A stretch of DNA of 57,552 bases from Bacteroidaceae bacterium (GTDB taxonomy: Bacteria; Bacteroidota; Bacteroidia; Bacteroidales; Bacteroidaceae). A program made the position numbers and the translations under genes. The number at the start of each line of letters is the position of its first letter. Within the stretch, counting starts at the first letter, position 1. This document shows, one piece after another, positions 1 to 57,552 of this stretch. Below the pieces are notes generated by a model. That model was not told the origin of the DNA and ran no database searches. It saw only the letters and a list, made by a program, of their open reading frames with translations. The DNA lies in the NCBI GenBank assembly GCA_017471185.1, contig JAFUVZ010000080.1:1-57552 (forward strand). The letters run 5' to 3'.

Positions 1-165
1 GCATTACTCTCTGCAAGCGAGAGCTACATGCTTGAACACCAAGAAGCATCAGAAATTATTGAGGAGGTGCGTGCTGCCATCAAAGACTGGCGCAAAACCG
101 CTACAGAACTACAAATACCCGCAAAGATATTGGAATCATATTCTATTCGTTGGGATGAACTATAA
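1..165 (+). CDS. C-terminal end of a HipA-like kinase (partial)
   Basis: The frame is open from the first base and runs 54 codons to a TAA, ending in the residues WDEL. The helical tail with the pattern 'IIEEVRAAIKDWRKTA' resembles the extreme C-terminus of Bacteroidetes HipA-type Ser/Thr kinase toxins, which phosphorylate targets such as aminoacyl-tRNA synthetases. Only the tail is present, so no catalytic motif can be checked and the family call rests on a short stretch. The rest of the gene, and any hipB antitoxin, would lie upstream of the window. Another helical C-terminal domain cannot be excluded. Confidence 0.45.
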   Translation, partial: ALLSASESYMLEHQEASEIIEEVRAAIKDWRKTATELQIPAKILESYSIRWDEL

Positions 166-560
166 AAAGTTGCGCATTCTGCACGTTTTCCGTGAAAAAT
201 GTGTAACTTTGCAGCGCAATTGAAACATGTAGAGTACAGAGAGAAACTTGTTGAAATCTAGCGGGATAATACATTCTGGCGAGAAACTCTCAAATCGAGC
301 AAAAAGGCGCGGTACAAGCCAAAACAGCAAAGTACCAACTATCAAACATTTGCATTTTCGTTTACTTTCGAAAAACTTTCGATAATAAGCCAAGTACCAA
401 TTAAATTCACAGAACGCTGGTATTCAATTGATTGTCGATGGTGCGTGGGCAAGTGAACCCACTGCATAGAAAAACATAAAATCTGCAAACATACCGCTGT
501 AAATCGCTTGGTTTCAAGTGTTAAAGATTGCTCGGATGTTTGCAGATTTTTGACTTGTGT
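166..560. other. Intergenic region, AT-rich, no recognisable gene
   Basis: About 400 bases without a convincing gene. A TAACTTTG box at 204-211 looks like a Bacteroidetes -7 element on the + strand, but no good reading frame follows it. The downstream part carries the first two arms of the TTTGCAGATTTT repeat set. The short frames here have no family resemblance and no upstream signals. Confidence 0.5.
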
Positions 561-580
561 ATTGTCTATTTGCAGATTTT
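478..580. repeat. TTTGCAGATTTT repeat set (one inverted, two direct copies)
   Basis: A perfect 14-bp inverted repeat pairs AAAATCTGCAAACA (478-491) with TGTTTGCAGATTTT (537-550). A third copy, TTTGCAGATTTT, lies at 569-580. The third copy falls between the -33 and -7 boxes of the promoter at 561-592, which is where a repressor would act. The set is therefore a candidate operator; the regulator is not identified. Confidence 0.6.
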
Positions 581-592
581 TTCCTAACTTTG
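561..592 (+). promoter_or_regulatory. Bacteroidetes-type promoter
   Basis: ATTG at 561-564 and TAACTTTG at 585-592 are 20 bp apart, which matches the -33/-7 layout of the Bacteroidetes sigma factor. It sits 47 bp ahead of the small frame at 639 and could also drive the decarboxylase gene at 751. It overlaps a TTTGCAGATTTT repeat copy. Confidence 0.55.
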
Positions 593-638
593 TCTTTTAG
601 ATGTAATCTCGGTTGTAATCTCAAAAACGAGAAGAACT

Positions 639-737
639 ATGGCTGTAAATGATAACTTCTTTGCCAATGCCATCAAGCATGATTTCATGAGCAAGAACCC
701 AACCACTCGCTGGATGGATATAATAGTATTGAAATAA
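639..737 (+). CDS. Small ORF, 32 aa, unknown
   Basis: ATG at 639 follows an AGAAGAA stretch and a recognisable promoter; the frame ends TAA at 737, 13 bp before the next gene. The peptide (MAVNDNFFANAIKHDF at its start) has no recognised family. It may be a truncated N-terminus left by a deletion, or a leader peptide of the downstream decarboxylase operon. Coding status is uncertain. Confidence 0.35.
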   Translation: MAVNDNFFANAIKHDFMSKNPTTRWMDIIVLK

Positions 738-750
738 AGAGGATATAAAT

Positions 751-2025
751 ATGAAATATACAAGACTATGGATGGTAGCCATCCTGCTTCTTATTGGTAA
801 CGGCTGCGTATTGACTTCCTGCAGTGATGATAATCCAGCAGAAAAAGTCCTGCCTCAGAAACAGCATACTGAGGCAGTCTATGCGCTGATAAACATCTGC
901 AACGAGAACACAGAGGTACGAACCCTTTTGGAACATGCGATTAGTCAGGCAGCTCAAGTAAATCCCGACCGTCGTTACAATCCGGCTCAGACTTTGGAGG
1001 AATTCTACGACTTTGTAGATTGGAACGTGCGACACCTGCCTTGGGATATTATGACCACCTCGTCGCCCACCCAATACGGGCAGTCCCTTTACGGACGAAC
1101 AGATCAAGGCGTTGGCTATTTCTGGTTTGTCGTTGACCAACCCTTGGATGAACTGAAAGACCGAGGTTACTATTATCCTACGGTAGAATTCGTGGAACCT
1201 TTCGCCTCCTGGCTCACCACATACGTCCAGTCTTGGGGAGACTGGTTATCTACTGAAGAGAGCTGGAACAACACATATTATAATATGGTAGCCAGCGACC
1301 CCGATTGGGGGCTTACGAAGGGTTGGTATGAGGACGGAGCGAACTGGAGCACCTTCAATGACTTCTTCTCCCGACGGCTTTCGTCACCTGAAGTGCGCCC
1401 GATAGCTGATGCAGATGTGGTAGCTCCTGCCGATTCGTGGCCTAAGGATCTTTGGACTATCAGCGATGACAATCAGCTCATTTACCCTGCCAACCTGCAA
1501 ATCAAGACAGCCAAGCTATCGGACATCGGTAAACTCATAGGACAAGACTCTGAATATCATGGAGCCTTCGCCGGAGGTACACTGACCCACACCTTCCTTG
1601 ACGTGAACGACTACCACCGCTATCATTCGCCGGTAAGTGGTACATTGCGCGAACTGCGTACCATCCCAGGTGTAGCAGCAGGTGGCGGCTACACGCTTTG
1701 GGACAATGAGCAGAAACTCTACTACTACCAGAATAACATGGGCTTCCAGATGGTTGAGACGCGTTCGTGTGCCATCATCGAGACTGAAGAGTACGGTCTG
1801 GTAGCCATGATGCCGGTTGGTATGTCGCAGATATGTTCCTGCAACTGGCTTCCCTCATTGCACATAGGTGACAAATTGGAACGAGGCCAGGAAATGGGTT
1901 ACTTCCTTTTCGGTGGCTCTGACATCATACTTATATTCCAAAAGGGAATTGATGTGCAGCTTCTTCATGATGGTGACCATCTGCTGATGGGTGAAGCATA
2001 TGCAAAACTCAGCAATACGAAATAG
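751..2025 (+). CDS. Secreted phosphatidylserine decarboxylase-family lipoprotein
   Basis: A 424-residue protein. The N-terminus has a hydrophobic stretch ending in LTSC, a lipobox, so the mature protein should be a membrane-anchored lipoprotein. The C-terminal half is a Psd-type pyruvoyl decarboxylase domain: HRYHSP carries the conserved His, and FGGSD at about 387-391 matches the LGST/GGSS self-cleavage site, where Ser390 would become the pyruvoyl group. The long N-terminal part resembles the extra domain of PsiD-like and fungal-type decarboxylases, so the substrate may be an aromatic amino acid rather than phosphatidylserine. A housekeeping Psd would be cytoplasmic or membrane-bound without a lipobox. 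The next gene starts one base after its stop, which suggests coupled expression. The family is clear and the substrate is inferred. Confidence 0.85.
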   Translation: MKYTRLWMVAILLLIGNGCVLTSCSDDNPAEKVLPQKQHTEAVYALINICNENTEVRTLLEHAISQAAQVNPDRRYNPAQTLEEFYDFVDWNVRHLPWDIMTTSSPTQYGQSLYGRTDQGVGYFWFVVDQPLDELKDRGYYYPTVEFVEPFASWLTTYVQSWGDWLSTEESWNNTYYNMVASDPDWGLTKGWYEDGANWSTFNDFFSRRLSSPEVRPIADADVVAPADSWPKDLWTISDDNQLIYPANLQIKTAKLSDIGKLIGQDSEYHGAFAGGTLTHTFLDVNDYHRYHSPVSGTLRELRTIPGVAAGGGYTLWDNEQKLYYYQNNMGFQMVETRSCAIIETEEYGLVAMMPVGMSQICSCNWLPSLHIGDKLERGQEMGYFLFGGSDIILIFQKGIDVQLLHDGDHLLMGEAYAKLSNTK

Positions 2026-2026
2026 T

Positions 2027-3064
2027 ATGAATCCTATAGTCATCCGACTTCTCAACCATCAACTTGCGGCACCTCAGTTCGCCGACCCTACTGAAGTGGT
2101 GCGATATATGTGTGCCATGCAAGCACAAGAATATCGCATGATGCGCTGGGCAGTGGCAATGCGCACTCGTAAACCGTCATTGAAGACATTCAAGAAAGCT
2201 TTTGATGAGGGGCAGATTATCCGTCTTCACCTGATGAGAGGAACATGGCAACTGGTGTCTGCTGAAGATTACTGGTCTATGATTGACCTATTTGCTCCCA
2301 AAGCCATTGCCGTCACAAAGGGATGGATGAGCAGTAATAAGATTTCGATTCCTGACGATGAACTGATGCAAGTCAGAGATATTCTTATAAAGACCGCTGC
2401 AGACAAAAGGAGCGTGACGAAAGAGGATTTCGTTCTGGCCTTGGCTGAAAAAGATATGAAGATGGATGACCATCGCTTGTCCTATCATATCCGTATGGCA
2501 GAAATGGCAGGCATCCTATGTAGTGGTGATTTACTGCCGATGAAGGCAACTTACGCGTTTACAGCAGATAAGGTGAAGTCAACTGTGAAGATGGACAATG
2601 ATGAAGCATTGGCATACTTTACCAGGAAGTATTTTCAAAGTCGCCAACCAGCTACACTGGAGGATTTTGCATGGTGGTCAGGACTAAACTTTAGCGACTG
2701 TCGGAAAGGCATTGCTCTCCTTGGTAACAGCATTCACATGGAGAAGTGGAAAGGCAGACAGTTCTATCTGACTGAAGAGTGCCGCATAAGGGGATTCCGT
2801 AAAGGGAAGTTCCTTCTGATTCCTCCATACGATGAATACCTCATCAGCTATAAGAGTCGTGACATCGTGCTTCCTCCAGAATACACGCATCGTGCCCATA
2901 ATAACAGCGGCATTTTCCAGCCAATAATAGCTTACGACGGAACGATATGCGGTAATTGGTCACCTTTTAAGGAGGACTGTCAAGCATCCTTCTTTGAAGA
3001 AGACTTTGAATCTGTTGATGTAAGTGAAGCATGGCAATCATACAATAATTATAGAAATAAATAA
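2027..3064 (+). CDS. AlkZ-like winged-helix DNA-binding protein (HTH_42)
   Basis: A 345-residue member of the YcaQ/AlkZ winged-helix family, whose characterised members are DNA glycosylases that unhook interstrand crosslinks or remove alkylated bases. The QAQ at residues 32-34 (in AMQAQE) matches the QxQ catalytic motif of AlkZ. The C-terminal DGTICGNW corresponds to the family's DGRVxGxW pattern. I chose the ATG at 2027, just after the decarboxylase stop, over an upstream in-frame ATG at 1991 that would overlap it by 35 bp. Cytoplasmic. Activity is inferred from the motif alone; many homologues are uncharacterised. Confidence 0.8.
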   Translation: MNPIVIRLLNHQLAAPQFADPTEVVRYMCAMQAQEYRMMRWAVAMRTRKPSLKTFKKAFDEGQIIRLHLMRGTWQLVSAEDYWSMIDLFAPKAIAVTKGWMSSNKISIPDDELMQVRDILIKTAADKRSVTKEDFVLALAEKDMKMDDHRLSYHIRMAEMAGILCSGDLLPMKATYAFTADKVKSTVKMDNDEALAYFTRKYFQSRQPATLEDFAWWSGLNFSDCRKGIALLGNSIHMEKWKGRQFYLTEECRIRGFRKGKFLLIPPYDEYLISYKSRDIVLPPEYTHRAHNNSGIFQPIIAYDGTICGNWSPFKEDCQASFFEEDFESVDVSEAWQSYNNYRNK

Positions 3065-3303
3065 AAGACATGAACATACTGATCCGTTCAGGAATACATG
3101 CGTACAGAAGGATGATATGGCTCTTCTTCTTGTAAGAGCAGCTGCACTCCCTGATCTGTTCGACAGCACACTTACCCAGTATCAACTTTGTCTGAACTTC
3201 TTCAAGCTGGAGGATGTCGGTCATGTATTGGTGCGTGCGGTAAAGGATAAAGGCGACTTAAGAATAAAGACAATGAATACCAAACAGATAATCCGTGATT
3301 TCT
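3065..3303. other. Intergenic region, no supported gene
   Basis: A + frame crosses here (to 3308) but starts inside the preceding gene in another phase, has no promoter and shows no family resemblance. I see no clear terminator either. It may be degraded coding sequence. Confidence 0.4.
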
Positions 3304-3334
3304 TTTGAGTTGACAGCATTTTGTTATATATTTG
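3304..3334 (+). promoter_or_regulatory. Promoter upstream of the GH3 gene
   Basis: TTTG at 3304-3307 and TATATTTG at 3327-3334 with a 19-bp spacer fit the Bacteroidetes consensus. It precedes a 27-codon frame at 3357 and, further down, the GH3 gene. Confidence 0.6.
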
Positions 3335-3356
3335 CATCATTAAAAATGACATTGTT

Positions 3357-3440
3357 ATGAAGAGAAGTTTTTTAAGTTTGCAGGTAGTGCTGCTGACGGT
3401 ATTGACCGCACAGGCACTGACAGCTATGAAGAAAGTATAA
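3357..3440 (+). CDS. 27-aa signal-peptide-like small ORF
   Basis: ATG at 3357 lies 22 bp after a good promoter and the frame stops at 3440. The product starts MKRSFLSLQVVLLTVLTAQA, which looks like a complete signal peptide with an AQA-type cleavage site and then ends after a few residues. It is either the remnant of a truncated secreted protein or a small leader/membrane peptide ahead of the GH3 gene. No family is recognised. Confidence 0.35.
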   Translation: MKRSFLSLQVVLLTVLTAQALTAMKKV

Positions 3441-3500
3441 GACAAGGAAATCAATCAGAATTACAGACAGTTATAAACAATGTTTAAATCATATCTATTC

Positions 3501-5702
3501 ATGAAAAAATCAATCATTCTGTTGGCTGCATCCCTCATTTGCGGAGCAGCTTACGCACAGCAAAGCAATCCGCTTCTGCAGCATGAAACGGAAATCACCG
3601 AAATCATCAAGAGTATGACGCTGGAAGAGAAAGTCAATATGCTGCATGGCAAGACCATGTTCTCTTCAGCTGGCGTTGAACGTTTGGGTATCGCCGACAT
3701 GAAGTATGCCGACGGTCCTTTCGGTATTCGCGAAGAGTTGGAAGACCATTCCTGGACACCTCTGGGATGGGACACCGACCGCGCCACCTTCTTCCCTACC
3801 GGCTCTGCGCTGGCTGCAACCTGGTGCCCGGGCATCGCCTATGAATATGGCAAGGGTATGGCTATTGAAGCCAAGCTGCGTGGCAAAGACATGATCTTAG
3901 GTCCTGCCATGAACATCCAGCGTCTGCCAACCGGAGGACGCACATACGAGTACCTGAGTGAGGATCCACTGCTGAGCGGCATACTGGCCATTGGCTATAC
4001 CAAGGGGTCTCAGGACATGAACGAGGCTGTGTGCCTGAAGCACTTTGCCGTGAACAGTCAGGAGAACATGCGTGGTTTTATCAACGCTAACATCTCTGAG
4101 CGTGCGTTGCGTGAAATCTACCTCACCCCATTTGAAATGGCTGTCAAGGAAGCCAACGCCTGGGGCGTGATGGCTGCCTACAACAAGATTTGGGGACAAT
4201 GGTGCTCTGAAAACTTCAACCTGCAGGAAAACATCCTGCGTAACGAATGGGGCTTCAAGGGCATGATCATCAGCGACTGGGGTGGTACTCACTCTACCGT
4301 TGGCGCAGTAATGGGCGGTTTGGAAGTCGAGATGCCAAGCAGCACCTACCTGGGTGATTCTCTGATTGCTGCCGTGAACAGAGGTGATGTGCCTATGAAT
4401 GTGATTGATCAGAGAGTACGCAACATCCTGCGCGTTCGCTTGACCGTGAATCCTGTGCCTGACGATGTGGCTAACAAGAAGGTGACTTCACAGCCAGAGA
4501 CACAAGCCATTGCTTACAAGGTGGCTTCTAAGAGCATCGTGTTGCTGAAGAACGAAGGCTTGCTGCCACTGGGCAACAAGGTGAAGACCATTGCCGTGAT
4601 TGGTGACAACGCTACGCGCACAATGGCTTTAGGTGGTGTAGGCGCAGGCGTGAAGACGCTCTACGAAGTGACTCCGTTGGAAGGCTTGCAGAAAGCGCTG
4701 AAAGGAAAGGCTAAGATTCGCTATGCCCGTGGTTACGAACCCGCTCCCCAGGCACGTTGGGGACAGAAATTGCCAGAGAATGCCATGGAAGAATATGAGA
4801 AGCGCATGATATCCTTGAAGAAGGAAGCGCTGAAGACCGTGAAGGGTGCCGACGTGGTTCTGTTCATCGGTGGTGATAACCGTGAGGTGGAAACAGAGGG
4901 TTCAGATCGCACTACGATTAAGTTGCCATTCGGCCAGGATGAACTGCTGAAGGCTATTGCCGAGGTAAATCCGAATATCGTAGCAGTAATGGTGGCAGGT
5001 GCTCCCGTTGACCTCCGTGAGGTGGAGCCAATTGCAAAAGGCTTGGTATATAGCTGGTTCAACGGTACTGAGGGTGGCAACGCACTGGCTGACGTACTGA
5101 CGGGCAAGATTGCTCCTTCCGGCAAACTGCCGTTCACTTTCCCAAGGAAGCTGGAAGACTCTCCTGCTTACGCATTAGGCGTTTATCCTCAGCAAGAGCA
5201 AGGCGGTGGTGACGTGTTCGTAAACCTGGTGAATCGCGACCGCTTCGCTGTGCGCAAGGCTGACGCTGACTATTCAGAGGGCATATTAGTTGGCTACCGC
5301 TGGTACACCACCAAGAACGTAAAGCCAATGTACGCATTCGGCTACGGCTTGTCATATGTGCCGTTTAAGTATGCTAACCTGGCTGCTAAGGTTGAAGGAG
5401 AAAACATTGAGGTAACTTTCGATGTGGCTAATCAGGGTAATATGCCAGCAGAAGAAGTGTCACAGGTATATATCGGTCGTCCTGACTCTAAAGTGGAGCG
5501 TCCGAAATATGAGCTGAAGGGCTTTAAGCGTACCGCCATCAAGGCTGGCGAAACTACCAAGGTAACTATCACGATTCCTAAGGACCGCTTGCGTCACTGG
5601 AACGAGTTCCAGCATGCTTGGAACGTTGAAAACGGCAAGGCAGTAATCTATGTTGGCGGTTCATCTGACAACCTGCCTTTGCAGACAACTGTTGAAATCT
5701 GA
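3501..5702 (+). CDS. Glycoside hydrolase family 3 beta-glucosidase
   Basis: A 733-residue exported GH3 enzyme that removes terminal beta-linked glucose (or a similar sugar) from oligosaccharides. The signal peptide MKKSIILLAASLICGAAYAQ supports the ATG at 3501; an in-frame ATG at 3480 would add seven residues. The N-terminal (beta/alpha)8 domain has YADGPFGIRE and the nucleophile motif SDWGG, with Asp259. The GH3 C-terminal domain follows, with EGSDRTTIKLP, then a fibronectin-type-III-like domain ending the protein. The length is standard for BglX-type enzymes. It is a single gene on this strand and converges with the minus-strand operon containing GH2 and GH30, which suggests a shared role in glucan or plant oligosaccharide use. 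Confidence 0.92.
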   Translation: MKKSIILLAASLICGAAYAQQSNPLLQHETEITEIIKSMTLEEKVNMLHGKTMFSSAGVERLGIADMKYADGPFGIREELEDHSWTPLGWDTDRATFFPTGSALAATWCPGIAYEYGKGMAIEAKLRGKDMILGPAMNIQRLPTGGRTYEYLSEDPLLSGILAIGYTKGSQDMNEAVCLKHFAVNSQENMRGFINANISERALREIYLTPFEMAVKEANAWGVMAAYNKIWGQWCSENFNLQENILRNEWGFKGMIISDWGGTHSTVGAVMGGLEVEMPSSTYLGDSLIAAVNRGDVPMNVIDQRVRNILRVRLTVNPVPDDVANKKVTSQPETQAIAYKVASKSIVLLKNEGLLPLGNKVKTIAVIGDNATRTMALGGVGAGVKTLYEVTPLEGLQKALKGKAKIRYARGYEPAPQARWGQKLPENAMEEYEKRMISLKKEALKTVKGADVVLFIGGDNREVETEGSDRTTIKLPFGQDELLKAIAEVNPNIVAVMVAGAPVDLREVEPIAKGLVYSWFNGTEGGNALADVLTGKIAPSGKLPFTFPRKLEDSPAYALGVYPQQEQGGGDVFVNLVNRDRFAVRKADADYSEGILVGYRWYTTKNVKPMYAFGYGLSYVPFKYANLAAKVEGENIEVTFDVANQGNMPAEEVSQVYIGRPDSKVERPKYELKGFKRTAIKAGETTKVTITIPKDRLRHWNEFQHAWNVENGKAVIYVGGSSDNLPLQTTVEI

Positions 5703-5723
5703 CTACTGCTTAAGTAAACATTC

Positions 5724-5750
5724 AGGGCTGCACTTTGCAGCCCTTTTTTA
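5724..5750 (+). terminator. Intrinsic terminator after GH3
   Basis: Stem AGGGCTGCA (5724-5732) pairs with TGCAGCCCT (5736-5744) around a 3-nt loop, followed by a T run. The T run is on the + strand, so it terminates GH3. It overlaps the stop codon of the convergent EamA gene at 5748. Confidence 0.85.
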
Positions 5751-6614
5751 TTTCCACGACCTTATTGATTGCAGCAAGACGCTAAGTAAAATCAGTCCTA
5801 TACCAAGATAGAAGGAGAAATTGATTTCACGCCCTTCGCCAAAGATAAGGAATGCCAAAACAATTGTGTAGCATGGTTCAAGATTGTAGGTAAGATTGAC
5901 GGTAAAGGCAGACAGGCGTTTCAATGCCTGAATCTGTAGGAGATACATGCCAACTGTACAGAATAGTGCATGACAAAGCATGAGCCAAAGGTTGGTGCCT
6001 TCAGGAATGACCATCACGGGTTGCTGACTGGGGAAGAAATAGAGGTAAACGGGAATTATGGCACTCACGATAACGAGACCTCCCGACATCTGGTACATCA
6101 GCACCGTACGACTGGGTATGCCCACGCTGGCTTTCTTGTTACAAATGGCATAGAGAGCACAAACCGCAGATGACACCACACCAATCATGATGCCATAACG
6201 ATAGCGCGCATCGAAGGAAAAGATGCAGAGTACGCCAGCCACCGTGATGAGCGAATAGCAAAGCTCTACCCAAGAAAAACGCCTTTTAAAGATGAGGGGC
6301 TCAAAGATGGCAGTGAAGAAACCTATGAGAGAGAAACAAATGACTCCAATAGAAACATTGGAAGCTTTGATAGAGCCATAGAACAGGATCCAATGGAAAC
6401 CCAACAAGGCTCCGCAACCGCAAAGCTGCAGAAACTTACGCCACCCTACTTTGGGCATGCCTGTAAACACGAGCAGGATACAGGTGGTGAAGAGCATACG
6501 ATACCAGACGATATCTACCTCATTAAGGGTAATCAATCGTCCAAAGAGTCCCGTGAAACCTGCCAGCAGGACGCTCAAATGCAGCTGTATGAATCCCTTC
6601 TTTGTATCGGTCAT
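5748..6614 (-). CDS. EamA/DMT-family transporter
   Basis: About 288 residues with ten hydrophobic segments and the two-repeat layout of EamA drug/metabolite exporters of the inner membrane. The first helix begins near LSVLLAGFTGLFGRL, where the GLFGR-type sequence is common in the family. I chose ATG at 6614 (MTDTKKG) because the longer start would reach into the short gap after the upstream gene. It is the last gene of the minus operon. The substrate cannot be told from sequence; metabolite or amino-acid efflux is typical. Confidence 0.85.
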   Translation of the reverse strand: MTDTKKGFIQLHLSVLLAGFTGLFGRLITLNEVDIVWYRMLFTTCILLVFTGMPKVGWRKFLQLCGCGALLGFHWILFYGSIKASNVSIGVICFSLIGFFTAIFEPLIFKRRFSWVELCYSLITVAGVLCIFSFDARYRYGIMIGVVSSAVCALYAICNKKASVGIPSRTVLMYQMSGGLVIVSAIIPVYLYFFPSQQPVMVIPEGTNLWLMLCHALFCTVGMYLLQIQALKRLSAFTVNLTYNLEPCYTIVLAFLIFGEGREINFSFYLGIGLILLSVLLQSIRSWK

Positions 6615-6655
6615 GAGGTGTAGGGAGTAGAGTGTAGGAATCAATAGATAGAAAG

Positions 6656-7081
6656 TTATGCCATAGGAAAATCTATGGCTTCATTAAGGGCCTTATAGAT
6701 TTCCTCTTCACTGGTATAAGGATGAATCTGGAAATAAGGATTGCCTGTGAGCATGGCAGAGAGCTGTGTCTTCGCATGGTCGTAAAAGATGTGGCAAGGT
6801 TTGCCCAAATGCTCAGCGTATGCCAGTTCGTAACCCACGCCCAATGAAGGACAGGTACACTCGGCTATCACCATATCACATTCCTTGAGCCAAGCCGTAT
6901 CCTGGTCGTAAATCACGGCATCCTTGCTCCTACCCTGCTCCGTAAGGTTCAGTTTCTTACTGCCCACATGCTCAGTGAGCACCGTACCGTTCTGCTGCAG
7001 GAACTCAATCATTCTTCTGTATAAGTCGGCATCCACCCGTCCTCCACGAATAGACCCTGCAAAATAAAACTTCTTTGCCAT
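6656..7081 (-). CDS. DNPH1-like deoxynucleotide N-glycosidase
   Basis: A 141-residue protein of the nucleoside 2-deoxyribosyltransferase fold. The motif SIRGGR at 10-15 and SLGVGYE at 79-85 closely match DNPH1/RCL, which hydrolyses 2'-deoxynucleoside 5'-monophosphates (for example 5-hydroxymethyl-dUMP) to free base and deoxyribose 5-phosphate; Glu85 would be the catalytic residue. The length equals the family norm. Cytoplasmic, no signal. Its ATG overlaps the preceding stop by one base (TAATG), so it is translationally coupled to the phosphopantetheinyl transferase. A deoxyribosyltransferase activity is the alternative. Confidence 0.8.
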   Translation of the reverse strand: MAKKFYFAGSIRGGRVDADLYRRMIEFLQQNGTVLTEHVGSKKLNLTEQGRSKDAVIYDQDTAWLKECDMVIAECTCPSLGVGYELAYAEHLGKPCHIFYDHAKTQLSAMLTGNPYFQIHPYTSEEEIYKALNEAIDFPMA

Positions 7082-7647
7082 TATCCATTATCCATTAAAA
7101 AACTGTAAACATAGCGGAGATCAGGGCTCACAACAGTGGTAAGGTTTGCAGGAGCATTGCAAAGCACCGACTTCACATCGCGGCTGATTCCCTCACCTGA
7201 AAGTTTCAGCACAGCTTCCTTCCGCGTCCACAATTTAATGAACTCCACGTCAGGACGTTCCGCCTGTTCTATCTGAGCAACCTCCGCTTCATTCATCGTA
7301 AATCTCACCAGATTCTCGCGATACTCTCTGACAGATTCTACATCAATGCCTACAGGTCGTTCGCCAATCATGCAGATAGCCGCCTCACGGCAATGGCTCA
7401 GATTGAAATGAATATCAGGATGTCCCGCCAAGAAAGGTTTGCCGTGCTCACCGTATTCAAACACAGGCTTCTCAGTAATGCCATATTCTTTCTGTAATCC
7501 TTCGCAAAGCAACAGATAAGCAGCTGCACAAGTGCGCTGCCCCAATTCAAACTTGAACTGCAAGGCCTGTTTCCGACGCTCCTCCGACAAAGCAGAGAGC
7601 GCCGTATTCAGGTCAAAATCAAATATTTTATCGTTGATGTAAATCAT
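7081..7647 (-). CDS. 4'-phosphopantetheinyl transferase, Sfp type
   Basis: A 188-residue enzyme that transfers phosphopantetheine from CoA to a carrier-protein serine. Seen motifs are FNLSH at 81-85, the Mg-binding GIDVE at 100-104 and WTRKEAVLKLSG at 140-151, the standard Sfp/AcpT set. It overlaps the GH30 stop by four bases (ATGA) and the next start by one base. The last residues, LMDNG and the stop, are written in a tandem ATTATCC repeat, so the C-terminus appears to have been reshaped by repeat sequence. Its place among glycosidases is odd; no carrier protein is visible in the window. Confidence 0.9.
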   Translation of the reverse strand: MIYINDKIFDFDLNTALSALSEERRKQALQFKFELGQRTCAAAYLLLCEGLQKEYGITEKPVFEYGEHGKPFLAGHPDIHFNLSHCREAAICMIGERPVGIDVESVREYRENLVRFTMNEAEVAQIEQAERPDVEFIKLWTRKEAVLKLSGEGISRDVKSVLCNAPANLTTVVSPDLRYVYSFLMDNG

Positions 7648-9146
7648 TTCAGCACCAAAGTGTTCAAGGTATTCGGAGCAAGGGAAACCGTTTGGTTCAC
7701 GCCATTCAACTGAAGCGTAACAGTTTGTTCGCTCTCCGTCTGGTTACCTACCAGTGCCACTACGCTGCCATCGGTATTTACAAATGCCATAGCATCAGTG
7801 TAAGAGCCACCCAAGTCAAGCAATTTAGCTCCTGGCAACACATAATGGCTGGCATGTTTAAGCACATAATATTCCGGCGTGTAGCTGAATGTCTTGGCAT
7901 CCTTATTCACCGTTATCAAACTGTTCTGACTCCATCCCCAATGGCTCACGCCACCTTCGAGAAGCGAGGTGTTCCAATAGAAGTAAGCCTGAACGCCATA
8001 TTTAAAATAATGCTTCATCAACTCCCAGGAATGCATAGCTCCTGCCCAATCGTTCTTACCATCACCACACTCCTGTTCCGTCTGATAACAAGGCAGTTCG
8101 GGAAATTCCTGATGCAATGCCGGCAACGCATCCTTGCCTGCCCATTGGAATCCCATTCCCTTGATATACTTACGGGCTTCAGGATGGTTCATCACCTTAT
8201 GGCTCAGTTCGAGGTTAGCACGCTCTATGGTGCCGTAATACACCTCTACGCCACGCTTCTCCATCTCAGGACCCAGGTAATTGCCGATGAAATCCGCTAA
8301 GCTCTCTGCCTTCCAGACACAAGCCGGATAAGGCTGTGAGGAATTGAACTCATTCTGTGGCATTACCTTCTTGAAGTCAACACCCTCTGCACGATATGCG
8401 TCAATGAACTTGCCGAAATAACGGGCGTAAGCGTCAAGATAACGAGGCTCCTGTATGAAAGCATCCTCACCTTCAGGAATCACCTGGTCTATAGGCAATC
8501 CGTTATCCACGCTCAGCCATCCCATGATACCCGAATTGCCACCCATGCGATGACGCACACTGTCAGGCAACTGCGCCAAACGTTCTTCTATCATCTTGCG
8601 GATAGCAGCCGTCGAGTTGCAGGCGTAATGCTTGTTGTACTTCATCCAAGCCGGCGGACACCAAGGAGATGCAAACATCTTGATATCCGGCTGCACAGCT
8701 AAAGCCGACTTCACGAAAGGAAGCAACGTCTGACGGTCGTGATCGATGCTGAAATCTTTCAACTCAAAATCACCATCCGTCTCGTCATAACTGTAGTAAT
8801 CCAGGCTGAAATCATTGGCACCAAGGGGCATTCGCCCCATCGTGAGGTTTGCGCCTCTGTCTGGCTCGAAAAGTTCGTGCATAATGCCATCAATATCATC
8901 TTGAGGCAAAAGACTCAAAGAAGACCATCCCAATTCGTTGAAACAAGTACCGAACCCTTCTACCGTCTGCATGGTCTTGGCCGTATCAATCACCACCAGT
9001 GAGTCACTGACCGCATCTGTCACCAGTAAGGTATTCACTTGCCATGGATTATCGTATGCTGTAGAAACCCATTCTATGATCTTTGGCTCTTGCTGGCATG
9101 CGGTCAGCATAGCTGCCGCTACCAGCATCATCGTCATCTTTTTCAT
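7644..9146 (-). CDS. Glycoside hydrolase family 30 lipoprotein
   Basis: About 500 residues. MLTAC near residue 17 is a lipobox, so the enzyme should be anchored to a membrane. GH30 signatures are ASPWCPPAWMKYN, acid/base Glu266 in MPQNEF and the likely nucleophile Glu357 in QTEQEC, followed by the short beta-domain of the family. The closest functional fit is subfamily 3, endo-beta-1,6-glucanase, but glucosylceramidase-like or xylanase activities occur in GH30. The true start is the ATG at 9146; an upstream TTG at 9152 would overlap the GH2 stop. Only 2 bp separate it from GH2 upstream, so it lies in one operon. Confidence 0.88.
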   Translation of the reverse strand: MKKMTMMLVAAAMLTACQQEPKIIEWVSTAYDNPWQVNTLLVTDAVSDSLVVIDTAKTMQTVEGFGTCFNELGWSSLSLLPQDDIDGIMHELFEPDRGANLTMGRMPLGANDFSLDYYSYDETDGDFELKDFSIDHDRQTLLPFVKSALAVQPDIKMFASPWCPPAWMKYNKHYACNSTAAIRKMIEERLAQLPDSVRHRMGGNSGIMGWLSVDNGLPIDQVIPEGEDAFIQEPRYLDAYARYFGKFIDAYRAEGVDFKKVMPQNEFNSSQPYPACVWKAESLADFIGNYLGPEMEKRGVEVYYGTIERANLELSHKVMNHPEARKYIKGMGFQWAGKDALPALHQEFPELPCYQTEQECGDGKNDWAGAMHSWELMKHYFKYGVQAYFYWNTSLLEGGVSHWGWSQNSLITVNKDAKTFSYTPEYYVLKHASHYVLPGAKLLDLGGSYTDAMAFVNTDGSVVALVGNQTESEQTVTLQLNGVNQTVSLAPNTLNTLVLK

Positions 9147-9148
9147 TT

Positions 9149-12100
9149 TCAATATAGTTTAATATTTATTATTCGCTTATAGGCGGTAGGCAAAGCCCTG
9201 TATGCCGGGAAGATGGCACGGGCAGTACAACCCACGCCACTGGTGGCGTAGTCAAGGTTCAGCGTCACACCGTCCTGCTTACGCAACTGATACTGATAAA
9301 CAGCCTTGGTGAGGTTCTCTGTGCTGTAATTAGACACGTTGAAGTTGAACAATTCGTTCATGCTCACCTCAATGCCCCTGCCCTCGCTGTCAGAGAGCCT
9401 CATCTTGCGGTTATCCGTGCGCAAGCCGTAATCTTGCGGAATAAGGTAAGGCTCATACATACCGTCCACCGTATTGTGGTACTGACCCACGGCATAACCC
9501 GTCTTGCGGTCAGGATAGTTTTCCTGAGGACCTCTGCCGTAATAATCCACCTGCTGTAATGATTTGTCGAGCGTCATGGTCAAGCCAATGCGAGGCAACC
9601 ACATCGGCATAGTGCCTTGTGGCGTAAGTTCGTGATTGACGGTCAAAGTACCATCTGAATGAATCACATACAGGTAGTTCTCTTCATAGCCATTATATTG
9701 CGCTCCAAATATATAGCTGTCCTGACGGGCAACAGTCGGAGAACCAAACTGCATGAAGTCCCTTACCTTTATATATACTTTCCCATCCCCCTCAACAGCC
9801 TCTACCTGCAAAGGGGTATAAGTAAGATGGTCGAGGTTTGCGGCATAATAGACAGTAGCGAGCTGCATGCCATAGACAGAGCTAAACATATCGCGCGACA
9901 AAGCCCTCCAGGAGTTCCACTGGTCTTGCTCGTTGGCGAGAGGAGCACGCCACACGTTCAGTTTCAGCGGTTCCTTGAGCAACTCCTTTCCTGCCTTTAC
10001 GATAGAACAGAGCAGCCCATCGGTGTTAAAGCGGTAGGAGAAGTCGTAACCTGTGATAGTGTAACCGTCTTCATTCTTCGAGAGGTTGACCGTTGAACGT
10101 TGACCATTGAACATTGGACGCTGGCCATTGAGATTTGAGATTGGATTCAAAGGTAGCTGATCCCAACTTACCTCGAAACCTTTCTTCGCCCATAGTTCAT
10201 CCTGCTTCAGTTTCGAGCTGATGCGGAGGAAATACTCCTTGCCTGCCTCCATATTCAGGCTATACGGAACCTTCACCACCTCTTTCTGTAGAGCTGCCGT
10301 ATGGATATCCAACGTGCCGGAAGCCAACACCTTACCTTCGCATTCTATCTGCCAGCTGTTGTCGTAATGAGAGGCAGGCAGGTAATGATTGCGGTTCCAA
10401 ACCTCCACCTCACCGTTTGCTGCATCCAGCAGGGTGAAGCTCAACGGCTGCACGCTCTTCTTCATCTGCCACATCTCTGGCTGAGGAGTACGGTCGGGCC
10501 AGATGCTGCCGTAAGTTCTCGCACCAATACCATAGCTGAAGAAAGTGCCTTCGTTTGTCTCGCTTTCGAAATCGAGCCACAACACCGACTTATCCGGAGA
10601 CAGCTCGTCAACTTTCAGTGCCTTATCGAATACGCCCACCTTATCAATCTGAGCATCACAGATATACACATCAGTTTCCTGTCCGTGAATCTCCTCATTT
10701 CGCCCGATATTCAAAGGCATAGGCAGGTTCCTGATGTCGCCCTTAGCCTCAGCCTTGGCCACTTCCTTGCTATCAATCATCAGGCGAATCTCCGAGCCAT
10801 CATAAACGGCATAAAGCTGATGCCAGTTGTTCTCCCAATTGGCAGGCAACTTACCCGTTGCCTTATGGAGTTTGTCGGTATATATATAAAAGGTAATGTC
10901 CTCCTTGCCTTCCTGCTGGATGCCGAACTGCTTGCTACCTTTGGTGATGAAGGAGCCACAGCTACTGATGAGTTTGCGAGGATAAGTCTGCATGGTAATT
11001 GTCAGTTGGTCACCGCTGATTTCCACATTATCAGCACGATAGACCTCCACCCATTGGTCGTGACCATTGAGGTCGAGCACCGTTCCGTTCCTGCCTTTCA
11101 CCAGTCGGGCATTGCCCATCAAGTGGGCAGGGGTATTATAAGGCGAACTGTCTTTAAGGAGGCGCACTTGTTCAGTAAGTCCCGGACTTACGAAATCCCA
11201 GATGGCACCACCCATCGTTCTCGGATGATCATAAATCACTCGCCAGAAATCATCAAGGCCACCGCCACCATTTCCTGCCACTGAGAGGTATTCATCCATA
11301 AACGAAGGACGGATATCACCATCACCATGCAAGCCTACCTGCAGGTCAAGCTCCTCAGGAGTAGGATAACGAGGACCTATGATTTCTTCTGCCGGATGAC
11401 TGTAGGCATTGCCTCCATACATCCAGGAACGGGTAGGGTCATACCTCTTTCCTTCCTTGATGACCTCACCAATCAAAGGACCTTCGCCACTCTCGTTGCC
11501 GGCACTCCAGAACAACACGCAAGGATGGTTTCTGTCTCGCAGCACCATCCGGCGCACACGCTCCTGATACATGCCTAAGAAACTGTCGTCACTTGAGACC
11601 TGTTCAGTTGCGTGAGCCTCATCGCCTGTCTCATCAATTACGAACAAACCGTATTCATCCGCCAATTCGAGGTATTTGTTCACAGGAGGATAGTGAGAAG
11701 TACGCACAGCATTGAAGTTGAATTGCTTCAGAATTTCGAAGTCCTTGCGAATCACGTCCTCCGTCATCGCATGCCCCATCTCAGGATGCTGCATGTGACT
11801 GTTCTGCGCATTCACCTTCAGAGGCACGCCATTCAAGTAGAAAGTCTCACCTATAATCTTGGTCTCCTTGAATCCGATGCGGGTATTCACCTCGTCAACC
11901 ACACGGCCATCCTGCAAGAGCTGCAGACGGAGAGCATACAGATTAGGTGTCTCGGAAGTCCATTTCAACGGATTAGCGATGTGTCTGTTCATCAATGTTT
12001 CAGCAATCTGACGTTCGCCAACTGACGGCACATTCCCTTGCATCTCTGCCACTTGGGCACCTTTGCCATCAGTCAGAAGCGCCTTCACCTGCAATCCGTT

Positions 12101-12883
12101 TACAGAAGCCCCGTAGTTCTTGACAAAAGCCTTTACCTGCAAGTCGGCATCCAGATATTGCTCATCCAGATCAGTAATCACCTGCCAATCCATCAGACGG
12201 GTCTTCGGTGTAGCCATCACCCATACGTCATCGAAGATGCCAGCCAGACGCCAGTAATCCTGTCCTTCCAGATAATAGCCGTCGCTATATTTGGTCACCA
12301 TCACGGCCACCGTATTCTTGCCTTTCTTTAGATAAGGTGTGATGTCATACTCTGAAGGCTCCTGTGCTCCCTCGTTATAGCCGACCTCCTGCCCATTTAC
12401 CCACACGAAGGAAGCTGAAGCAACCTTCTCGAAACGCAGGAACACCTCCTGCCCGTTCCAGTCGGCAGGCAGGTTGAAAGAGGTTCTGTAAGCGCCTGTA
12501 GGATTATATTCACGAGGCACATGGGGAGGATTTGCCTTGAAAGGCGCATGCACATTGCGGAACAGCTTGTCTCCATAGCCTTGCATCTCCCAGTTGGACG
12601 GTACGGCTATCGTGCCCCATTTGCTATCGTTAAACCCAGTCTGATAGAAATCCTGCGGAATGCCTTCAGGTACATCGGCGAAGAAGAACTTCCACTTGCC
12701 GTTCAGCGAAAGGCTCGACTGAGGGATATAATAGGCATGACCTTCTTCCTGTCCTTGCTCAAACACCTGTGTATTCTCCAGATAGTCATAAATGTGGCTC
12801 ATAAAGCCCTGTTGTGCAAATGCAGGAATGCAAGTGAGCAATCCGGCCATACACAGCATACGGTATAGTTTTCTTTTCATCAT
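9149..12883 (-). CDS. GH2 beta-galactosidase-like enzyme with inserted LamG domain
   Basis: A 1244-residue exported enzyme; the signal peptide ends near CIPAFAQQ. LacZ-type domains follow in order: sugar-binding (GQDYWRLAGIF at 207-217), Ig-like, TIM barrel with acid/base Glu464 (AGNES) and nucleophile Glu531 (FMDEYLSVAG), and the C-terminal beta-sandwich. Between WDFVSPGL (562-569) and the barrel's IWPDRTPQPEMW (794-805) lies an insert of about 200 residues with a LamG/concanavalin-like fold (for example VLDLNGHDQWVEV), probably a carbohydrate-binding module. Residues 917-934 (QRPMFNGQRSTVN) are encoded by dispersed repeat sequence. It is the first gene of the minus operon with GH30. Exact substrate is unknown; beta-galactoside is the default. 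Confidence 0.9.
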   Translation of the reverse strand: MMKRKLYRMLCMAGLLTCIPAFAQQGFMSHIYDYLENTQVFEQGQEEGHAYYIPQSSLSLNGKWKFFFADVPEGIPQDFYQTGFNDSKWGTIAVPSNWEMQGYGDKLFRNVHAPFKANPPHVPREYNPTGAYRTSFNLPADWNGQEVFLRFEKVASASFVWVNGQEVGYNEGAQEPSEYDITPYLKKGKNTVAVMVTKYSDGYYLEGQDYWRLAGIFDDVWVMATPKTRLMDWQVITDLDEQYLDADLQVKAFVKNYGASVNGLQVKALLTDGKGAQVAEMQGNVPSVGERQIAETLMNRHIANPLKWTSETPNLYALRLQLLQDGRVVDEVNTRIGFKETKIIGETFYLNGVPLKVNAQNSHMQHPEMGHAMTEDVIRKDFEILKQFNFNAVRTSHYPPVNKYLELADEYGLFVIDETGDEAHATEQVSSDDSFLGMYQERVRRMVLRDRNHPCVLFWSAGNESGEGPLIGEVIKEGKRYDPTRSWMYGGNAYSHPAEEIIGPRYPTPEELDLQVGLHGDGDIRPSFMDEYLSVAGNGGGGLDDFWRVIYDHPRTMGGAIWDFVSPGLTEQVRLLKDSSPYNTPAHLMGNARLVKGRNGTVLDLNGHDQWVEVYRADNVEISGDQLTITMQTYPRKLISSCGSFITKGSKQFGIQQEGKEDITFYIYTDKLHKATGKLPANWENNWHQLYAVYDGSEIRLMIDSKEVAKAEAKGDIRNLPMPLNIGRNEEIHGQETDVYICDAQIDKVGVFDKALKVDELSPDKSVLWLDFESETNEGTFFSYGIGARTYGSIWPDRTPQPEMWQMKKSVQPLSFTLLDAANGEVEVWNRNHYLPASHYDNSWQIECEGKVLASGTLDIHTAALQKEVVKVPYSLNMEAGKEYFLRISSKLKQDELWAKKGFEVSWDQLPLNPISNLNGQRPMFNGQRSTVNLSKNEDGYTITGYDFSYRFNTDGLLCSIVKAGKELLKEPLKLNVWRAPLANEQDQWNSWRALSRDMFSSVYGMQLATVYYAANLDHLTYTPLQVEAVEGDGKVYIKVRDFMQFGSPTVARQDSYIFGAQYNGYEENYLYVIHSDGTLTVNHELTPQGTMPMWLPRIGLTMTLDKSLQQVDYYGRGPQENYPDRKTGYAVGQYHNTVDGMYEPYLIPQDYGLRTDNRKMRLSDSEGRGIEVSMNELFNFNVSNYSTENLTKAVYQYQLRKQDGVTLNLDYATSGVGCTARAIFPAYRALPTAYKRIINIKLY
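10082..10135 (-). repeat. Short-period repeat inside the GH2 coding sequence
   Basis: Degenerate units of the kind GTTGAACGTTGACCATTGAA run in tandem here. They are read in frame as the NGQRPMFNGQRSTVN segment, a linker just before the C-terminal beta-sandwich. The same unit family is found at other gene junctions in the window. Confidence 0.6.
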
Positions 12884-12910
12884 ATTTCTGCTTAACGATA
12901 AAGGTTAAAC

Positions 12911-12954
12911 ACGCCTATCCCTCGTCCCTCTCATTTAGAGGGGGCGATAGGCGT
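12911..12954. other. Stable hairpin between DUF362 gene and GH2
   Basis: ACGCCTATC (12911-12919) pairs perfectly with GATAGGCGT (12946-12954), with extra inner pairing of the CCCTC and GAGGG segments. There is no T run on either strand, so a processing site or transcript-protecting stem is as likely as a terminator. It lies between two minus-strand genes. Confidence 0.55.
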
Positions 12955-12978
12955 AGCTATACGGTCAATGGCATAAGG

Positions 12979-13980
12979 TTAACCAACGAATGGCTTCAGG
13001 TTCTGCACGGCTTCCTGTACTGTCATTCTGCGTCCGCCATTGTCGAGGTCAATCAGGATATAACGGTCATTACCCATGCCTAACTCCTTCATGTAAGAAA
13101 GCTGACGCAATCCATGACGGCTCTTGATACGCTCCACCAAGGCATTGTGTTCTTCCTCCTTCATAGCGAAGACGATGTCAACGCAAGCCTGGTCAATAGC
13201 CAGGATATCTGTAGAGGACAGTATGCCCACATTAGGGGTAACAACCGGTTCTGCAGCCAAGCCCTCACAGTCGCAAGACACAGACATATTACGCATTACA
13301 TTCACATAAGTGACATGCTTGCCGAAGAAATCGATAGAAGCCTTTGTAGATTCACTGATGCGCTCCATCAGTTCTTCATTGACGATATCCCATTGGTCGG
13401 GTTGACCCGGAGTAGTGTGAATCCAAGCCTTTCCGATACGTCCGTCAGCACAACCGATACCGATATTCTTGTTGCTTCCTCCGAAGCCACCTGCCACATG
13501 CCCCTTGAAGTGGGTCAATGCCACCATTGAGTCATAGTTGGTGAGGTTAGCGCCTACAGACATATTCTTGAACCATTTGCCTCCTTTGACAGGCAGCAAA
13601 CCAGTACCGAACTCATCCAGTATATCTACATGGCAGAATGTCCATCCGTTCACCTCCAAGGTCTCACGATGTTGCGGAGTAGTATAACGGTCTCCATCGT
13701 TATAATAGGTATTGGTCTCGATAATATTGGCTCCAGGCAAGTCCTTCGCCATCAGTTCCTTCACCCACTCACGGGGGATGATGTTCGGGCCATTCTTCTC
13801 ACCGGTATGGAGTTTCACTCCCACCTTGCCGCAAATATTACCATTAACCTGTTCATATGCTTTAACCAGCCCTTCAGCAGAGAGTTCGCGAGTGAAATAA
13901 ACCACAGATTCATTACCTGTGCGTTCTGCGTATGGCACATACTTGTCGCCATCAATTCCTGGTTTTACTTGAGTTGTCAT
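12979..13980 (-). CDS. DUF362 domain protein (cytoplasmic form)
   Basis: A 333-residue protein of the DUF362 family, often found with or fused to ferredoxin-type iron-sulfur domains; its biochemical role is not established. Seen features are ESVVYFTRELS near the start, the family block THFKGHVAGGFGG, and NMSVSCDCEG with paired cysteines. There is no signal peptide and no C-terminal ferredoxin. A second DUF362 protein at 24232-25230 is a clear paralogue but carries a lipobox, so the two copies act in different compartments. It has its own promoter at 14016-14046. Confidence 0.85.
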   Translation of the reverse strand: MTTQVKPGIDGDKYVPYAERTGNESVVYFTRELSAEGLVKAYEQVNGNICGKVGVKLHTGEKNGPNIIPREWVKELMAKDLPGANIIETNTYYNDGDRYTTPQHRETLEVNGWTFCHVDILDEFGTGLLPVKGGKWFKNMSVGANLTNYDSMVALTHFKGHVAGGFGGSNKNIGIGCADGRIGKAWIHTTPGQPDQWDIVNEELMERISESTKASIDFFGKHVTYVNVMRNMSVSCDCEGLAAEPVVTPNVGILSSTDILAIDQACVDIVFAMKEEEHNALVERIKSRHGLRQLSYMKELGMGNDRYILIDLDNGGRRMTVQEAVQNLKPFVG

Positions 13981-14015
13981 AACATATAGATTTAATGTTT
14001 GTATTCATTAGTATG

Positions 14016-14046
14016 CAAAGTTACGAAAAGTCGAGAGCAGAACAAA
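14016..14046 (-). promoter_or_regulatory. Promoter for the DUF362 gene
   Basis: Read on the minus strand: TTTTG (14043-14047), 19-bp spacer, TAACTTTG (14023-14016). This matches the Bacteroidetes consensus and lies about 35 bp upstream of the ATG at 13980. Confidence 0.7.
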
Positions 14047-14149
14047 ATATGCTTGCATTTTTTTTATGCCAAGACGGAGTAACTTATCTAAAGATAAGAA
14101 AAACGAGGGAATTGTAAAAGAAGACAATTAAGTTTTTCATCAACTTGTA

Positions 14150-14180
14150 TTGCAACATAGCGGAAAAGTTCCTACTTTTG
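14150..14180 (+). promoter_or_regulatory. Promoter for the sugar-acid operon
   Basis: TTG at 14150-14152 and TACTTTTG at 14173-14180 with a 20-bp spacer. It lies 27 bp before the ATG at 14208 and is divergent from the DUF362 promoter. Confidence 0.65.
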
Positions 14181-14207
14181 CGATTACTATTACTTAAAAG
14201 GAAGATT

Positions 14208-15482
14208 ATGAGAAAGACATTATTGATGGGAGCTGCCCTATTGATGACTGCTTGTGGGCCAAGACCTGCGGCTGAAGTGGAGAAAGTAGAGATCCGTACT
14301 GAAGTAGGTGATTTCGGTATGTTGGTGAATGCCATAGAGATTACGGTTTCCAATCCTCGCTCTATCAAAGGATTGACAGCCGCTGATTTCGATTTGGTAA
14401 ATAATGTGCCTGGTGGATACATGAACCCTGCGACTGGAAAGATGTATGAGTCTTTTGAGGATGACGGCATTGTGGTAAGTACAGACAAGAACGTACTCCG
14501 CATTCAAGCTACTCCTTTCAGTAAAGCAGGACGGAGGGAAGATTTCAGAAATGTAATCCCTTGGGAACTGCATTGCGCTATCGATTCAGCCTTGAACGTA
14601 TCACCCGACCAAGTGTCCGCAGAGCACATCGATGTATTGGATGATTGTATCAAAGGCAGCTTCAGCTTCGGAGGCCTGACTCGTGAATATATGCTTCATC
14701 TTCCGAAGGATGCCAATGGAAATGTAATTCCCAACGTGCCCCTGATGGTTTGGCAGATAGGTGGTGGGGAATATGACAAGGATATGATGACGGTGGCTAC
14801 TGCCAATCGCTGTCTGGTATCATTGGCAAAGGAAGGTGTTCCTTGTGCTGCTTTAGTGTTCGCCATTGCCAACCCTAACTATACATACAGTGCCTCACTC
14901 TATCCTGAGAAGATTGAGTTGATTGACCGCAACAATGCCTTGCAGATGGCATTCATCGACCAATTGATTGCTGAGGGGAAGGTAGATGGTAGCAAACTGT
15001 TCTGTGCAGGAGCTTCCTCTGGCGGTGGTTGCACCATGCGGTTCATGATGCAGTTCGCCGATCGTTTCAAGGCAGCAATCCCTTGCTGCGCAATGGATCC
15101 AATCGTTCCTATTCATAAAGTGGAAGAGAAATATCCGGGCCAGTATGCTGATGATATAGAAAAGGTATGGAAAGGCAAGTGTGTATATAAGTGGAACGGC
15201 ACCGATATGGAACTGAGCACCATGAATATTGACGCCTTTGTAAACCTTCCGATGTACTTCGCTCATGCCGAGAGCGACCAGACTTGCAAAGTGGCAAGCA
15301 CGTATGCTTATACGGAAGCTCGCAAACGATTGGGTGCCAAGAATGACCAGATGATTATCTATTCTAACGAAGATTTGGCTATATTTGGTGTTGCAACTGT
15401 TTTGTCACATTTCAGCTGGGTACCACTCTTGCAGGATTATTCTGAAGGCAAGCCTATGAACTGGTTGGTAAAGCAATTATAA
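14208..15482 (+). CDS. Lipoprotein esterase, alpha/beta hydrolase (EstA/PHB-depolymerase-like)
   Basis: A 424-residue protein. LLMTAC is a lipobox at about residue 16. The first 150 residues look like the Ig-like N-terminal domain of EstA-type esterases, and the rest is an alpha/beta hydrolase: GASSG gives the nucleophile Ser270, Asp is in HAESDQ, and His is in VLSHFSW. Start chosen at ATG 14208, which follows AAAAGGAAG and a promoter. The next gene starts immediately after its stop, so the operon pairs an extracellular esterase with a sugar-acid dehydratase and permease; cleavage of an ester or lactone of a sugar acid is a plausible role, by inference. Confidence 0.82.
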   Translation: MRKTLLMGAALLMTACGPRPAAEVEKVEIRTEVGDFGMLVNAIEITVSNPRSIKGLTAADFDLVNNVPGGYMNPATGKMYESFEDDGIVVSTDKNVLRIQATPFSKAGRREDFRNVIPWELHCAIDSALNVSPDQVSAEHIDVLDDCIKGSFSFGGLTREYMLHLPKDANGNVIPNVPLMVWQIGGGEYDKDMMTVATANRCLVSLAKEGVPCAALVFAIANPNYTYSASLYPEKIELIDRNNALQMAFIDQLIAEGKVDGSKLFCAGASSGGGCTMRFMMQFADRFKAAIPCCAMDPIVPIHKVEEKYPGQYADDIEKVWKGKCVYKWNGTDMELSTMNIDAFVNLPMYFAHAESDQTCKVASTYAYTEARKRLGAKNDQMIIYSNEDLAIFGVATVLSHFSWVPLLQDYSEGKPMNWLVKQL

Positions 15483-17222
15483 ATGATGTTGAAGATGGAA
15501 CTGAATAGTCAGAAAGTGAGGAAGCTGGCGCCAGAGAATGACCCGCTGAAGATTGGCATGGGATGGACGATAGCTGACCTCGAAAAGCCTCAGATATTGG
15601 TAGAAAGCACGTTTGGCGACTCTCATCCGGGAAGCGCCCATCTGAATCTGTTTGTCAATGAAGCCGTAAAAGGCATTACGGAAGCAGGAGGCAAAGCCGC
15701 ACGCTATTTCGTTACGGATATATGCGACGGCATCGCCCAAGGGCACGACGGTATCAACTATTCTTTAGTGAGCAGAGACATGATTGCCAATATGATAGAG
15801 ATTCATGGCAATTCCACCGGTTTCGACGGAGGTGTGTTCATCGCCTCTTGCGACAAGTCGGTGCCTGCCTGTCTGATGGGGCTTTGCCGGTTAAACCTGC
15901 CCAGTATCATGATTACGGGTGGCGTAATGGATGCCGGTCCTGACTTGCTCACTTTGGAGCAGATCGGCGCTTACTCCGCTATGTGCCAACGAGGAGAAAT
16001 CAGTGAGGAGCAACTGTTGTTCTACAAGCATCACGCCTGCCCTTCCTGTGGTGCCTGCTCGTTCATGGGTACCGCAAGCACCATGCAGATTATGGCGGAA
16101 TCCTTAGGCCTGATGTTGCCCGGTTCAGCACTGATGCCTGCCACTTCAGAAGATTTAAAGACGATGGCTCGCAAAGCTGGGGAGCAAGTGATGCAACTGG
16201 CGTTGAAAGGCATGAAGGTGAGTGATATCGTGACAAAGGAATCATTCGAAAACGCCATTATGGTACACGCCGCTATCAGTGGTTCCACCAACTCGCTGCT
16301 CCACATTCCAGCCATCGCTCATGAATTAGGTATTGAGATCGACAGTGACACGTTCGACCGAATGCACCGAGGAGCTCATTACCTGCTCGACATCCGTCCT
16401 GCAGGGCGTTGGCCGGCTCAGTTCTTCTATTATGCGGGTGGTGCGCCTGCCGTAATGGAGGAAATCAAGTCGATGCTACATCTTGACGTTATGACCGTTA
16501 CTGGAAAGACTTTGGGTGAAAACCTGGAGCAATTGAAGGCAGAAGGCTTTTATGAGAAATGCGAGAAATACTTGGCGAAATGGAACTTGAAACGCACGGA
16601 TGTGATACGTCGTTTCGACCAAGCCATTGGTACAGACGGAACAGTAGCCATTCTGAAAGGCAACTTGGCTCCAGAAGGTTCTGTAGTAAAACATTCTGCT
16701 GTTCCCAAGGAGATGTTCCAAGCAGTCTTGAAGGCCAGACCTTTTGATTGTGAGGAAGATGCCATCGCTGCTGTATTGTCTCATCAGATTCGTCCGGGTG
16801 ATGCTGTGATTATCCGCTATGAAGGTCCCAAGGGTTCCGGTATGCCTGAAATGTTTTACACCACAGAGGCCATTTCCTCTGACGCAGAGTTAGGCAAGTC
16901 GATTGCTCTCATTACAGACGGACGTTTCTCTGGTGCTTCTAAAGGTCCTGCCATCGGGCACGTTTCTCCAGAAGCTGCCGAGGGTGGTCCTATCGCACTC
17001 ATTGAAGAGAATGACTTGATAAAGATTGATATCCCTGCCCGTATTTTGGAGGTGGTGGGCATCAACGGTGTTATGATGCCTGCTGAGGAGGTGAACAAAG
17101 TGCTTGCTGAACGAAAAGCTGCTTGGAAGCCCAAGGAATCAAAATATAAGAGTGGTGTGCTGAAGTTGTTCTCTGAAAAAGCCACTTCGCCTATGAAAGG
17201 AGGGTATATTAATGGAGAATGA
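15483..17222 (+). CDS. IlvD/Edd-family sugar-acid dehydratase
   Basis: A 579-residue iron-sulfur dehydratase. Cluster and active-site motifs are ICDGIAQGH (Cys81), ASCDKS (Cys123 with the Lys that is carbamylated in the family) and CPSCGACSFMGT (Cys186-192). The family includes dihydroxy-acid dehydratase, 6-phosphogluconate dehydratase and xylonate, arabinonate and gluconate dehydratases. The GntP permease downstream favours a sugar-acid dehydratase rather than IlvD of branched-chain synthesis; ilv genes are absent. The last residues INGE and the stop are encoded by the start of an AATGGAGAATG repeat block. It is cytoplasmic and directly abuts the esterase gene. Confidence 0.88.
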   Translation: MMLKMELNSQKVRKLAPENDPLKIGMGWTIADLEKPQILVESTFGDSHPGSAHLNLFVNEAVKGITEAGGKAARYFVTDICDGIAQGHDGINYSLVSRDMIANMIEIHGNSTGFDGGVFIASCDKSVPACLMGLCRLNLPSIMITGGVMDAGPDLLTLEQIGAYSAMCQRGEISEEQLLFYKHHACPSCGACSFMGTASTMQIMAESLGLMLPGSALMPATSEDLKTMARKAGEQVMQLALKGMKVSDIVTKESFENAIMVHAAISGSTNSLLHIPAIAHELGIEIDSDTFDRMHRGAHYLLDIRPAGRWPAQFFYYAGGAPAVMEEIKSMLHLDVMTVTGKTLGENLEQLKAEGFYEKCEKYLAKWNLKRTDVIRRFDQAIGTDGTVAILKGNLAPEGSVVKHSAVPKEMFQAVLKARPFDCEEDAIAAVLSHQIRPGDAVIIRYEGPKGSGMPEMFYTTEAISSDAELGKSIALITDGRFSGASKGPAIGHVSPEAAEGGPIALIEENDLIKIDIPARILEVVGINGVMMPAEEVNKVLAERKAAWKPKESKYKSGVLKLFSEKATSPMKGGYINGE

Positions 17223-17291
17223 AAAATGGAGAATGGAGAATGAAAAATGAAAAATGAAAAATGGGCGAAGCCAATAGAGAATTGGAAATAG
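17211..17291 (+). repeat. AATGGAGAATGAAAAATG repeat block
   Basis: Tandem 6-9-nt units (AATGGAG, AATGAAA) fill the dehydratase-permease gap and end in GGGCGAAGCCAAT. The reverse complement of the same combination, including GGCTTCGCCC, appears at 57255-57315. The block supplies the final codons and stop of the dehydratase gene. Confidence 0.8.
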
Positions 17292-18656
17292 ATGATAGGA
17301 ATTATGAATGAAGTGATGTTGGATCCTACGAGATTAGTAATTGCCGCATTGATCGGATTGGCAATATTGCTGGTGCTGATCATCAAGTTTAAAGTACAAG
17401 CCATGATTGCCATTCTGATAGGTGCTATCGCCATCGGATTGATGGCAGGTATGCCCTACGACGCTATAGTTAGTTCTGTCAACCAAGGCATTGGCGAAAC
17501 ATTGAAAGGTATCGCCCTCTTGGTCGGCTTAGGCTCTATGTTTGGCGCAATCCTTGAGGTGTCTGGAGGCGCACAAACCCTTGCAGTAACGATGGTCCGC
17601 AAGTTTGGCGACCAGAAAGCGGCCTGGGCTTTGGGTATCACGGGTTTGGTGATTGCAATGCCCGTATTCTTCGATGCAGGACTTATCATCTTGATTCCTT
17701 TGGCGTTCTCGTTGGCGAAGCGTACCAAACGCTCCACTCTCTACTATGCGATACCTTTGTTGGCAGGCCTTGCCGTAGGTCATGCGTTCATTCCCCCTAC
17801 CCCAGGTCCTGTCTTAGTGGCCACCATGTTGAATGTAGAGTTAGGATGGGTAATCCTTGTGGGTATCTGTTGCGGTATATGCTCCATGATTGTGGCTGGT
17901 CCTATCTGGGGAAGCATCGCAGGAAAGAAATTCCATATTCCTGTGCCTGAGCATGTAGCCAATCAGCCGGACATTGATGAAAGCAAGCTCCCTTCTTTCT
18001 GGAGCATCGTAGGTATCGTGCTGATTCCATTAGTGTTGATTATCCTTAACTCTGTGGCGAAGGTGGTGCCCGCCATGAGTGGTATTCAACCCATCTTGGC
18101 ATTCTTGGGCGAGCCTTTCGTAGCGTTGACTATTGCCGTAGTAGTGGCGATGCTGATATTAGGTTACGGCCACGGATATACCAAAGAGGAATTAGAGAAA
18201 GTGATGACCAAGAGTCTGGAACCTACTGGTTTGATTCTGTTGGTCACCGCTTCGGGTGGCGTATTGCGATATATTTTGCAGAATTCAGGCTTAGGTGTCG
18301 TGATTGGTGACGCCGTTTCTTCTGCCTCATTGCCTATTGTGGTAGTAGCGTTCGTGGTAGCCGCATTGGTGCGTATTTCCGTAGGTTCGGCTACTGTAGC
18401 GATGACGATGGCGGCTGGCATCATTGCCGCTATGCCTGAGGTCAGCAACCTCTCTCCTATCTACTTAGCCTGCACCACAGCTGCCATTGCGGGTGGTTCT
18501 ACTGTTTGCTCCCACTTCAACGACTCTGGCTTCTGGTTAGTCAAGTCGCTGGTAGGCATGGACGAGACCACCACCCTCAAAACGTGGACAGTGATGGAAA
18601 CATTGGTAGGCACCACAGGCTTCCTTGTGGCGCTGGTCATTTCGCTATTTGCTTAA
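17292..18656 (+). CDS. GntP-family gluconate/sugar-acid permease
   Basis: A 454-residue inner-membrane protein with about 12 hydrophobic segments. Family features include FFDAGLIILIPLAFSLAKR and FIPPTPGPVLVA, which are near-diagnostic for GntP H+ symporters of gluconate and related acids. It completes the operon esterase-dehydratase-permease and would import the acid that the dehydratase uses. Start at 17292 (MIGIMNE) or the ATG four codons later is equally possible. No clear terminator follows before the convergent DUF1349 gene 31 bp away. Confidence 0.92.
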   Translation: MIGIMNEVMLDPTRLVIAALIGLAILLVLIIKFKVQAMIAILIGAIAIGLMAGMPYDAIVSSVNQGIGETLKGIALLVGLGSMFGAILEVSGGAQTLAVTMVRKFGDQKAAWALGITGLVIAMPVFFDAGLIILIPLAFSLAKRTKRSTLYYAIPLLAGLAVGHAFIPPTPGPVLVATMLNVELGWVILVGICCGICSMIVAGPIWGSIAGKKFHIPVPEHVANQPDIDESKLPSFWSIVGIVLIPLVLIILNSVAKVVPAMSGIQPILAFLGEPFVALTIAVVVAMLILGYGHGYTKEELEKVMTKSLEPTGLILLVTASGGVLRYILQNSGLGVVIGDAVSSASLPIVVVAFVVAALVRISVGSATVAMTMAAGIIAAMPEVSNLSPIYLACTTAAIAGGSTVCSHFNDSGFWLVKSLVGMDETTTLKTWTVMETLVGTTGFLVALVISLFA

Positions 18657-18687
18657 AACTTATACGAAATCAGAGATTGCTCCCGAA

Positions 18688-19335
18688 TCATTGATGTTTC
18701 TCCAGCCATTCCAATCGTCTTTGGTCAGGCAGATGCTTGATTTGGAAATGCTCGAACTTAGCCTTGAAGCCCTCGCCATCAGGGCAAGCTGCCATCATGC
18801 CCACCATCACAGGCGTATTGTCCTCAATCCAGCAATTGCGCATCATCACATATTCCTTGTCGTCAAACGAGTAGAAAATCTCCACGGCATCCAGTCGGCG
18901 CACCGCTTTGATCCAAACGAAAGGCACAGGCTTGTCGAGCGTGATGACGCTCCAGTCGCTCGTATGATGCGTAACCACAGCACTCAGATTATACTTACCA
19001 TCTACAAACTCGATGCCAGCCTTCACATAATTCTCCTTGTCAATGCGTATCATCATGCCTGCCTGGTCGAAGCGTGTCACATAATCGCCCGAAATCTTAA
19101 CTTTCGCTTCAAACTCACCCCCTCTTACGGTATAGAGCACAGGCCCGTCATCCACCGTAAAACCATAATGAGAGATACGCCAGAAATCACTGTGCGGCGT
19201 AACGTCCATTACGAGCGTTCCATCCTTAATTTCCCACTTCTCAGGCTCGTTGAGCCACTGCATCTTCTCCAGTGTCTGCGCCATTCCGGTCAATACCATC
19301 AGCACGGCGGCGATTGAAAGCAAAAATCTTTTCAT
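18688..19335 (-). CDS. Secreted DUF1349 protein (concanavalin-like fold)
   Basis: A 215-residue protein with signal peptide MKRFLLSIAAVLMVLTGMAQ. The body matches DUF1349 (YesU-like), a beta-sandwich related to concanavalin-type lectins: KWEIKDGTLVMDVTPHSDFW, then DQAGMMIRIDKENYVKAG and SDWSVI. Such proteins are thought to bind or act on carbohydrates, without a proven reaction. It is monocistronic with its own promoter and converges on the GntP gene. Confidence 0.85.
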   Translation of the reverse strand: MKRFLLSIAAVLMVLTGMAQTLEKMQWLNEPEKWEIKDGTLVMDVTPHSDFWRISHYGFTVDDGPVLYTVRGGEFEAKVKISGDYVTRFDQAGMMIRIDKENYVKAGIEFVDGKYNLSAVVTHHTSDWSVITLDKPVPFVWIKAVRRLDAVEIFYSFDDKEYVMMRNCWIEDNTPVMVGMMAACPDGEGFKAKFEHFQIKHLPDQRRLEWLEKHQ

Positions 19336-19360
19336 ATCCGTTTAGTTTAATTAAGTGCTA

Positions 19361-19392
19361 CAAATGTACATTATTTCCTTCATCCTTGCAAA
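19361..19392 (-). promoter_or_regulatory. Promoter for the DUF1349 gene
   Basis: On the minus strand: TTTG (19392-19389), 20-bp spacer, TACATTTG (19368-19361), 26 bp upstream of the ATG. Confidence 0.65.
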
Positions 19393-19402
19393 TGATTCTG
19401 GG

Positions 19403-19918
19403 CTATTTCAGCCAAGCATGACAAGAATCATAATACTCTTTCACCAGAAGATTAACGCAATTGGAACAGTCTTTTATAAAGCACCGTTCTATCCTTCTGT
19501 CTTTTTCCATATTGCCTATCGTATCGTATGCTCGATCAATAGCTTTATTCACATTTTTAGCCCTAAAAACGCGAAACTGGGTTGCGAAATCCAGACAGAG
19601 TTGGAAAAGCAGATTGTCTTTTAACTCATTCTGCGTAGGGTGAAACTGCAACATATCATAGAGTTTGCGAAGACAGAACACATGGAACTCATTGGTTTTC
19701 AACCATACAGACTCCCTCAGTACTTTGCTGTTGAAGCACTTATTCACAATACAGTCATTTTCCCGATAACAAAGAGAGACGATGGTTTCTCCTTCTTCTT
19801 CAGATACATTAACACAGAGGCAATATGCCCGATGATTCATTCCCGGCTGCTTTTTGTCATCCACATGATACCATACGCCAATGACAGGCACCAGCTGCCT
19901 ACTTGATTGTTTAACCAT
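19403..19918 (-). CDS. Hypothetical protein, 171 aa
   Basis: Starts at ATG 19918 and ends at 19403. It is Cys- and Asn-rich (ENDCIVNKCFNSK near the middle, RCFIKDCSNCVN near the end), has no signal peptide or membrane helix and matches no family I recognise. A TACCTTTG box on the minus strand at 20054-20047 could be its promoter. Base use is more AT-rich than the metabolic genes around it, in keeping with the island that begins here. Confidence 0.45.
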   Translation of the reverse strand: MVKQSSRQLVPVIGVWYHVDDKKQPGMNHRAYCLCVNVSEEEGETIVSLCYRENDCIVNKCFNSKVLRESVWLKTNEFHVFCLRKLYDMLQFHPTQNELKDNLLFQLCLDFATQFRVFRAKNVNKAIDRAYDTIGNMEKDRRIERCFIKDCSNCVNLLVKEYYDSCHAWLK

Positions 19919-20190
19919 AGATCATAATTTTACATGGTTTACACTTCTCTTTAACCCAAAAAAGAACGAGCGATATTCAAAACGCATTGCCAGGTTATGG
20001 AAGTGTGTCAAGAAGGCCGCGAGCCTTAGTCTTTGAAAGATTAGCGCAAAGGTATGGTAAATTATCCATACAACGATGCAAAAAAGTCATTTATTTTCAA
20101 GGAAAAGCAAACATTTAACTATTCAACCCGTATTTAACTTAATAAAAACCCTGATTTAACAGTTGAGGGCAAAAAAAAAGACCAAAAAAA
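19919..20190. other. Intergenic region upstream of the 171-aa gene
   Basis: AT-rich, no coding frame of note. Contains the minus-strand TACCTTTG box at 20047-20054 and an A-rich run at 20170-20188 just downstream of the GNAT gene; on the minus strand that is a T run without a clear stem. Confidence 0.4.
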
Positions 20191-20721
20191 TTAGCCAAAG
20201 TTTTTCAAATCGAAATACATGAGACGGGTGTCATCTTCTTTGTCTTTTTCTGTGAAAAAACGGAATTCTCCCTTCGCTTCATAAAAAGGCGTTGCCGAAG
20301 AAAGGGCATCAACTGTTATGAAACGACAGCCAGTCTTGTTTCTAGGCAAAAACATTGTGGGAATAATTTTTAGAATCATTTCTCCAATGCCTTGATGAGT
20401 ATATCGGTCATCAACTGCCAAACGACCCAATTTGACTGCAGCATAATGGTTCCGCTGTTTACTAAACGGTATCTTCCTATTAATACGGTTACGAACATTT
20501 TTCTCTGTATCTTCTAATCGAACTACGTCATTCAAAAGGCTGAAATAAGCCACGAGATTATCGTTATAATAAACCACATAAGTAACCGAAAGCAATTCAG
20601 ATTGGTATTTTTTGGCTTCATTGAGGAAGAAGTCGTTCAAATCATCGTCGGCACTGTGGAATGAATCAATTTTAGTGTCAGTTTCCAATCTTTGGAACTT
20701 GACCTTAGTGTAATCTATCAT
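20191..20721 (-). CDS. GNAT-family acetyltransferase, likely toxin
   Basis: A 176-residue GNAT protein. The acetyl-CoA-binding region reads VKLGRLAVDDRYTHQGIGEM, matching the RxxGxG/A pyrophosphate loop. GNAT toxins (TacT, AtaT, KacT) acetylate charged tRNA. Its start overlaps the stop of a 55-codon gene by four bases (ATGA), the usual antitoxin-toxin coupling. Cytoplasmic. The toxin role is inferred from the family and arrangement. Confidence 0.78.
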   Translation of the reverse strand: MIDYTKVKFQRLETDTKIDSFHSADDDLNDFFLNEAKKYQSELLSVTYVVYYNDNLVAYFSLLNDVVRLEDTEKNVRNRINRKIPFSKQRNHYAAVKLGRLAVDDRYTHQGIGEMILKIIPTMFLPRNKTGCRFITVDALSSATPFYEAKGEFRFFTEKDKEDDTRLMYFDLKNFG

Positions 20722-20885
20722 TTGAAAAGTTCACAATCAGGATTATTTGTTTTTAGAATTTCATATATTTTAATAGCCTCCTCTCTCCTTTTCTTACTTA
20801 TAGGAGATGGATGCTCCAGATGCCAACGGAAACGTTCAGCATCCTTACCAGTTAACAGTGGAGTGTCTTTTATTGGTTTAGCCAT
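20718..20885 (-). CDS. Putative antitoxin of the GNAT pair, 55 aa
   Basis: A small basic/acidic protein beginning MAKPIKDTPLLTGKDAERF and ending in ELFK. It is not the ribbon-helix-helix DUF1778 type that usually accompanies GNAT toxins, and no DNA-binding motif is obvious. ATG at 20885 is preferred over the longer frame because the promoter -7 box lies at 20900-20907, leaving a very short leader. It overlaps the toxin start by four bases. Confidence 0.65.
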   Translation of the reverse strand: MAKPIKDTPLLTGKDAERFRWHLEHPSPISKKRREEAIKIYEILKTNNPDCELFK

Positions 20886-20899
20886 AATTCTTTTTTCTG

Positions 20900-20930
20900 C
20901 AAAGGTAATACATGTCAATGACACTTCAAA
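20900..20930 (-). promoter_or_regulatory. Promoter for the GNAT toxin-antitoxin operon
   Basis: Minus strand: TTTG (20930-20927), 19-bp spacer, TACCTTTG (20907-20900). The spacing is the Bacteroidetes consensus. Confidence 0.72.
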
Positions 20931-21029
20931 ACAATTCAAACTATTTTATGAACAATACTCACAATATGCTGGATATAGGAAGAAAATGAATGCTTCAAAA
21001 TAATATTAATAGCAAAAATTCTTGATTTA

Positions 21030-21472
21030 GCCTACATACCTACATTTTTTCGCTATAATTAGCAGATACAAAGTGCAATATGTATTACTATTGCCTACAT
21101 AAAGCCTACATAAAACCTACATGATGCCTACATGATTTAACAATGCTTGCAGGTATCTGACGGCAGGAATACTACTTATTAGCAAGTAACAAGTAGTATG
21201 ATAGCAGAAAAATTCTCGAGAGAATTTATTGGTTTGCTTACTTCTAACCACTCGTTTACTTGGCTCTAACAAGAAAATTCTCTCGAGAATTTTCCTGCCA
21301 TCCAATATGAAGCAAGTTGCATCATGGTTACTTCACCTTTATCAGCTCGTAGGCGAATAGCTTTTATGTAGGTATTATGTAGGCTTCATGTAGGCTTTAT
21401 GTAGGCATACAAGCCAGCAAAGCTACTGAATATTAGACACATCACACACAAATCATGTAGGCATGTAGGCTA
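21030..21472. repeat. Mirror-symmetric array of 12 CCTACAT sites
   Basis: Left arm, + strand: two CCTACAT copies at 21031-21045 and four at 21094-21132. Right arm, as the complement ATGTAGG: four copies at 21366-21406 and two at 21455-21469. The arms are arranged 2+4 | 4+2 about a centre near 21250, with the larger group proximal on both sides. Flanking letters also match between arms (GCCTACAT with AAA spacers). Several copies are spaced 10-11 bp, one helical turn. Such layouts fit a multi-site DNA-binding protein at an origin, a transposition end or a recombination site; which one is unknown. Confidence 0.85.
21163..21299. repeat. Nested inverted repeats at the centre of the CCTACAT array
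   Basis: Three nested or adjacent pairs are visible: GGCAGGAA (21163-21170) with TTCCTGCC (21292-21299); ATACTACTT (21169-21177) with AAGTAGTAT (21191-21199); and AAATTCTCGAGAGAATTT (21210-21227) whose complement sequence AAATTCTCTCGAGAATTT lies at 21274-21291. These could extrude as a large cruciform or fold as an RNA stem. Confidence 0.75.
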
Positions 21473-21577
21473 TTTTATGAATTTTGATTGCCATTGTATT
21501 TCACAAGTGAATAAATTTGAGCAATAATATAGCTGGTGGCACACCTTCTGCAAGTATTGAGACTTTTGCAACCAAAC

Positions 21578-21763
21578 GCCCCGAAGGGGCAAGCTGCACT
21601 TAGCCCAGGGCATCGCACTGGGTACAAGGATGTAATTAGGTTCGCCCTGAAAGGGCAAAAGCCTTATCTTGCCTTTCATGCTTTTGCCCTTACAGGGCGT
21701 GGGGCGGACTCCAAATTACCCAGGGCGTTGCCCTGGGCTGGAAGCTTACTGGCCTTTCAGGCC
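21578..21763. repeat. Cluster of six REP-like GC-rich hairpins
   Basis: Short stems with 2-5-nt loops follow one another: GCCCCGAAGGGGC (21578-21590), an imperfect CCCAGGGC/GCACTGGG (21604-21622), GCCCTGAAAGGGC (21644-21656), GCCCTTACAGGGC (21686-21698), CCCAGGGCGTTGCCCTGGG (21719-21737) and GGCCTTTCAGGCC (21751-21763). This matches the look of REP/BIME clusters that REP-associated tyrosine transposases mobilise. No such transposase is in the window. Confidence 0.75.
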
Positions 21764-21922
21764 GTTGTTGTTCAACTTGAGAAACTTGAAATCCTATATT
21801 TATTCCATAGGTTTAATCATTGACTCAATAAAAGCGATCTCGTCTTCTGACAATTTGTACTTCTTATATAGTTCTTCGTCTTTCCAGAGCTTGATGAAGT
21901 TTTGGAGGGGGACAAAAACAAA

Positions 21923-22269
21923 TCATCCCAGTTCGTTAATATACTTCACAACTTGTTCTTTCAGCAAAGGGATATCTTCCTTTATCACAGTCCATAGAAT
22001 TTCAATATTAATCCTAAAATAGTCATGAACGAGGAAATGCCTCATCTTTTCTATCATGGCCAAGGAGTTTCAGGATGTTCTTTTTTGAAATCTTTAGTAA
22101 GCTTGTAAACAGCCTCCCCAATAATTTGGACATTGTAAATGGTAGCGTGTAGGTACAACTTGCTCTCTTTCAGTTGTTCCTCGCTTAGGTCTTTGGTATA
22201 TTCCTCTACATTATTAATGGCAGAGAGAATATCTTCCAAACGTGACAGATCTCTTTCAGGCTCTCGCAT
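21923..22269 (-). pseudogene. hepT: HepT-like HEPN toxin, frameshifted
   Basis: The first 71 codons (MREPERDLSRLEDILSAIN onward) match HepT/DUF86. After HPETPW the frame hits TGA, but sequence homologous to the rest continues in another frame from 22053 down to a TGA at 21923. The second part holds MRHFLVHDYF, which is the RX4HXY ribonuclease motif of HEPN toxins. A one-base deletion (or two-base gain) near 22053-22056 has therefore separated the catalytic motif from the start. The gene overlaps its partner mntA by 14 bp. A sequencing error is the main alternative. Confidence 0.8.
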
Positions 22270-22546
22270 ACACTAATATTTTATCACGGTTTGCTGTTAT
22301 TTCGGCAAAAGGCAAAAGGTCACCTTCGATAACAAGATCAACAGGACGATGCAGCAGTTCCTCTAATTCCAGATTCATTGCAAAGAACTTCAATCCCATT
22401 CGCGTACCAGGGATAAGGGTGATCATGATATCAATGTCACTATCAGCTCGTTCTTCGCCTCGCGAAAACGATCCGAAAATCCATGCCTTATCTACAGGCT
22501 GAGTTTTGAAATACTCGCTAATTGTATGTGACAGTTGCGCATCCAT
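22256..22546 (-). CDS. mntA: MntA-like minimal nucleotidyltransferase antitoxin
   Basis: A 96-residue nucleotidyltransferase of the MNT type. GSFSRGEERADSDID contains the GSx10DxD signature that binds Mg-ATP. MntA neutralises HepT by AMPylating a tyrosine near its RX4HXY motif. ATG at 22546 is preferred to an upstream non-ATG extension, given the promoter at 22563-22593. The gene is intact although hepT is broken. Confidence 0.85.
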   Translation of the reverse strand: MDAQLSHTISEYFKTQPVDKAWIFGSFSRGEERADSDIDIMITLIPGTRMGLKFFAMNLELEELLHRPVDLVIEGDLLPFAEITANRDKILVYARA

Positions 22547-22562
22547 TATATACTGTTTTGTG

Positions 22563-22593
22563 CAAATATACAACACTTTTTTAAAAGTCCAAT
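22563..22593 (-). promoter_or_regulatory. Promoter for mntA-hepT
   Basis: Minus strand: ATTG (22593-22590), 19-bp spacer, TATATTTG (22570-22563), 17 bp before the mntA ATG. Confidence 0.68.
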
Positions 22594-22738
22594 GTTTTTT
22601 GCATATTTTTCAATCCATGGGTTTAATTAACGACACTTCTTCTATAAACACCATATCTTCTAAAGTAAATAAGTATTTTGGCATTATTATGTAAAACCAA
22701 ATACTCAGAATGATAGATACATTAAATAATGATTGATT

Positions 22739-23350
22739 ATGATTTATGGTTATATTAGAGTGAGCAGTGACAAGCAGACGGTTGAGAACCAACGCTTTGA
22801 AATTAACAAATTCTGTGAGAAGCAGAACATCGTCATTAACGACTGGATAGAGGAAACTATCAGTGGCACGAAGAATTATACTAAACGGCAACTTGGAAGG
22901 CTGTTGCGTAAAGTCCACAAAGATGACATCATCATCTGTAGTGAGTTGTCACGTCTGGGCAGAAACCTCTTTATGATTATGGAGATACTGAATATCTGCA
23001 TGACCAAGGAGTGCCGTGTCTGGACTATCAAAGACAACTACCGCCTGGGGGATGACATTCAAAGCAAAGTTCTTGCTTTTGCCTTCGGTCTTTCAGCAGA
23101 GATAGAGCGTAACCTTATCAGCCAGCGTACCAAAGAGGCTTTGGCGAGGAAGAAGGCAGAGGGAGTGGTGCTTGGTCGTCCAAAAGGGAAAAAGAGTAGC
23201 CCCAATAAATACAAGCTATCGGGCAAGGAAGTCCTCATCAAAGAACTCCTGAAGAACGGCACTTCTAAAAGGAAAATAGCGAAGATATGCAAGTGTGACA
23301 GGAATACCCTTGATAGGTTTATAACTCTGAAAGAATTGGCAGTGAACTAA
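22739..23350 (+). CDS. Serine recombinase, Mpi/Hin-type invertase family
   Basis: A 203-residue small serine recombinase. The start IYGYIRVSSDKQTVENQ carries the catalytic serine (Ser9 or Ser10), ELSRLGRN is the conserved arginine-containing helix motif, AEIERNLISQRTKEAL is the E-helix, and the C-terminal helix-turn-helix reads TSKRKIAKICKCDRNTL. It is closest in appearance to the master promoter invertase Mpi of Bacteroides. The ATG at 22739 is used; the frame also opens with TTG at 22733. Its stop overlaps the next start by one base. No cognate inversion sites were recognised around it. Confidence 0.88.
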   Translation: MIYGYIRVSSDKQTVENQRFEINKFCEKQNIVINDWIEETISGTKNYTKRQLGRLLRKVHKDDIIICSELSRLGRNLFMIMEILNICMTKECRVWTIKDNYRLGDDIQSKVLAFAFGLSAEIERNLISQRTKEALARKKAEGVVLGRPKGKKSSPNKYKLSGKEVLIKELLKNGTSKRKIAKICKCDRNTLDRFITLKELAVN

Positions 23351-23625
23351 TGAGCGATTTCGTGCAGCAACAGAACTCAATCTGCGACTTCAATTCTTCT
23401 GACAGTTGGGTAATTTTGTCGCCAATTGAACAGAGTATTAAGCGAAAGATTGAAGCAGTTGGAATTCCACTTAAAGATTGGGACATCCAAATCAACTATG
23501 GTATTAAAACAGGTTTCAACGACGCTTTCATAATCTCTACCGAGAAAAGAGAAGAAATCCTTGCCAACTGCCAGACGGAGGACGAACGGAAGAGAACGGC
23601 TGAACTTATTCGACCGTTTACCTGA
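23350..23625 (+). pseudogene. Fragment of a TaqI/Eco57I-like methyltransferase specificity domain
   Basis: A 91-codon frame starting at an ATG that overlaps the recombinase stop. WVILSPIEQSIKRKIEAVG followed by PLKDWDIQINYGIKTGFNDA is characteristic of the TaqI-like target-recognition region of type IIG and BREX/PglX-type methyltransferases. Normal proteins continue with an LRGRDI-type motif after ELIRP; here the frame ends ELIRPFT and stop. It lacks the methylase motifs and is a fragment, either a decayed remnant or a silent specificity cassette. Confidence 0.72.
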
Positions 23626-23981
23626 ACTAAACGCCCCTTTTACTTCATCTAATCAATAGTGTTCTATTTTCCAACGACAATGCTTTGAAGCTATAATTTC
23701 GATACTTGTTAACCGATGGGTAATTACATGGCACCAATATACCAGTTGAAACAGGCTCAAATGTTAACGAACCATAATAATGAGGGGTGGAATGAAAATA
23801 AATGAACTTTTATAATGCGAATGCCAAAATAAGCCCTACCTTTGTGCCAATCTTTTCAATAAGAACGGCTGTGCGCCTTCTCTTAACACACTTCCAAGCC
23901 TACTTGGCACTGCGTTTCGATAAATCGCCCAATCTTTTTTAAGCAGAAAGTGAAGTGTAACCCATTTAAAAATTTAGAAAA
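23626..23981. other. Intergenic region with a promoter-like box
   Basis: About 355 bp without a gene. TACCTTTG at 23837-23844 on the + strand is a good -7 box and would give a leader of roughly 130 nt ahead of the small frame at 23982. No strong hairpin or matching pair of recombination sites was recognised. Confidence 0.45.
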
Positions 23982-24155
23982 ATGGAAATGAATGAAATTA
24001 ACATGAGAAAAGGCATCAAGTCATTATGCAAGCAAAACGAGAAAATGTCAGTAGAGTTAGGTCAGGGCATCAAGACTTCAGGATGGATGGACGGTATCGG
24101 CATCGACAGGATTATGGAGAAGAAGCACCTCGGATGGGCAGAGGTGATGGTTTGA
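23982..24155 (+). CDS. Small ORF, 57 aa, unknown
   Basis: ATG at 23982 follows AATTTAGAAAA; the frame ends TGA at 24155. The product is hydrophilic, with KGIKSLCKQNEKMSVELG in the middle and GWMDGIGIDRIM further on, and matches no family I know. A promoter box lies upstream and a hairpin follows at 24181, which makes expression plausible. It could instead be a remnant of a mobile-element gene. Confidence 0.4.
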   Translation: MEMNEINMRKGIKSLCKQNEKMSVELGQGIKTSGWMDGIGIDRIMEKKHLGWAEVMV

Positions 24156-24180
24156 TCTGTAGTGACCACTAAATAAGAAT

Positions 24181-24210
24181 GGGGTGAGAGATGACTGAAT
24201 CTCCCACCCC
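24181..24210. terminator. Hairpin between convergent genes
   Basis: GGGGTGAGAGAT (24181-24192) pairs with ATCTCCCACCCC (24199-24210) with one mismatch. No T run follows on either strand, but the position between converging transcripts suits a terminator or 3'-end stabiliser. Confidence 0.5.
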
Positions 24211-24231
24211 AGTTATAATAACAAACATCAA

Positions 24232-25230
24232 TCAATCTATAGTGACCAGCTGATATTTCTTGGTACCCAAACCGATTTTCTCCGCGTGATCAATTGTATG
24301 TGTGCCATGCTGGCGGTTGATACGTTCCTGTAATGGCTTGGCATCATCACCCTCAGAAGAAGCATGATTGAATACCATATCCACACAAGCCTGGTCAAGA
24401 GCCACAGGATCAAGGCTTGCCATAATGCCCATATCCTTCAGATATACAGGTTCAGGTGTAGCCACACAGTCACAATCAACCGTCATGTTATTCAGTACAC
24501 TAATATAAAGAATCTTGTCGCCAAAGTAGTCAGCCACACCTTGTGCAGCAGCAGCCATTGACTCCAAGAAGCCGTCCTGGTCTTCCACATGATCCCACAA
24601 GCCTTCCACAACTTCCTGATAACCTGCAGTATGTATATTTGCCTTACCATTAGCAGAAGCTACTCCGATACTCTGGTTCTTCAGCACACCTCCAAGACCA
24701 CCCATAGGATGCCCTTTGAAGTGAGCCAGGTTAATCATAAAGTCATAGTTTTTCAAATGACTTCCTACGATATCATACTTAATATGTGAAGTATCTTTTA
24801 CAGGAATCTTAAACTCTCCCTCAGCGTCCATGATGTCCACTTTGGCGATATCGAGGAAACCATGCTCTTTGATAACTTTCATGTGTTCCTCAACCGTTGT
24901 ACGTTTTCCTTCGTAAGCCGTGTTACACTCTACAATGGTGCCATGCACTTCATCAATCAAGTTCTTGATGAGTGAAGGTTGCAGATAGTTAGGATTACCA
25001 GCCTCTCCTGTAGAGATCTTAACAGCCACATTGCCAGTAGCCGTACGGCCTAAAGCCTTGTAGATCTTCACCAAAGATTCTGGAGAAATGTCTTTTGTGA
25101 AATACACCGTAGCCTGTCCTGCCTGAGGAGCAGCTGGTTCCTCAGCCTTCTGTTCATTAGCAGCCTTATTGCCGCCACCACATGCTGCACAGCACAATGC
25201 CAATGCAGCCAAAGAAATCATTTTCATCAT
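24232..25230 (-). CDS. DUF362 domain lipoprotein
   Basis: A 332-residue protein with the lipobox LCCAAC near residue 17 and an Ala/Glu/Gln-rich linker. The DUF362 body includes AHFKGHPMGGLGG and NMTVDCDCV, aligning throughout with the protein at 12979-13980. It is the extracytoplasmic counterpart of that protein. No ferredoxin domain is fused. It is the third gene of an operon behind the acetyltransferase and rhodanese genes, 28 bp after the latter. DUF362 proteins often accompany iron-sulfur or redox proteins; the reaction is unknown. Confidence 0.85.
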   Translation of the reverse strand: MMKMISLAALALCCAACGGGNKAANEQKAEEPAAPQAGQATVYFTKDISPESLVKIYKALGRTATGNVAVKISTGEAGNPNYLQPSLIKNLIDEVHGTIVECNTAYEGKRTTVEEHMKVIKEHGFLDIAKVDIMDAEGEFKIPVKDTSHIKYDIVGSHLKNYDFMINLAHFKGHPMGGLGGVLKNQSIGVASANGKANIHTAGYQEVVEGLWDHVEDQDGFLESMAAAAQGVADYFGDKILYISVLNNMTVDCDCVATPEPVYLKDMGIMASLDPVALDQACVDMVFNHASSEGDDAKPLQERINRQHGTHTIDHAEKIGLGTKKYQLVTID

Positions 25231-25258
25231 ATAGTTTTATTGTTTAAAAATTTATAAT

Positions 25259-25663
25259 TCATTTCATTTGTCTGGATTTCCACTGATTATACTCGTTGAA
25301 TAGAGGTGCTCCTGCAATATAATACAGAATCTGAATATCAGGACGTTTGTTCTTTAATGTCTCGTATGCTCTCGGAGCCACCTGCCCCAAGCCACAATTA
25401 ATCAAGACTGGTCTCCCCTCTGGAACCTCTCTATATCGTTTTGACATCTCTGTCCAAGGAATGCGGATAGATCCTTTAAAGTAGTTCGAATTGCCAATAT
25501 ATTGAGGTTCACGCACATCCAGAATCACTAAATTATCTGTCGTCTTCATCAGTTCTAAGGCATCTTCAGGTGATATTGGTCCCTGGTGCTTATCTTGTGC
25601 GAAAGCAAAAATACAACATAAAGCCAATGCTAAAGTAGTAACCGTTTTCTGAAACATATTCAT
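25259..25663 (-). CDS. Secreted rhodanese-domain protein
   Basis: A 134-residue single-domain rhodanese with signal peptide MNMFQKTVTTLALALCCIFA ending in FAQ. LVILDVREP is the rhodanese entry motif and INCGLGQ holds the active-site Cys90. Such proteins carry sulfane sulfur; several secreted ones act in thiol or cyanide handling. It lies between the acetyltransferase gene (11 bp gap) and the DUF362 lipoprotein gene. The substrate is unknown. Confidence 0.85.
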   Translation of the reverse strand: MNMFQKTVTTLALALCCIFAFAQDKHQGPISPEDALELMKTTDNLVILDVREPQYIGNSNYFKGSIRIPWTEMSKRYREVPEGRPVLINCGLGQVAPRAYETLKNKRPDIQILYYIAGAPLFNEYNQWKSRQMK

Positions 25664-25674
25664 TACCGTTTTAA

Positions 25675-26280
25675 TTATACAACATCATTTTCTATCGTTT
25701 TGATAACCTTTGCAGGGACTCCACCAACAACGCTGTTAGCAGGAACATCTTTCGTCACCACAGCACCAGCAGCCACCACCACATTGTCGCCAATGGTCAC
25801 ACCTGGCAGGATGGTTACATTACCTCCTATCCACACGTCATTTCCAATGGTCACAGGCTTGGCGATGCCTATGTGATTACGCCTTTTCATGGGGGAGAGC
25901 GGATGACCTACCGTAGTAATAAGCGTGTTAGGCCCTATCATAACATGGTTCCCTATCCTCACCTCTCGGATGTCAAGTATTGTCAGGTTATAATTCCCAG
26001 TAAAGTCATCACCTATGTGGATATTCTTGCCATTGTCGCAATTGAAAGTCTTAGCTATCCATACAGACTTTCCTTTGCTTCCTAACATCTTGCCCAGATA
26101 TGACTCTTGCGCCTCATAGTCTGTATCATCAATGGCGTTGTATTCCTTACACCACCCGATGGCACGCGTTTTCAGCGCCTCCACATCCTCGTCCCAAAAG
26201 CAGTATTCCAGTCCTGCATCCATCTTCTCCACTTCTGTCAATACCTTTTCCATAAAACCTTGCTCCTCCTTAGAGACCAT
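25675..26280 (-). CDS. Sugar O-acetyltransferase (LacA/Maa-like)
   Basis: A 201-residue left-handed beta-helix acyltransferase. The N-terminal helical part is typical of maltose/galactoside acetyltransferases, the catalytic His126 lies in TVGHPLSP, and the hexapeptide repeats continue through IGGNVTILPGVTIGDN to VVGGVPAKVI. It transfers acetyl from acetyl-CoA to a sugar hydroxyl. Start taken as ATG 26280, since the longer frame uses TTG within the -7 box TAACTTTG (26312-26305). First gene of the operon with rhodanese and DUF362, and divergent from an AraC gene. Confidence 0.88.
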   Translation of the reverse strand: MVSKEEQGFMEKVLTEVEKMDAGLEYCFWDEDVEALKTRAIGWCKEYNAIDDTDYEAQESYLGKMLGSKGKSVWIAKTFNCDNGKNIHIGDDFTGNYNLTILDIREVRIGNHVMIGPNTLITTVGHPLSPMKRRNHIGIAKPVTIGNDVWIGGNVTILPGVTIGDNVVVAAGAVVTKDVPANSVVGGVPAKVIKTIENDVV

Positions 26281-26407
26281 AAATAATAACGAATAATCAC
26301 GATGCAAAGTTAAAGATTTAAAATGAAAAAAAACTTTGTTGAAAAGTTAATTTAACTTTGCTAAAAAGGTCAAAAGTCTGAATGAGTTCATTTTTTCATG
26401 CAAACCG

Positions 26408-26438
26408 TTTGTAAGCGACGGATTTATCGCTAACTTTA
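26408..26438 (+). promoter_or_regulatory. Promoter for the AraC gene at 26455
   Basis: TTTG at 26408-26411 and TAACTTTA at 26431-26438 with 19 bp between them, 16 bp ahead of the ATG. Its last -7 base deviates from consensus. Confidence 0.55.
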
Positions 26439-26454
26439 CATCAAAAAAACAGAC

Positions 26455-27294
26455 ATGGATAAAAATGTGGTGATATACAACTTCATGGATACATTCTTTT
26501 GCTGTGAGGTTAAAAACGACAAGTATTGTGAGGAAATGGTAACGGAGCATATGCTGGTGTATCTCTGCTCAGGAGAGATGGATCTGATAGAGCCCAGCGG
26601 CAGGCAGCATCACCTCAGAAAGGGTGACTCGTTTTTCGTCACACGCAACCACAAGATGCGCAAAATCAAGCATCCTGCCAAGAATGGAGAGCCTTTTAAA
26701 GGACTATTTCTCTTCTTAAAAACATCTTTTCTAAAGAAAATGCTTAACGAAGGATGCTACCCTATCAACCGCACCATTCAATACAGGGGAAAGAATTCTT
26801 TCGTTACACTACCACCTCATCCGTTTCTCATTGGTCTGTTCAAATCATTAGAGATGTATTTTGAAGCGCAAAGCTATCCGTCTGAACAGCTAATGGAGAA
26901 CAAGTTGCGTGAGGCTGTCCTCACCATGCTGGAGGTAAAGCCTGAGATAGCTTCACTTATTTTCGATTTCACTGAGCCATGGAAAATTGACTTGGCAGAC
27001 TTTATGGAGAGCAACTTCACTTCTGACCTCAGTATTGAGGAGTTCGCTCACTATACTGGACGTAGCCTCTCTACTTTCAAGAAAGAGTTTCAAGACATTT
27101 TCCATGAGACTCCAGGCAAATGGTTAGTAAAACGCAGACTGACAGAAGCTAAGCGTATGTTAGAAGATAATGAGGGTAAGCCTACAGATATATATCTGTG
27201 CACAGGTTTCAAGAACCTATCGCATTTCTCCTCTGCTTTTAAGAGGGAATTTGGCTACCCTCCCTCATCGGTTCAATGTGATAGATGCTTATAA
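26455..27294 (+). CDS. AraC-family transcriptional regulator
   Basis: A 279-residue regulator: N-terminal cupin-like sensor (LCSGEMDLIEP, KGDSFFVTRNHK) and C-terminal double helix-turn-helix at about 185-275, including LSIEEFAHYTGRSLSTFKKE and CTGFKNLSHFSSAFKREFG. It is divergent from the acetyltransferase-rhodanese-DUF362 operon and its 3' end meets the zinc dehydrogenase gene, so the divergent operon is the likeliest target. Confidence 0.9.
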   Translation: MDKNVVIYNFMDTFFCCEVKNDKYCEEMVTEHMLVYLCSGEMDLIEPSGRQHHLRKGDSFFVTRNHKMRKIKHPAKNGEPFKGLFLFLKTSFLKKMLNEGCYPINRTIQYRGKNSFVTLPPHPFLIGLFKSLEMYFEAQSYPSEQLMENKLREAVLTMLEVKPEIASLIFDFTEPWKIDLADFMESNFTSDLSIEEFAHYTGRSLSTFKKEFQDIFHETPGKWLVKRRLTEAKRMLEDNEGKPTDIYLCTGFKNLSHFSSAFKREFGYPPSSVQCDRCL

Positions 27295-28320
27295 TTCCAA
27301 ATCAATAATCACCTTCATGGTTGCCTCTCGATGGGCATCGATATACTGATAAGCCTCATCGTATTGCTCGAAAGCAAAACGGTTGCTGATGAGCGGCTCG
27401 AGGTTTACCAGTCCCTTGTTGATGAAGTCGATGCTGGTGAGGTAATCCTCATGACGATACATCATGGTACCTATCAGTCTCAGCTCATGTTCACCCAGGT
27501 AGAACATGCTCAACGCTGGATCTTTGGCGAAGACTGCAACCACCACAATGTCACTGCCTTTCTCGATGCACTCCATCAGCGAGCGGATGGAAGACTCCAC
27601 GCCAGCCACCTCGAAACCAACCTGGAAGCCCTCGTCGCCAAACACATCTTTCACAGCTTCTTTCAAAGGGGTCTTCGCAACATTCAGGGTATAAGGGATG
27701 CCACATTCATGCGCCTTGGCCAGACGGAAATCGCTGACATCGGTAATCAGCACTTTCTTGGCTCCACGAGCCATACAGAACTGTGCCACCAGGTTGCCTA
27801 TGGCTCCTGCACCACTCACCACCACGTTCTTACCCTTTACATCTGTGCGTTGGGTAGCATGGGCACCAACAGCTGAGGGCTCTATCATGGCGCCATAATC
27901 CAGGCTCATGCCCTCTGGAAGCACTACCACTCTATCATCATCGACAATAAAGTAGTCTTGTGCCGTTCCATCTGCCTGGAAAGCCTGCACACGAAGGTGT
28001 TCGCAAACATTATACTGTCCTCGCTTGCAAGGGTTGCACTCGCCACACACCAACTGCGGACGGGCCGTAATATGGTCGCCTGGCTTGCATACGGTAACAT
28101 CCTTGCCACAGGCTACCACAACCGCAGAGTACTCATGCCCCTGAACCACAGGATAAAAGGTGGCAGGATGCTGTCCGTGATAGGAATGTATCTCACTGCC
28201 ACAGATGCCTATACGCTTCACATTGATAAGCACTTGATGGTCTTTCAAATCAGTAGCCACAGGAGCCGGAACATCGCGAAACTCAATATGCTTGGGTTCT
28301 ATCAATACTGCTTGTCTCAT
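27289..28320 (-). CDS. Zinc-dependent polyol/alcohol dehydrogenase (MDR)
   Basis: About 343 residues. The catalytic-zinc region reads GICGSEIHSYHG and GHEYS, structural zinc cysteines are in CGECNPCKRGQYNVC, and the NAD-binding loop is VVSGAGAIGNLVAQ. It resembles sorbitol, L-idonate or threonine dehydrogenases of the medium-chain family. I took the ATG at 28320 (MRQAVLIEP); an ATG at 28335 would overlap the symporter stop. It is in an operon with the GPH symporter, suggesting oxidation of an imported polyol or sugar acid. Confidence 0.88.
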   Translation of the reverse strand: MRQAVLIEPKHIEFRDVPAPVATDLKDHQVLINVKRIGICGSEIHSYHGQHPATFYPVVQGHEYSAVVVACGKDVTVCKPGDHITARPQLVCGECNPCKRGQYNVCEHLRVQAFQADGTAQDYFIVDDDRVVVLPEGMSLDYGAMIEPSAVGAHATQRTDVKGKNVVVSGAGAIGNLVAQFCMARGAKKVLITDVSDFRLAKAHECGIPYTLNVAKTPLKEAVKDVFGDEGFQVGFEVAGVESSIRSLMECIEKGSDIVVVAVFAKDPALSMFYLGEHELRLIGTMMYRHEDYLTSIDFINKGLVNLEPLISNRFAFEQYDEAYQYIDAHREATMKVIIDLEL

Positions 28321-28327
28321 ATTGTAT

Positions 28328-29701
28328 TCAGTCATTAAGTTTATTAGCTTTTGATTCTTCCAATTCTGCCACTATCTGGTTGTAAGTCTTCTTGTTCAGT
28401 CGGTAGAACACCAGGCATCCTGCCGTTAAGATCCAAAGCACACCAGGTATGGTAGAGAACGCATGGCGCATCACGCTGATGACAGCCTCATTCTGAATGG
28501 CATTGGCCACATAGCCCGCACTGCCCAAGGCAGCAGCCAACAGCGAAGTACCCAAAGCCATACCTATCTTATTGCCCAACGAAACAAACGCATACTGGAA
28601 ACCGTCGTTTCGGATGCCGGTCTTCCATTCTCCATATTCCACGCAATCGGGAATAATGGCATAAATGGCAGTGTTGAAGCCAGAGAAGAAGAACTGGCTC
28701 AGGGCGGCAAAGATATAGAAAGGCACGGCACTTCCGTTAGGGCTGAAGAAATAGAGCATCATCATGGTGAGGCCTGTCAATGTAGAGAATATGGCAGCTG
28801 TCCATCCCTTGTTCTGAGTCCATTTGAACACCATCGGGAAACAAGCGGCACCAATGATTGACGGTACGATGATGACCAATGAATAGAACGAGAACAGGTT
28901 GGCACTTCCTTCCACATAGGTGAAATAATACAGCATATCGGCATTGCGTCCGTAGAGGATGAAGCCAAACAGCAACTGCCCGAGCAGGGCAAGCAGGTAA
29001 GGCTTGTTTTTCAGCACCGACTGAAGCTGCACTTTCAGAGGCAGCTTCTGACCTGGTGGAATGGTAACCACCTCACGTGTCTTGGAAAAGCAGAATAGAT
29101 GGCAGGCAGCGAAGATGATACCATAGAGAATAGCAACCGTCAGGTAACCGTTCTTGACATCGCCCTCGCCAAAATACTCTATCAAAGGTACGGTAATGAT
29201 GTTGATGACGCCAATGGCAATCATCGCACTGACGGAGCGGCTGGTGTTCAAGGTAGCTCGCTCGTCAATATCCTGTGTCATAGCTCCGCAAAGCGTTCCG
29301 TATGGCAGGTTCACACAGGTATAGCCTGTCACCAGGATGCAGTAAGTGACGGCCATATAGATAATCTTGGCTGTCTGCGACCATTCGGGATGAGCCCAGA
29401 AAGTGAGCATCAGTACCACAGCTGTAAAAGGCGCGCCAAACAACAACCAAGGCCGGAACCTACCCCAACGGGACTTGGTCTTGTCTGACAAGGTCCCTAT
29501 CAGAGGATCGTTCACTGCATCCCAGATACGAGCCACCAACATCAGCGTAGCCACAGCACTCATGCCTATGCCGAACACATCGGTATAGAAAATCATCAGG
29601 AAGTTTCCTACGAACATCCAACTGAAATTGCAGCCTACATCGCCCATGCCGTAGGCGATTTTACTAATAAACGGCACCTTTCCTTTCTTTACTGTATCCA
29701 T
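28328..29701 (-). CDS. GPH-family sugar:cation symporter (MFS)
   Basis: A 457-residue, 12-helix inner-membrane transporter. The start KIAYGMGDVGCNF and the DAVNDPLIGTLSDKTKSRWG block are signatures of glycoside-pentoside-hexuronide symporters. It is first in the operon with the zinc dehydrogenase, with its own promoter, and is divergent from the AraC gene at 29811, which probably regulates it. The cargo may be a pentoside, uronide or polyol. Confidence 0.92.
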   Translation of the reverse strand: MDTVKKGKVPFISKIAYGMGDVGCNFSWMFVGNFLMIFYTDVFGIGMSAVATLMLVARIWDAVNDPLIGTLSDKTKSRWGRFRPWLLFGAPFTAVVLMLTFWAHPEWSQTAKIIYMAVTYCILVTGYTCVNLPYGTLCGAMTQDIDERATLNTSRSVSAMIAIGVINIITVPLIEYFGEGDVKNGYLTVAILYGIIFAACHLFCFSKTREVVTIPPGQKLPLKVQLQSVLKNKPYLLALLGQLLFGFILYGRNADMLYYFTYVEGSANLFSFYSLVIIVPSIIGAACFPMVFKWTQNKGWTAAIFSTLTGLTMMMLYFFSPNGSAVPFYIFAALSQFFFSGFNTAIYAIIPDCVEYGEWKTGIRNDGFQYAFVSLGNKIGMALGTSLLAAALGSAGYVANAIQNEAVISVMRHAFSTIPGVLWILTAGCLVFYRLNKKTYNQIVAELEESKANKLND

Positions 29702-29723
29702 TTCATTTTACAAAAATCACACG

Positions 29724-29754
29724 CAAATTTAAACAACTTGAGAAAAACTTGCAA
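29724..29754 (-). promoter_or_regulatory. Promoter for the symporter-dehydrogenase operon
   Basis: Minus strand: TTG (29754-29752), 20-bp spacer, TAAATTTG (29731-29724), 22 bp before the ATG at 29701. Confidence 0.65.
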
Positions 29755-29810
29755 CTGGAAAGCTACAATTTGCAGAAAAAAGTTTATCTTTACCCACAAA
29801 ATGAATAGGT

Positions 29811-30620
29811 ATGGCTTTTGATCCAGACAATGTAATCATAGAGGATAATCTTGACGGACTCACATCCGGCAGGTATAACGGATATGTCGCCCATGTATAT
29901 TGCTATGAGGGCGAATGCTACTTTGTGTTCAACGATATGGACTTCACCATCAGCAAGGGTAACACGATGATCATCACAATGACACGCTTGACTGCAAACC
30001 TGAGGCCATCTGAAGATTTCAAGGCGAAGGTGATTTACGTGCAACTGCAGTTCCTGGAGGCCAGTTCGCCACGCAACAACTACGGCATCAAGGGTACTTT
30101 AGCGCTCTATCTGAATCCTGTGATGAAACTCACGCCAGAGGAACAGGAACGCTGTAGGGCTGACTTTGAGCTGGTGGAGCGAAGGCTGAACCACCAGAAC
30201 CACCTGTTTCAGGAAGACATGATGATGTGTACCCTACAGGCCTTGTTCCTGGATTACTTCGACTTCCACGCCCGTGTGTATGGCTATGACAGCATCTCCC
30301 TGCAGAACTCCGAAATCATGCAACGCTTCTTCACCTTATTAGAAAGCGGTATATATCGGGAGCATCGGGAAATCAGCTATTATGCTTCAGAACTGTGCAT
30401 CACCTCGAAGTACCTGAGCGAACTATGCAAGAAGATTACCGGCCTCTCTGCCAACTTCTGGATCAACCGTTTTACCATCATCGAGATAAACAAGCTGTTG
30501 AAAAGCAGGGAGATGAGCCTGCCGGAAATTGCCGATGCCTTCAACTTCTCTTCACAGGCTTATTTCTCACGCTATGTGCAAAACTACCTGGGGCAGCTGC
30601 CATCGAACTACAGATTCTAA
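29811..30620 (+). CDS. AraC-family regulator, paralogue 1
   Basis: A 269-residue regulator starting MAFDPDNVIIEDNLDG. The C-terminal AraC domain includes ISYYASELCITSKYLSELCK and FNFSSQAYFSRYVQNYLG. The whole protein aligns with the regulator at 38760-39569 (shared blocks VIIEDNL, YREHR, SANxWINRFT). It sits between the symporter operon on the minus strand and the redox cluster on the plus strand, and could control either. The two paralogues bracket the first half of the redox block. Confidence 0.9.
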   Translation: MAFDPDNVIIEDNLDGLTSGRYNGYVAHVYCYEGECYFVFNDMDFTISKGNTMIITMTRLTANLRPSEDFKAKVIYVQLQFLEASSPRNNYGIKGTLALYLNPVMKLTPEEQERCRADFELVERRLNHQNHLFQEDMMMCTLQALFLDYFDFHARVYGYDSISLQNSEIMQRFFTLLESGIYREHREISYYASELCITSKYLSELCKKITGLSANFWINRFTIIEINKLLKSREMSLPEIADAFNFSSQAYFSRYVQNYLGQLPSNYRF

Positions 30621-30659
30621 GCCTATTACAAGAAAACGATTATTATAAAATTGAATAAT

Positions 30660-31283
30660 ATGAAAGTACTGTTAGTAAACGGAAGCCCGCACAAGCAGGG
30701 CAACACATTCCTCGCACTGAGCGAAGTGGCAAAGACGCTTGAAAAGGAAGGCATTGACACTGAAATTGTTCACATCGGCCTGAAGCCCGTAAGGGGGTGC
30801 ATTGCCTGTGGCAAATGCAAGGAAAACATGGATGGCAAATGTGTGTTTGACGATGATGTATGCAACAGCATCTCCGCCAAGTTTGCGGAAGCTGACGCAT
30901 TCGTATTTGGCTCACCTGTGTATTATGGCCAGCCAAACGGAGCCTTGCTCTCCATCATGCAACGTGCGTTTTTCTCCAACGGAGCAAATGCGCAATACAA
31001 GCCGGCAGCAGCAGTGGCTGTGTGCCGTCGTGGCGGATCTACCGCAGCGTTCCAGACCATCAATATGCTGCTCGAGATGAACAATATGCCGTTGGTTACC
31101 TCACAATACTGGAACATCGTGTTTGGCAGGGAGCAAGGACAGGCGGCTTTAGATACTGAAGGCATGCAGACCATGCGCACGATGGCCCGCAATATGGCGT
31201 GGCTCCTGAAGAAGATACATCAGGACGGCAAGCCTGCATATCCAGAGGCAGAGCCTTGGCAACCGATGCATTTCATCAGGTAA
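30660..31283 (+). CDS. Flavodoxin-fold NAD(P)H-dependent reductase
   Basis: A 207-residue protein of the iron-sulfur-flavoprotein-like NADPH:FMN reductase family. VLLVNGSPHKQGNTF is the FMN phosphate loop, and GCIACGKCKENMDGKC carries the clustered cysteines. GSPVYYGQPNG is the second flavin-binding loop. Cytoplasmic. The true start is the ATG at 30660; a TTG lies nine bases upstream. It is 39 bp after the AraC gene and begins the redox cluster. Confidence 0.88.
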   Translation: MKVLLVNGSPHKQGNTFLALSEVAKTLEKEGIDTEIVHIGLKPVRGCIACGKCKENMDGKCVFDDDVCNSISAKFAEADAFVFGSPVYYGQPNGALLSIMQRAFFSNGANAQYKPAAAVAVCRRGGSTAAFQTINMLLEMNNMPLVTSQYWNIVFGREQGQAALDTEGMQTMRTMARNMAWLLKKIHQDGKPAYPEAEPWQPMHFIR

Positions 31284-31430
31284 GGAGCATTTCATCTCTC
31301 CCAACAGCATTTTGACTGAAATCTGCCCTCGCAGTCGCTTTATCCGTAAATATGGTAGGGAAATCAAGATTCTGTGTTAAAGATATACATGAAAGAAGAT
31401 GTACCAAGATTCCGTAAAATATGAAAAAAA

Positions 31431-31465
31431 CACCGCAGTTTTTGTGATTGCGGTGCTTTGTTTTT
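31431..31465 (+). terminator. Terminator-promoter junction a: CACCGCA stem
   Basis: CACCGCA (31431-31437) pairs with TGCGGTG (31449-31455) around an 11-nt loop, followed by TTTGTTTTT. It terminates the flavodoxin transcript and merges directly into the next promoter. The same stem recurs at 36724 and 45322. Confidence 0.7.
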
Positions 31466-31477
31466 CCTCTATCTTTG
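31447..31477 (+). promoter_or_regulatory. Promoter for the aldo/keto reductase at 31507
   Basis: ATTG at 31447-31450 and TATCTTTG at 31470-31477 with 19 bp between. The -33 box lies inside the right arm of the preceding hairpin. Confidence 0.6.
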
Positions 31478-31506
31478 CAAACAGAAAAACAATAAAAACA
31501 ACAGAT

Positions 31507-32355
31507 ATGCAGACAGTAATATTAAACAATGGCATTGAGATGCCGATTTTAGGGTATGGCGTGTTTCAGGTCAGCCCTGCGGAATGTGAAAGATGCGTAG
31601 CGGATGCTTTGAAGGTGGGCTATCGCCTAATAGACACTGCACAGGCATACCAGAATGAGGAAGGCGTGGGCAACGCAATCGCGAAAAGCGGCATAGACAG
31701 GAAAGAAATTTTTCTGGTTTCTAAAATATGGATGACAAACTATGGATACGAGAAAGCGAAAGCAAGCATAGACGAGAGCTTGCGCAAGTTGAAGACAGAT
31801 TACATCGACTTAATGCTGCTTCACCAGCCTTTCAACGATTATTACGGTGCTTACCGTGCATTGGAAGAGGCATATAAGGCAGGGAAACTGCGTGCCATCG
31901 GTGTATCAAACTTCTATCCTGACCGTCTGATTGACATCGCTCACAATGCAGAGATTGTACCTGCTGTGAACCAGGTGGAAACGCATGTGTTCCAACAGCA
32001 AGTGGAGGCGAAGAAGTATATGGATGAAATGGGTTGCCAGATTATGGCGTGGGGACCGTTGGCTGAGGGCAAGAACGGTTTCTTCACCAATGAGACCTTA
32101 ATTAATATAGGTAAGAAGTATGCCAAGACTGGTCCACAGGTGGCTCTGCGTTACCTCACCCAGCGTGGTGTGGTAGTGATACCGAAGTCAACACATATAG
32201 AGCGCATGGAGCAGAATCTCAACATCTTTGATTTTACCCTGACAGATGAGGACATGACTGAAATTCTGAAATTAGACACAGGCAAACCTGTGGTAATGCC
32301 AAGCCACCACAATCCGGAAATCGTGAAATACTTTATGCAGATGCTGCCGAAATAA
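31507..32355 (+). CDS. Aldo/keto reductase (cytoplasmic)
   Basis: A 282-residue NADPH-dependent reductase of the AKR5-like group (2,5-diketo-gluconate reductase type). The tetrad is visible: Asp and Tyr in DTAQAYQNEEG, Lys in LVSKIW and His in LLHQP; VIPKST is the cofactor-phosphate loop. I chose the ATG at 31507 because the promoter lies at 31447-31477; the longer frame begins upstream of it. It has no signal, unlike the Tat-type paralogues at 36794 and 40634. It is monocistronic, bounded by terminators. Confidence 0.9.
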   Translation: MQTVILNNGIEMPILGYGVFQVSPAECERCVADALKVGYRLIDTAQAYQNEEGVGNAIAKSGIDRKEIFLVSKIWMTNYGYEKAKASIDESLRKLKTDYIDLMLLHQPFNDYYGAYRALEEAYKAGKLRAIGVSNFYPDRLIDIAHNAEIVPAVNQVETHVFQQQVEAKKYMDEMGCQIMAWGPLAEGKNGFFTNETLINIGKKYAKTGPQVALRYLTQRGVVVIPKSTHIERMEQNLNIFDFTLTDEDMTEILKLDTGKPVVMPSHHNPEIVKYFMQMLPK

Positions 32356-32406
32356 AGGAAGGATATTCACACTGTATGTGACATTCTACAGTCAGATTTT
32401 ATTTAA

Positions 32407-32448
32407 AACTTCCGCCAAAAGTGAAAAAAGGGCGGAAGTTTTTCTTTT
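32407..32448 (+). terminator. Terminator-promoter junction b: CTTCCGCC stem
   Basis: AACTTCCGCC (32407-32416) pairs perfectly with GGCGGAAGTT (32431-32440), followed by TTTCTTTT. The last T's are part of the next promoter's TTTTG. The loop shares AAAGTGAAAAA with the hairpin at 39580. Confidence 0.75.
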
Positions 32449-32476
32449 GACAATTCTGAACGATGCAGTACCTTTG
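32445..32476 (+). promoter_or_regulatory. Promoter for the cupin-hydrolase-reductase operon
   Basis: TTTTG at 32445-32449, 19-bp spacer, TACCTTTG at 32469-32476, 22 bp before the ATG at 32499. Confidence 0.75.
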
Positions 32477-32498
32477 CAGAAAGGAAAAAAGAACGTTT

Positions 32499-33467
32499 AT
32501 GAAAAGAAACATTGTTTTAATAGGCATAATAGTGACAGCATCACTTTTGTCGGTAATGGCATATATAATAACGCAAGGAACTTATGCTCCAGTAGCAAAA
32601 GACACTCCCACATCCGGCAGGGTTCTGACGAAAGAGGAACTGTCATTTCCGTTGGGATTTCAGATTCCATCACCATCTTTCACTGGCCAGGCATTCATGA
32701 ACAACCTGATTACGAAAGATGACATTTACAACTTTCCACAGACAAACAACATCACCTTCGCTCCTGGTGCTCATAGCAGCTGGCACAGACACGGAGGCAT
32801 GATTCTGCTTGTGACCGGTGGCGTAGGCATTTATCAGGAAGAGGGGAAAAAGGCACAGATTATCAGAGAAGGTGACGTACTTCAGATTCCAGCAGGCGTA
32901 AGACATTGGCATGGAGCCGTAAAAGACAGCTGGTTTTCTCAAATTGTGATTTATGACAAGGACTGGCAGGGGGAAAATAATCCGAACGAAGACAACTCCT
33001 TGACGGACGAATACTATAATAGGCTGGAATTAGAGGAATACAGCGGACATGTGGCAGATAAGGGCGATTTCATGTTCCCTGTCTTTAAGGATGCGTTCAA
33101 CCTGCCGTCATTCAACGGCCCTATGTATATGGCCAACCTTTACGAAGAAGATAACGTGGCAGGCTCACCCGCCTTACATGAGGTGGGATTCGAAGCAGGC
33201 GTCATCAATCAATGGCACATCCATGAAGGCGGACAGATTTTGATAGCCACCAATGGAATAGGCTATCACCAGATAGAGGGTCAGCCCGTACAGGTGATGC
33301 ATCCTGGCGATGTGGCCTTGTGCCCTCCGGGTGTGAAGCATTGGCATGGAGCAGCTGCAGGAGGGCGTTTCGCTCATCTTGCCGCAAACACAAATCCGGA
33401 GAAGACTGGCCTTCAATGGTTTGATTTCATCAGCAAGGAAGAATATGATACATTACCCAAAGAATAA
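32499..33467 (+). CDS. Membrane-anchored double-cupin protein
   Basis: A 322-residue protein with an N-terminal hydrophobic segment (NIVLIGIIVTASLLSVMAYI) acting as signal or anchor. Two cupin domains follow: SSWHRHGGM with GVRHWHGA in the first, and INQWHIHEGG with GVKHWHGA in the second, giving two metal sites. Double cupins of this type are annotated near mandelonitrile-lyase-like and carboxymuconolactone-decarboxylase-like proteins. The ATG at 32499 follows the promoter. First gene of the operon with an alpha/beta hydrolase and an aldo/keto reductase. Reaction unknown. Confidence 0.85.
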   Translation: MKRNIVLIGIIVTASLLSVMAYIITQGTYAPVAKDTPTSGRVLTKEELSFPLGFQIPSPSFTGQAFMNNLITKDDIYNFPQTNNITFAPGAHSSWHRHGGMILLVTGGVGIYQEEGKKAQIIREGDVLQIPAGVRHWHGAVKDSWFSQIVIYDKDWQGENNPNEDNSLTDEYYNRLELEEYSGHVADKGDFMFPVFKDAFNLPSFNGPMYMANLYEEDNVAGSPALHEVGFEAGVINQWHIHEGGQILIATNGIGYHQIEGQPVQVMHPGDVALCPPGVKHWHGAAAGGRFAHLAANTNPEKTGLQWFDFISKEEYDTLPKE

Positions 33468-33492
33468 ATAATAACTAAAAACATTTATCATT

Positions 33493-34551
33493 ATGAAGAA
33501 ATCTTTTATACTGGTTATGGCTTGCGCCACCTTCATGGCATGTAACCAAAGCAATCAACCGAATGTACTCAACGGTATCATGATAGAGAAGCAGGGAGTG
33601 TTCTCTTCCGGAGGTCGAGTTACGGCCCCTATCCCTGGCGAGTATGACCCGACGCAGAACTGGCTTGACAATGACAGGAAAGGAACTACCACCCATGTGG
33701 ATCATGCCAATACATTCTATCAGATTCCAGCAGACGGGCAAGGCCTGCCTATGGTTTTCCTGCATGGTTACGGGCAAACCAGAACGGGATGGCAAGCTAC
33801 ACCAGACGGTCGTGAGGGATGGTCGGACATCTTCTTGAAAAAAGGACATCCTGTGTTCCTGGTTGACCAGCCACGCCGTGGAGCAGCCGGTGCTACAGAA
33901 GAAATCGTCAATAACCCAGGTGATGTAGCCGGTACTCGATTCAAGGTAGGTGAACAAGCCTGGTACACTCATTTCCGCATCGGGCGAGTGGCTCCTGAAA
34001 GATATGATGGCTCTCAGTTTCCTGAAGGTGAGGAAGCGCAAAGACAGTTCTTCTGCCAGATGACCCCAAACACAGGCAACTATGATGAAACTGTGTTCGG
34101 CAAGGCTTTGAGTGCCGTTCTGAAAGATGTGAAAGCCATGACGGGCAAGAAGAGCATCTATGTGACCCACTCTCAGGGAGGCCGTGTGGGTTGGGCAACC
34201 GACACTGACAATATGGCTGCCATCGTGGCCATAGAGCCAGGATTCGGCCCTCAGCTTGGTTCTGACACCTACCAGAAGTTTGTGGAAGCCAAAGTGCCCA
34301 TCCTGTTCCTCTTTGGCGACTATATCGAGAATGGTCCGGAGGATATTCAGTCAACGGGCTTCTGGCGCATGGTAATGCAGCAGTGCCGTGAATTTGCAGC
34401 ACAATACAATGCAGATGGTGGCAATGCAACAGTCGTTCATCTGCCAGATGTAGGCATCACAGGCAACAGCCACTTCATGTTCCAAGAGATGAACAATGAC
34501 GAGATAGCCGACATCGTTTCAAATTGGCTGCAGGAAAACGTACATGAATAA
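33493..34551 (+). CDS. Alpha/beta hydrolase lipoprotein
   Basis: A 352-residue lipoprotein (lipobox FMAC, Cys17). VFLHGYGQT forms the oxyanion loop and THSQGG the nucleophile elbow with Ser227. HFMFQEMNN near the end probably supplies the catalytic His. It resembles secreted esterases and epoxide-hydrolase-like enzymes of Bacteroidetes. It lies 25 bp after the cupin gene and 21 bp before the aldo/keto reductase gene, in one operon. Substrate unknown, probably an ester. Confidence 0.85.
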   Translation: MKKSFILVMACATFMACNQSNQPNVLNGIMIEKQGVFSSGGRVTAPIPGEYDPTQNWLDNDRKGTTTHVDHANTFYQIPADGQGLPMVFLHGYGQTRTGWQATPDGREGWSDIFLKKGHPVFLVDQPRRGAAGATEEIVNNPGDVAGTRFKVGEQAWYTHFRIGRVAPERYDGSQFPEGEEAQRQFFCQMTPNTGNYDETVFGKALSAVLKDVKAMTGKKSIYVTHSQGGRVGWATDTDNMAAIVAIEPGFGPQLGSDTYQKFVEAKVPILFLFGDYIENGPEDIQSTGFWRMVMQQCREFAAQYNADGGNATVVHLPDVGITGNSHFMFQEMNNDEIADIVSNWLQENVHE

Positions 34552-34572
34552 ATAACATAAAGAATCAGAAAT

Positions 34573-35574
34573 ATGCTTGCAAAAAGAAATATTGGCAATT
34601 TGGAAGTTTCTGCAGTGAGTCTGGGCTGCATGGGTATCAGTCACGCTTACGGCGAAGCATCTTCCAAGCAGGATGTAGCAGAACTGTTGGCTAAGGCCAT
34701 CGAAGTTGGCTATACCATGTTTGATACAGCAGAGGTGTATGGAACGGCTGACAATCCTCATCATAACGAGGAGTTACTGGGAGAGCTGCTAAAACCTTAC
34801 CGCAACCAGATAGTGATTGCGACAAAATGTGGCATTACTTTCGACAAAAGCTTCATAGGTAAAGGTACCATGCCACTGATTACAGACGGCAGCCCCAATG
34901 CCATCCGCGAGTCTATCGAAGGCTCATTACAAAGACTACAAACCGACCACATCGACTTGTATTACCAGCATCGTGTTGATCCTAAAGTGAAGCCAGAGAC
35001 GGTGGCAGAGACAATGGCTGAACTGATTAAAGAAGGGAAGATTCTGCATTGGGGCGTTTCAGAAGCAAGTGAAGAGTATATCCGCAGAGCGCACAAAGTT
35101 TGCCCTATTACGGCTGTTCAGATGAGATATTCCATGATGGCACGCTGGCATGAGGCACTCTTCCCCATCCTTGAAGAGTTGAACATCGGACTGGTGGCAT
35201 TCTCTCCATTGGCAAATGGCTTGCTGAGCAATAGTTATAAGCCAGACAGTCAGTTTGATGCAAAAACAGACTATCGTGCTTCCATGCCTCAGTTCAAAAA
35301 AGAAAGCTTTGAAAAGAACAAGGCTTTGTTTGACCTCATCAACCAATTGGCAACAGAAAAAGAGGCAACGCCTTCTCAAATATCTTTGGCTTGGATGCTT
35401 TGCAAGAAACCTTGGATTGTTCCTATCCCTGGCACTCGCAAGGTGACTCGTCTGATTGAGAATGCAGGGGCAGCAGCCATCCAGCTCTCAGCTGATGAAG
35501 TTAAGAATATCGACAAGGCTTTGGACGAGATGGAAATGAGCGACGTGTTCGGTGGTTCGAAAATCGTGAAGTAA
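34573..35574 (+). CDS. Aldo/keto reductase, YakC/AKR13-like
   Basis: A 333-residue reductase distinct in type from the others in the window. SLGCMGISHAYG is the entry motif, the tetrad residues are in DTAEVYG, IATKCG and YYQHRVD, and PIPGTRKVTRLIEN is the NADPH loop. The group includes perakine-reductase-like and YakC-like enzymes that reduce aldehydes or ketones. Cytoplasmic. Last gene of the cupin operon; no clear hairpin follows. Confidence 0.9.
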   Translation: MLAKRNIGNLEVSAVSLGCMGISHAYGEASSKQDVAELLAKAIEVGYTMFDTAEVYGTADNPHHNEELLGELLKPYRNQIVIATKCGITFDKSFIGKGTMPLITDGSPNAIRESIEGSLQRLQTDHIDLYYQHRVDPKVKPETVAETMAELIKEGKILHWGVSEASEEYIRRAHKVCPITAVQMRYSMMARWHEALFPILEELNIGLVAFSPLANGLLSNSYKPDSQFDAKTDYRASMPQFKKESFEKNKALFDLINQLATEKEATPSQISLAWMLCKKPWIVPIPGTRKVTRLIENAGAAAIQLSADEVKNIDKALDEMEMSDVFGGSKIVK

Positions 35575-35780
35575 ACTATGCAGATACATGCGTGCAGGAG
35601 TTCCATACTCAGCATATCGCCTTAACTTACAAACATAACAACTCTCCTTTTAGCATATAACAGGAAAAAACGTAATTATTACAGAATTATGCGTAATGGG
35701 GAAGTTGATGTTTCAGTGTAATTTTGCCATTAACATAGAAAGACGATACGAATTAAACGTCATAAAAAAACAAAAGAATT

Positions 35781-36668
35781 ATGGGAATTAAAGCATTACA
35801 GGCTCCAGTTGAGCAGATTACATTTACTCCAGTGGTATTCGAGAACAAAGACTCACACTTGAAACTGGCTGGTATCGTTTATGCACCACGCAACATGAAA
35901 GCTGATGACAAACTTCCTGCAGTCATTGTGCAAGGTCCAATGGGGGCAGTAAAGGAACAATGTCAGACACTCTATGCCCAGTTTTTGGTTAGCCAAGGCT
36001 ATATCGCTATGGTTTATGACTATTCTTATATAGGAGCCAGCGAAGGACTGCCACGAGGCTATGAAGACCCAGAGGTAAAGGCCAGTGACATACTAAGTGC
36101 TGCCGAGTTCTTCAGTAATTATCCTAATGTTGATGCTAACCGTATGGCCGCAGTGGGTATCTGTGGATCTGGTGTTTATCTACCATTGGCCATGCTACAG
36201 GAATCAAAGATTAAAGCTTTTGTGTCAGTCAATCCCTTTACTGTTATCGACACTGTTCCATACGATGCGGAACAGATAGAGCGTGACCGTGCTGAATTTG
36301 AGGCAGGTGGTGATGCACGTCGCATTCCCAACATGATTGAACCTGATAGTGAGGGAGCCGAGTACTACTTCAATGCAGAGCGGGGATCAGTAACCAATCA
36401 GGTGTCTTTCGTCACGTGGTCTGTTCCCACATGGGCTAAGTTTCATCCGACAGAAATCGTGAAGGGTCTGACCAAACCATATCTTGTAGTTGTAGGAGAG
36501 AATGCATTCACCCGTCCTGGTGCTGAAGTGATGTTTGCAAACATAGGAAGCCAGGACAAGCAATTAGTAGTCATTCCTGGAGCTCGCCACTTCGACATGT
36601 ATGATGGCGAGGGGTTTGCTGATAAGTCAATAGCAGCTATTGTTGAGTTCTTGAGGGAGAAACTTTAA
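35781..36668 (+). CDS. YcjY/dienelactone-hydrolase-like protein
   Basis: A 295-residue alpha/beta hydrolase without a signal peptide. The nucleophile elbow reads VGICGSG, with Cys128 in the usual serine position as in dienelactone hydrolases and YcjY-like proteins. VIVQGPMG is the oxyanion loop, and the catalytic His is in GARHFDMYD. It is a single-gene unit: 206 bp of non-coding DNA precede it (a TAATTTTG box at 35719-35726 may be its -7) and a terminator follows. A lactone or ester substrate is likely. Confidence 0.85.
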   Translation: MGIKALQAPVEQITFTPVVFENKDSHLKLAGIVYAPRNMKADDKLPAVIVQGPMGAVKEQCQTLYAQFLVSQGYIAMVYDYSYIGASEGLPRGYEDPEVKASDILSAAEFFSNYPNVDANRMAAVGICGSGVYLPLAMLQESKIKAFVSVNPFTVIDTVPYDAEQIERDRAEFEAGGDARRIPNMIEPDSEGAEYYFNAERGSVTNQVSFVTWSVPTWAKFHPTEIVKGLTKPYLVVVGENAFTRPGAEVMFANIGSQDKQLVVIPGARHFDMYDGEGFADKSIAAIVEFLREKL

Positions 36669-36723
36669 TCATATCACCGATAAAAAAACAGGTAATCTTT
36701 ATTTACAGATTTTTTATAATAAT

Positions 36724-36771
36724 ACACCGCATTTTTCGTAAGTGCGGTGTGTTTTTTTATCTATACCTTTG
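36724..36771 (+). terminator. Terminator-promoter junction c: ACACCGCA stem
   Basis: ACACCGCA (36724-36731) pairs with TGCGGTGT (36743-36750) around an 11-nt loop, followed by seven T's. TACCTTTG at 36764-36771 is the -7 box of the next unit, so terminator and promoter again touch. A clear -33 box is not seen. Confidence 0.65.
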
Positions 36772-36793
36772 CAGCAGGAAAAACAAAACGGAT

Positions 36794-37788
36794 ATGAACA
36801 GAAGAAATTTTCTAAGACTAATGACATTGGCTGCGGCAGGAAGCACAGTCTCCGGCAAAGTATTGGCCAATATGAATAAGTACATGAACATCATTGCTGA
36901 AAAGAATGGTGTACCATACGTTACGTTAAATAATGGCGTTGAGATGCCACAGTTAGGTTTAGGCACTTTCGCACAACCTTCCAATGAAGTGTGCCGCAAT
37001 TCAGTATTGGCTGCTTTGAATGCCGGCTTTAGACACATTGATACAGCTCATGGGTACAACGACGAACGCGGAGAGTAGGACAAGGTTTCAAGGATAGCGG
37101 TGTGGCTCGTGACCAAATCTGGTTAACAAGCAAACTATGGATTGGCGACTACGATAACGGAAAGACCCTGGAGAGCATTGATAAAATGCTTCAGCGCCTT
37201 CAAACCGACTATATTGACCTGCTTTATATACACCATCCAGTGGGCGAAGTAATTCCAGCCTGGCAGGCTATGGAAAAGGCAGTAGAGCAAGGTAAGGTAC
37301 GTGCCTTGGGTATCAGCAATTTCGATTATCCAGACAAGGTGGTACAAGACTATTTCCATGACATTTGTGAAAACCAGAAAATTAAACCACAGGTTATCCA
37401 GTTGGAATGCAACATCTATGCCCAGCGTAAGGATATGCGTGAGAAAATCAAACCCTACAATATTCAAATGGAATGCTGGTTTCCATTGGGTGGTATGATG
37501 GGCGTACAACGTCTTTCGCAAGACCCAGTTATTCAACAAATAGCAAAAGCTCATGGAAAGACTGCTGTGCAGACCATGTTGCGCTGGCACATTCAAGAAG
37601 GCTTTTCTGTGATTCCTGGCTCCAAGAATCCTGAGCACATCAAGGAAAACATCAATATCTTTAACTTTGAGTTAAGCGAAACAGAGATGAACCAGATTCG
37701 ATCTTTAAACATGGAAAAGCGTACCTTTGTCAGCAGCTACGACAGTGTAGAACAACGTCAACGTACTCGTCAGATAGACGATTTATAA
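36794..37788 (+). pseudogene. Tat-type aldo/keto reductase, frameshifted
   Basis: The first part begins MNRRNFLRLM, a twin-arginine signal, and runs through DTAHGYNDERG, holding the Asp and Tyr of the AKR tetrad, before a TAG at 37076. The second part, in another frame from about 37075 to 37788, continues with GQGFKDSGVARDQ and holds Lys (LTSKLW) and His (YIHHP). An extra GA in GGAGAGTAG explains the shift: removing it restores the expected GVGQG. The intact paralogue lies at 40634. This is a recent loss, a reversible slip, or a sequencing error. It is followed by an EFR1-type gene. Confidence 0.85.
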
Positions 37789-37821
37789 TCAAAAGATGTA
37801 ATCATTCTAATAATAAAGAAT

Positions 37822-38691
37822 ATGAAAAGAAGGGATTTCATAAAATTTATGGCAGCAACAATGACAGCAACAGTTATAAGCTCAGAACTATTAGCTTCTT
37901 GCACTACAGAAAATGGAAGGAAAAGACTTGTTTTCTTCTTCACGGGTACAGGTAACAGCCTCTATGCAGCAAAGCAATTTAGCGATAACCCCATCAGCAT
38001 ACCGCAGGCTTTGAAGAGTGATAACCTGGTATTTGATGCCGATGAGATAGGTATCGTGTATCCGGTCTATGCACATACCCCTCCAAACATCGTGCGCGAC
38101 TTTCTGGATAAAGCAACACTAAATGCCCCTTATAAGTTTGCCATCGCTACCTTTGGCAATCGCAAGTGCAACAGCGTGGAGATTATTGACCACGTCGCAA
38201 AAAAGGCTGGGGTGAAGTTCGACTATATCACCACTATTAACATGGTTGACAACTTCTTGGTGGGATTTGACATGGATGAGCAAATCAAGCTGGACAAGCA
38301 CGAGGATGAGCAGCTGGCTCAGGCTGTGGCAGATGTGAATGAACAGAAACACTGGCATCAGCCTTTTACCGAGGAAGAGAGGCAAGTGCATATCCAACGC
38401 TTCGGCGACAACTATGATGCCAGGATGACAACAAACAGCAGCGGCGCATTCAAGATTGACAGAGATTTGTGCGTGGGTTGCGGATTCTGTACAAAAGTCT
38501 GTCCGCACAAGAACTATAAATTCACATCACAGGGCATCACGACTGATGGAAAATGTGAGATGTGCCTTTCATGCGTTCATAACTGTCCGCAAAAAGCCAT
38601 CAAGCTCAGCATGCCAGAGGTAAACCCTAATGCACGCTACCGCCATCCGAGAATTTCCATCAACGAAATAGTACGTGCTAATAGGCAATAA
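37822..38691 (+). CDS. EFR1-type flavodoxin-ferredoxin protein, Tat signal, copy 1
   Basis: A 289-residue protein joining a flavodoxin fold to a two-cluster ferredoxin. MKRRDFIKFM is a twin-arginine motif and LLASC gives a lipobox at Cys27, so it is probably exported folded and lipid-anchored. TGTGNS at 41-46 binds FMN phosphate. Two 4Fe-4S motifs follow: Cys217, 220, 223, 227 and Cys245, 248, 251, 255. The tail VNPNARYRHPRI is shared with the two other copies in the window. It would carry or transfer single electrons to a partner reductase. It lies 33 bp after the broken aldo/keto reductase gene. Confidence 0.88.
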   Translation: MKRRDFIKFMAATMTATVISSELLASCTTENGRKRLVFFFTGTGNSLYAAKQFSDNPISIPQALKSDNLVFDADEIGIVYPVYAHTPPNIVRDFLDKATLNAPYKFAIATFGNRKCNSVEIIDHVAKKAGVKFDYITTINMVDNFLVGFDMDEQIKLDKHEDEQLAQAVADVNEQKHWHQPFTEEERQVHIQRFGDNYDARMTTNSSGAFKIDRDLCVGCGFCTKVCPHKNYKFTSQGITTDGKCEMCLSCVHNCPQKAIKLSMPEVNPNARYRHPRISINEIVRANRQ

Positions 38692-38704
38692 ACCAAAAGA
38701 GTTT

Positions 38705-38736
38705 TTTGTTTATGCCATTGTTTTTCCATATCTTTG
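38705..38736 (+). promoter_or_regulatory. Promoter for AraC paralogue 2
   Basis: TTTG at 38705-38708 and TATCTTTG at 38729-38736 with 20 bp between, 23 bp before the ATG at 38760. Confidence 0.65.
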
Positions 38737-38759
38737 TCTCCAAAACAAGGAGCAAAGGT

Positions 38760-39569
38760 ATGGATTTCGACATTAATAACATCATAATAGAAGACAACCT
38801 GAACGGACTTTTGGAAAAGAGATTGAGTGATTATGTAGGTCATTTCTATTGCTCAAACGGAAGTTGCGAAATTATGTTCAACGAAAAGGCAGAAGCATTT
38901 AGCAAAGGAGATTGCATGATTATTGTCGTACCCAGCATGATATCAGGCATAAAGCCGACCGAAGACTTTCAAGTAAAAGCCATCTATACCTCACACCCTT
39001 TTCTGGAATCGTGTGCACCACGAAACAACCATGCCATTAAAGGCACATTAGCATTATATATTGATCCCATTTGGCATCTGACAGAAAAAGAAAAACATAT
39101 TTGTGAACGCAATTTTCAGCAAGTGGAAGAACGACTCGCGGAAACTGATCATGCATACCATCGTGACTTGATGATTAGTGTGGTGCAAACATTTTTTTTG
39201 GATTTCTACAATTTCCAAGTGCGAATCTTTGGAAAAAGCAACATTCAGGAACATAAGGCATCCATTATGCTCCGTTTCATACAAATGCTTCAAGAAGGTG
39301 TTTATCGGGAGCATCGGAAAGTAAGCTACTTCGCCGACAAACTATGTGTTACACCCAAATACCTGTCAGAAGTTTCAAAGAAGACCAGTGGATTTAGTGC
39401 CAACTACTGGATTAACAGATTTACAGTAATTGAAATTAACCGTTTACTGAAAGACAGGTCACTAACCTTTGCTGAGATATCAGAGCAACTGAATTTCTCC
39501 TCTCCTGCCTACTTCACTCATTATGTGCAGACTTATTTAGGAGACTCACCATCAGCTCACAGACAATAG
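38760..39569 (+). CDS. AraC-family regulator, paralogue 2
   Basis: A 269-residue regulator, aligned end to end with the one at 29811. Start MDFDINNIIIEDNLNG at ATG 38760 follows a good promoter; the longer frame begins upstream of the -7 box. The DNA-binding part includes VSYFADKLCVTPKYLSEVSK and LNFSSPAYFTHYVQTYLG. Embedded between two EFR1 units, it is the best candidate for local control of the redox cluster. Confidence 0.9.
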   Translation: MDFDINNIIIEDNLNGLLEKRLSDYVGHFYCSNGSCEIMFNEKAEAFSKGDCMIIVVPSMISGIKPTEDFQVKAIYTSHPFLESCAPRNNHAIKGTLALYIDPIWHLTEKEKHICERNFQQVEERLAETDHAYHRDLMISVVQTFFLDFYNFQVRIFGKSNIQEHKASIMLRFIQMLQEGVYREHRKVSYFADKLCVTPKYLSEVSKKTSGFSANYWINRFTVIEINRLLKDRSLTFAEISEQLNFSSPAYFTHYVQTYLGDSPSAHRQ

Positions 39570-39579
39570 CAATGTATAT

Positions 39580-39615
39580 CTTCCGCAGAAAGTGAAAAAT
39601 CTGCGGAAGTTTTTA
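39580..39615 (+). terminator. Terminator-promoter junction e: CTTCCGCAG stem
   Basis: CTTCCGCAG (39580-39588) pairs perfectly with CTGCGGAAG (39601-39609), then T's. The loop AAAGTGAAAAA is shared with the hairpin at 32407. The promoter at 39616-39647 follows immediately. Confidence 0.78.
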
Positions 39616-39647
39616 TTTTGCGGCCACCTCCCTACTCCCTACCTTTG
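39616..39647 (+). promoter_or_regulatory. Promoter for the EFR1-AKR-esterase operon
   Basis: TTTTG at 39616-39620, 19-bp spacer, TACCTTTG at 39640-39647, 26 bp before the ATG at 39674. Box sequences and spacing match the promoter at 32445-32476. Confidence 0.78.
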
Positions 39648-39673
39648 CAATAGGAACAAAAACACATATAATT

Positions 39674-40579
39674 ATGACTACCAAAAGAATGACAAGGCGC
39701 GAGGCGCTGAAGAACTTAGGTTTGTTGGCAACAGGGTCATTCATGCTTTATACTGGTGTAATGACATCTTCCTGCTCAGACGAAAATAGCAAGAAGCGTA
39801 TTGTATTCTATTTCACTGGTTCCGGCAACAGCCTGTATGTGGCGAAGCATTTGAGTGCCCAGCCCATCAGCATCCCTCAGGTACTACAGGACGGACCCAT
39901 GGAGTTTGAGGCTGACGAAATAGGTCTGGTATTTCCTGACTATCAGGGAAAAGCACCCAACATCGTGCAGGAATTTGCCCAGAAGGTAAAACTGAAGGCA
40001 AACTACATGTTCTCTGTCATCACCTACGGACTGGACAACTGCTTAGTTACTGAGTTGTGGGAAGAATATGCCAAGCAGTATGGTTGGCACTTTGACTATA
40101 TCAACGTGGTTCTGACGCAGGATGTATATCTGGATATGTTCGACCAAGACCAGCAACGACAACTGGCAGCCCAGAAAGATGAGGAAGGACAGATTGCCAA
40201 GGTGGTGGAAGACATCAACAGCCAGCGAAAATGGATATACGAGATTACCCCTGAAGCTCACGCCCGTGGCGAACAGATTATGAATATGGTTTCACGCTTC
40301 CCTATCTACCCTGCTACAAGTCAGAATCTTTTGCGTATTGACAGGGATTTGTGCGTAGGTTGCAACACATGTGTGGAGGTATGTCCCAAAAAATGCTTCA
40401 GCTATGGTAACATGGGGTTGACAAATATGGGTGATTGCGCCCGTTGCTATGCCTGTGCCAACAACTGTCCGCAGAAAGCCATCAAGCTGGCTGGCCGTGA
40501 AGCCAACCCGAATGCACGCTATCGCCATCCGAAGATTACATTGCAGGAAATCGTACGTTCAAACCGTCAACACGGATAA
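39674..40579 (+). CDS. EFR1-type flavodoxin-ferredoxin protein, Tat signal, copy 2
   Basis: A 301-residue paralogue of the protein at 37822. MTRREALKNLGLLATG is a twin-arginine signal and TSSC a lipobox (Cys34). FMN loop TGSGNS at 48-53; 4Fe-4S motifs Cys227, 230, 233, 237 and Cys255, 258, 261, 265, with an extra Cys241. The middle section (DQDQQRQLAAQKDEEGQIAK) and tail closely match copy 3 at 46660. It heads a five-gene operon with a Tat-type aldo/keto reductase next, the likely electron or substrate partner. Confidence 0.9.
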   Translation: MTTKRMTRREALKNLGLLATGSFMLYTGVMTSSCSDENSKKRIVFYFTGSGNSLYVAKHLSAQPISIPQVLQDGPMEFEADEIGLVFPDYQGKAPNIVQEFAQKVKLKANYMFSVITYGLDNCLVTELWEEYAKQYGWHFDYINVVLTQDVYLDMFDQDQQRQLAAQKDEEGQIAKVVEDINSQRKWIYEITPEAHARGEQIMNMVSRFPIYPATSQNLLRIDRDLCVGCNTCVEVCPKKCFSYGNMGLTNMGDCARCYACANNCPQKAIKLAGREANPNARYRHPKITLQEIVRSNRQHG

Positions 40580-40582
40580 CTA

Positions 40583-40618
40583 AGACATTGAACATTGAAT
40601 ATTGAACATTGAATATTT
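40583..40618 (+). repeat. ATTGAACATTGAAT tandem repeat
   Basis: Units of 8-9 nt (CATTGAA, TATTGAA) fill the gap between the EFR1 and aldo/keto reductase genes. The complementary form TTCAATGTTCAATGTTCAAT occurs inside the signal peptide of the DUF4831 gene at 52441-52473. Confidence 0.8.
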
Positions 40619-40633
40619 AATAAATAACACGTT

Positions 40634-41674
40634 ATGAAGAACAAGAAAATGACAAGACGCGAGGCTTTAAGAAACCTCGGATTACTGACCGCAGGCGTTT
40701 TCGCCTTCTCTCCAAGTGTGATGGCATGTGCCACCAAAACACAGGATAACAAATCTATTGACAAGGCTACTCCTTCACCGGTAGGCGCATTGGCCCTGCC
40801 TGCTGTGCCAATCGCTACTTTGAGCAACGGTGTCAAACTGCCACGTCTTGGTTTGGGCACTTTCCTGCAGCCTGACAATGACGTGTGTAAGGCATCATGC
40901 CTCGCAGCATTGAAAGCAGGCTACAGGCATATCGATACTGCTCACGCTTATAATGATGAAGAAGGCGTGGGACGCGCCATCATGGAAAGCGGCATTCCTC
41001 GCGAGGAAATCTGCCTGGTAAGCAAGCTGTGGGTATCAGATTACGGTGCCGACGGCCATACATTGAAGGCTATTGATGAGATGCTGGCACGCCTGCAGAC
41101 CGACTATGTGGATGTGTTGTACGTACATCAGCCGGTAGGCGAGGTTCTTGCCGCTTGGAAGGAAATGGAGCAGGCCTATAAGCAAGGAAAGGTGAAGGCT
41201 CTTGGCATAAGCAATTTCGATTACCCTGACCCAGAATGCGATGCTATATTCGACGAGATTGTCAAGAATTCAGAGATCAAGCCCCACATCATGCAGGTGG
41301 AATGCCATCCATACGCTCAGCGCTTGGATGTGAAGAAGAAGATTGCTCCTTATAACCTGCAGCTGGAATGCTGGTATCCGTTAGGCGGCAAGTGGAGCAA
41401 TGGCGTAATCCTGAAGGATGAGGTAATCAACAAGATTGCCAGTGCCCGTGGCAAGAGTGCCGCTCAGATTATCCTGCGTTGGCACTTGCAGGAAGGGCAT
41501 AGCGCCATCCCTGGCTCAACCAATCCTGCACACATTCAGGAGAACATCAATATCTTTGACTTCGAGCTGACCGATGATGAGATGGCTCAGATCCGTGCCC
41601 TAAACAAGGAGCAGCGTCTTTATACCGCTACCTATCAACAGACCAAAGGCTTTGCTAACGGACCAAGAATGTAA
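40634..41674 (+). CDS. Aldo/keto reductase with Tat-type lipoprotein signal
   Basis: A 346-residue AKR. MTRREALRNLGLLTAG is a twin-arginine signal and VMAC a lipobox, so the folded, NADP(H)-loaded enzyme would be exported. The tetrad is intact in DTAHAYNDEEG, LVSKLW and YVHQP; AIPGSTNPAHIQEN is the cofactor loop. It is the working paralogue of the frameshifted gene at 36794. The signal resembles that of the EFR1 neighbours almost letter for letter, suggesting the signal was copied with the module. An exported NADPH enzyme needs a bound or regenerated cofactor; the EFR1 partner may serve. Confidence 0.88.
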   Translation: MKNKKMTRREALRNLGLLTAGVFAFSPSVMACATKTQDNKSIDKATPSPVGALALPAVPIATLSNGVKLPRLGLGTFLQPDNDVCKASCLAALKAGYRHIDTAHAYNDEEGVGRAIMESGIPREEICLVSKLWVSDYGADGHTLKAIDEMLARLQTDYVDVLYVHQPVGEVLAAWKEMEQAYKQGKVKALGISNFDYPDPECDAIFDEIVKNSEIKPHIMQVECHPYAQRLDVKKKIAPYNLQLECWYPLGGKWSNGVILKDEVINKIASARGKSAAQIILRWHLQEGHSAIPGSTNPAHIQENINIFDFELTDDEMAQIRALNKEQRLYTATYQQTKGFANGPRM

Positions 41675-41681
41675 TAAGATT

Positions 41682-43271
41682 ATGAAAAAGCAGATACTTA
41701 CTTTAGTCTTATCTTTGATAGGACTGACAGCAATGGCACAGTCCACGCAAGTGAAGCTGTCAAGTGGAATGGCAGAGGGTGTAGTCAATAATGGCATCAT
41801 CTCCTATAAAGGAATCCCATACGCTCATGCCGAGCGATTTCAAAGGCCTATGGATGTAGAGCCTTGGCAGGGTGTGAGGAAATTCGACACCTACGGTCAG
41901 ATGAGCAGTCAGATGATGATGGCATTCGGACAACAGAGCGCTCCCAATATGGGAGATGACTGCCAGAACCTGAACGTATGGACTCCAGCCGTGAATGACG
42001 GCAAGAAACGACCTGTGATGGTATGGCTTCATGGAGGTGGCTTTGAAAGCGGCTCATCATATCAAGATCCTTCTATGGATGGTGAGAACCTGAGCAAGCA
42101 AGGTGATGTAGTGGTAGTCAGCATAAACCACCGTCTCAACATCTTAGGATTCCTTGACCTCTCAGCATACGGCGACAAATACCGACATTCAGGCAATGCT
42201 GGATTGATTGACATCATTTCAGCCTTGCGCTGGATACACAACAACATCGAAGCTTTAGGTGGCGACCCTAATAACATCACTTTGTTTGGAGAATCTGGTG
42301 GCGGTGCCAAGATTATCGTATTGGCAGCCAGTCCGTTTGCCAAAGGCACTTTTCAGAAAGGCATCATAGAGAGCGGTGCTGTAGAAAGCCTCGGCATGTT
42401 AGTGACTCCACAAAGCACAGCACGAATGGTAACGGAATCTTTGCTGAAAAAGCTCAATCTGGATGCCGCTCATGTGGACGACTTGATCACCATGCCGTAT
42501 AATCAGTTGCAAGCAGCTGGAAGCGAGGCATTACGCGAGGTAGCCACCCAATTAGGTTTGAAAGACGGGTTCAACAATCCCGGCAATATGTCATGGGCAC
42601 CTACGGTGGATGGCGAGTTCCTGATTGAGCAGCCTGTTACAGACCACACCGCTTCACAGAGTCATGACATCGCATTGATGATCGGCACCAATTTCTCTGA
42701 AATGAATGGCATGGCGATGATGTTCTCTCCTGACTCACAATTTGACAACAAGACAACTTGGACTGACGAACAAAAACGTGATAAGCTGACCCAACAATTC
42801 GGTGACAAGGCTGATGAGGTAGTGAAAGCCTTCAAAGCAGCTTACCCCGACAGGCCAGAGATTGACGCACTCTATGTTGATTCATGGATCAGAAGCAACT
42901 CATTGAAGTATTTGGGCATCCGTGCCAAAGAAGGTGGTGCGCCTGTGTATAGCTATGTCTTTAATTACGAGACAAATCCGATGATGATGGTGCCTCATAC
43001 CGCTGAAATTGCATACGTGTTCAACAACTTAGGAAAGAATCCTATGATGGGGCAGCCAACGGATGAAGCAAAGCAAGTGGCACAGGTGATGAGCCAGGCA
43101 TGGATTAATTTCGCCAAGACGGGTAACCCTTCACAAGCAGGATTGGAATGGCCGGCATTTACAACAGGAAACCGTGCCACGATGGTTTTCGACAAAAAGA
43201 GCCAGGCACGCACGGCTTTCGATGACCAGTTGATGAAGCTGTTGGTTCCCGATTACCAATTCATCTATTGA
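41682..43271 (+). CDS. Type-B carboxylesterase, secreted
   Basis: A 529-residue esterase with signal peptide MKKQILTLVLSLIGLTAMAQ. VWLHGGGFESGS is the oxyanion loop, LFGESGGGAK holds the nucleophile serine, and the family tail AWINFAKTGNPSQAG is complete. The group includes para-nitrobenzyl esterases, tannase-like and feruloyl-type enzymes. Start taken at ATG 41682, seven bases after the preceding stop. In operon with the Tat reductase and two more hydrolases, consistent with removal of ester groups outside the cytoplasm. Confidence 0.9.
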   Translation: MKKQILTLVLSLIGLTAMAQSTQVKLSSGMAEGVVNNGIISYKGIPYAHAERFQRPMDVEPWQGVRKFDTYGQMSSQMMMAFGQQSAPNMGDDCQNLNVWTPAVNDGKKRPVMVWLHGGGFESGSSYQDPSMDGENLSKQGDVVVVSINHRLNILGFLDLSAYGDKYRHSGNAGLIDIISALRWIHNNIEALGGDPNNITLFGESGGGAKIIVLAASPFAKGTFQKGIIESGAVESLGMLVTPQSTARMVTESLLKKLNLDAAHVDDLITMPYNQLQAAGSEALREVATQLGLKDGFNNPGNMSWAPTVDGEFLIEQPVTDHTASQSHDIALMIGTNFSEMNGMAMMFSPDSQFDNKTTWTDEQKRDKLTQQFGDKADEVVKAFKAAYPDRPEIDALYVDSWIRSNSLKYLGIRAKEGGAPVYSYVFNYETNPMMMVPHTAEIAYVFNNLGKNPMMGQPTDEAKQVAQVMSQAWINFAKTGNPSQAGLEWPAFTTGNRATMVFDKKSQARTAFDDQLMKLLVPDYQFIY

Positions 43272-43278
43272 GACTGCG

Positions 43279-44265
43279 ATGATCAGACTAACCACGATGG
43301 CAATATCCCTATTGTGTGCCTCAACCTGTTGGGGATGTAAGGCAAGTGCAGGAGATACAGAGGTAATCAATCCTGTAGTCACTTCACAGACATCGGATGG
43401 GCTGTTTTCAGGTGACAGCCGAATTTCCGACGTGATGGCGGATCCTGCTTTCAAAGGATTTGGCAGGCTTCTTTTTCCCGTAAACAATGGGTATTGGAGC
43501 GGTGACAGGCTGAAGGACTTACGCCTGACATGGTATAGCCATATTGACCCTGAGAAAACCGTGGAAATCGTGAATTATATATATACGAAGTCAAAAGATG
43601 GAGAAGCTGTTTTTCTCGACATTTATTCGGATGCCGAGAAAACAGCCAATCCAGACAAACGTAACACAGGACTCTTCTTTTTCAAAGGTAAGCCAGGAGC
43701 CAGATTTGCCATCTGTAATGCAGGCGGAGGATTTGCATACGTGGGAGCGATGCATGACAGTTTTCCCCATGCCTTGGAGCTTTCAAAGAAAGGCTACAAT
43801 GCATTCGCTCTCATATACCGTCCTGGAGCCCGGACGGCTTGCGAGGATCTGGCAAGGGCTATAAGCTATATTTTCAGCCATGCCGATGAGTTAGGGGTAT
43901 CTACCGAATGCTATTCCCTCTGGGGCGGATCGGCAGGTGCCAGGATGGCGGCTTGGCTGGGCTCTTACGGGCCAGCCTACTTCGGTGGAGACAACCTGCC
44001 TAAAGCCGGCACGGTAGTGATGCAATACACTGGACTGAGCGACTATTCACATAATGATCCTCCAACCTATGTCTGCGTGGGCAATCGTGACGGAATAGCC
44101 AGCTGGCACACCATGAAAGCCAGAGTAGAAGGCATGAGCCAGCTGGGCATTCCCACGGAGTTTCATGTATATGATGGCTTGCCCCACGGCTTTGGCTTGG
44201 GCACGGGCACTGTTGCAGAGGGTTGGATTGATGATGCCGTCAGGTTCTGGGAAAACAATAAATAA
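43279..44265 (+). CDS. Secreted alpha/beta hydrolase (HSL/BD-FAE-like)
   Basis: A 328-residue protein with an N-terminal signal ending near CWGCKA, which may be a lipobox. ICNAGGGFAYVG stands where HGGG-type enzymes have their oxyanion hole, WGGSAGARMAA is the nucleophile elbow, and GLPHGFGLG contains the catalytic His. Aspartate is probably in VGNRDGIAS. It resembles acetyl-xylan or feruloyl esterases of the BD-FAE type. Seven bases after the carboxylesterase stop. The C-terminal codons run into an AATAATGAATAA repeat. Confidence 0.85.
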   Translation: MIRLTTMAISLLCASTCWGCKASAGDTEVINPVVTSQTSDGLFSGDSRISDVMADPAFKGFGRLLFPVNNGYWSGDRLKDLRLTWYSHIDPEKTVEIVNYIYTKSKDGEAVFLDIYSDAEKTANPDKRNTGLFFFKGKPGARFAICNAGGGFAYVGAMHDSFPHALELSKKGYNAFALIYRPGARTACEDLARAISYIFSHADELGVSTECYSLWGGSAGARMAAWLGSYGPAYFGGDNLPKAGTVVMQYTGLSDYSHNDPPTYVCVGNRDGIASWHTMKARVEGMSQLGIPTEFHVYDGLPHGFGLGTGTVAEGWIDDAVRFWENNK

Positions 44266-44296
44266 TGAATAACGAACAATGAATAATAATAATAAC

Positions 44297-45295
44297 ATGA
44301 AGACTACTTTTTTGATGATGGGCTTTTTGTGGGCAACTACCCTGAGTTGTTCAGCAAGCAATGAACAGACGACAAACAATGGCAATGATGTGATGACTTC
44401 TGTCTCAAATGAGAACGATGTGATCCAGAAAACTACCCCTGTGCCTGCCTCCTATTTTAATAAGGCGAACCTGCAAGGCAAGGTGGAACTCTTAGAATAT
44501 ACTTCCAAGGACTACACGAAATCAAGCAGACCTACTACGCACAAGCCTGCGTATGTTTATCTGCCATACGGCTATGACTCATCTAAGCAATACGACATCA
44601 TTTACCTCATTCACGGATGGGGAGGCAGGGCAGAACAATATTTCGCCATCGAAGACTGGCCTCAGATGAAAAACCTGTTTGACAACCTGATTGAGCATGG
44701 CGACACCAAGCCATTCATCGCCGTATCCCCTACTTGGGACAAGGATAACAGTGCCAAAGGTTGGGGCGAGTCGTGTCAGGAAGCAGAGGTGTTCTCACAA
44801 GAATATCTCAACGACTTGATACCAGCTGTGGAAAGTCATTATTCCACCTATGCCCAAACGACTGACCTGGATGGAATCCTCGCCTCTCGTGACCATCGTG
44901 CATTTGGAGGTTTCTCTTTGGGAAGCATCACCACTTGGTTCATCTTTGAGCAGGCTTTCCCTTATCAGAGATATTTCCTGCCTATGAGTGGCGATAACTG
45001 GCACGAAGAGATGTTTGGAGGGCAGACCAAACCCAAGGAAACGGCAGCATTCTTAGCATCTCTGGTAAACAGCTCTCCATATAAGGGTGATGGTTTTTAT
45101 ATATGGTATGCCGTAGGCGATGAGGATGTCCGTCTGCCTCAGACACACAATCAGGCACTTGCTATGGCTGCCTTATCAGATACTTTTAATGAGCAGAACT
45201 TCTCTTATCACCAGAAACCTGGCGGCAGGCACGACTTTAATGCCGTATGGGAATTCTGTTATCATGCATTGCCGTTCTTTTTTCCAAACAAATAA
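44297..45295 (+). CDS. CE1-type esterase lipoprotein
   Basis: A protein of about 332 residues with lipobox LSCS. YDIIYLIHGWGG is the oxyanion region, FGGFSLGS the nucleophile elbow and GGRHDFNAVW the catalytic His segment. This is the esterase-D/feruloyl/acetyl-xylan esterase fold, carbohydrate-esterase family 1 type. ATG 44297 precedes a normal signal peptide; an ATG at 44279 in AAT repeats would add six residues, mostly Asn. Third hydrolase in the operon and its last gene. Confidence 0.87.
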   Translation: MKTTFLMMGFLWATTLSCSASNEQTTNNGNDVMTSVSNENDVIQKTTPVPASYFNKANLQGKVELLEYTSKDYTKSSRPTTHKPAYVYLPYGYDSSKQYDIIYLIHGWGGRAEQYFAIEDWPQMKNLFDNLIEHGDTKPFIAVSPTWDKDNSAKGWGESCQEAEVFSQEYLNDLIPAVESHYSTYAQTTDLDGILASRDHRAFGGFSLGSITTWFIFEQAFPYQRYFLPMSGDNWHEEMFGGQTKPKETAAFLASLVNSSPYKGDGFYIWYAVGDEDVRLPQTHNQALAMAALSDTFNEQNFSYHQKPGGRHDFNAVWEFCYHALPFFFPNK

Positions 45296-45321
45296 TTCAA
45301 AAACCGCAATTAGTGCAAAAG

Positions 45322-45368
45322 GCACCGCAATAATTATTTCTGCGGTGCTTTTTTTCCCTTTACCTTTG
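45322..45368 (+). terminator. Terminator-promoter junction f: GCACCGCA stem
   Basis: GCACCGCA (45322-45329) pairs with TGCGGTGC (45341-45348), followed by T's. TACCTTTG at 45361-45368 is the next -7 box, 36 bp before the ATG at 45405. A partial extra copy, ACCGCAA, lies at 45303-45309. Confidence 0.72.
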
Positions 45369-45404
45369 CATCAGAAATAATAATAACTAAAAACAATAAG
45401 GAAT

Positions 45405-45923
45405 ATGAAAAAGAATTTATTGAAGTCACTGCTCGTTGCAGCAGTCATGATGATCGGTATGAGTACCGCAAGTTACGCACAGTTCCAGAACTTTGAGAAC
45501 AAGACCCACACGCCAGAGGCGCAGCCGTTTGCTGATCTTTCACAGAAAATCTGGGACCTGATGGCAGAGAAGAACGCAGACGCACTGAAGGAAATCTTCC
45601 ATCCGAACGCCATGTTCGTACACATGGGTGGCTACTGGGGCACAGAGCAGGAGCTGGCTACCATCGGTGGTGGTTTTATCCACTACAAGCAGGCTGATGT
45701 TTATGGTGTGGATGTAAAGCAAATTAACGAGAACAATTGGGCTGTTTACAGCACTATCGTACTGGATGCCGTACTTGGTGGCGGACAAGGTGGTGGCAAC
45801 GATGTGATTACTCCGTTCTTCGTAACCCAGACATTTACCAAAGAGAATGGCAAATGGTTGCTCACCGCTTTTGTGTTCACGACACGTATGGGTGGCCCTG
45901 GAGCTGACCGAGCTAACCATTAA
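45405..45923 (+). CDS. Secreted NTF2-like (SnoaL/DUF4440) protein
   Basis: A 172-residue protein with a signal peptide ending ASYAQ. The cone-shaped NTF2 fold is indicated by MAEKNADALKEIFHPNAMFVHMGG and the closing beta strands NGKWLLTAFVFTTRMG. Such proteins may be small hydrolases, isomerases or binding proteins; no catalytic set is obvious. It heads an operon with a lipoprotein flavodoxin, EFR1 copy 3 and an iron alcohol dehydrogenase. Confidence 0.82.
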   Translation: MKKNLLKSLLVAAVMMIGMSTASYAQFQNFENKTHTPEAQPFADLSQKIWDLMAEKNADALKEIFHPNAMFVHMGGYWGTEQELATIGGGFIHYKQADVYGVDVKQINENNWAVYSTIVLDAVLGGGQGGGNDVITPFFVTQTFTKENGKWLLTAFVFTTRMGGPGADRANH

Positions 45924-45941
45924 TATATAAAGAATAATGTC

Positions 45942-46622
45942 ATGAAAAAGTTTCTTCTATTGATAGCTACCGCTTGCACCCTGACTACTATGGGTGCTTG
46001 CGGTTCATCTAATAAGCAAGGGAGTAGTAATGATCTCGGAGAGCAGTACAAGATCAACTTCTCTGAGGAAAGTGTAAACCCAAAGCCTAACAAGAAGGTG
46101 CTGGTCATCTCGGCAAGTCCACGCCGTGGAGGCAATACAGACTTACTGTCAGACGAGTTTATCAGAGGTGCCCAGGAAATGGGCGCACAAGTAGAGAAAG
46201 TTTTCTTAGGTGACTACGATATTAAGTTTTATACTGAGCCGGAAACTGAGCCTGGACAACCCATCCAATGGCCACAGGACGACGCCCAAATGATTACTGA
46301 CAAGATGGTGGATGCTGATGTAATTGTTCTGGCAAGCCCAGTGTATTTCATGAACATAGACGGGCAGATGAAGGCATTGATAGACCGTACCTTCAGCCGT
46401 TTCATGGAGATCAAGGACAAGGAATTCTTCTACATTACAGCTTGTGCAGATCCTATTGACAGTACCGCCATGCGTGCCATCGACGGATTCCGTGGCTTCG
46501 TGATGTGTCTGCCCAATCCAACGGAACGTGGTATGGTAAAGGCCATCGGCATGGGACGAAAAGGAGGAGTGAAGGGCAGTCAGTTCATGACCCAAGCGTA
46601 TGAGTTAGGTAAAAAAGTTTAA
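45942..46622 (+). CDS. Flavodoxin-fold reductase as a lipoprotein
   Basis: A 226-residue protein. MGAC is a lipobox at about Cys20, then a linker, then a flavodoxin fold: VLVISASPRRGGNTD is the FMN phosphate loop and LASPVYFMNIDGQMK the second loop. The cysteine cluster of the cytoplasmic relative at 30660 is absent. A Sec lipobox on a flavoprotein is unusual since FMN would have to be bound after export. It follows the NTF2-like gene by 18 bp and precedes EFR1 copy 3. Confidence 0.85.
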   Translation: MKKFLLLIATACTLTTMGACGSSNKQGSSNDLGEQYKINFSEESVNPKPNKKVLVISASPRRGGNTDLLSDEFIRGAQEMGAQVEKVFLGDYDIKFYTEPETEPGQPIQWPQDDAQMITDKMVDADVIVLASPVYFMNIDGQMKALIDRTFSRFMEIKDKEFFYITACADPIDSTAMRAIDGFRGFVMCLPNPTERGMVKAIGMGRKGGVKGSQFMTQAYELGKKV

Positions 46623-46659
46623 GGAAAAAGAAATCTCATAACCAAAAAGTTACAATATT

Positions 46660-47565
46660 ATGACTACGCTGAAGACAATGACAAGAAGGGAAGCCCTGAG
46701 AAACATGGGACTCCTCGCTGCTGGCTCGTTTATGCTCACTAACGGCTTTCTGAGTTCATGCACACAGAGAACAGATAAAAAGCGTTTGGTATTCTATTTC
46801 ACGGCTTCAGGCAACAGTCTGTATGTGGCCAAGCACCTCAGCGAAAAACCCATCAGCATACCCCAGGTGTTGCAAGGTGACCAGCTGGAATTTGAGGCTG
46901 ATGAAATAGGACTGGTGTTCCCAGATTACCAAGGCAAGGCACCGAGCATCGTGCAAGAGTTTGCCCAAAAGGTGAAGTTGAAAGCCAAATATATGTTCAG
47001 TGTCATCACCTATGGCCTCGACAACTGCCTTGTGACGGAGCTTTGGGCTGAATATGCCAAGCAATACAACTGGGAGTTCAACTATATCAACGTGGTGTTG
47101 ATGCAGGATGTCTATCTCCCCATGTTCGACCAGGACCAGCAGCGCACATTGTATGACCAGAAGGACGAGGAAGGACAAATAGCCAAAGTTGTGGAAGACA
47201 TCAACTCACGCAGGGAATGGATATATGAAATCAGTCCGGAAGCCCACCAACGAGGCGAGATGATCATGAATATGGTTTCGAGGAATCCAATATACCCAGC
47301 CAGGAGCGAACAGCTCTTGCGTATTGACGAAGACCTGTGCATCGGTTGTGGCACCTGCCTGAACGTATGCCCCAAGAAGTGCTTCAGCTATGGTAACAGA
47401 GGCTTAACCAACAACGGAGAGTGCGCCTACTGTCTGGCGTGTGCCAACAACTGTCCTCAGAAAGCCATCAAGCTGGTGAACAGAGAGGCCAACCCTAACG
47501 CACGCTATCGTCATCCGAAGATTACGTTGCCGGAGATTGTCCGTTCTAATATTCAGCATTCATAA
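46660..47565 (+). CDS. EFR1-type flavodoxin-ferredoxin protein, Tat signal, copy 3
   Basis: A 301-residue paralogue, most similar to copy 2. MTRREALRNMGLLAAG is the twin-arginine signal and SSC the lipobox (Cys34). The FMN loop reads TASGNS, with Ala in place of Gly. 4Fe-4S cysteines occupy the same positions as copy 2 (227-237 and 255-265). It lies 37 bp after the flavodoxin gene and 26 bp before the iron alcohol dehydrogenase gene, so a flavodoxin and a dehydrogenase are its likely partners. Confidence 0.9.
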   Translation: MTTLKTMTRREALRNMGLLAAGSFMLTNGFLSSCTQRTDKKRLVFYFTASGNSLYVAKHLSEKPISIPQVLQGDQLEFEADEIGLVFPDYQGKAPSIVQEFAQKVKLKAKYMFSVITYGLDNCLVTELWAEYAKQYNWEFNYINVVLMQDVYLPMFDQDQQRTLYDQKDEEGQIAKVVEDINSRREWIYEISPEAHQRGEMIMNMVSRNPIYPARSEQLLRIDEDLCIGCGTCLNVCPKKCFSYGNRGLTNNGECAYCLACANNCPQKAIKLVNREANPNARYRHPKITLPEIVRSNIQHS

Positions 47566-47591
47566 TCGGCTTGCCATACAATCTACGAGAC

Positions 47592-48752
47592 ATGGATAAA
47601 TTCAATTATACATACCCCATTCACGTTTATTTCGGGCAAGGATGCATGGAGGAGTCCTTACGCAAGGAATTAAAGTCTGTGGGTAAGCATGTGATGCTTG
47701 CCTATGGCGGAGGCTCTTTAAAGCGCACTGGTCTTTACGATAAGATTATGAGCATCTTACGGGAAGAAAGCAAGGAAGTTATTGAGTTCAGTGGCATCAT
47801 GCCCAACCCCACCTATGCCAAAGTACAGGAGGGAGCCCGTCTGGCTCGGGAAAAACAGATTGACTTCATCCTGGCTGTGGGCGGTGGCTCTGTGTCAGAC
47901 TGTTGTAAGATTGTCTCCGCACAAGCCTTGCTTGATGAGGATATCTGGGAGATGGAAAACACCCACAGGCGTTTCCCTACCCGATTCATCCCGATGGGCA
48001 TAATCGTCACCGCATCCGGCACAGGGTCTGAGCAGAATGCTGGAGCCGTAATCACGCATGAGGAAAAGAAACTGAAGAATGCCTTGTGGGGTGCTTTAGC
48101 TACCTTTGCCATCCTTGATGCCGACCTCACCAAGACGGTTCCCATGAAGCAGGTCATTTCCGGGGCGTTCGACACCTTGAGCCATTGCATGGAAACTTAT
48201 TTCGGCAAGCCATCTTCAAGCAATGTGTCTGACGAAATCAACGAGGCCATCATGCGTAATGTGATACGAAACATGAGGTCTATCAAGCGGAATCCAGATG
48301 ACGACTTCGCACGTGGCGAACTGATGTGGGATGCCGCTATGGGAGAAAACGGACTGTTGAAATTAGGCAAGGTGACTGATTTCCAATGCCATATGATAGA
48401 GCATCAGTTAGGGGCCTTTACCGATTGCAACCACGGACAAGGCCTGGCAGCAATACATCCTGCCCTGTATCGTTATCTCATCACTTACAACCTTGAAAAG
48501 TTCGTGTGTTTTGCAGAAGAGGTATGGTGTGTGGAAAGGATGAACAAGACACTTGAAGAGATAGCCAATGACGGCATTGACGCATTAGCCGACTTTATCA
48601 GCGAGATGGGATTGCCTATCACTTTGAGCGCGATGGGAATTACTGATGAAAACATCCTGCGTCAAGTGGCAGACACCACCATCATTACCCCCGGATGTTG
48701 CAAACAGCTCACCCCTGATGAGATTTTCGACATATTGGTAGCCAGCAAATAA
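47592..48752 (+). CDS. Iron-containing alcohol dehydrogenase (YqhD/BDH-like)
   Basis: A 386-residue group-III alcohol dehydrogenase. FILAVGGGSVSD and SGTGSEQN are the NADPH-binding blocks; metal ligands are in LDADLT, FDTLSHCMETYF, HMIEHQLGAFTDCNHGQG. The family reduces short aldehydes with broad specificity. ATG 47592 is used because the longer frame starts with TTG. No signal, so cytoplasmic, although its operon mates are exported. Last gene of the NTF2 operon. Confidence 0.92.
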   Translation: MDKFNYTYPIHVYFGQGCMEESLRKELKSVGKHVMLAYGGGSLKRTGLYDKIMSILREESKEVIEFSGIMPNPTYAKVQEGARLAREKQIDFILAVGGGSVSDCCKIVSAQALLDEDIWEMENTHRRFPTRFIPMGIIVTASGTGSEQNAGAVITHEEKKLKNALWGALATFAILDADLTKTVPMKQVISGAFDTLSHCMETYFGKPSSSNVSDEINEAIMRNVIRNMRSIKRNPDDDFARGELMWDAAMGENGLLKLGKVTDFQCHMIEHQLGAFTDCNHGQGLAAIHPALYRYLITYNLEKFVCFAEEVWCVERMNKTLEEIANDGIDALADFISEMGLPITLSAMGITDENILRQVADTTIITPGCCKQLTPDEIFDILVASK

Positions 48753-48770
48753 GCTTACTTCAATACTTTT

Positions 48771-48819
48771 CAAAAAAAATATCCCTGACTATCTGATTCT
48801 TTCAGTTAGCCAGGGATAT
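48771..48819 (-). terminator. Intrinsic terminator of the deglycosidase-like pair
   Basis: ATATCCCTG (48779-48787) pairs with CAGGGATAT (48811-48819). On the minus strand the stem is followed by a run of eight or nine T's, so it ends the transcript of the gene at 48840. It may also help end the + transcript from 48752. Confidence 0.8.
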
Positions 48820-48839
48820 CAGTTTTATATAGACGGCTC

Positions 48840-49280
48840 TTATACGATGAGCAATCTCCTTTCGTTGTGAATATGTCCGAATTCCACCAGATAGACGGTT
48901 TCTTCCTTATCCGGCTGCATCAGCTCTTCCAACATAGGTGGCATATATGAGTGGGTGCAGGCGTAGCTGTACTTCAGATCATGATACCCCTGCTTCAAGC
49001 CACCGGGCTTATCAACAATCAGGGTAACCAATTCCAGCGGATTCCAATGCACATTTCCAGACTTCAGCATCTCCTGCCAGGTATAGTCGGAACCATTCAA
49101 ACGCCACAGGATATGGTCTTTGGTGATTTCCTCACCATCAACAACGATAGAGCCAACCTTTACCTGGCTCAAGAACACGCCTCTATAATAAGGTAAACGA
49201 ATCTTCAGCTGGAAGCCGGTAACCTTGCCCCCTTCGCTGATATTCCTGAATCCTACAGATTGTATAACTTGTTTCTCCAT
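48840..49280 (-). CDS. C-glycoside deglycosidase beta-subunit-like protein (DUF6379)
   Basis: A 146-residue beta-rich protein without signal peptide. The blocks YRGVFLSQVKVGSIVVDGEE, WRLNGSDYTWQEM and KPGGLKQGYHDLK, ending in SYMPP, match the small subunit of C-glycoside deglycosidases (CGDB domain). In that complex the beta subunit packs on a TIM-barrel alpha subunit that cleaves C-C glycosidic bonds of 3-keto-C-glycosides such as those of plant flavonoids. Its gene follows a TIM-barrel gene by 18 bp, the expected order. The third component, a sugar 3-oxidase, is not in the window. Confidence 0.82.
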   Translation of the reverse strand: MEKQVIQSVGFRNISEGGKVTGFQLKIRLPYYRGVFLSQVKVGSIVVDGEEITKDHILWRLNGSDYTWQEMLKSGNVHWNPLELVTLIVDKPGGLKQGYHDLKYSYACTHSYMPPMLEELMQPDKEETVYLVEFGHIHNERRLLIV

Positions 49281-49298
49281 AAAGTTTCCTCCTACGTT

Positions 49299-50297
49299 TT
49301 AATCACCCAAAATTCTCTTCATCATGATGTGTTGCTTGCGCAAGGTCTGACCCACTTCATAACCCTGGTCATACTTATCGCTACCTTCATATTCGCTGAG
49401 CAAGTAACCGTTCCAATTGTGGTCAATCATGATTTTCAACACTTCTTCGTATGGAATCTCTGTCTCTTTAAAATCGTCGCTCATGTGGAACAACTTAGCG
49501 TGACAGCAATAGATATATGGCAACAGAGGTATTATATCCTCTGGTTTGCTGTAGAAAGCTGTCTGACCTGGAGTCTCACGGCCACGAGTTGTACGGAACA
49601 CACTGAAGTCTATGTTCAAGCCGAAGTTCTTGGTCCCAGTCTTCTTGATGAAATCGACATAATCATTGATAAAACCTTCAGTCAAGCTCGATGGTGTATG
49701 AATTTCAGGCAACATCACCAAGCCAAGACGCTCTGCCAAAGGTAACGCCTTGATGATGATATCTTGCCAGTTATCGATAGGAGCCAACTGACCGTCCTTC
49801 ACCGTCATCTTGGTACGTAGGAATTTAAAGCCCAGTCGATGAGCCAGATAAAGGTCACGGCTCAGGAACTCAACCGCCTCATCAACATCCAACAAACGAT
49901 TTTGATACAAGCGGCAATCCAACCAATGGCCATACTCTACTGGCTCAATATCGTACTTACGACACAGCGACCACCAGTAGTTGATCCATTCCTCAGTAGG
50001 GTAAGGATAGTTGGCGATATGGGCATTTGCCAGGATCTCAATGCCATGGGCGCCCATGTCGCATACGTCTTCGAAACAATCTTCCAGATTCTTCTCAAAG
50101 CCGAACTCAGCTGAATAACTGTAGAATGAAACGCCTCTCTTCGGTCCTTTGCGGACAGCGGGAGCAGCTTCAGAAATCTCCCCCTGGCTGGCAGAAGCTG
50201 CTTTCATAGATCCAGGCAAGACACTTGCCATCGCAACTGCAGAAGCGCCACGCAGGAAATTTCTTCGTGAAATGTGATTCTCTTTCATGTCTTTCAT
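49299..50297 (-). CDS. C-glycoside deglycosidase alpha-subunit-like TIM barrel with Tat signal
   Basis: A 332-residue sugar-phosphate isomerase/epimerase-fold protein. [17 protein letters not shown] is a clear twin-arginine signal. The barrel starts [16 protein letters not shown], and a metal set is suggested by Glu198 (LPEIHTP), Asp230 (NIDFS), His266 (CCHAKLF) and Glu302 (LLSEYEG). Paired with the DUF6379 gene, it is best read as the alpha subunit of a C-deglycosidase-like enzyme. Known alpha subunits are cytoplasmic, so a Tat signal here is unusual. A generic exported xylose-isomerase-like protein is the alternative. Start could also be the ATG at 50288. Confidence 0.78.
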
Positions 50298-50321
50298 ATT
50301 TAATTGATAGGTTAATCTCTG

Positions 50322-50329
50322 CAAATGTA
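50322..50329 (-). promoter_or_regulatory. -7 box for the deglycosidase-like pair
   Basis: TACATTTG on the minus strand, 24 bp before the ATG at 50297. No convincing -33 box was seen at the usual spacing. Confidence 0.45.
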
Positions 50330-50421
50330 GGGATTATTTTCTTAAATAAGTGAAAAAGGGAGGAAAATAAAGATAGGATTGAGTAAATTTACTTACATTT
50401 GTTTCGCAAAACTATAAAATT

Positions 50422-51150
50422 ATGCAAGAGAAAAGCGACAGTATTGTGATTATCCCCACTTATAACGAGTGCGAGAACATTGAGAACATCATCCGTGCGG
50501 TTTTCGCACTGGAGCATGGATTCCATATCCTGGTGATTGAAGACAACTCGCCAGACGGCACTGCGGATATCGTGAAACGGATGCAAGGTGAATTTCCTGA
50601 GCGTCTGTTCATGATAGAGCGTACAGGCAAACTGGGTCTTGGCACTGCATATATCGAAGGATTCAAATGGTCGCTGGCACACGGATATGACTATGTTTTC
50701 GAGATGGATGCCGACTTCAGTCATAATCCTACCGACCTTCCGAGACTCTATGACGCTTGCTCGAAAGAGGGAGCCGATGTTTCAATCGGATCGCGCTATG
50801 TTTCGGGTGTCAATGTGGTTGACTGGCCTATAGAGCGTGTTCTCATGAGCTACGGGGCATCTAAATACGTGAGGATTATCACAGGTATTCCTGTTCACGA
50901 CACCACAGCCGGTTTCGTTTGCTATCGTCGCCAGGTATTGGAGATGATGGACCTCGACAAAATCCGTTTCAAAGGCTACGCATTCCAGATAGAGATGAAG
51001 TTCACCGCGTGGAAACTGGGCTTCCGCATCAAGGAAGTGCCAGTCATCTTCATCAACCGCAAGCAGGGCACTTCCAAGATGAACAGCAGCATCTTCGGCG
51101 AGGCCATGTTCGGTGTCATCCGCTTGAAATGGGATTCGCTGTTTCATTGA
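50422..51150 (+). CDS. Polyprenol-phosphate mannosyltransferase-like GT2
   Basis: A 242-residue family-2 glycosyltransferase of the Dpm1 type. VIIPTYNECENI begins the nucleotide-binding domain, DNSPDGTAD and MDADFSHNP (the DxD region) bind the sugar nucleotide and metal, and GSRYVSG and NRKQGTSKMN are typical closing motifs. It transfers mannose or glucose from a nucleotide sugar to polyprenyl phosphate at the inner face of the membrane. No C-terminal membrane domain is present, as in the short Dpm1 class. TACATTTG at 50394-50401 is a likely -7 box. Confidence 0.9.
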   Translation: MQEKSDSIVIIPTYNECENIENIIRAVFALEHGFHILVIEDNSPDGTADIVKRMQGEFPERLFMIERTGKLGLGTAYIEGFKWSLAHGYDYVFEMDADFSHNPTDLPRLYDACSKEGADVSIGSRYVSGVNVVDWPIERVLMSYGASKYVRIITGIPVHDTTAGFVCYRRQVLEMMDLDKIRFKGYAFQIEMKFTAWKLGFRIKEVPVIFINRKQGTSKMNSSIFGEAMFGVIRLKWDSLFH

Positions 51151-51217
51151 ATAGGCTATTTCATGTGTTCTAAGATGACTATTGTGCATACGGGGCGGAA
51201 ATCTTAACATCATAATA

Positions 51218-51249
51218 TTTGCGTATGTCTTACACTTACACTAAATTTG
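51218..51249 (+). promoter_or_regulatory. Promoter for the lactonase gene
   Basis: TTTG at 51218-51221, 20-bp spacer, TAAATTTG at 51242-51249, 20 bp before the ATG at 51270. Confidence 0.68.
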
Positions 51250-51269
51250 CAAAAAAAGAATCAGACGGC

Positions 51270-52370
51270 ATGAAGAGACTTTTATTTGCGATAGCCATGG
51301 CTGTAGGGATTACCGCTTGCAGCCCTACCCCGAAGACGGATGAGCTGACCATGATTGTGGGCACTTATACCAACGCCGGAAGCGAGGGTATATATACCTT
51401 TAAGTTTGATCAGGAACAGGGTACGGTGAAACCGTTGGAGGTCATCAAGATGGAGAACCCTTCTTATCTTACGCTTTCCAAGAACCAGCAGCTGATGTAT
51501 GTGGTAAGCGAGAAAAATGACGAGACGGCGGCTTTGGCTGCGTTTAAGTTCGACAAGGAGAGCGGCAAAGCGGAACTGATTAACACCCAGCCGACCTACG
51601 GGGAGGATCCTTGCTACGTGGCTACCAACGGTAAGATTGTGACTACCGCCAACTATACGGGTGGCAGCATGTCAGTCTTCCCCTTGCGCTATGACGGCGG
51701 CTTAGAGCCTGTGGACACCGTCTTCTGTGGCAATACCGGCGGTCCGGACATGAGCAGGCAAGACACTCCTCATGTGCATTGCACGGCTTTCACGCCCGAC
51801 GGCAAGCGGCTATTGGTAACCGACTTCAGCGCTGACCGCATCCTTCACCTGGATGTGGAAGCCGACCCGATGAAGCCTCATCTGCTGTTCGACACGACTC
51901 CACTCAATAAGGACTCCGGCCCAAGACACATCACTTTCAGCCAAGACGGACGATACGTGTATATCGTGAGCGAGCTTTCTGAGGCTGTGACTGTCTGCAG
52001 CTATAACGAAGGCAAGATGGAGGTGATTCAGACGATTGAGACCCACCGGCAGGCAGACCGTCATGCGGCAGATATTCATCTCTCACCAGACGGAAAGTTT
52101 CTCTATGCCAGCGTGCGTAATGTGGAAGACGGACTGGCTATCTTTAAGGTGGACCAGCAGACGGGCATATTGGAAAAGGTAGGTTACCAGCCTACAGGCA
52201 AGCATCCGCGCAACTTCAACATCACGCCTAACGGCAAGTTCGTTCTGGTGGCAGCTATGAACGACCATAAGATAGAGGTATTTGAAAGGAATATGGAAAC
52301 CGGTCTGCTGAAGAACCTGCATCGTGACATCAGCCTCAGCGAACCGGTCTGCATTGTTTTTGCAAAATAG
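51270..52370 (+). CDS. Lactonase-family beta-propeller lipoprotein
   Basis: A 366-residue seven-bladed beta-propeller of the 6-phosphogluconolactonase/YbhE family. GITAC is a lipobox, so it is extracytoplasmic, unlike the housekeeping enzyme. IVGTYTNAGSEGIYTFKFD is the first blade; GPRHITFSQDGRYVY, HLSPDGKFLYASVRN and KHPRNFNITPNGKFV are the repeating blade motifs. A secreted lactonase fits the sugar-acid genes at 14-18 kb functionally, though they are distant. ATG 51270 follows the promoter; the longer frame starts upstream of the -7 box. Confidence 0.88.
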   Translation: MKRLLFAIAMAVGITACSPTPKTDELTMIVGTYTNAGSEGIYTFKFDQEQGTVKPLEVIKMENPSYLTLSKNQQLMYVVSEKNDETAALAAFKFDKESGKAELINTQPTYGEDPCYVATNGKIVTTANYTGGSMSVFPLRYDGGLEPVDTVFCGNTGGPDMSRQDTPHVHCTAFTPDGKRLLVTDFSADRILHLDVEADPMKPHLLFDTTPLNKDSGPRHITFSQDGRYVYIVSELSEAVTVCSYNEGKMEVIQTIETHRQADRHAADIHLSPDGKFLYASVRNVEDGLAIFKVDQQTGILEKVGYQPTGKHPRNFNITPNGKFVLVAAMNDHKIEVFERNMETGLLKNLHRDISLSEPVCIVFAK

Positions 52371-52399
52371 TAACGGGTTGCAAGTAAATACAAGAAAAG

Positions 52400-53518
52400 A
52401 TGAGAAAGAATAACATATTACCATTTGTTGCAGCATTGATCATGTTCAATGTTCAATGTTCAATATTCAATGTAGTGAAAGCCCAGACAGAGGTGACTGC
52501 CGGCGTTACCTTCGGCAAGAAGTTTGGCGTAACATATATGTTGCCCAAGACCGAACTGGTAATTGAGGCACGAGCCACCAAACAGACTTACCAGCCTGGG
52601 GAATTCTGCCGGTATGCGGAGAGATACCTCAGGCTGAGCGGTGTGAAGCAGGAGGCAGAGACCACCTGGACATTAGTAAAGGCTACTGTGAAAGCAGTGG
52701 GTGTGCCTGACAAAGAAAACATCTATTTTGTAGAGATGAAGGACCGTACCACAGCACCTCTGATGGAACTGACGCCCGACGGCATCGTGAAATCCATCAA
52801 CCTGCCTTACACGGGAACGGAGCCTGCCTCACAACCCCAGGCTGAGCCGTCAGAAAAGGATACCGACCCTCGCTCTTTTCTGACGGAAGAGATTCTGACC
52901 GCTAATTCTACCGCTAAGATGGCTGAACTGGTGGCGAGGGAGATTTACAGCATTCGTGAGAGCAAGAACGCTTTGCTGCGCGGCGAGGCTGAGAACCTGC
53001 CCAAAGACGGGGCACAACTGCAGATTATGCTGGACAACCTGAACCTGCAGGAGAAAGCGTTGACCCAGATGTTTCAGGGAAAAATCACCACTGAGACCAA
53101 GGATTTCTGTATCAACGTATCACCAGAAGAGATGAGTGACAAAGTCTTGTTCCGCTTCTCACAAAAGTTAGGCTTCGTCGATGCTGACGACCTGGCAGGT
53201 GTACCTGTTACGCTGACCATTGCCGGCAAAGGGCTTATTCCCACGCCAGAGACAGAGCCAGAGACCAACAGCAGGAAGCCTCTGGTAAGTTTTCTCTCCA
53301 ACGGCAGCAAGGAGGCGTTAGAGGGTGTGGCATACAATGTGCCTGGCAAGGCTGACGTAATGCTATCGTTCAATCATCAAAACCTGTATAGCAGCGAAAT
53401 GTCAATCACTCAGTTCGGGACGAGAGAATACTTAGCGAATCAGCTGTTCAACAGAAATACGGTGACGAAAGTGCTGTTTGATGTGAATACGGGTGCATTG
53501 CTAAAGATTGACCGCTGA
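52400..53518 (+). CDS. DUF4831 secreted protein
   Basis: A 372-residue exported protein of the Bacteroidetes-specific DUF4831 family: GVTYMLPKTELVIEARATK near the start, GEFCRYAERYL, and a conserved C-terminal region with VLFDVNTGALLKI. Function unknown. The hydrophobic part of the signal peptide, MFNVQCSIFNV, is encoded by the TTCAATGTTCAATGTTCAAT repeat, so repeat DNA has become part of a working signal. It lies 29 bp after the lactonase gene. Confidence 0.85.
   Translation: MRKNNILPFVAALIMFNVQCSIFNVVKAQTEVTAGVTFGKKFGVTYMLPKTELVIEARATKQTYQPGEFCRYAERYLRLSGVKQEAETTWTLVKATVKAVGVPDKENIYFVEMKDRTTAPLMELTPDGIVKSINLPYTGTEPASQPQAEPSEKDTDPRSFLTEEILTANSTAKMAELVAREIYSIRESKNALLRGEAENLPKDGAQLQIMLDNLNLQEKALTQMFQGKITTETKDFCINVSPEEMSDKVLFRFSQKLGFVDADDLAGVPVTLTIAGKGLIPTPETEPETNSRKPLVSFLSNGSKEALEGVAYNVPGKADVMLSFNHQNLYSSEMSITQFGTREYLANQLFNRNTVTKVLFDVNTGALLKIDR
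52441..52473 (+). repeat. TTCAATG repeat inside a signal peptide
   Basis: Four to five units of (G/A)TTCAAT in tandem. They are the reverse complement of the ATTGAACATTGAAT repeat at 40583-40618. They are translated in frame as the core of the DUF4831 signal sequence. Confidence 0.75.
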
Positions 53519-53520
53519 CA

Positions 53521-53567
53521 TTTAATTGACAATTGATAATTGACAATTGACAATTGATTAATTGACT
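53521..53567 (+). repeat. AATTGACAATTGATA tandem repeat
   Basis: Units AATTGAC and AATTGATA repeat across the whole DUF4831-DUF3667 gap. It is another member of the junction repeat families of this window. Confidence 0.8.
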
Positions 53568-53580
53568 ACGAGGATTCTCC

Positions 53581-54762
53581 ATGAAGGCTAAATGGGACAG
53601 AGGGAACTGGTGGCATAGGTTTAAGGTTTGGAAAAGGGCTGTGCACTTCAAGCAGATTCGTGGGCAAGTTTTTTCAAACAAGCCTATGGAGCAGCACCAC
53701 TGTACCAACTGCGGCACAGACTATACGGGTGACTATTGCCCTCGCTGTGGTCAGAGCCAAGATACTCCGCGCTTTACGATGAAGAACCTGTTTAGCAATG
53801 TCCTGACAGACTTTACAGACATCGAGAACGGTTTCCTACGTACCATCATCGAGCTTTTCTGGCGTCCGGGCTACATGATTCGCGACTATATCAAAGGCAA
53901 GCGGGCTCATTATTTCCGGCCTTTCAAGTTGCTGTTCATCATCAGTACGGTAAGCTTTATCCTTACCAGGCTGTTTAACCCTTCTTATTTCCAGACGCAA
54001 GAGGAGGTGAATTACAACACCATCAACTCTCAGATTGAGCGTTTGAAGGAACTGGCCCTGGTGCCAGAGTCTAAAGACATGCTTGACCAAATGAAAGTGT
54101 TGCAGGACAGCATACTGGTGATAGAGATGCAGGCCATGCAAGACAGCATAAGAACAGGTGGCGACCTGAGTTCATTCGGTTTCAACAATGACCGCATGAT
54201 GGAACGCTACAACCAATGGAGCGAGATGCGTCCGGAGGATAGAGAACAGATTGAGCAGGCCAGGATGGAGTATATGCGGGTTCAGGGAGCCATGATGAGC
54301 GATGCTAATTCCCTTCGTGAACGTTTCTTGGGCGAAGGTACCGTGTTAGGTTCTATCTATAGCATCATTTCAGACTGGTTTACTGATAACGCAGCCTTGG
54401 GCATGCTCACCATGCTGCCCATATTCCTCTTCTGCACCTGGAGAAGCTATCGCAATACGCCATTAGGCCGTGAACTTAACCCTGCCGAACGTATCATCAC
54501 ATTCGTTTATATGGCTTGCCAGATTATGCTGGCCCAATTCGTTTTGGTGGCTATATCCGGCACTGGTAGCAATCCGCTTGTATTCGGCATACCCACTTCA
54601 ATCCTGCTTATCTGGGACTTCAAGCAGCTTTATGGTCTCACCTGGAAGAACAGCATCTTCCGATTCGTGGTCTATATGTGTGGCTACACCTTTGTAATAT
54701 TCATCATTTTGAATTTACTTTTTAGAATAGGATATTATCTAATATACAGGTCTTACCTTTAA
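53581..54762 (+). CDS. DUF3667 zinc-ribbon membrane protein
   Basis: A 393-residue protein. CTNCGTDYTGDYCPRCGQ at about 41-58 is a zinc ribbon, followed by the DUF3667 block FWRPGYMIRDYIKGKRAHYF and several hydrophobic segments, one at about 120 and three to four at the C-terminus. A long hydrophilic, probably coiled helical section with many Met, Gln and Glu lies between them. The role is unknown; the family is confined to Bacteroidetes and relatives. It is predicted to sit in the inner membrane. Confidence 0.85.
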   Translation: MKAKWDRGNWWHRFKVWKRAVHFKQIRGQVFSNKPMEQHHCTNCGTDYTGDYCPRCGQSQDTPRFTMKNLFSNVLTDFTDIENGFLRTIIELFWRPGYMIRDYIKGKRAHYFRPFKLLFIISTVSFILTRLFNPSYFQTQEEVNYNTINSQIERLKELALVPESKDMLDQMKVLQDSILVIEMQAMQDSIRTGGDLSSFGFNNDRMMERYNQWSEMRPEDREQIEQARMEYMRVQGAMMSDANSLRERFLGEGTVLGSIYSIISDWFTDNAALGMLTMLPIFLFCTWRSYRNTPLGRELNPAERIITFVYMACQIMLAQFVLVAISGTGSNPLVFGIPTSILLIWDFKQLYGLTWKNSIFRFVVYMCGYTFVIFIILNLLFRIGYYLIYRSYL

Positions 54763-54774
54763 TACAATAGCAAT

Positions 54775-57066
54775 ATGAAAAGACTCTTTCCTCTCTTTAT
54801 GGCGCTTAGCCTTTTTGCATGCCAGCCCAGCATACAGCAGAATGACACCGAAATGCTTTCACCTGTTGACTATGTGAGTACCCTGGTGGGCACTCACTCC
54901 AAATACACGCTCTCAACAGGCAACACCTATCCTGCCATTGCCCTGCCCTGGGGCATGAACTTCTGGACACCGCAGACGGGCAAGATGGGCGACGGATGGG
55001 CTTATACCTATGACGCCGACAAGATTCGCGGCTTCAAGCAAACCCATCAGCCAAGTCCGTGGATCAATGACTACGGTCAGTTCAGCCTGATGCCCGTGAC
55101 GGGCAAGACCGTATTCAATGAAGACGAACGCGCCAGCTGGTTCAGCCATAAGGCAGAAACAGCCACACCTTATTACTACAAGGTATATCTGGCAGACTAT
55201 GACGTGACGACAGAAATCACACCGACAGAACGTGCCGCAGTCTTTCGCTTTACCTTCCCTGAGAACGAGTTCTCTTCAATAGTGCTGGATGCTTTTGACA
55301 GAGGTTCTTCTGTCAAGATCCTGCCTGACGAACAGAAGATTGTCGGTTACACAACGCGTAACAGCGGAGGGGTTCCTGAGAACTTCAAGAACTATTTCGT
55401 TATCAAGTTCAGCAAGCCATTCGCACAGGTTTCCGCTGTAATCGACCAGCAGATTAAAGGTGGGGTAAATGAAGCGGAAGGCGATCACGCTGGAGCCATC
55501 GTGAGTTTCTCCACCCATCGGGGTGAGATTGTAGAAGCCCGTGTAGCCTCATCTTTTATCAGTATCGAGCAAGCAGAGCGTAATCTGCAAGAGATTGGCG
55601 ACAGAAGTTTTGAGGCTGTATGTCAGGCTGCAAAAGCCACTTGGAACGAGACGCTTGGTAAGATTGAGGTAAGCGATTATAACATTGACCACCTGCGTAC
55701 CTTCTACAGCTGCCTCTATCGCTCCGTATTGTTCCCTCGCAGTCTGTTTGAAATAGGTTCTGATGGCAAGCCTGTGCACTACAGTCCGTATAACGGCGAA
55801 GTACTACCTGGCTATATGTTTACAGACACAGGCTTCTGGGACACCTTCCGTTGCCTGTTCCCCTTCCTCAACCTGATGTACCCCAGCATGAACGTGAAGA
55901 TGCAGGAAGGCTTGGCCAATGCCTATAAGGAGAGCGGATTCCTGCCGGAATGGGCAAGTCCGGGACACCGTAACTGTATGGTGGGCAACAATTCCGCATC
56001 AGTAGTGGCTGACGCTTATCTGAAAGGATTGAGAGGCTATGATATTGAGACATTGTGGGAGGCCGTGACTCACGGAGCCAACCATGCCCACCCTACCATC
56101 GGTTCTACAGGCCGTAAGGGTGTTGATTATTACAACAGCTTGGGTTATGTGCCGTATAATGTTGGTATCAATGAGAGTGCCGCAAGGACTCTGGAGTATG
56201 CTTACGACGACTGGTGCATCTATCAGTTGGGCAAAGCGTTGGGCAAGCCAGAGAGTGAAATCGGTGTGTATGCTGAAAGGGCGATGAACTACCGCAATCT
56301 ATATGACGCAGAGAGCAAGCTGATGCGTGGCAAGAACGAGGACGGCACTTTCCAAAGTCCGTTCAATCCTTTGAAGTGGGGTGACGCTTTCACCGAGGGC
56401 AACAGCTGGCACTACACATGGTCAGTGTTCCATGACCCTCAGGGACTGATTGATCTGATGGGAGGCAAGCGTGTGTTCAACCAGATGATGGACAGTGTGT
56501 TCTCCGTTCCACCCGTGTTTGATGACAGCTATTACGGGACTGTGATACATGAAATTCGTGAGATGCAGATCATGAACATGGGCAATTACGCACATGGTAA
56601 TCAGCCCGTGCAGCACATGATTTATCTTTACGGCTATTCCGGCGAACCTTGGAAGACTCAATACTGGATCCGTGAAGTGATGGACAGGCTCTACTCCGCC
56701 GCCCCTGACGGCTATTGTGGCGATGAGGACAACGGGCAGACTTCTGCCTGGTATGTGTTCTCTGCCTTGGGTTTCTATCCAGTTTGCCCAGGGAGCGGTC
56801 AGTATGTTCTGGGCACACCCTACTTCAAAAACGTAAAGCTACATCTGGAGAATGGCAAGACGGTAGAGATTAATGCTCCTGCTTGCTCTGACAGCAACAA
56901 GTATATTGAGTCATTCAAACTGAACGGCCAGGATTGGCAACATAATTACCTCCGTCATGAAGACCTGACGCAAGGGGCAAAGATTGAGTTGGAGATGGCA
57001 GCTGAGCCAAATACGAAGCGTGGCACAGCTGACGATGACTTCCCCTACTCTTTCTCCGCTCTATAA
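54775..57066 (+). CDS. GH92 alpha-mannosidase lipoprotein
   Basis: A 763-residue calcium-dependent exo-alpha-mannosidase. FACQ is a lipobox near residue 16. The family blocks are GTHSKYTLSTGNTYPAIALP and FKQTHQPSPWINDYGQFS at the N-terminus, DTGFWDTFRCLFPFLN in the centre, and GDEDNGQTSAWYVFSALGFY near the C-terminus, where the acidic residues act in catalysis and calcium binding. It removes alpha-linked mannose from N-glycan or yeast-mannan type chains; the linkage cannot be told. It follows the DUF3667 gene by 12 bp and is followed by a terminator. Confidence 0.93.
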   Translation: MKRLFPLFMALSLFACQPSIQQNDTEMLSPVDYVSTLVGTHSKYTLSTGNTYPAIALPWGMNFWTPQTGKMGDGWAYTYDADKIRGFKQTHQPSPWINDYGQFSLMPVTGKTVFNEDERASWFSHKAETATPYYYKVYLADYDVTTEITPTERAAVFRFTFPENEFSSIVLDAFDRGSSVKILPDEQKIVGYTTRNSGGVPENFKNYFVIKFSKPFAQVSAVIDQQIKGGVNEAEGDHAGAIVSFSTHRGEIVEARVASSFISIEQAERNLQEIGDRSFEAVCQAAKATWNETLGKIEVSDYNIDHLRTFYSCLYRSVLFPRSLFEIGSDGKPVHYSPYNGEVLPGYMFTDTGFWDTFRCLFPFLNLMYPSMNVKMQEGLANAYKESGFLPEWASPGHRNCMVGNNSASVVADAYLKGLRGYDIETLWEAVTHGANHAHPTIGSTGRKGVDYYNSLGYVPYNVGINESAARTLEYAYDDWCIYQLGKALGKPESEIGVYAERAMNYRNLYDAESKLMRGKNEDGTFQSPFNPLKWGDAFTEGNSWHYTWSVFHDPQGLIDLMGGKRVFNQMMDSVFSVPPVFDDSYYGTVIHEIREMQIMNMGNYAHGNQPVQHMIYLYGYSGEPWKTQYWIREVMDRLYSAAPDGYCGDEDNGQTSAWYVFSALGFYPVCPGSGQYVLGTPYFKNVKLHLENGKTVEINAPACSDSNKYIESFKLNGQDWQHNYLRHEDLTQGAKIELEMAAEPNTKRGTADDDFPYSFSAL

Positions 57067-57173
57067 AATAACAGTTTCAAGTTTCGGGAGCAATGAAAAC
57101 TCTCGATGGATACAGCCTTTCAGAACGTAATCTTCAGCATTGGAAAGCTGGTGCCAGCCTTGCTGAAAAACTC

Positions 57174-57210
57174 AAGGATAGCTACCTTCACAGGCGGCTA
57201 TCCTTTTTTA
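57174..57210 (+). terminator. Intrinsic terminator after GH92
   Basis: AAGGATAGC (57174-57182) pairs with GCTATCCTT (57197-57205), followed by T's. It lies about 110 bp after the GH92 stop. Confidence 0.82.
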
Positions 57211-57552
57211 ATATCAAATATTGAAAAAGCATTTAGTTCATTCATTACAAACTATTGCTGGTCCATTATTCATTCTCCATTTTCCATTATTCATTCTCCA
57301 TTGGCTTCGCCCAATTTTAGATAAATCGCTTCCGCTCAGGATAACTCAAACAAGCTTGGTTCTCCTTTCGCTTAATCGCGATTTTGTCGCGACTCGGCAT
57401 AGCCGATGCAAGCATCGCTCTGCTCTCACTGCTCCAAAAAGTCTCCATTAAAAATAGGAGGGAGGCCCCTTCGCTAAGGCAGCCCCCCTGCCCTGTGTTT
57501 TGTCATCACCGCCCTTTTCACAAAGAGCAGCGGACGAGAATAGGGCTACCAC
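57211..57552. other. Repeat-rich intergenic tail
   Basis: No gene is supported. The ATTCATTCTCCATT repeats at 57255-57302 run into TTGGCTTCGCCC, the reverse complement of the block at 17211-17291. Farther on are small palindromes such as CGGCATAGCCG and GATGCAAGCATC in a stretch (57325-57440) that looks like a second, GC-richer dispersed element. The last 100 bases are C- and G-rich without a clear frame. Confidence 0.6.

Follow-up and report, generated by a model that had tools for sequence, protein, structure and literature searches.

A Bacteroidales gene cluster whose electron carriers and carbonyl reductases bear export signals

NAD(P)H-dependent reductases are generally held to act in the cytoplasm. 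A contig of a Bacteroidaceae bacterium (GCA_017471185.1, JAFUVZ010000080.1; the 57,552 nucleotides analysed are referred to as the window) raises the question of what such enzymes might do beyond it, as electron carriers and carbonyl reductases that are usually intracellular bear export signals in this gut-type Bacteroidales bacterium. Across related loci (L numbers) and genomes (G numbers), we computed protein families and export signals, the degree to which export is conserved, gene linkage, and where a phosphate-binding residue pair has been lost. The original prediction of an exported-type redox cluster was confirmed by families, signals and tatC, and its interpretation was borne out in part, including the suggestion that cofactor enzymes carry export signals together.

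Gene content and layout

The genes of the cluster and its neighbours were as follows.

29811..30620, plus: AraC1, AraC-family regulator (HTH_18)
30660..31283, plus: FMNred1, cytoplasmic FMN_red flavoprotein (PF03358, 102.7 bits; no signal)
31507..32355, plus: AKR-cyt1, DkgA-like aldo/keto reductase (AKR), cytoplasmic (Lys/Arg pair kept)
32499..33467, plus: bicupin with N-terminal membrane segment (NF049940, 183.7 bits, cut-off 140)
33493..34551, plus: ABH1, lipoprotein alpha/beta hydrolase (PF12697; N-terminus MKKSFILVMACATFMAC)
34573..35574, plus: AKR-cyt2, second cytoplasmic AKR (no signal)
35781..36668, plus: ABH2, cytoplasmic alpha/beta hydrolase (no signal)
36794..37788, plus: AKRtatA, Tat-signal AKR5-type reductase, frame broken (stop 37076-37078)
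37822..38691, plus: EFR1a, Tat-lipoprotein flavodoxin/ferredoxin (NF038196, 179 bits; KRRDFIK...LASC)
38760..39569, plus: AraC2, second AraC-family regulator
39674..40579, plus: EFR1b, Tat-lipoprotein flavodoxin/ferredoxin (NF038196, 149.7 bits; TRREALK...SSC)
40634..41674, plus: AKRtatB, Tat-signal AKR5-type reductase (DYKH tetrad; PGS...H cofactor motif)
41682..43271, plus: secreted type-B carboxylesterase, COesterase (PF00135, 325.8 bits)
43279..44265, plus: lipoprotein BD-FAE/Abhydrolase_3 esterase (family match)
44297..45295, plus: lipoprotein Esterase (PF00756)
45405..45923, plus: secreted DUF4440 protein (PF14534)
45942..46622, plus: FMNred2, lipoprotein FMN_red flavoprotein (PF03358, 78.1 bits; ...TMGAC)
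46660..47565, plus: EFR1c, Tat-lipoprotein flavodoxin/ferredoxin (NF038196, 156 bits; model pLDDT 89)
47592..48752, plus: iron-containing alcohol dehydrogenase (Fe-ADH), YqhD-like, cytoplasmic (PRK15138, 237.5 bits, cut-off 645)
48840..49280, minus: C-glycoside deglycosidase beta subunit, no signal (PF19906, 124 bits; DfgB 7bvs_B, E 4e-55)
49299..50297, minus: C-glycoside deglycosidase alpha subunit, TIM barrel, Tat signal (DfgA 7bvs_A, E 3e-132; TIGR01409 and PF10518 above cut-off)

The predicted lipoprotein flavodoxin corresponded to FMNred2, by PF03358 and its N-terminus, and the predicted membrane cupin to the membrane-anchored bicupin above its NF049940 cut-off. Secreted or lipoprotein esterases were likewise recovered, with COesterase, BD-FAE, Esterase and ABH1 all having Sec or lipoprotein N-termini by eye. 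FMN reductase 30651 (FMNred1), AKR 34573, hydrolase 35781 and Fe-ADH 47592 lacked signals. AKR-cyt1, called from 31399, most likely starts at 31507, 37 bases past the point where a TATCTTTG promoter-like box begins; our first rule set labelled its hydrophobic stretch as a Sec signal, which was overruled by hand, and export of this protein was rejected because the upstream extension consists of a hairpin and the promoter-like box, and the cytoplasmic motif is kept.

In E. coli, YqhD and DkgA are cytoplasmic enzymes. In bringing together an AraC-family regulator gene with a DkgA-like AKR and a YqhD-like Fe-ADH, the cluster resembles the E. coli YqhC-YqhD-DkgA operon, described in the accessible part of PMC8262776 as serving NADPH-dependent aldehyde reduction; unlike that operon, the window adds a second, exported set with EFR1. 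Similarity to the E. coli proteins is distant, with scores far below both model cut-offs: AKR-cyt1 and AKRtatB reached 234 and 206 bits against the DkgA model (cut-off 425), and the Fe-ADH is termed only YqhD-like because its score is below that of PRK15138. An AraC-family regulator also adjoined EFR1 in L020-L022, L024, L027, L076, L077 and L080, several of these loci carrying AraC1 orthologues.

Five hairpin-plus-box cassettes were located between the plus-strand genes.

31431..31477, plus: cassette 1, CACCGCA-N11-TGCGGTG hairpin, T-run, TATCTTTG box
32406..32476, plus: cassette 2, CTTCCGCC hairpin, T-run, TACCTTTG box
36724..36771, plus: cassette 3, CACCGCA-N11-TGCGGTG hairpin, T-run, TACCTTTG box
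39580..39647, plus: cassette 4, CTTCCGCA hairpin, T-run, TACCTTTG box
45322..45368, plus: cassette 5, CACCGCA-N11-TGCGGTG hairpin, T-run, TACCTTTG box

Since a T-run follows each hairpin, the cassettes may be terminators succeeded by promoters; a terminator scan with a loop limit listed two of the five. In L026, a near-identical copy of the cassette 4 hairpin precedes the orthologue of AKRtatB, and a hairpin-plus-box scan of 26 related loci returned eight matches, one being this counterpart. Such shared cassettes give no more than a hint of co-regulation. A genome-wide regulon was rejected, as CCGCA-N11-TGCGG occurred at five sites in the genome, three of them in this cluster, and the L125 site lay inside a coding ORF; inspection by eye found no TAnnTTTG box in the 200 bases after the L121 site.

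Our tentative reading of plus-strand genes 29811-48752, which we place just under an even chance, is a two-compartment carbonyl-reduction module, detoxifying or fermentative. The DkgA-like AKR, second AKR, YqhD-like Fe-ADH and FMN reductase would use NAD(P)H in the cytoplasm, and the secreted esterases would release or process carbonyl substrates. The original prediction instead proposed an extracytoplasmic catabolic pathway acting on plant phenolic esters or glycosides by de-esterification and reduction. The several secreted esterases (COesterase, BD-FAE and Esterase families) and the C-glycoside deglycosidase next door fit such a pathway, as does HpaA as the AraC regulator's best model, at a score far under cut-off (58 versus 275 bits). 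Against it, the stretch 29811-48752 contained no recognisable transporter or ring-reducing gene, the deglycosidase was unlinked to EFR1 in the other family genome that has it (G073, no EFR1 match at E<=1e-40), and family names do not fix substrates; the predicted aromatic or glycosidic substrates are a guess from those names. We consider the catabolic pathway unlikely.

The TIM barrel and the adjoining 146-aa gene are, by homology, a DfgA/DfgB-like C-glycoside deglycosidase pair: a TIM-barrel alpha subunit lies beside a PF19906 beta subunit, in the same order as in G073, and both match their DfgAB counterparts (DfgAB/EuCGD, PMC8563793) across nearly the full length. In contrast to that system, as far as its accessible description goes, the window alpha subunit bears a Tat signal; the words 'signal' and 'periplasm' are absent from the accessible main text of PMC8563793. 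As beta has no signal, the arrangement suggests co-export of the complex on the signal of alpha. The idea that the TIM barrel belongs to one system with the redox genes was rejected, since the pair is on the opposite strand, has its own partner subunit and is distributed differently, being matched in one of 250 other family genomes (G073), which had no EFR1 match at E<=1e-40. As candidates for the 3-oxidising Gfo/Idh/MocA partner of a DfgAB-type enzyme, Tat-signalled proteins of that family occurred elsewhere in the genome, with none seen beside the pair.

Export signals and electron carriers

Six window genes had Tat signals: the three EFR1 genes, both AKR5-type AKRs and the TIM barrel. As originally predicted, a rule combining motif and hydrophobic core flagged exactly these six among 48 window genes (expectation from shuffled N-termini, 0.04), the rule having been devised after the six were seen and the signal classes being our own simple rules rather than SignalP. 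TIGR01409 found only the TIM barrel at its cut-off and added 36794 and 37822 at E<=1, so three of the six calls depend on motif and conservation. Absence of tatC had been named as a refuting outcome; the genome encodes tatC (TatC profile match, E 3.9e-58), with an adjoining TatA-like ORF recognised by eye. With an RR motif, a hydrophobic core and TatC in the genome, the proteins are predicted Tat substrates. TatC occurred in 21/21 EFR1-positive genomes versus 180/230 others (p 0.0075), a count that takes in G121 (EFR1 without a signal) and G175 (a contig-edge fragment).

EFR1 genes 37822, 39674 and 46660 scored 179, 150 and 156 bits against NF038196 (curated cut-off 75), bearing out the three predicted flavodoxin-ferredoxins, and had the eight Cys for two 4Fe-4S clusters and the flavodoxin fold. 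A fold search matched only the flavodoxin part and gave no functional lead. Across relatives, EFR1 export is conserved, judging from N-terminal sequence: of the 42 EFR1 proteins that have an N-terminal extension, the three in the window included, 41 retained the RR motif, the sole exception being L023_9989 (QR). The 12 without an extension had no signal. Counting against our module, three EFR1-like proteins from the same order or genus, L089 (the EFR1 of G121), L119 and L120, have no signal.

In our module, Tat-exported EFR1 lipoproteins carrying FMN and two 4Fe-4S clusters would pass electrons outside the inner membrane to the exported AKRs and the lipoprotein flavoprotein. The exported redox work with flavin carriers resembles, in the accessible parts of PMC8238504 and PMC11334425, extracytosolic flavinylated electron-transfer systems; the accessible text of PMC8238504 does not mention aldo-keto, keto reductase, twin-arginine or EFR1. 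Menaquinol would be the most likely source of these electrons, delivered by a NapHG-type Sec/Tat polyferredoxin whose gene lies elsewhere in the genome. Counting against the proposal, none was seen in the window itself, and this genome's copy was found only as pieces at two contig ends. EFR1 occurred together with such a membrane polyferredoxin in six related loci (L023, L025, L029, L078, L079 and L117); L079 encoded EFR1, the polyferredoxin, a Tat AKR-4Fe4S protein and a Sec AKR in a row. The polyferredoxins of L025 and L078 (the latter split over two frames) comprised a Fer4_5 membrane part and C-terminal 4Fe-4S, and in 6/6 loci an RRxFL segment was present, with RR preceding a late hydrophobic segment. 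These features are those of the Sec/Tat dual-inserted polytopic polyferredoxin in the accessible part of PMC5449189, which names Bacteroidetes only for a different family; the differences are its absence from the window and the linkage here to EFR1 and exported AKRs. A polyferredoxin was present in 20/21 EFR1 genomes versus 40/59 controls, was common also without EFR1, a further point against the proposal, and lay close to tatC in many genomes. The predicted supply of electrons by exported ferredoxin-like proteins is plausible, a likely source in the membrane being encoded in related loci; the route itself we infer, together with cofactor state, reaction direction and substrates.

The current could also run the other way: exported AKR and ADH would oxidise alcohols or sugars, and the electrons would reach the quinone pool by way of EFR1 and the polyferredoxin. 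AKR and ADH reactions are reversible, low-potential Fe-S carriers can work in either direction, and L025 has an exported Zn-ADH in the same gene run, but the cytoplasmic counterparts of these families are reductases and NapGH-type proteins function as quinol dehydrogenases (PMC5449189, accessible part), which makes this direction improbable.

The exported aldo/keto reductases

Both predicted Tat-signal AKRs have their signals, and AKRtatB is intact; the frame of AKRtatA (36794) stops at 37078 and continues in another, leaving DY and KH on separate pieces, and intact homologues exist. AKRtatB and AKR-cyt1 have the DYKH catalytic tetrad. A tree of 37 rows (omitting exact duplicates and rows <240 aa, namely the two AKRtatA pieces and the L033 and L073 fragments, and retaining near-copies such as the nearly identical L083 and L118) comprised 21 exported AKRs, 15 of a cytoplasmic sister clade and L112. 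The exported rows (17 Sec, 4 Tat) formed one clade (support 99/96) with the Tat rows nested within Sec, from which export appears to have persisted through a change of route: by sequence, most relatives use Sec and the window's lineage uses Tat. DYKH was kept in 21/21 exported rows, and the Lys/Arg pair for the NADPH 2'-phosphate was absent, being replaced by Gly/His in the 4 Tat and Gly/Tyr in the 17 Sec rows; the 15 sister-clade rows had Lys/Arg. As the exported AKRs form a single clade, the pocket change may have been one event. Cytoplasmic L112, beside the exported clade, had Lys and His, matching neither group, and cytoplasmic L083_7247 had a DYKY tetrad. Gly/His is also the pair of 2,5-DKG reductase entry 1M9H against 1A80 (K232G, R238H), and the tail of AKRtatB scored higher with 1M9H than with 1A80.

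The exported AKRs, no longer reading the NADPH phosphate, would probably hold NAD(H) or obtain hydride equivalents from EFR1. Passage by Sec would bring an AKR across in unfolded form and lacking its cofactor, and the periplasm is not expected to contain free NAD(H); both points count against our explanation of the exported arm. A wired counterpart exists in the Tat-signalled AKR with a C-terminal 4Fe-4S domain found in this genome (L003 and L008), and starting with RR in L023, L025, L078 and L079 (in L029 the called ORF extends further upstream); like the window system it is a Tat-exported AKR wired to Fe-S clusters, but with the domain fused rather than on a separate gene. Exported-type AKR and EFR1 occurred together in 8/251 genomes against 1.3 expected (p 5e-6, kinship ignored; p 3e-6 without G163, whose L112 has no signal). 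EFR1 lay within 120 bases of an exported-type AKR in 6 Bacteroidota loci and of a cytoplasmic AKR in L032, L035, L036 and L037. Among 39 Bacteroidota EFR1 loci, the fetched stretch, short in several cases, showed no exported-type AKR in 28, which counts against a fixed EFR1-AKR partnership, and no AKR5 at all in 27.

Zymomonas glucose-fructose oxidoreductase dismutates two substrates with fixed NADP. In the exported AKRs, NAD(H) might likewise serve as a fixed prosthetic group for the dismutation of two substrates, EFR1 being an unrelated neighbour; the 27 loci without AKR5 in the fetched stretch fit this, and the Sec-to-Tat change in the window's lineage would allow export of a cofactor-loaded enzyme. 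As Sec-exported members could not bring the cofactor across, and EFR1 and AKR genes lie side by side repeatedly, across two phyla and for both compartments, we think this rather unlikely. That the RR starts are non-functional and the proteins stay inside is very improbable, despite the three calls missed by TIGR01409 and Ala rather than Phe at the EFR1 +2 residue in 39/42, given a near-invariant RR while much of the remaining signal drifts, lipobox-like sites in 33/42 extended EFR1 proteins, plain Sec signals on AKR relatives, and tatC.

Implications for the family

Extending the carbonyl-reduction module, it is possible, if doubtful, that Bacteroidota run AKRs outside the inner membrane on respiratory electrons: menaquinol would reduce a NapHG-type polyferredoxin, which would pass the electrons on to EFR1 or to a 4Fe-4S domain fused to the AKR, and the AKR itself would have lost NADPH recognition. 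The literature searched contained no report of periplasmic carbonyl respiration or detoxification of this form, and no title on exported AKRs was among the matches listed for twin-arginine, keto reductase, Bacteroidetes and periplasm. Apart from this, the Tat-signalled deglycosidase offers a directly testable example of a signal-less subunit being co-exported. The whole AKR clade combines export signals, an altered cofactor pocket and nearby Fe-S carriers, some relatives having a likely quinol-linked source. If the proposal is true, the AKR of one lineage exchanged Sec export for Tat, such reduction is probably one job of Tat in the family, as suggested by how close the polyferredoxin lies to tatC in many genomes, and gut Bacteroidota would reduce dietary, drug or host-derived carbonyl compounds at the envelope with respiratory electrons.

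Gene content and repeated cassettes of the region

The window is one contig of a genome of 2.76 Mb that is 80% complete. The nearest named records to its EFR1 proteins (flavodoxin/ferredoxin family NF038196) or aldo-keto reductases (AKRs) were MAGs of Bacteroidales and Bacteroidaceae, with sheep rumen and goat reticulum in the titles of two. Its features were as follows.

29811-48752 (+): two AraC regulators, three EFR1 proteins, a bicupin, five hydrolases and a DUF4440 protein
29811-48752 (+): oxidoreductases, comprising four AKRs (two cytoplasmic and two bearing Tat signals, one of the latter broken) and a YqhD-like Fe-ADH
within 29811-48752 (+): two FMN_red proteins, one of them a lipoprotein
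50297 back to 48840 (-): a C-glycoside deglycosidase pair on the opposite strand, resembling DfgA/DfgB
31431, 32406, 36724, 39580 and 45322: five near-copies of a cassette (GC-rich hairpin, T-run, TAnCTTTG box)

The original prediction described redox and hydrolase families with Tat starts, and the three EFR1 proteins, two Tat AKRs, lipoprotein FMN_red, cupin and hydrolases were all found, with one Tat AKR broken. The cassettes immediately precede the genes for a DkgA-like cytoplasmic AKR, the cupin, the broken Tat AKR, the second EFR1 and the DUF4440 protein. A scan of the window found the combination of hairpin, T-run and box only in these five places, with 8 hits in 26 related loci. The sequence CACCGCA-N11-TGCGGTG was identical in three of the five cassettes, and the hairpin core pattern had five sites in the genome, three of them in this cluster. 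The cassettes may be terminators ahead of promoters, or operator sites, and their sequences hint at co-regulation rather than prove it.

The Tat-signal TIM barrel had been assigned to the same system, an assignment we do not retain: it lies on the opposite strand, matches DfgA (E 3e-132) and has its own DfgB-like neighbour (E 4e-55), and we treat the pair as a separate deglycosidase. In Eubacterium cellulosolvens, DfgA and DfgB assemble as alpha4-beta4, and the complex breaks C-C bonds (PMC8563793). The alpha subunit carried a Tat signal that passed the cut-offs of both TIGR01409 and PF10518, and beta carried none, as in the pair of another family genome (G073); in G495, alpha was interrupted, with RK instead of RR in its signal, and beta was again unsignalled. 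By analogy with the Tat hitchhiker export known for PaoABC (PMC4273604), it is possible that beta rides out with alpha. At E<=1e-40 the deglycosidase occurred in 2/251 genomes of the family and 2/393 of the order, its own genome being counted in both. In G073, the only other matched family genome, an Oxidored_FMN/Pyr_redox gene of the old yellow enzyme type lay near the deglycosidase (L090, 4573-6522). One named converter of mangiferin, a C-glycoside, is Bacteroides sp. MANG (PMC12101588). Elsewhere in the source genome, four loci (L002, L005, L006, L007) encoded Tat-signalled Gfo/Idh/MocA oxidoreductases, that in L002 adjoining an RR-start TIM barrel; these are likely a separate exported sugar-oxidation set.

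Conservation of the Tat-type signals

Six Tat-type signals had been predicted, and a motif-plus-core rule, composed after the six were seen, flagged exactly these six among 48 window genes; shuffled starts predicted 0.04. On the same six, TIGR01409 placed one over its cut-off and two further at E<=1; alone, this profile is the weaker support, and conservation is the stronger test. Among 54 distinct EFR1 proteins, window included, 42 were extended N-terminally by at least 25 residues, and 41 of these shared the motif RR-x-(A/F/V)-(L/I)-(K/R) against a background of variation at many other positions of the signal. The lone exception, L023_9989, had QR in place of RR. A lipobox-like site was present in 33/42. 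The 12 EFR1 without extension comprised eight that were Clostridia-type by record title (L030-L032, L034-L038), one from a Muribaculaceae-labelled MAG (L033), and L089, L119 and L120, distant relatives from the same order or genus. Lack of tatC in the species had been named as a reason to abandon the idea; the genome encodes TatC, and a TatA-like ORF was recognised by eye. Across 251 genomes of the family, TatC was found in 21/21 with EFR1 versus 180/230 others (Fisher p 0.0075, MAG completeness ignored).

Exported AKRs and their association with EFR1

An AKR matching the exported profile (E<=1e-100) was found in 16/251 genomes, with a signal in 15 and without one in G163. Eight of these 16 also encoded EFR1, where 1.3 were expected (p 5e-6, kinship ignored, with genus g13 contributing heavily). 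EFR1 lay close to an exported-type AKR in six Bacteroidota loci (L023, L082, L083, L085, L118 and the window), of which L083 and L118 are near-copies and L023 has the QR protein as its nearest EFR1. Within the fetched stretches, exported-type AKRs were seen in only 11/39 Bacteroidota EFR1 loci and 27/39 had no AKR5 whatever, which we counted against a fixed EFR1-AKR partnership. Unsignalled EFR1 and AKR were close neighbours in L032, L035, L036 and L037. Sec-signalled carboxymuconolactone decarboxylase-cupin fusions occurred near EFR1 in L079, L082, L083 and L085 (by Pfam in L082, by BLAST in the rest), and exported Flavodoxin_4-like proteins were noted in the same set.

Most relatives of the intact Tat AKR (AKRtatB) in other Bacteroidales carried an ordinary Sec signal. 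A 37-sequence AKR tree grouped the exported sequences in one clade of 21 (17 Sec, 4 Tat; support 99/96) with the four Tat sequences nested inside, which argues that export was retained while the route switched from Sec to Tat, a direction that assumes the cytoplasmic AKRs as outgroup. The catalytic tetrad DYKH was conserved in 21/21 exported AKRs. The two residues at the sites for the NADPH 2'-phosphate were Lys/Arg in the 15 cytoplasmic sister-clade sequences, Lys and His in L112, the cytoplasmic sequence nearest the exported clade, and in exported AKRs began with Gly, the second residue tracking the route (His in the four Tat sequences, Tyr in the 17 Sec ones). The AKRtatB tail scored 60.0 bits against PDB 1M9H, reportedly engineered for NADH, and 52.7 against 1A80. 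A ligand-specificity redesign table distinguishes 1M9H from 1A80, both 2,5-diketo-gluconate reductase entries, by K232G and R238H (PMC4580623); among exported AKRs, this Gly/His match is confined to the Tat sequences.

A probable electron supply and a candidate reduction module

A membrane polyferredoxin accompanied EFR1 in six loci (L023, L025 from Parabacteroides, L029 from Akkermansiaceae, L078, L079 and L117), adjoining it directly except in L025, where two genes intervene. In that stretch (Parabacteroides faecis), a zinc alcohol dehydrogenase bearing a Sec-like signal lies between EFR1 and the polyferredoxin (L025:11453-12649). The polyferredoxin combines Fer4_5 membrane segments with several 4Fe-4S domains, and in 6/6 loci an RRxFL segment precedes a weaker hydrophobic stretch, the same layout as in the NapH-NapG fusion, which has been shown elsewhere to require both Sec and Tat (PMC5449189). 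Downstream, five of the six loci encoded an AKR carrying a 4Fe-4S domain at its C-terminus (the L117 stretch ends inside the polyferredoxin), with RR starts in 4/5; L079 reads EFR1, polyferredoxin, Tat AKR-4Fe4S, Sec AKR. The source genome had two polyferredoxin pieces at contig ends (C82:4-408 and C55:2-472), the latter immediately followed by a Tat AKR-4Fe4S. At E<=1e-20, polyferredoxin was present in 20/21 EFR1 genomes versus 40/59 controls, and is therefore a general feature of the family rather than specific to EFR1. In at least 21/80 family genomes, by-eye comparison placed a NapHG-type polyferredoxin within ~3 kb of tatC. The membrane polyferredoxin is a likely electron source for EFR1.

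We tentatively propose, at slightly less than even confidence, that the cluster is a two-sided carbonyl-reduction module with a presumed electron route, cofactor state and substrates. In an outer arm, EFR1, whose FMN and two clusters fit one- to two-electron transfer, would supply electrons to the exported AKRs and the lipoprotein flavoprotein. An inner arm would reduce carbonyls in the cytoplasm like the YqhC-YqhD-DkgA aldehyde system (PMC8262776), both window enzymes scoring below those model cut-offs. Catabolism, in which the cluster would degrade plant phenolic esters, seems rather unlikely. An exported arm working oxidatively is unlikely, and we give equally little credence to self-contained exported AKRs with a fixed cofactor. 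The literature searched held no match for this combination of families or for an exported AKR clade with an altered pocket. Each family of the proposed two-sided module is already known, and the module itself would be a variant of the known periplasmic reductases driven by the respiratory chain.
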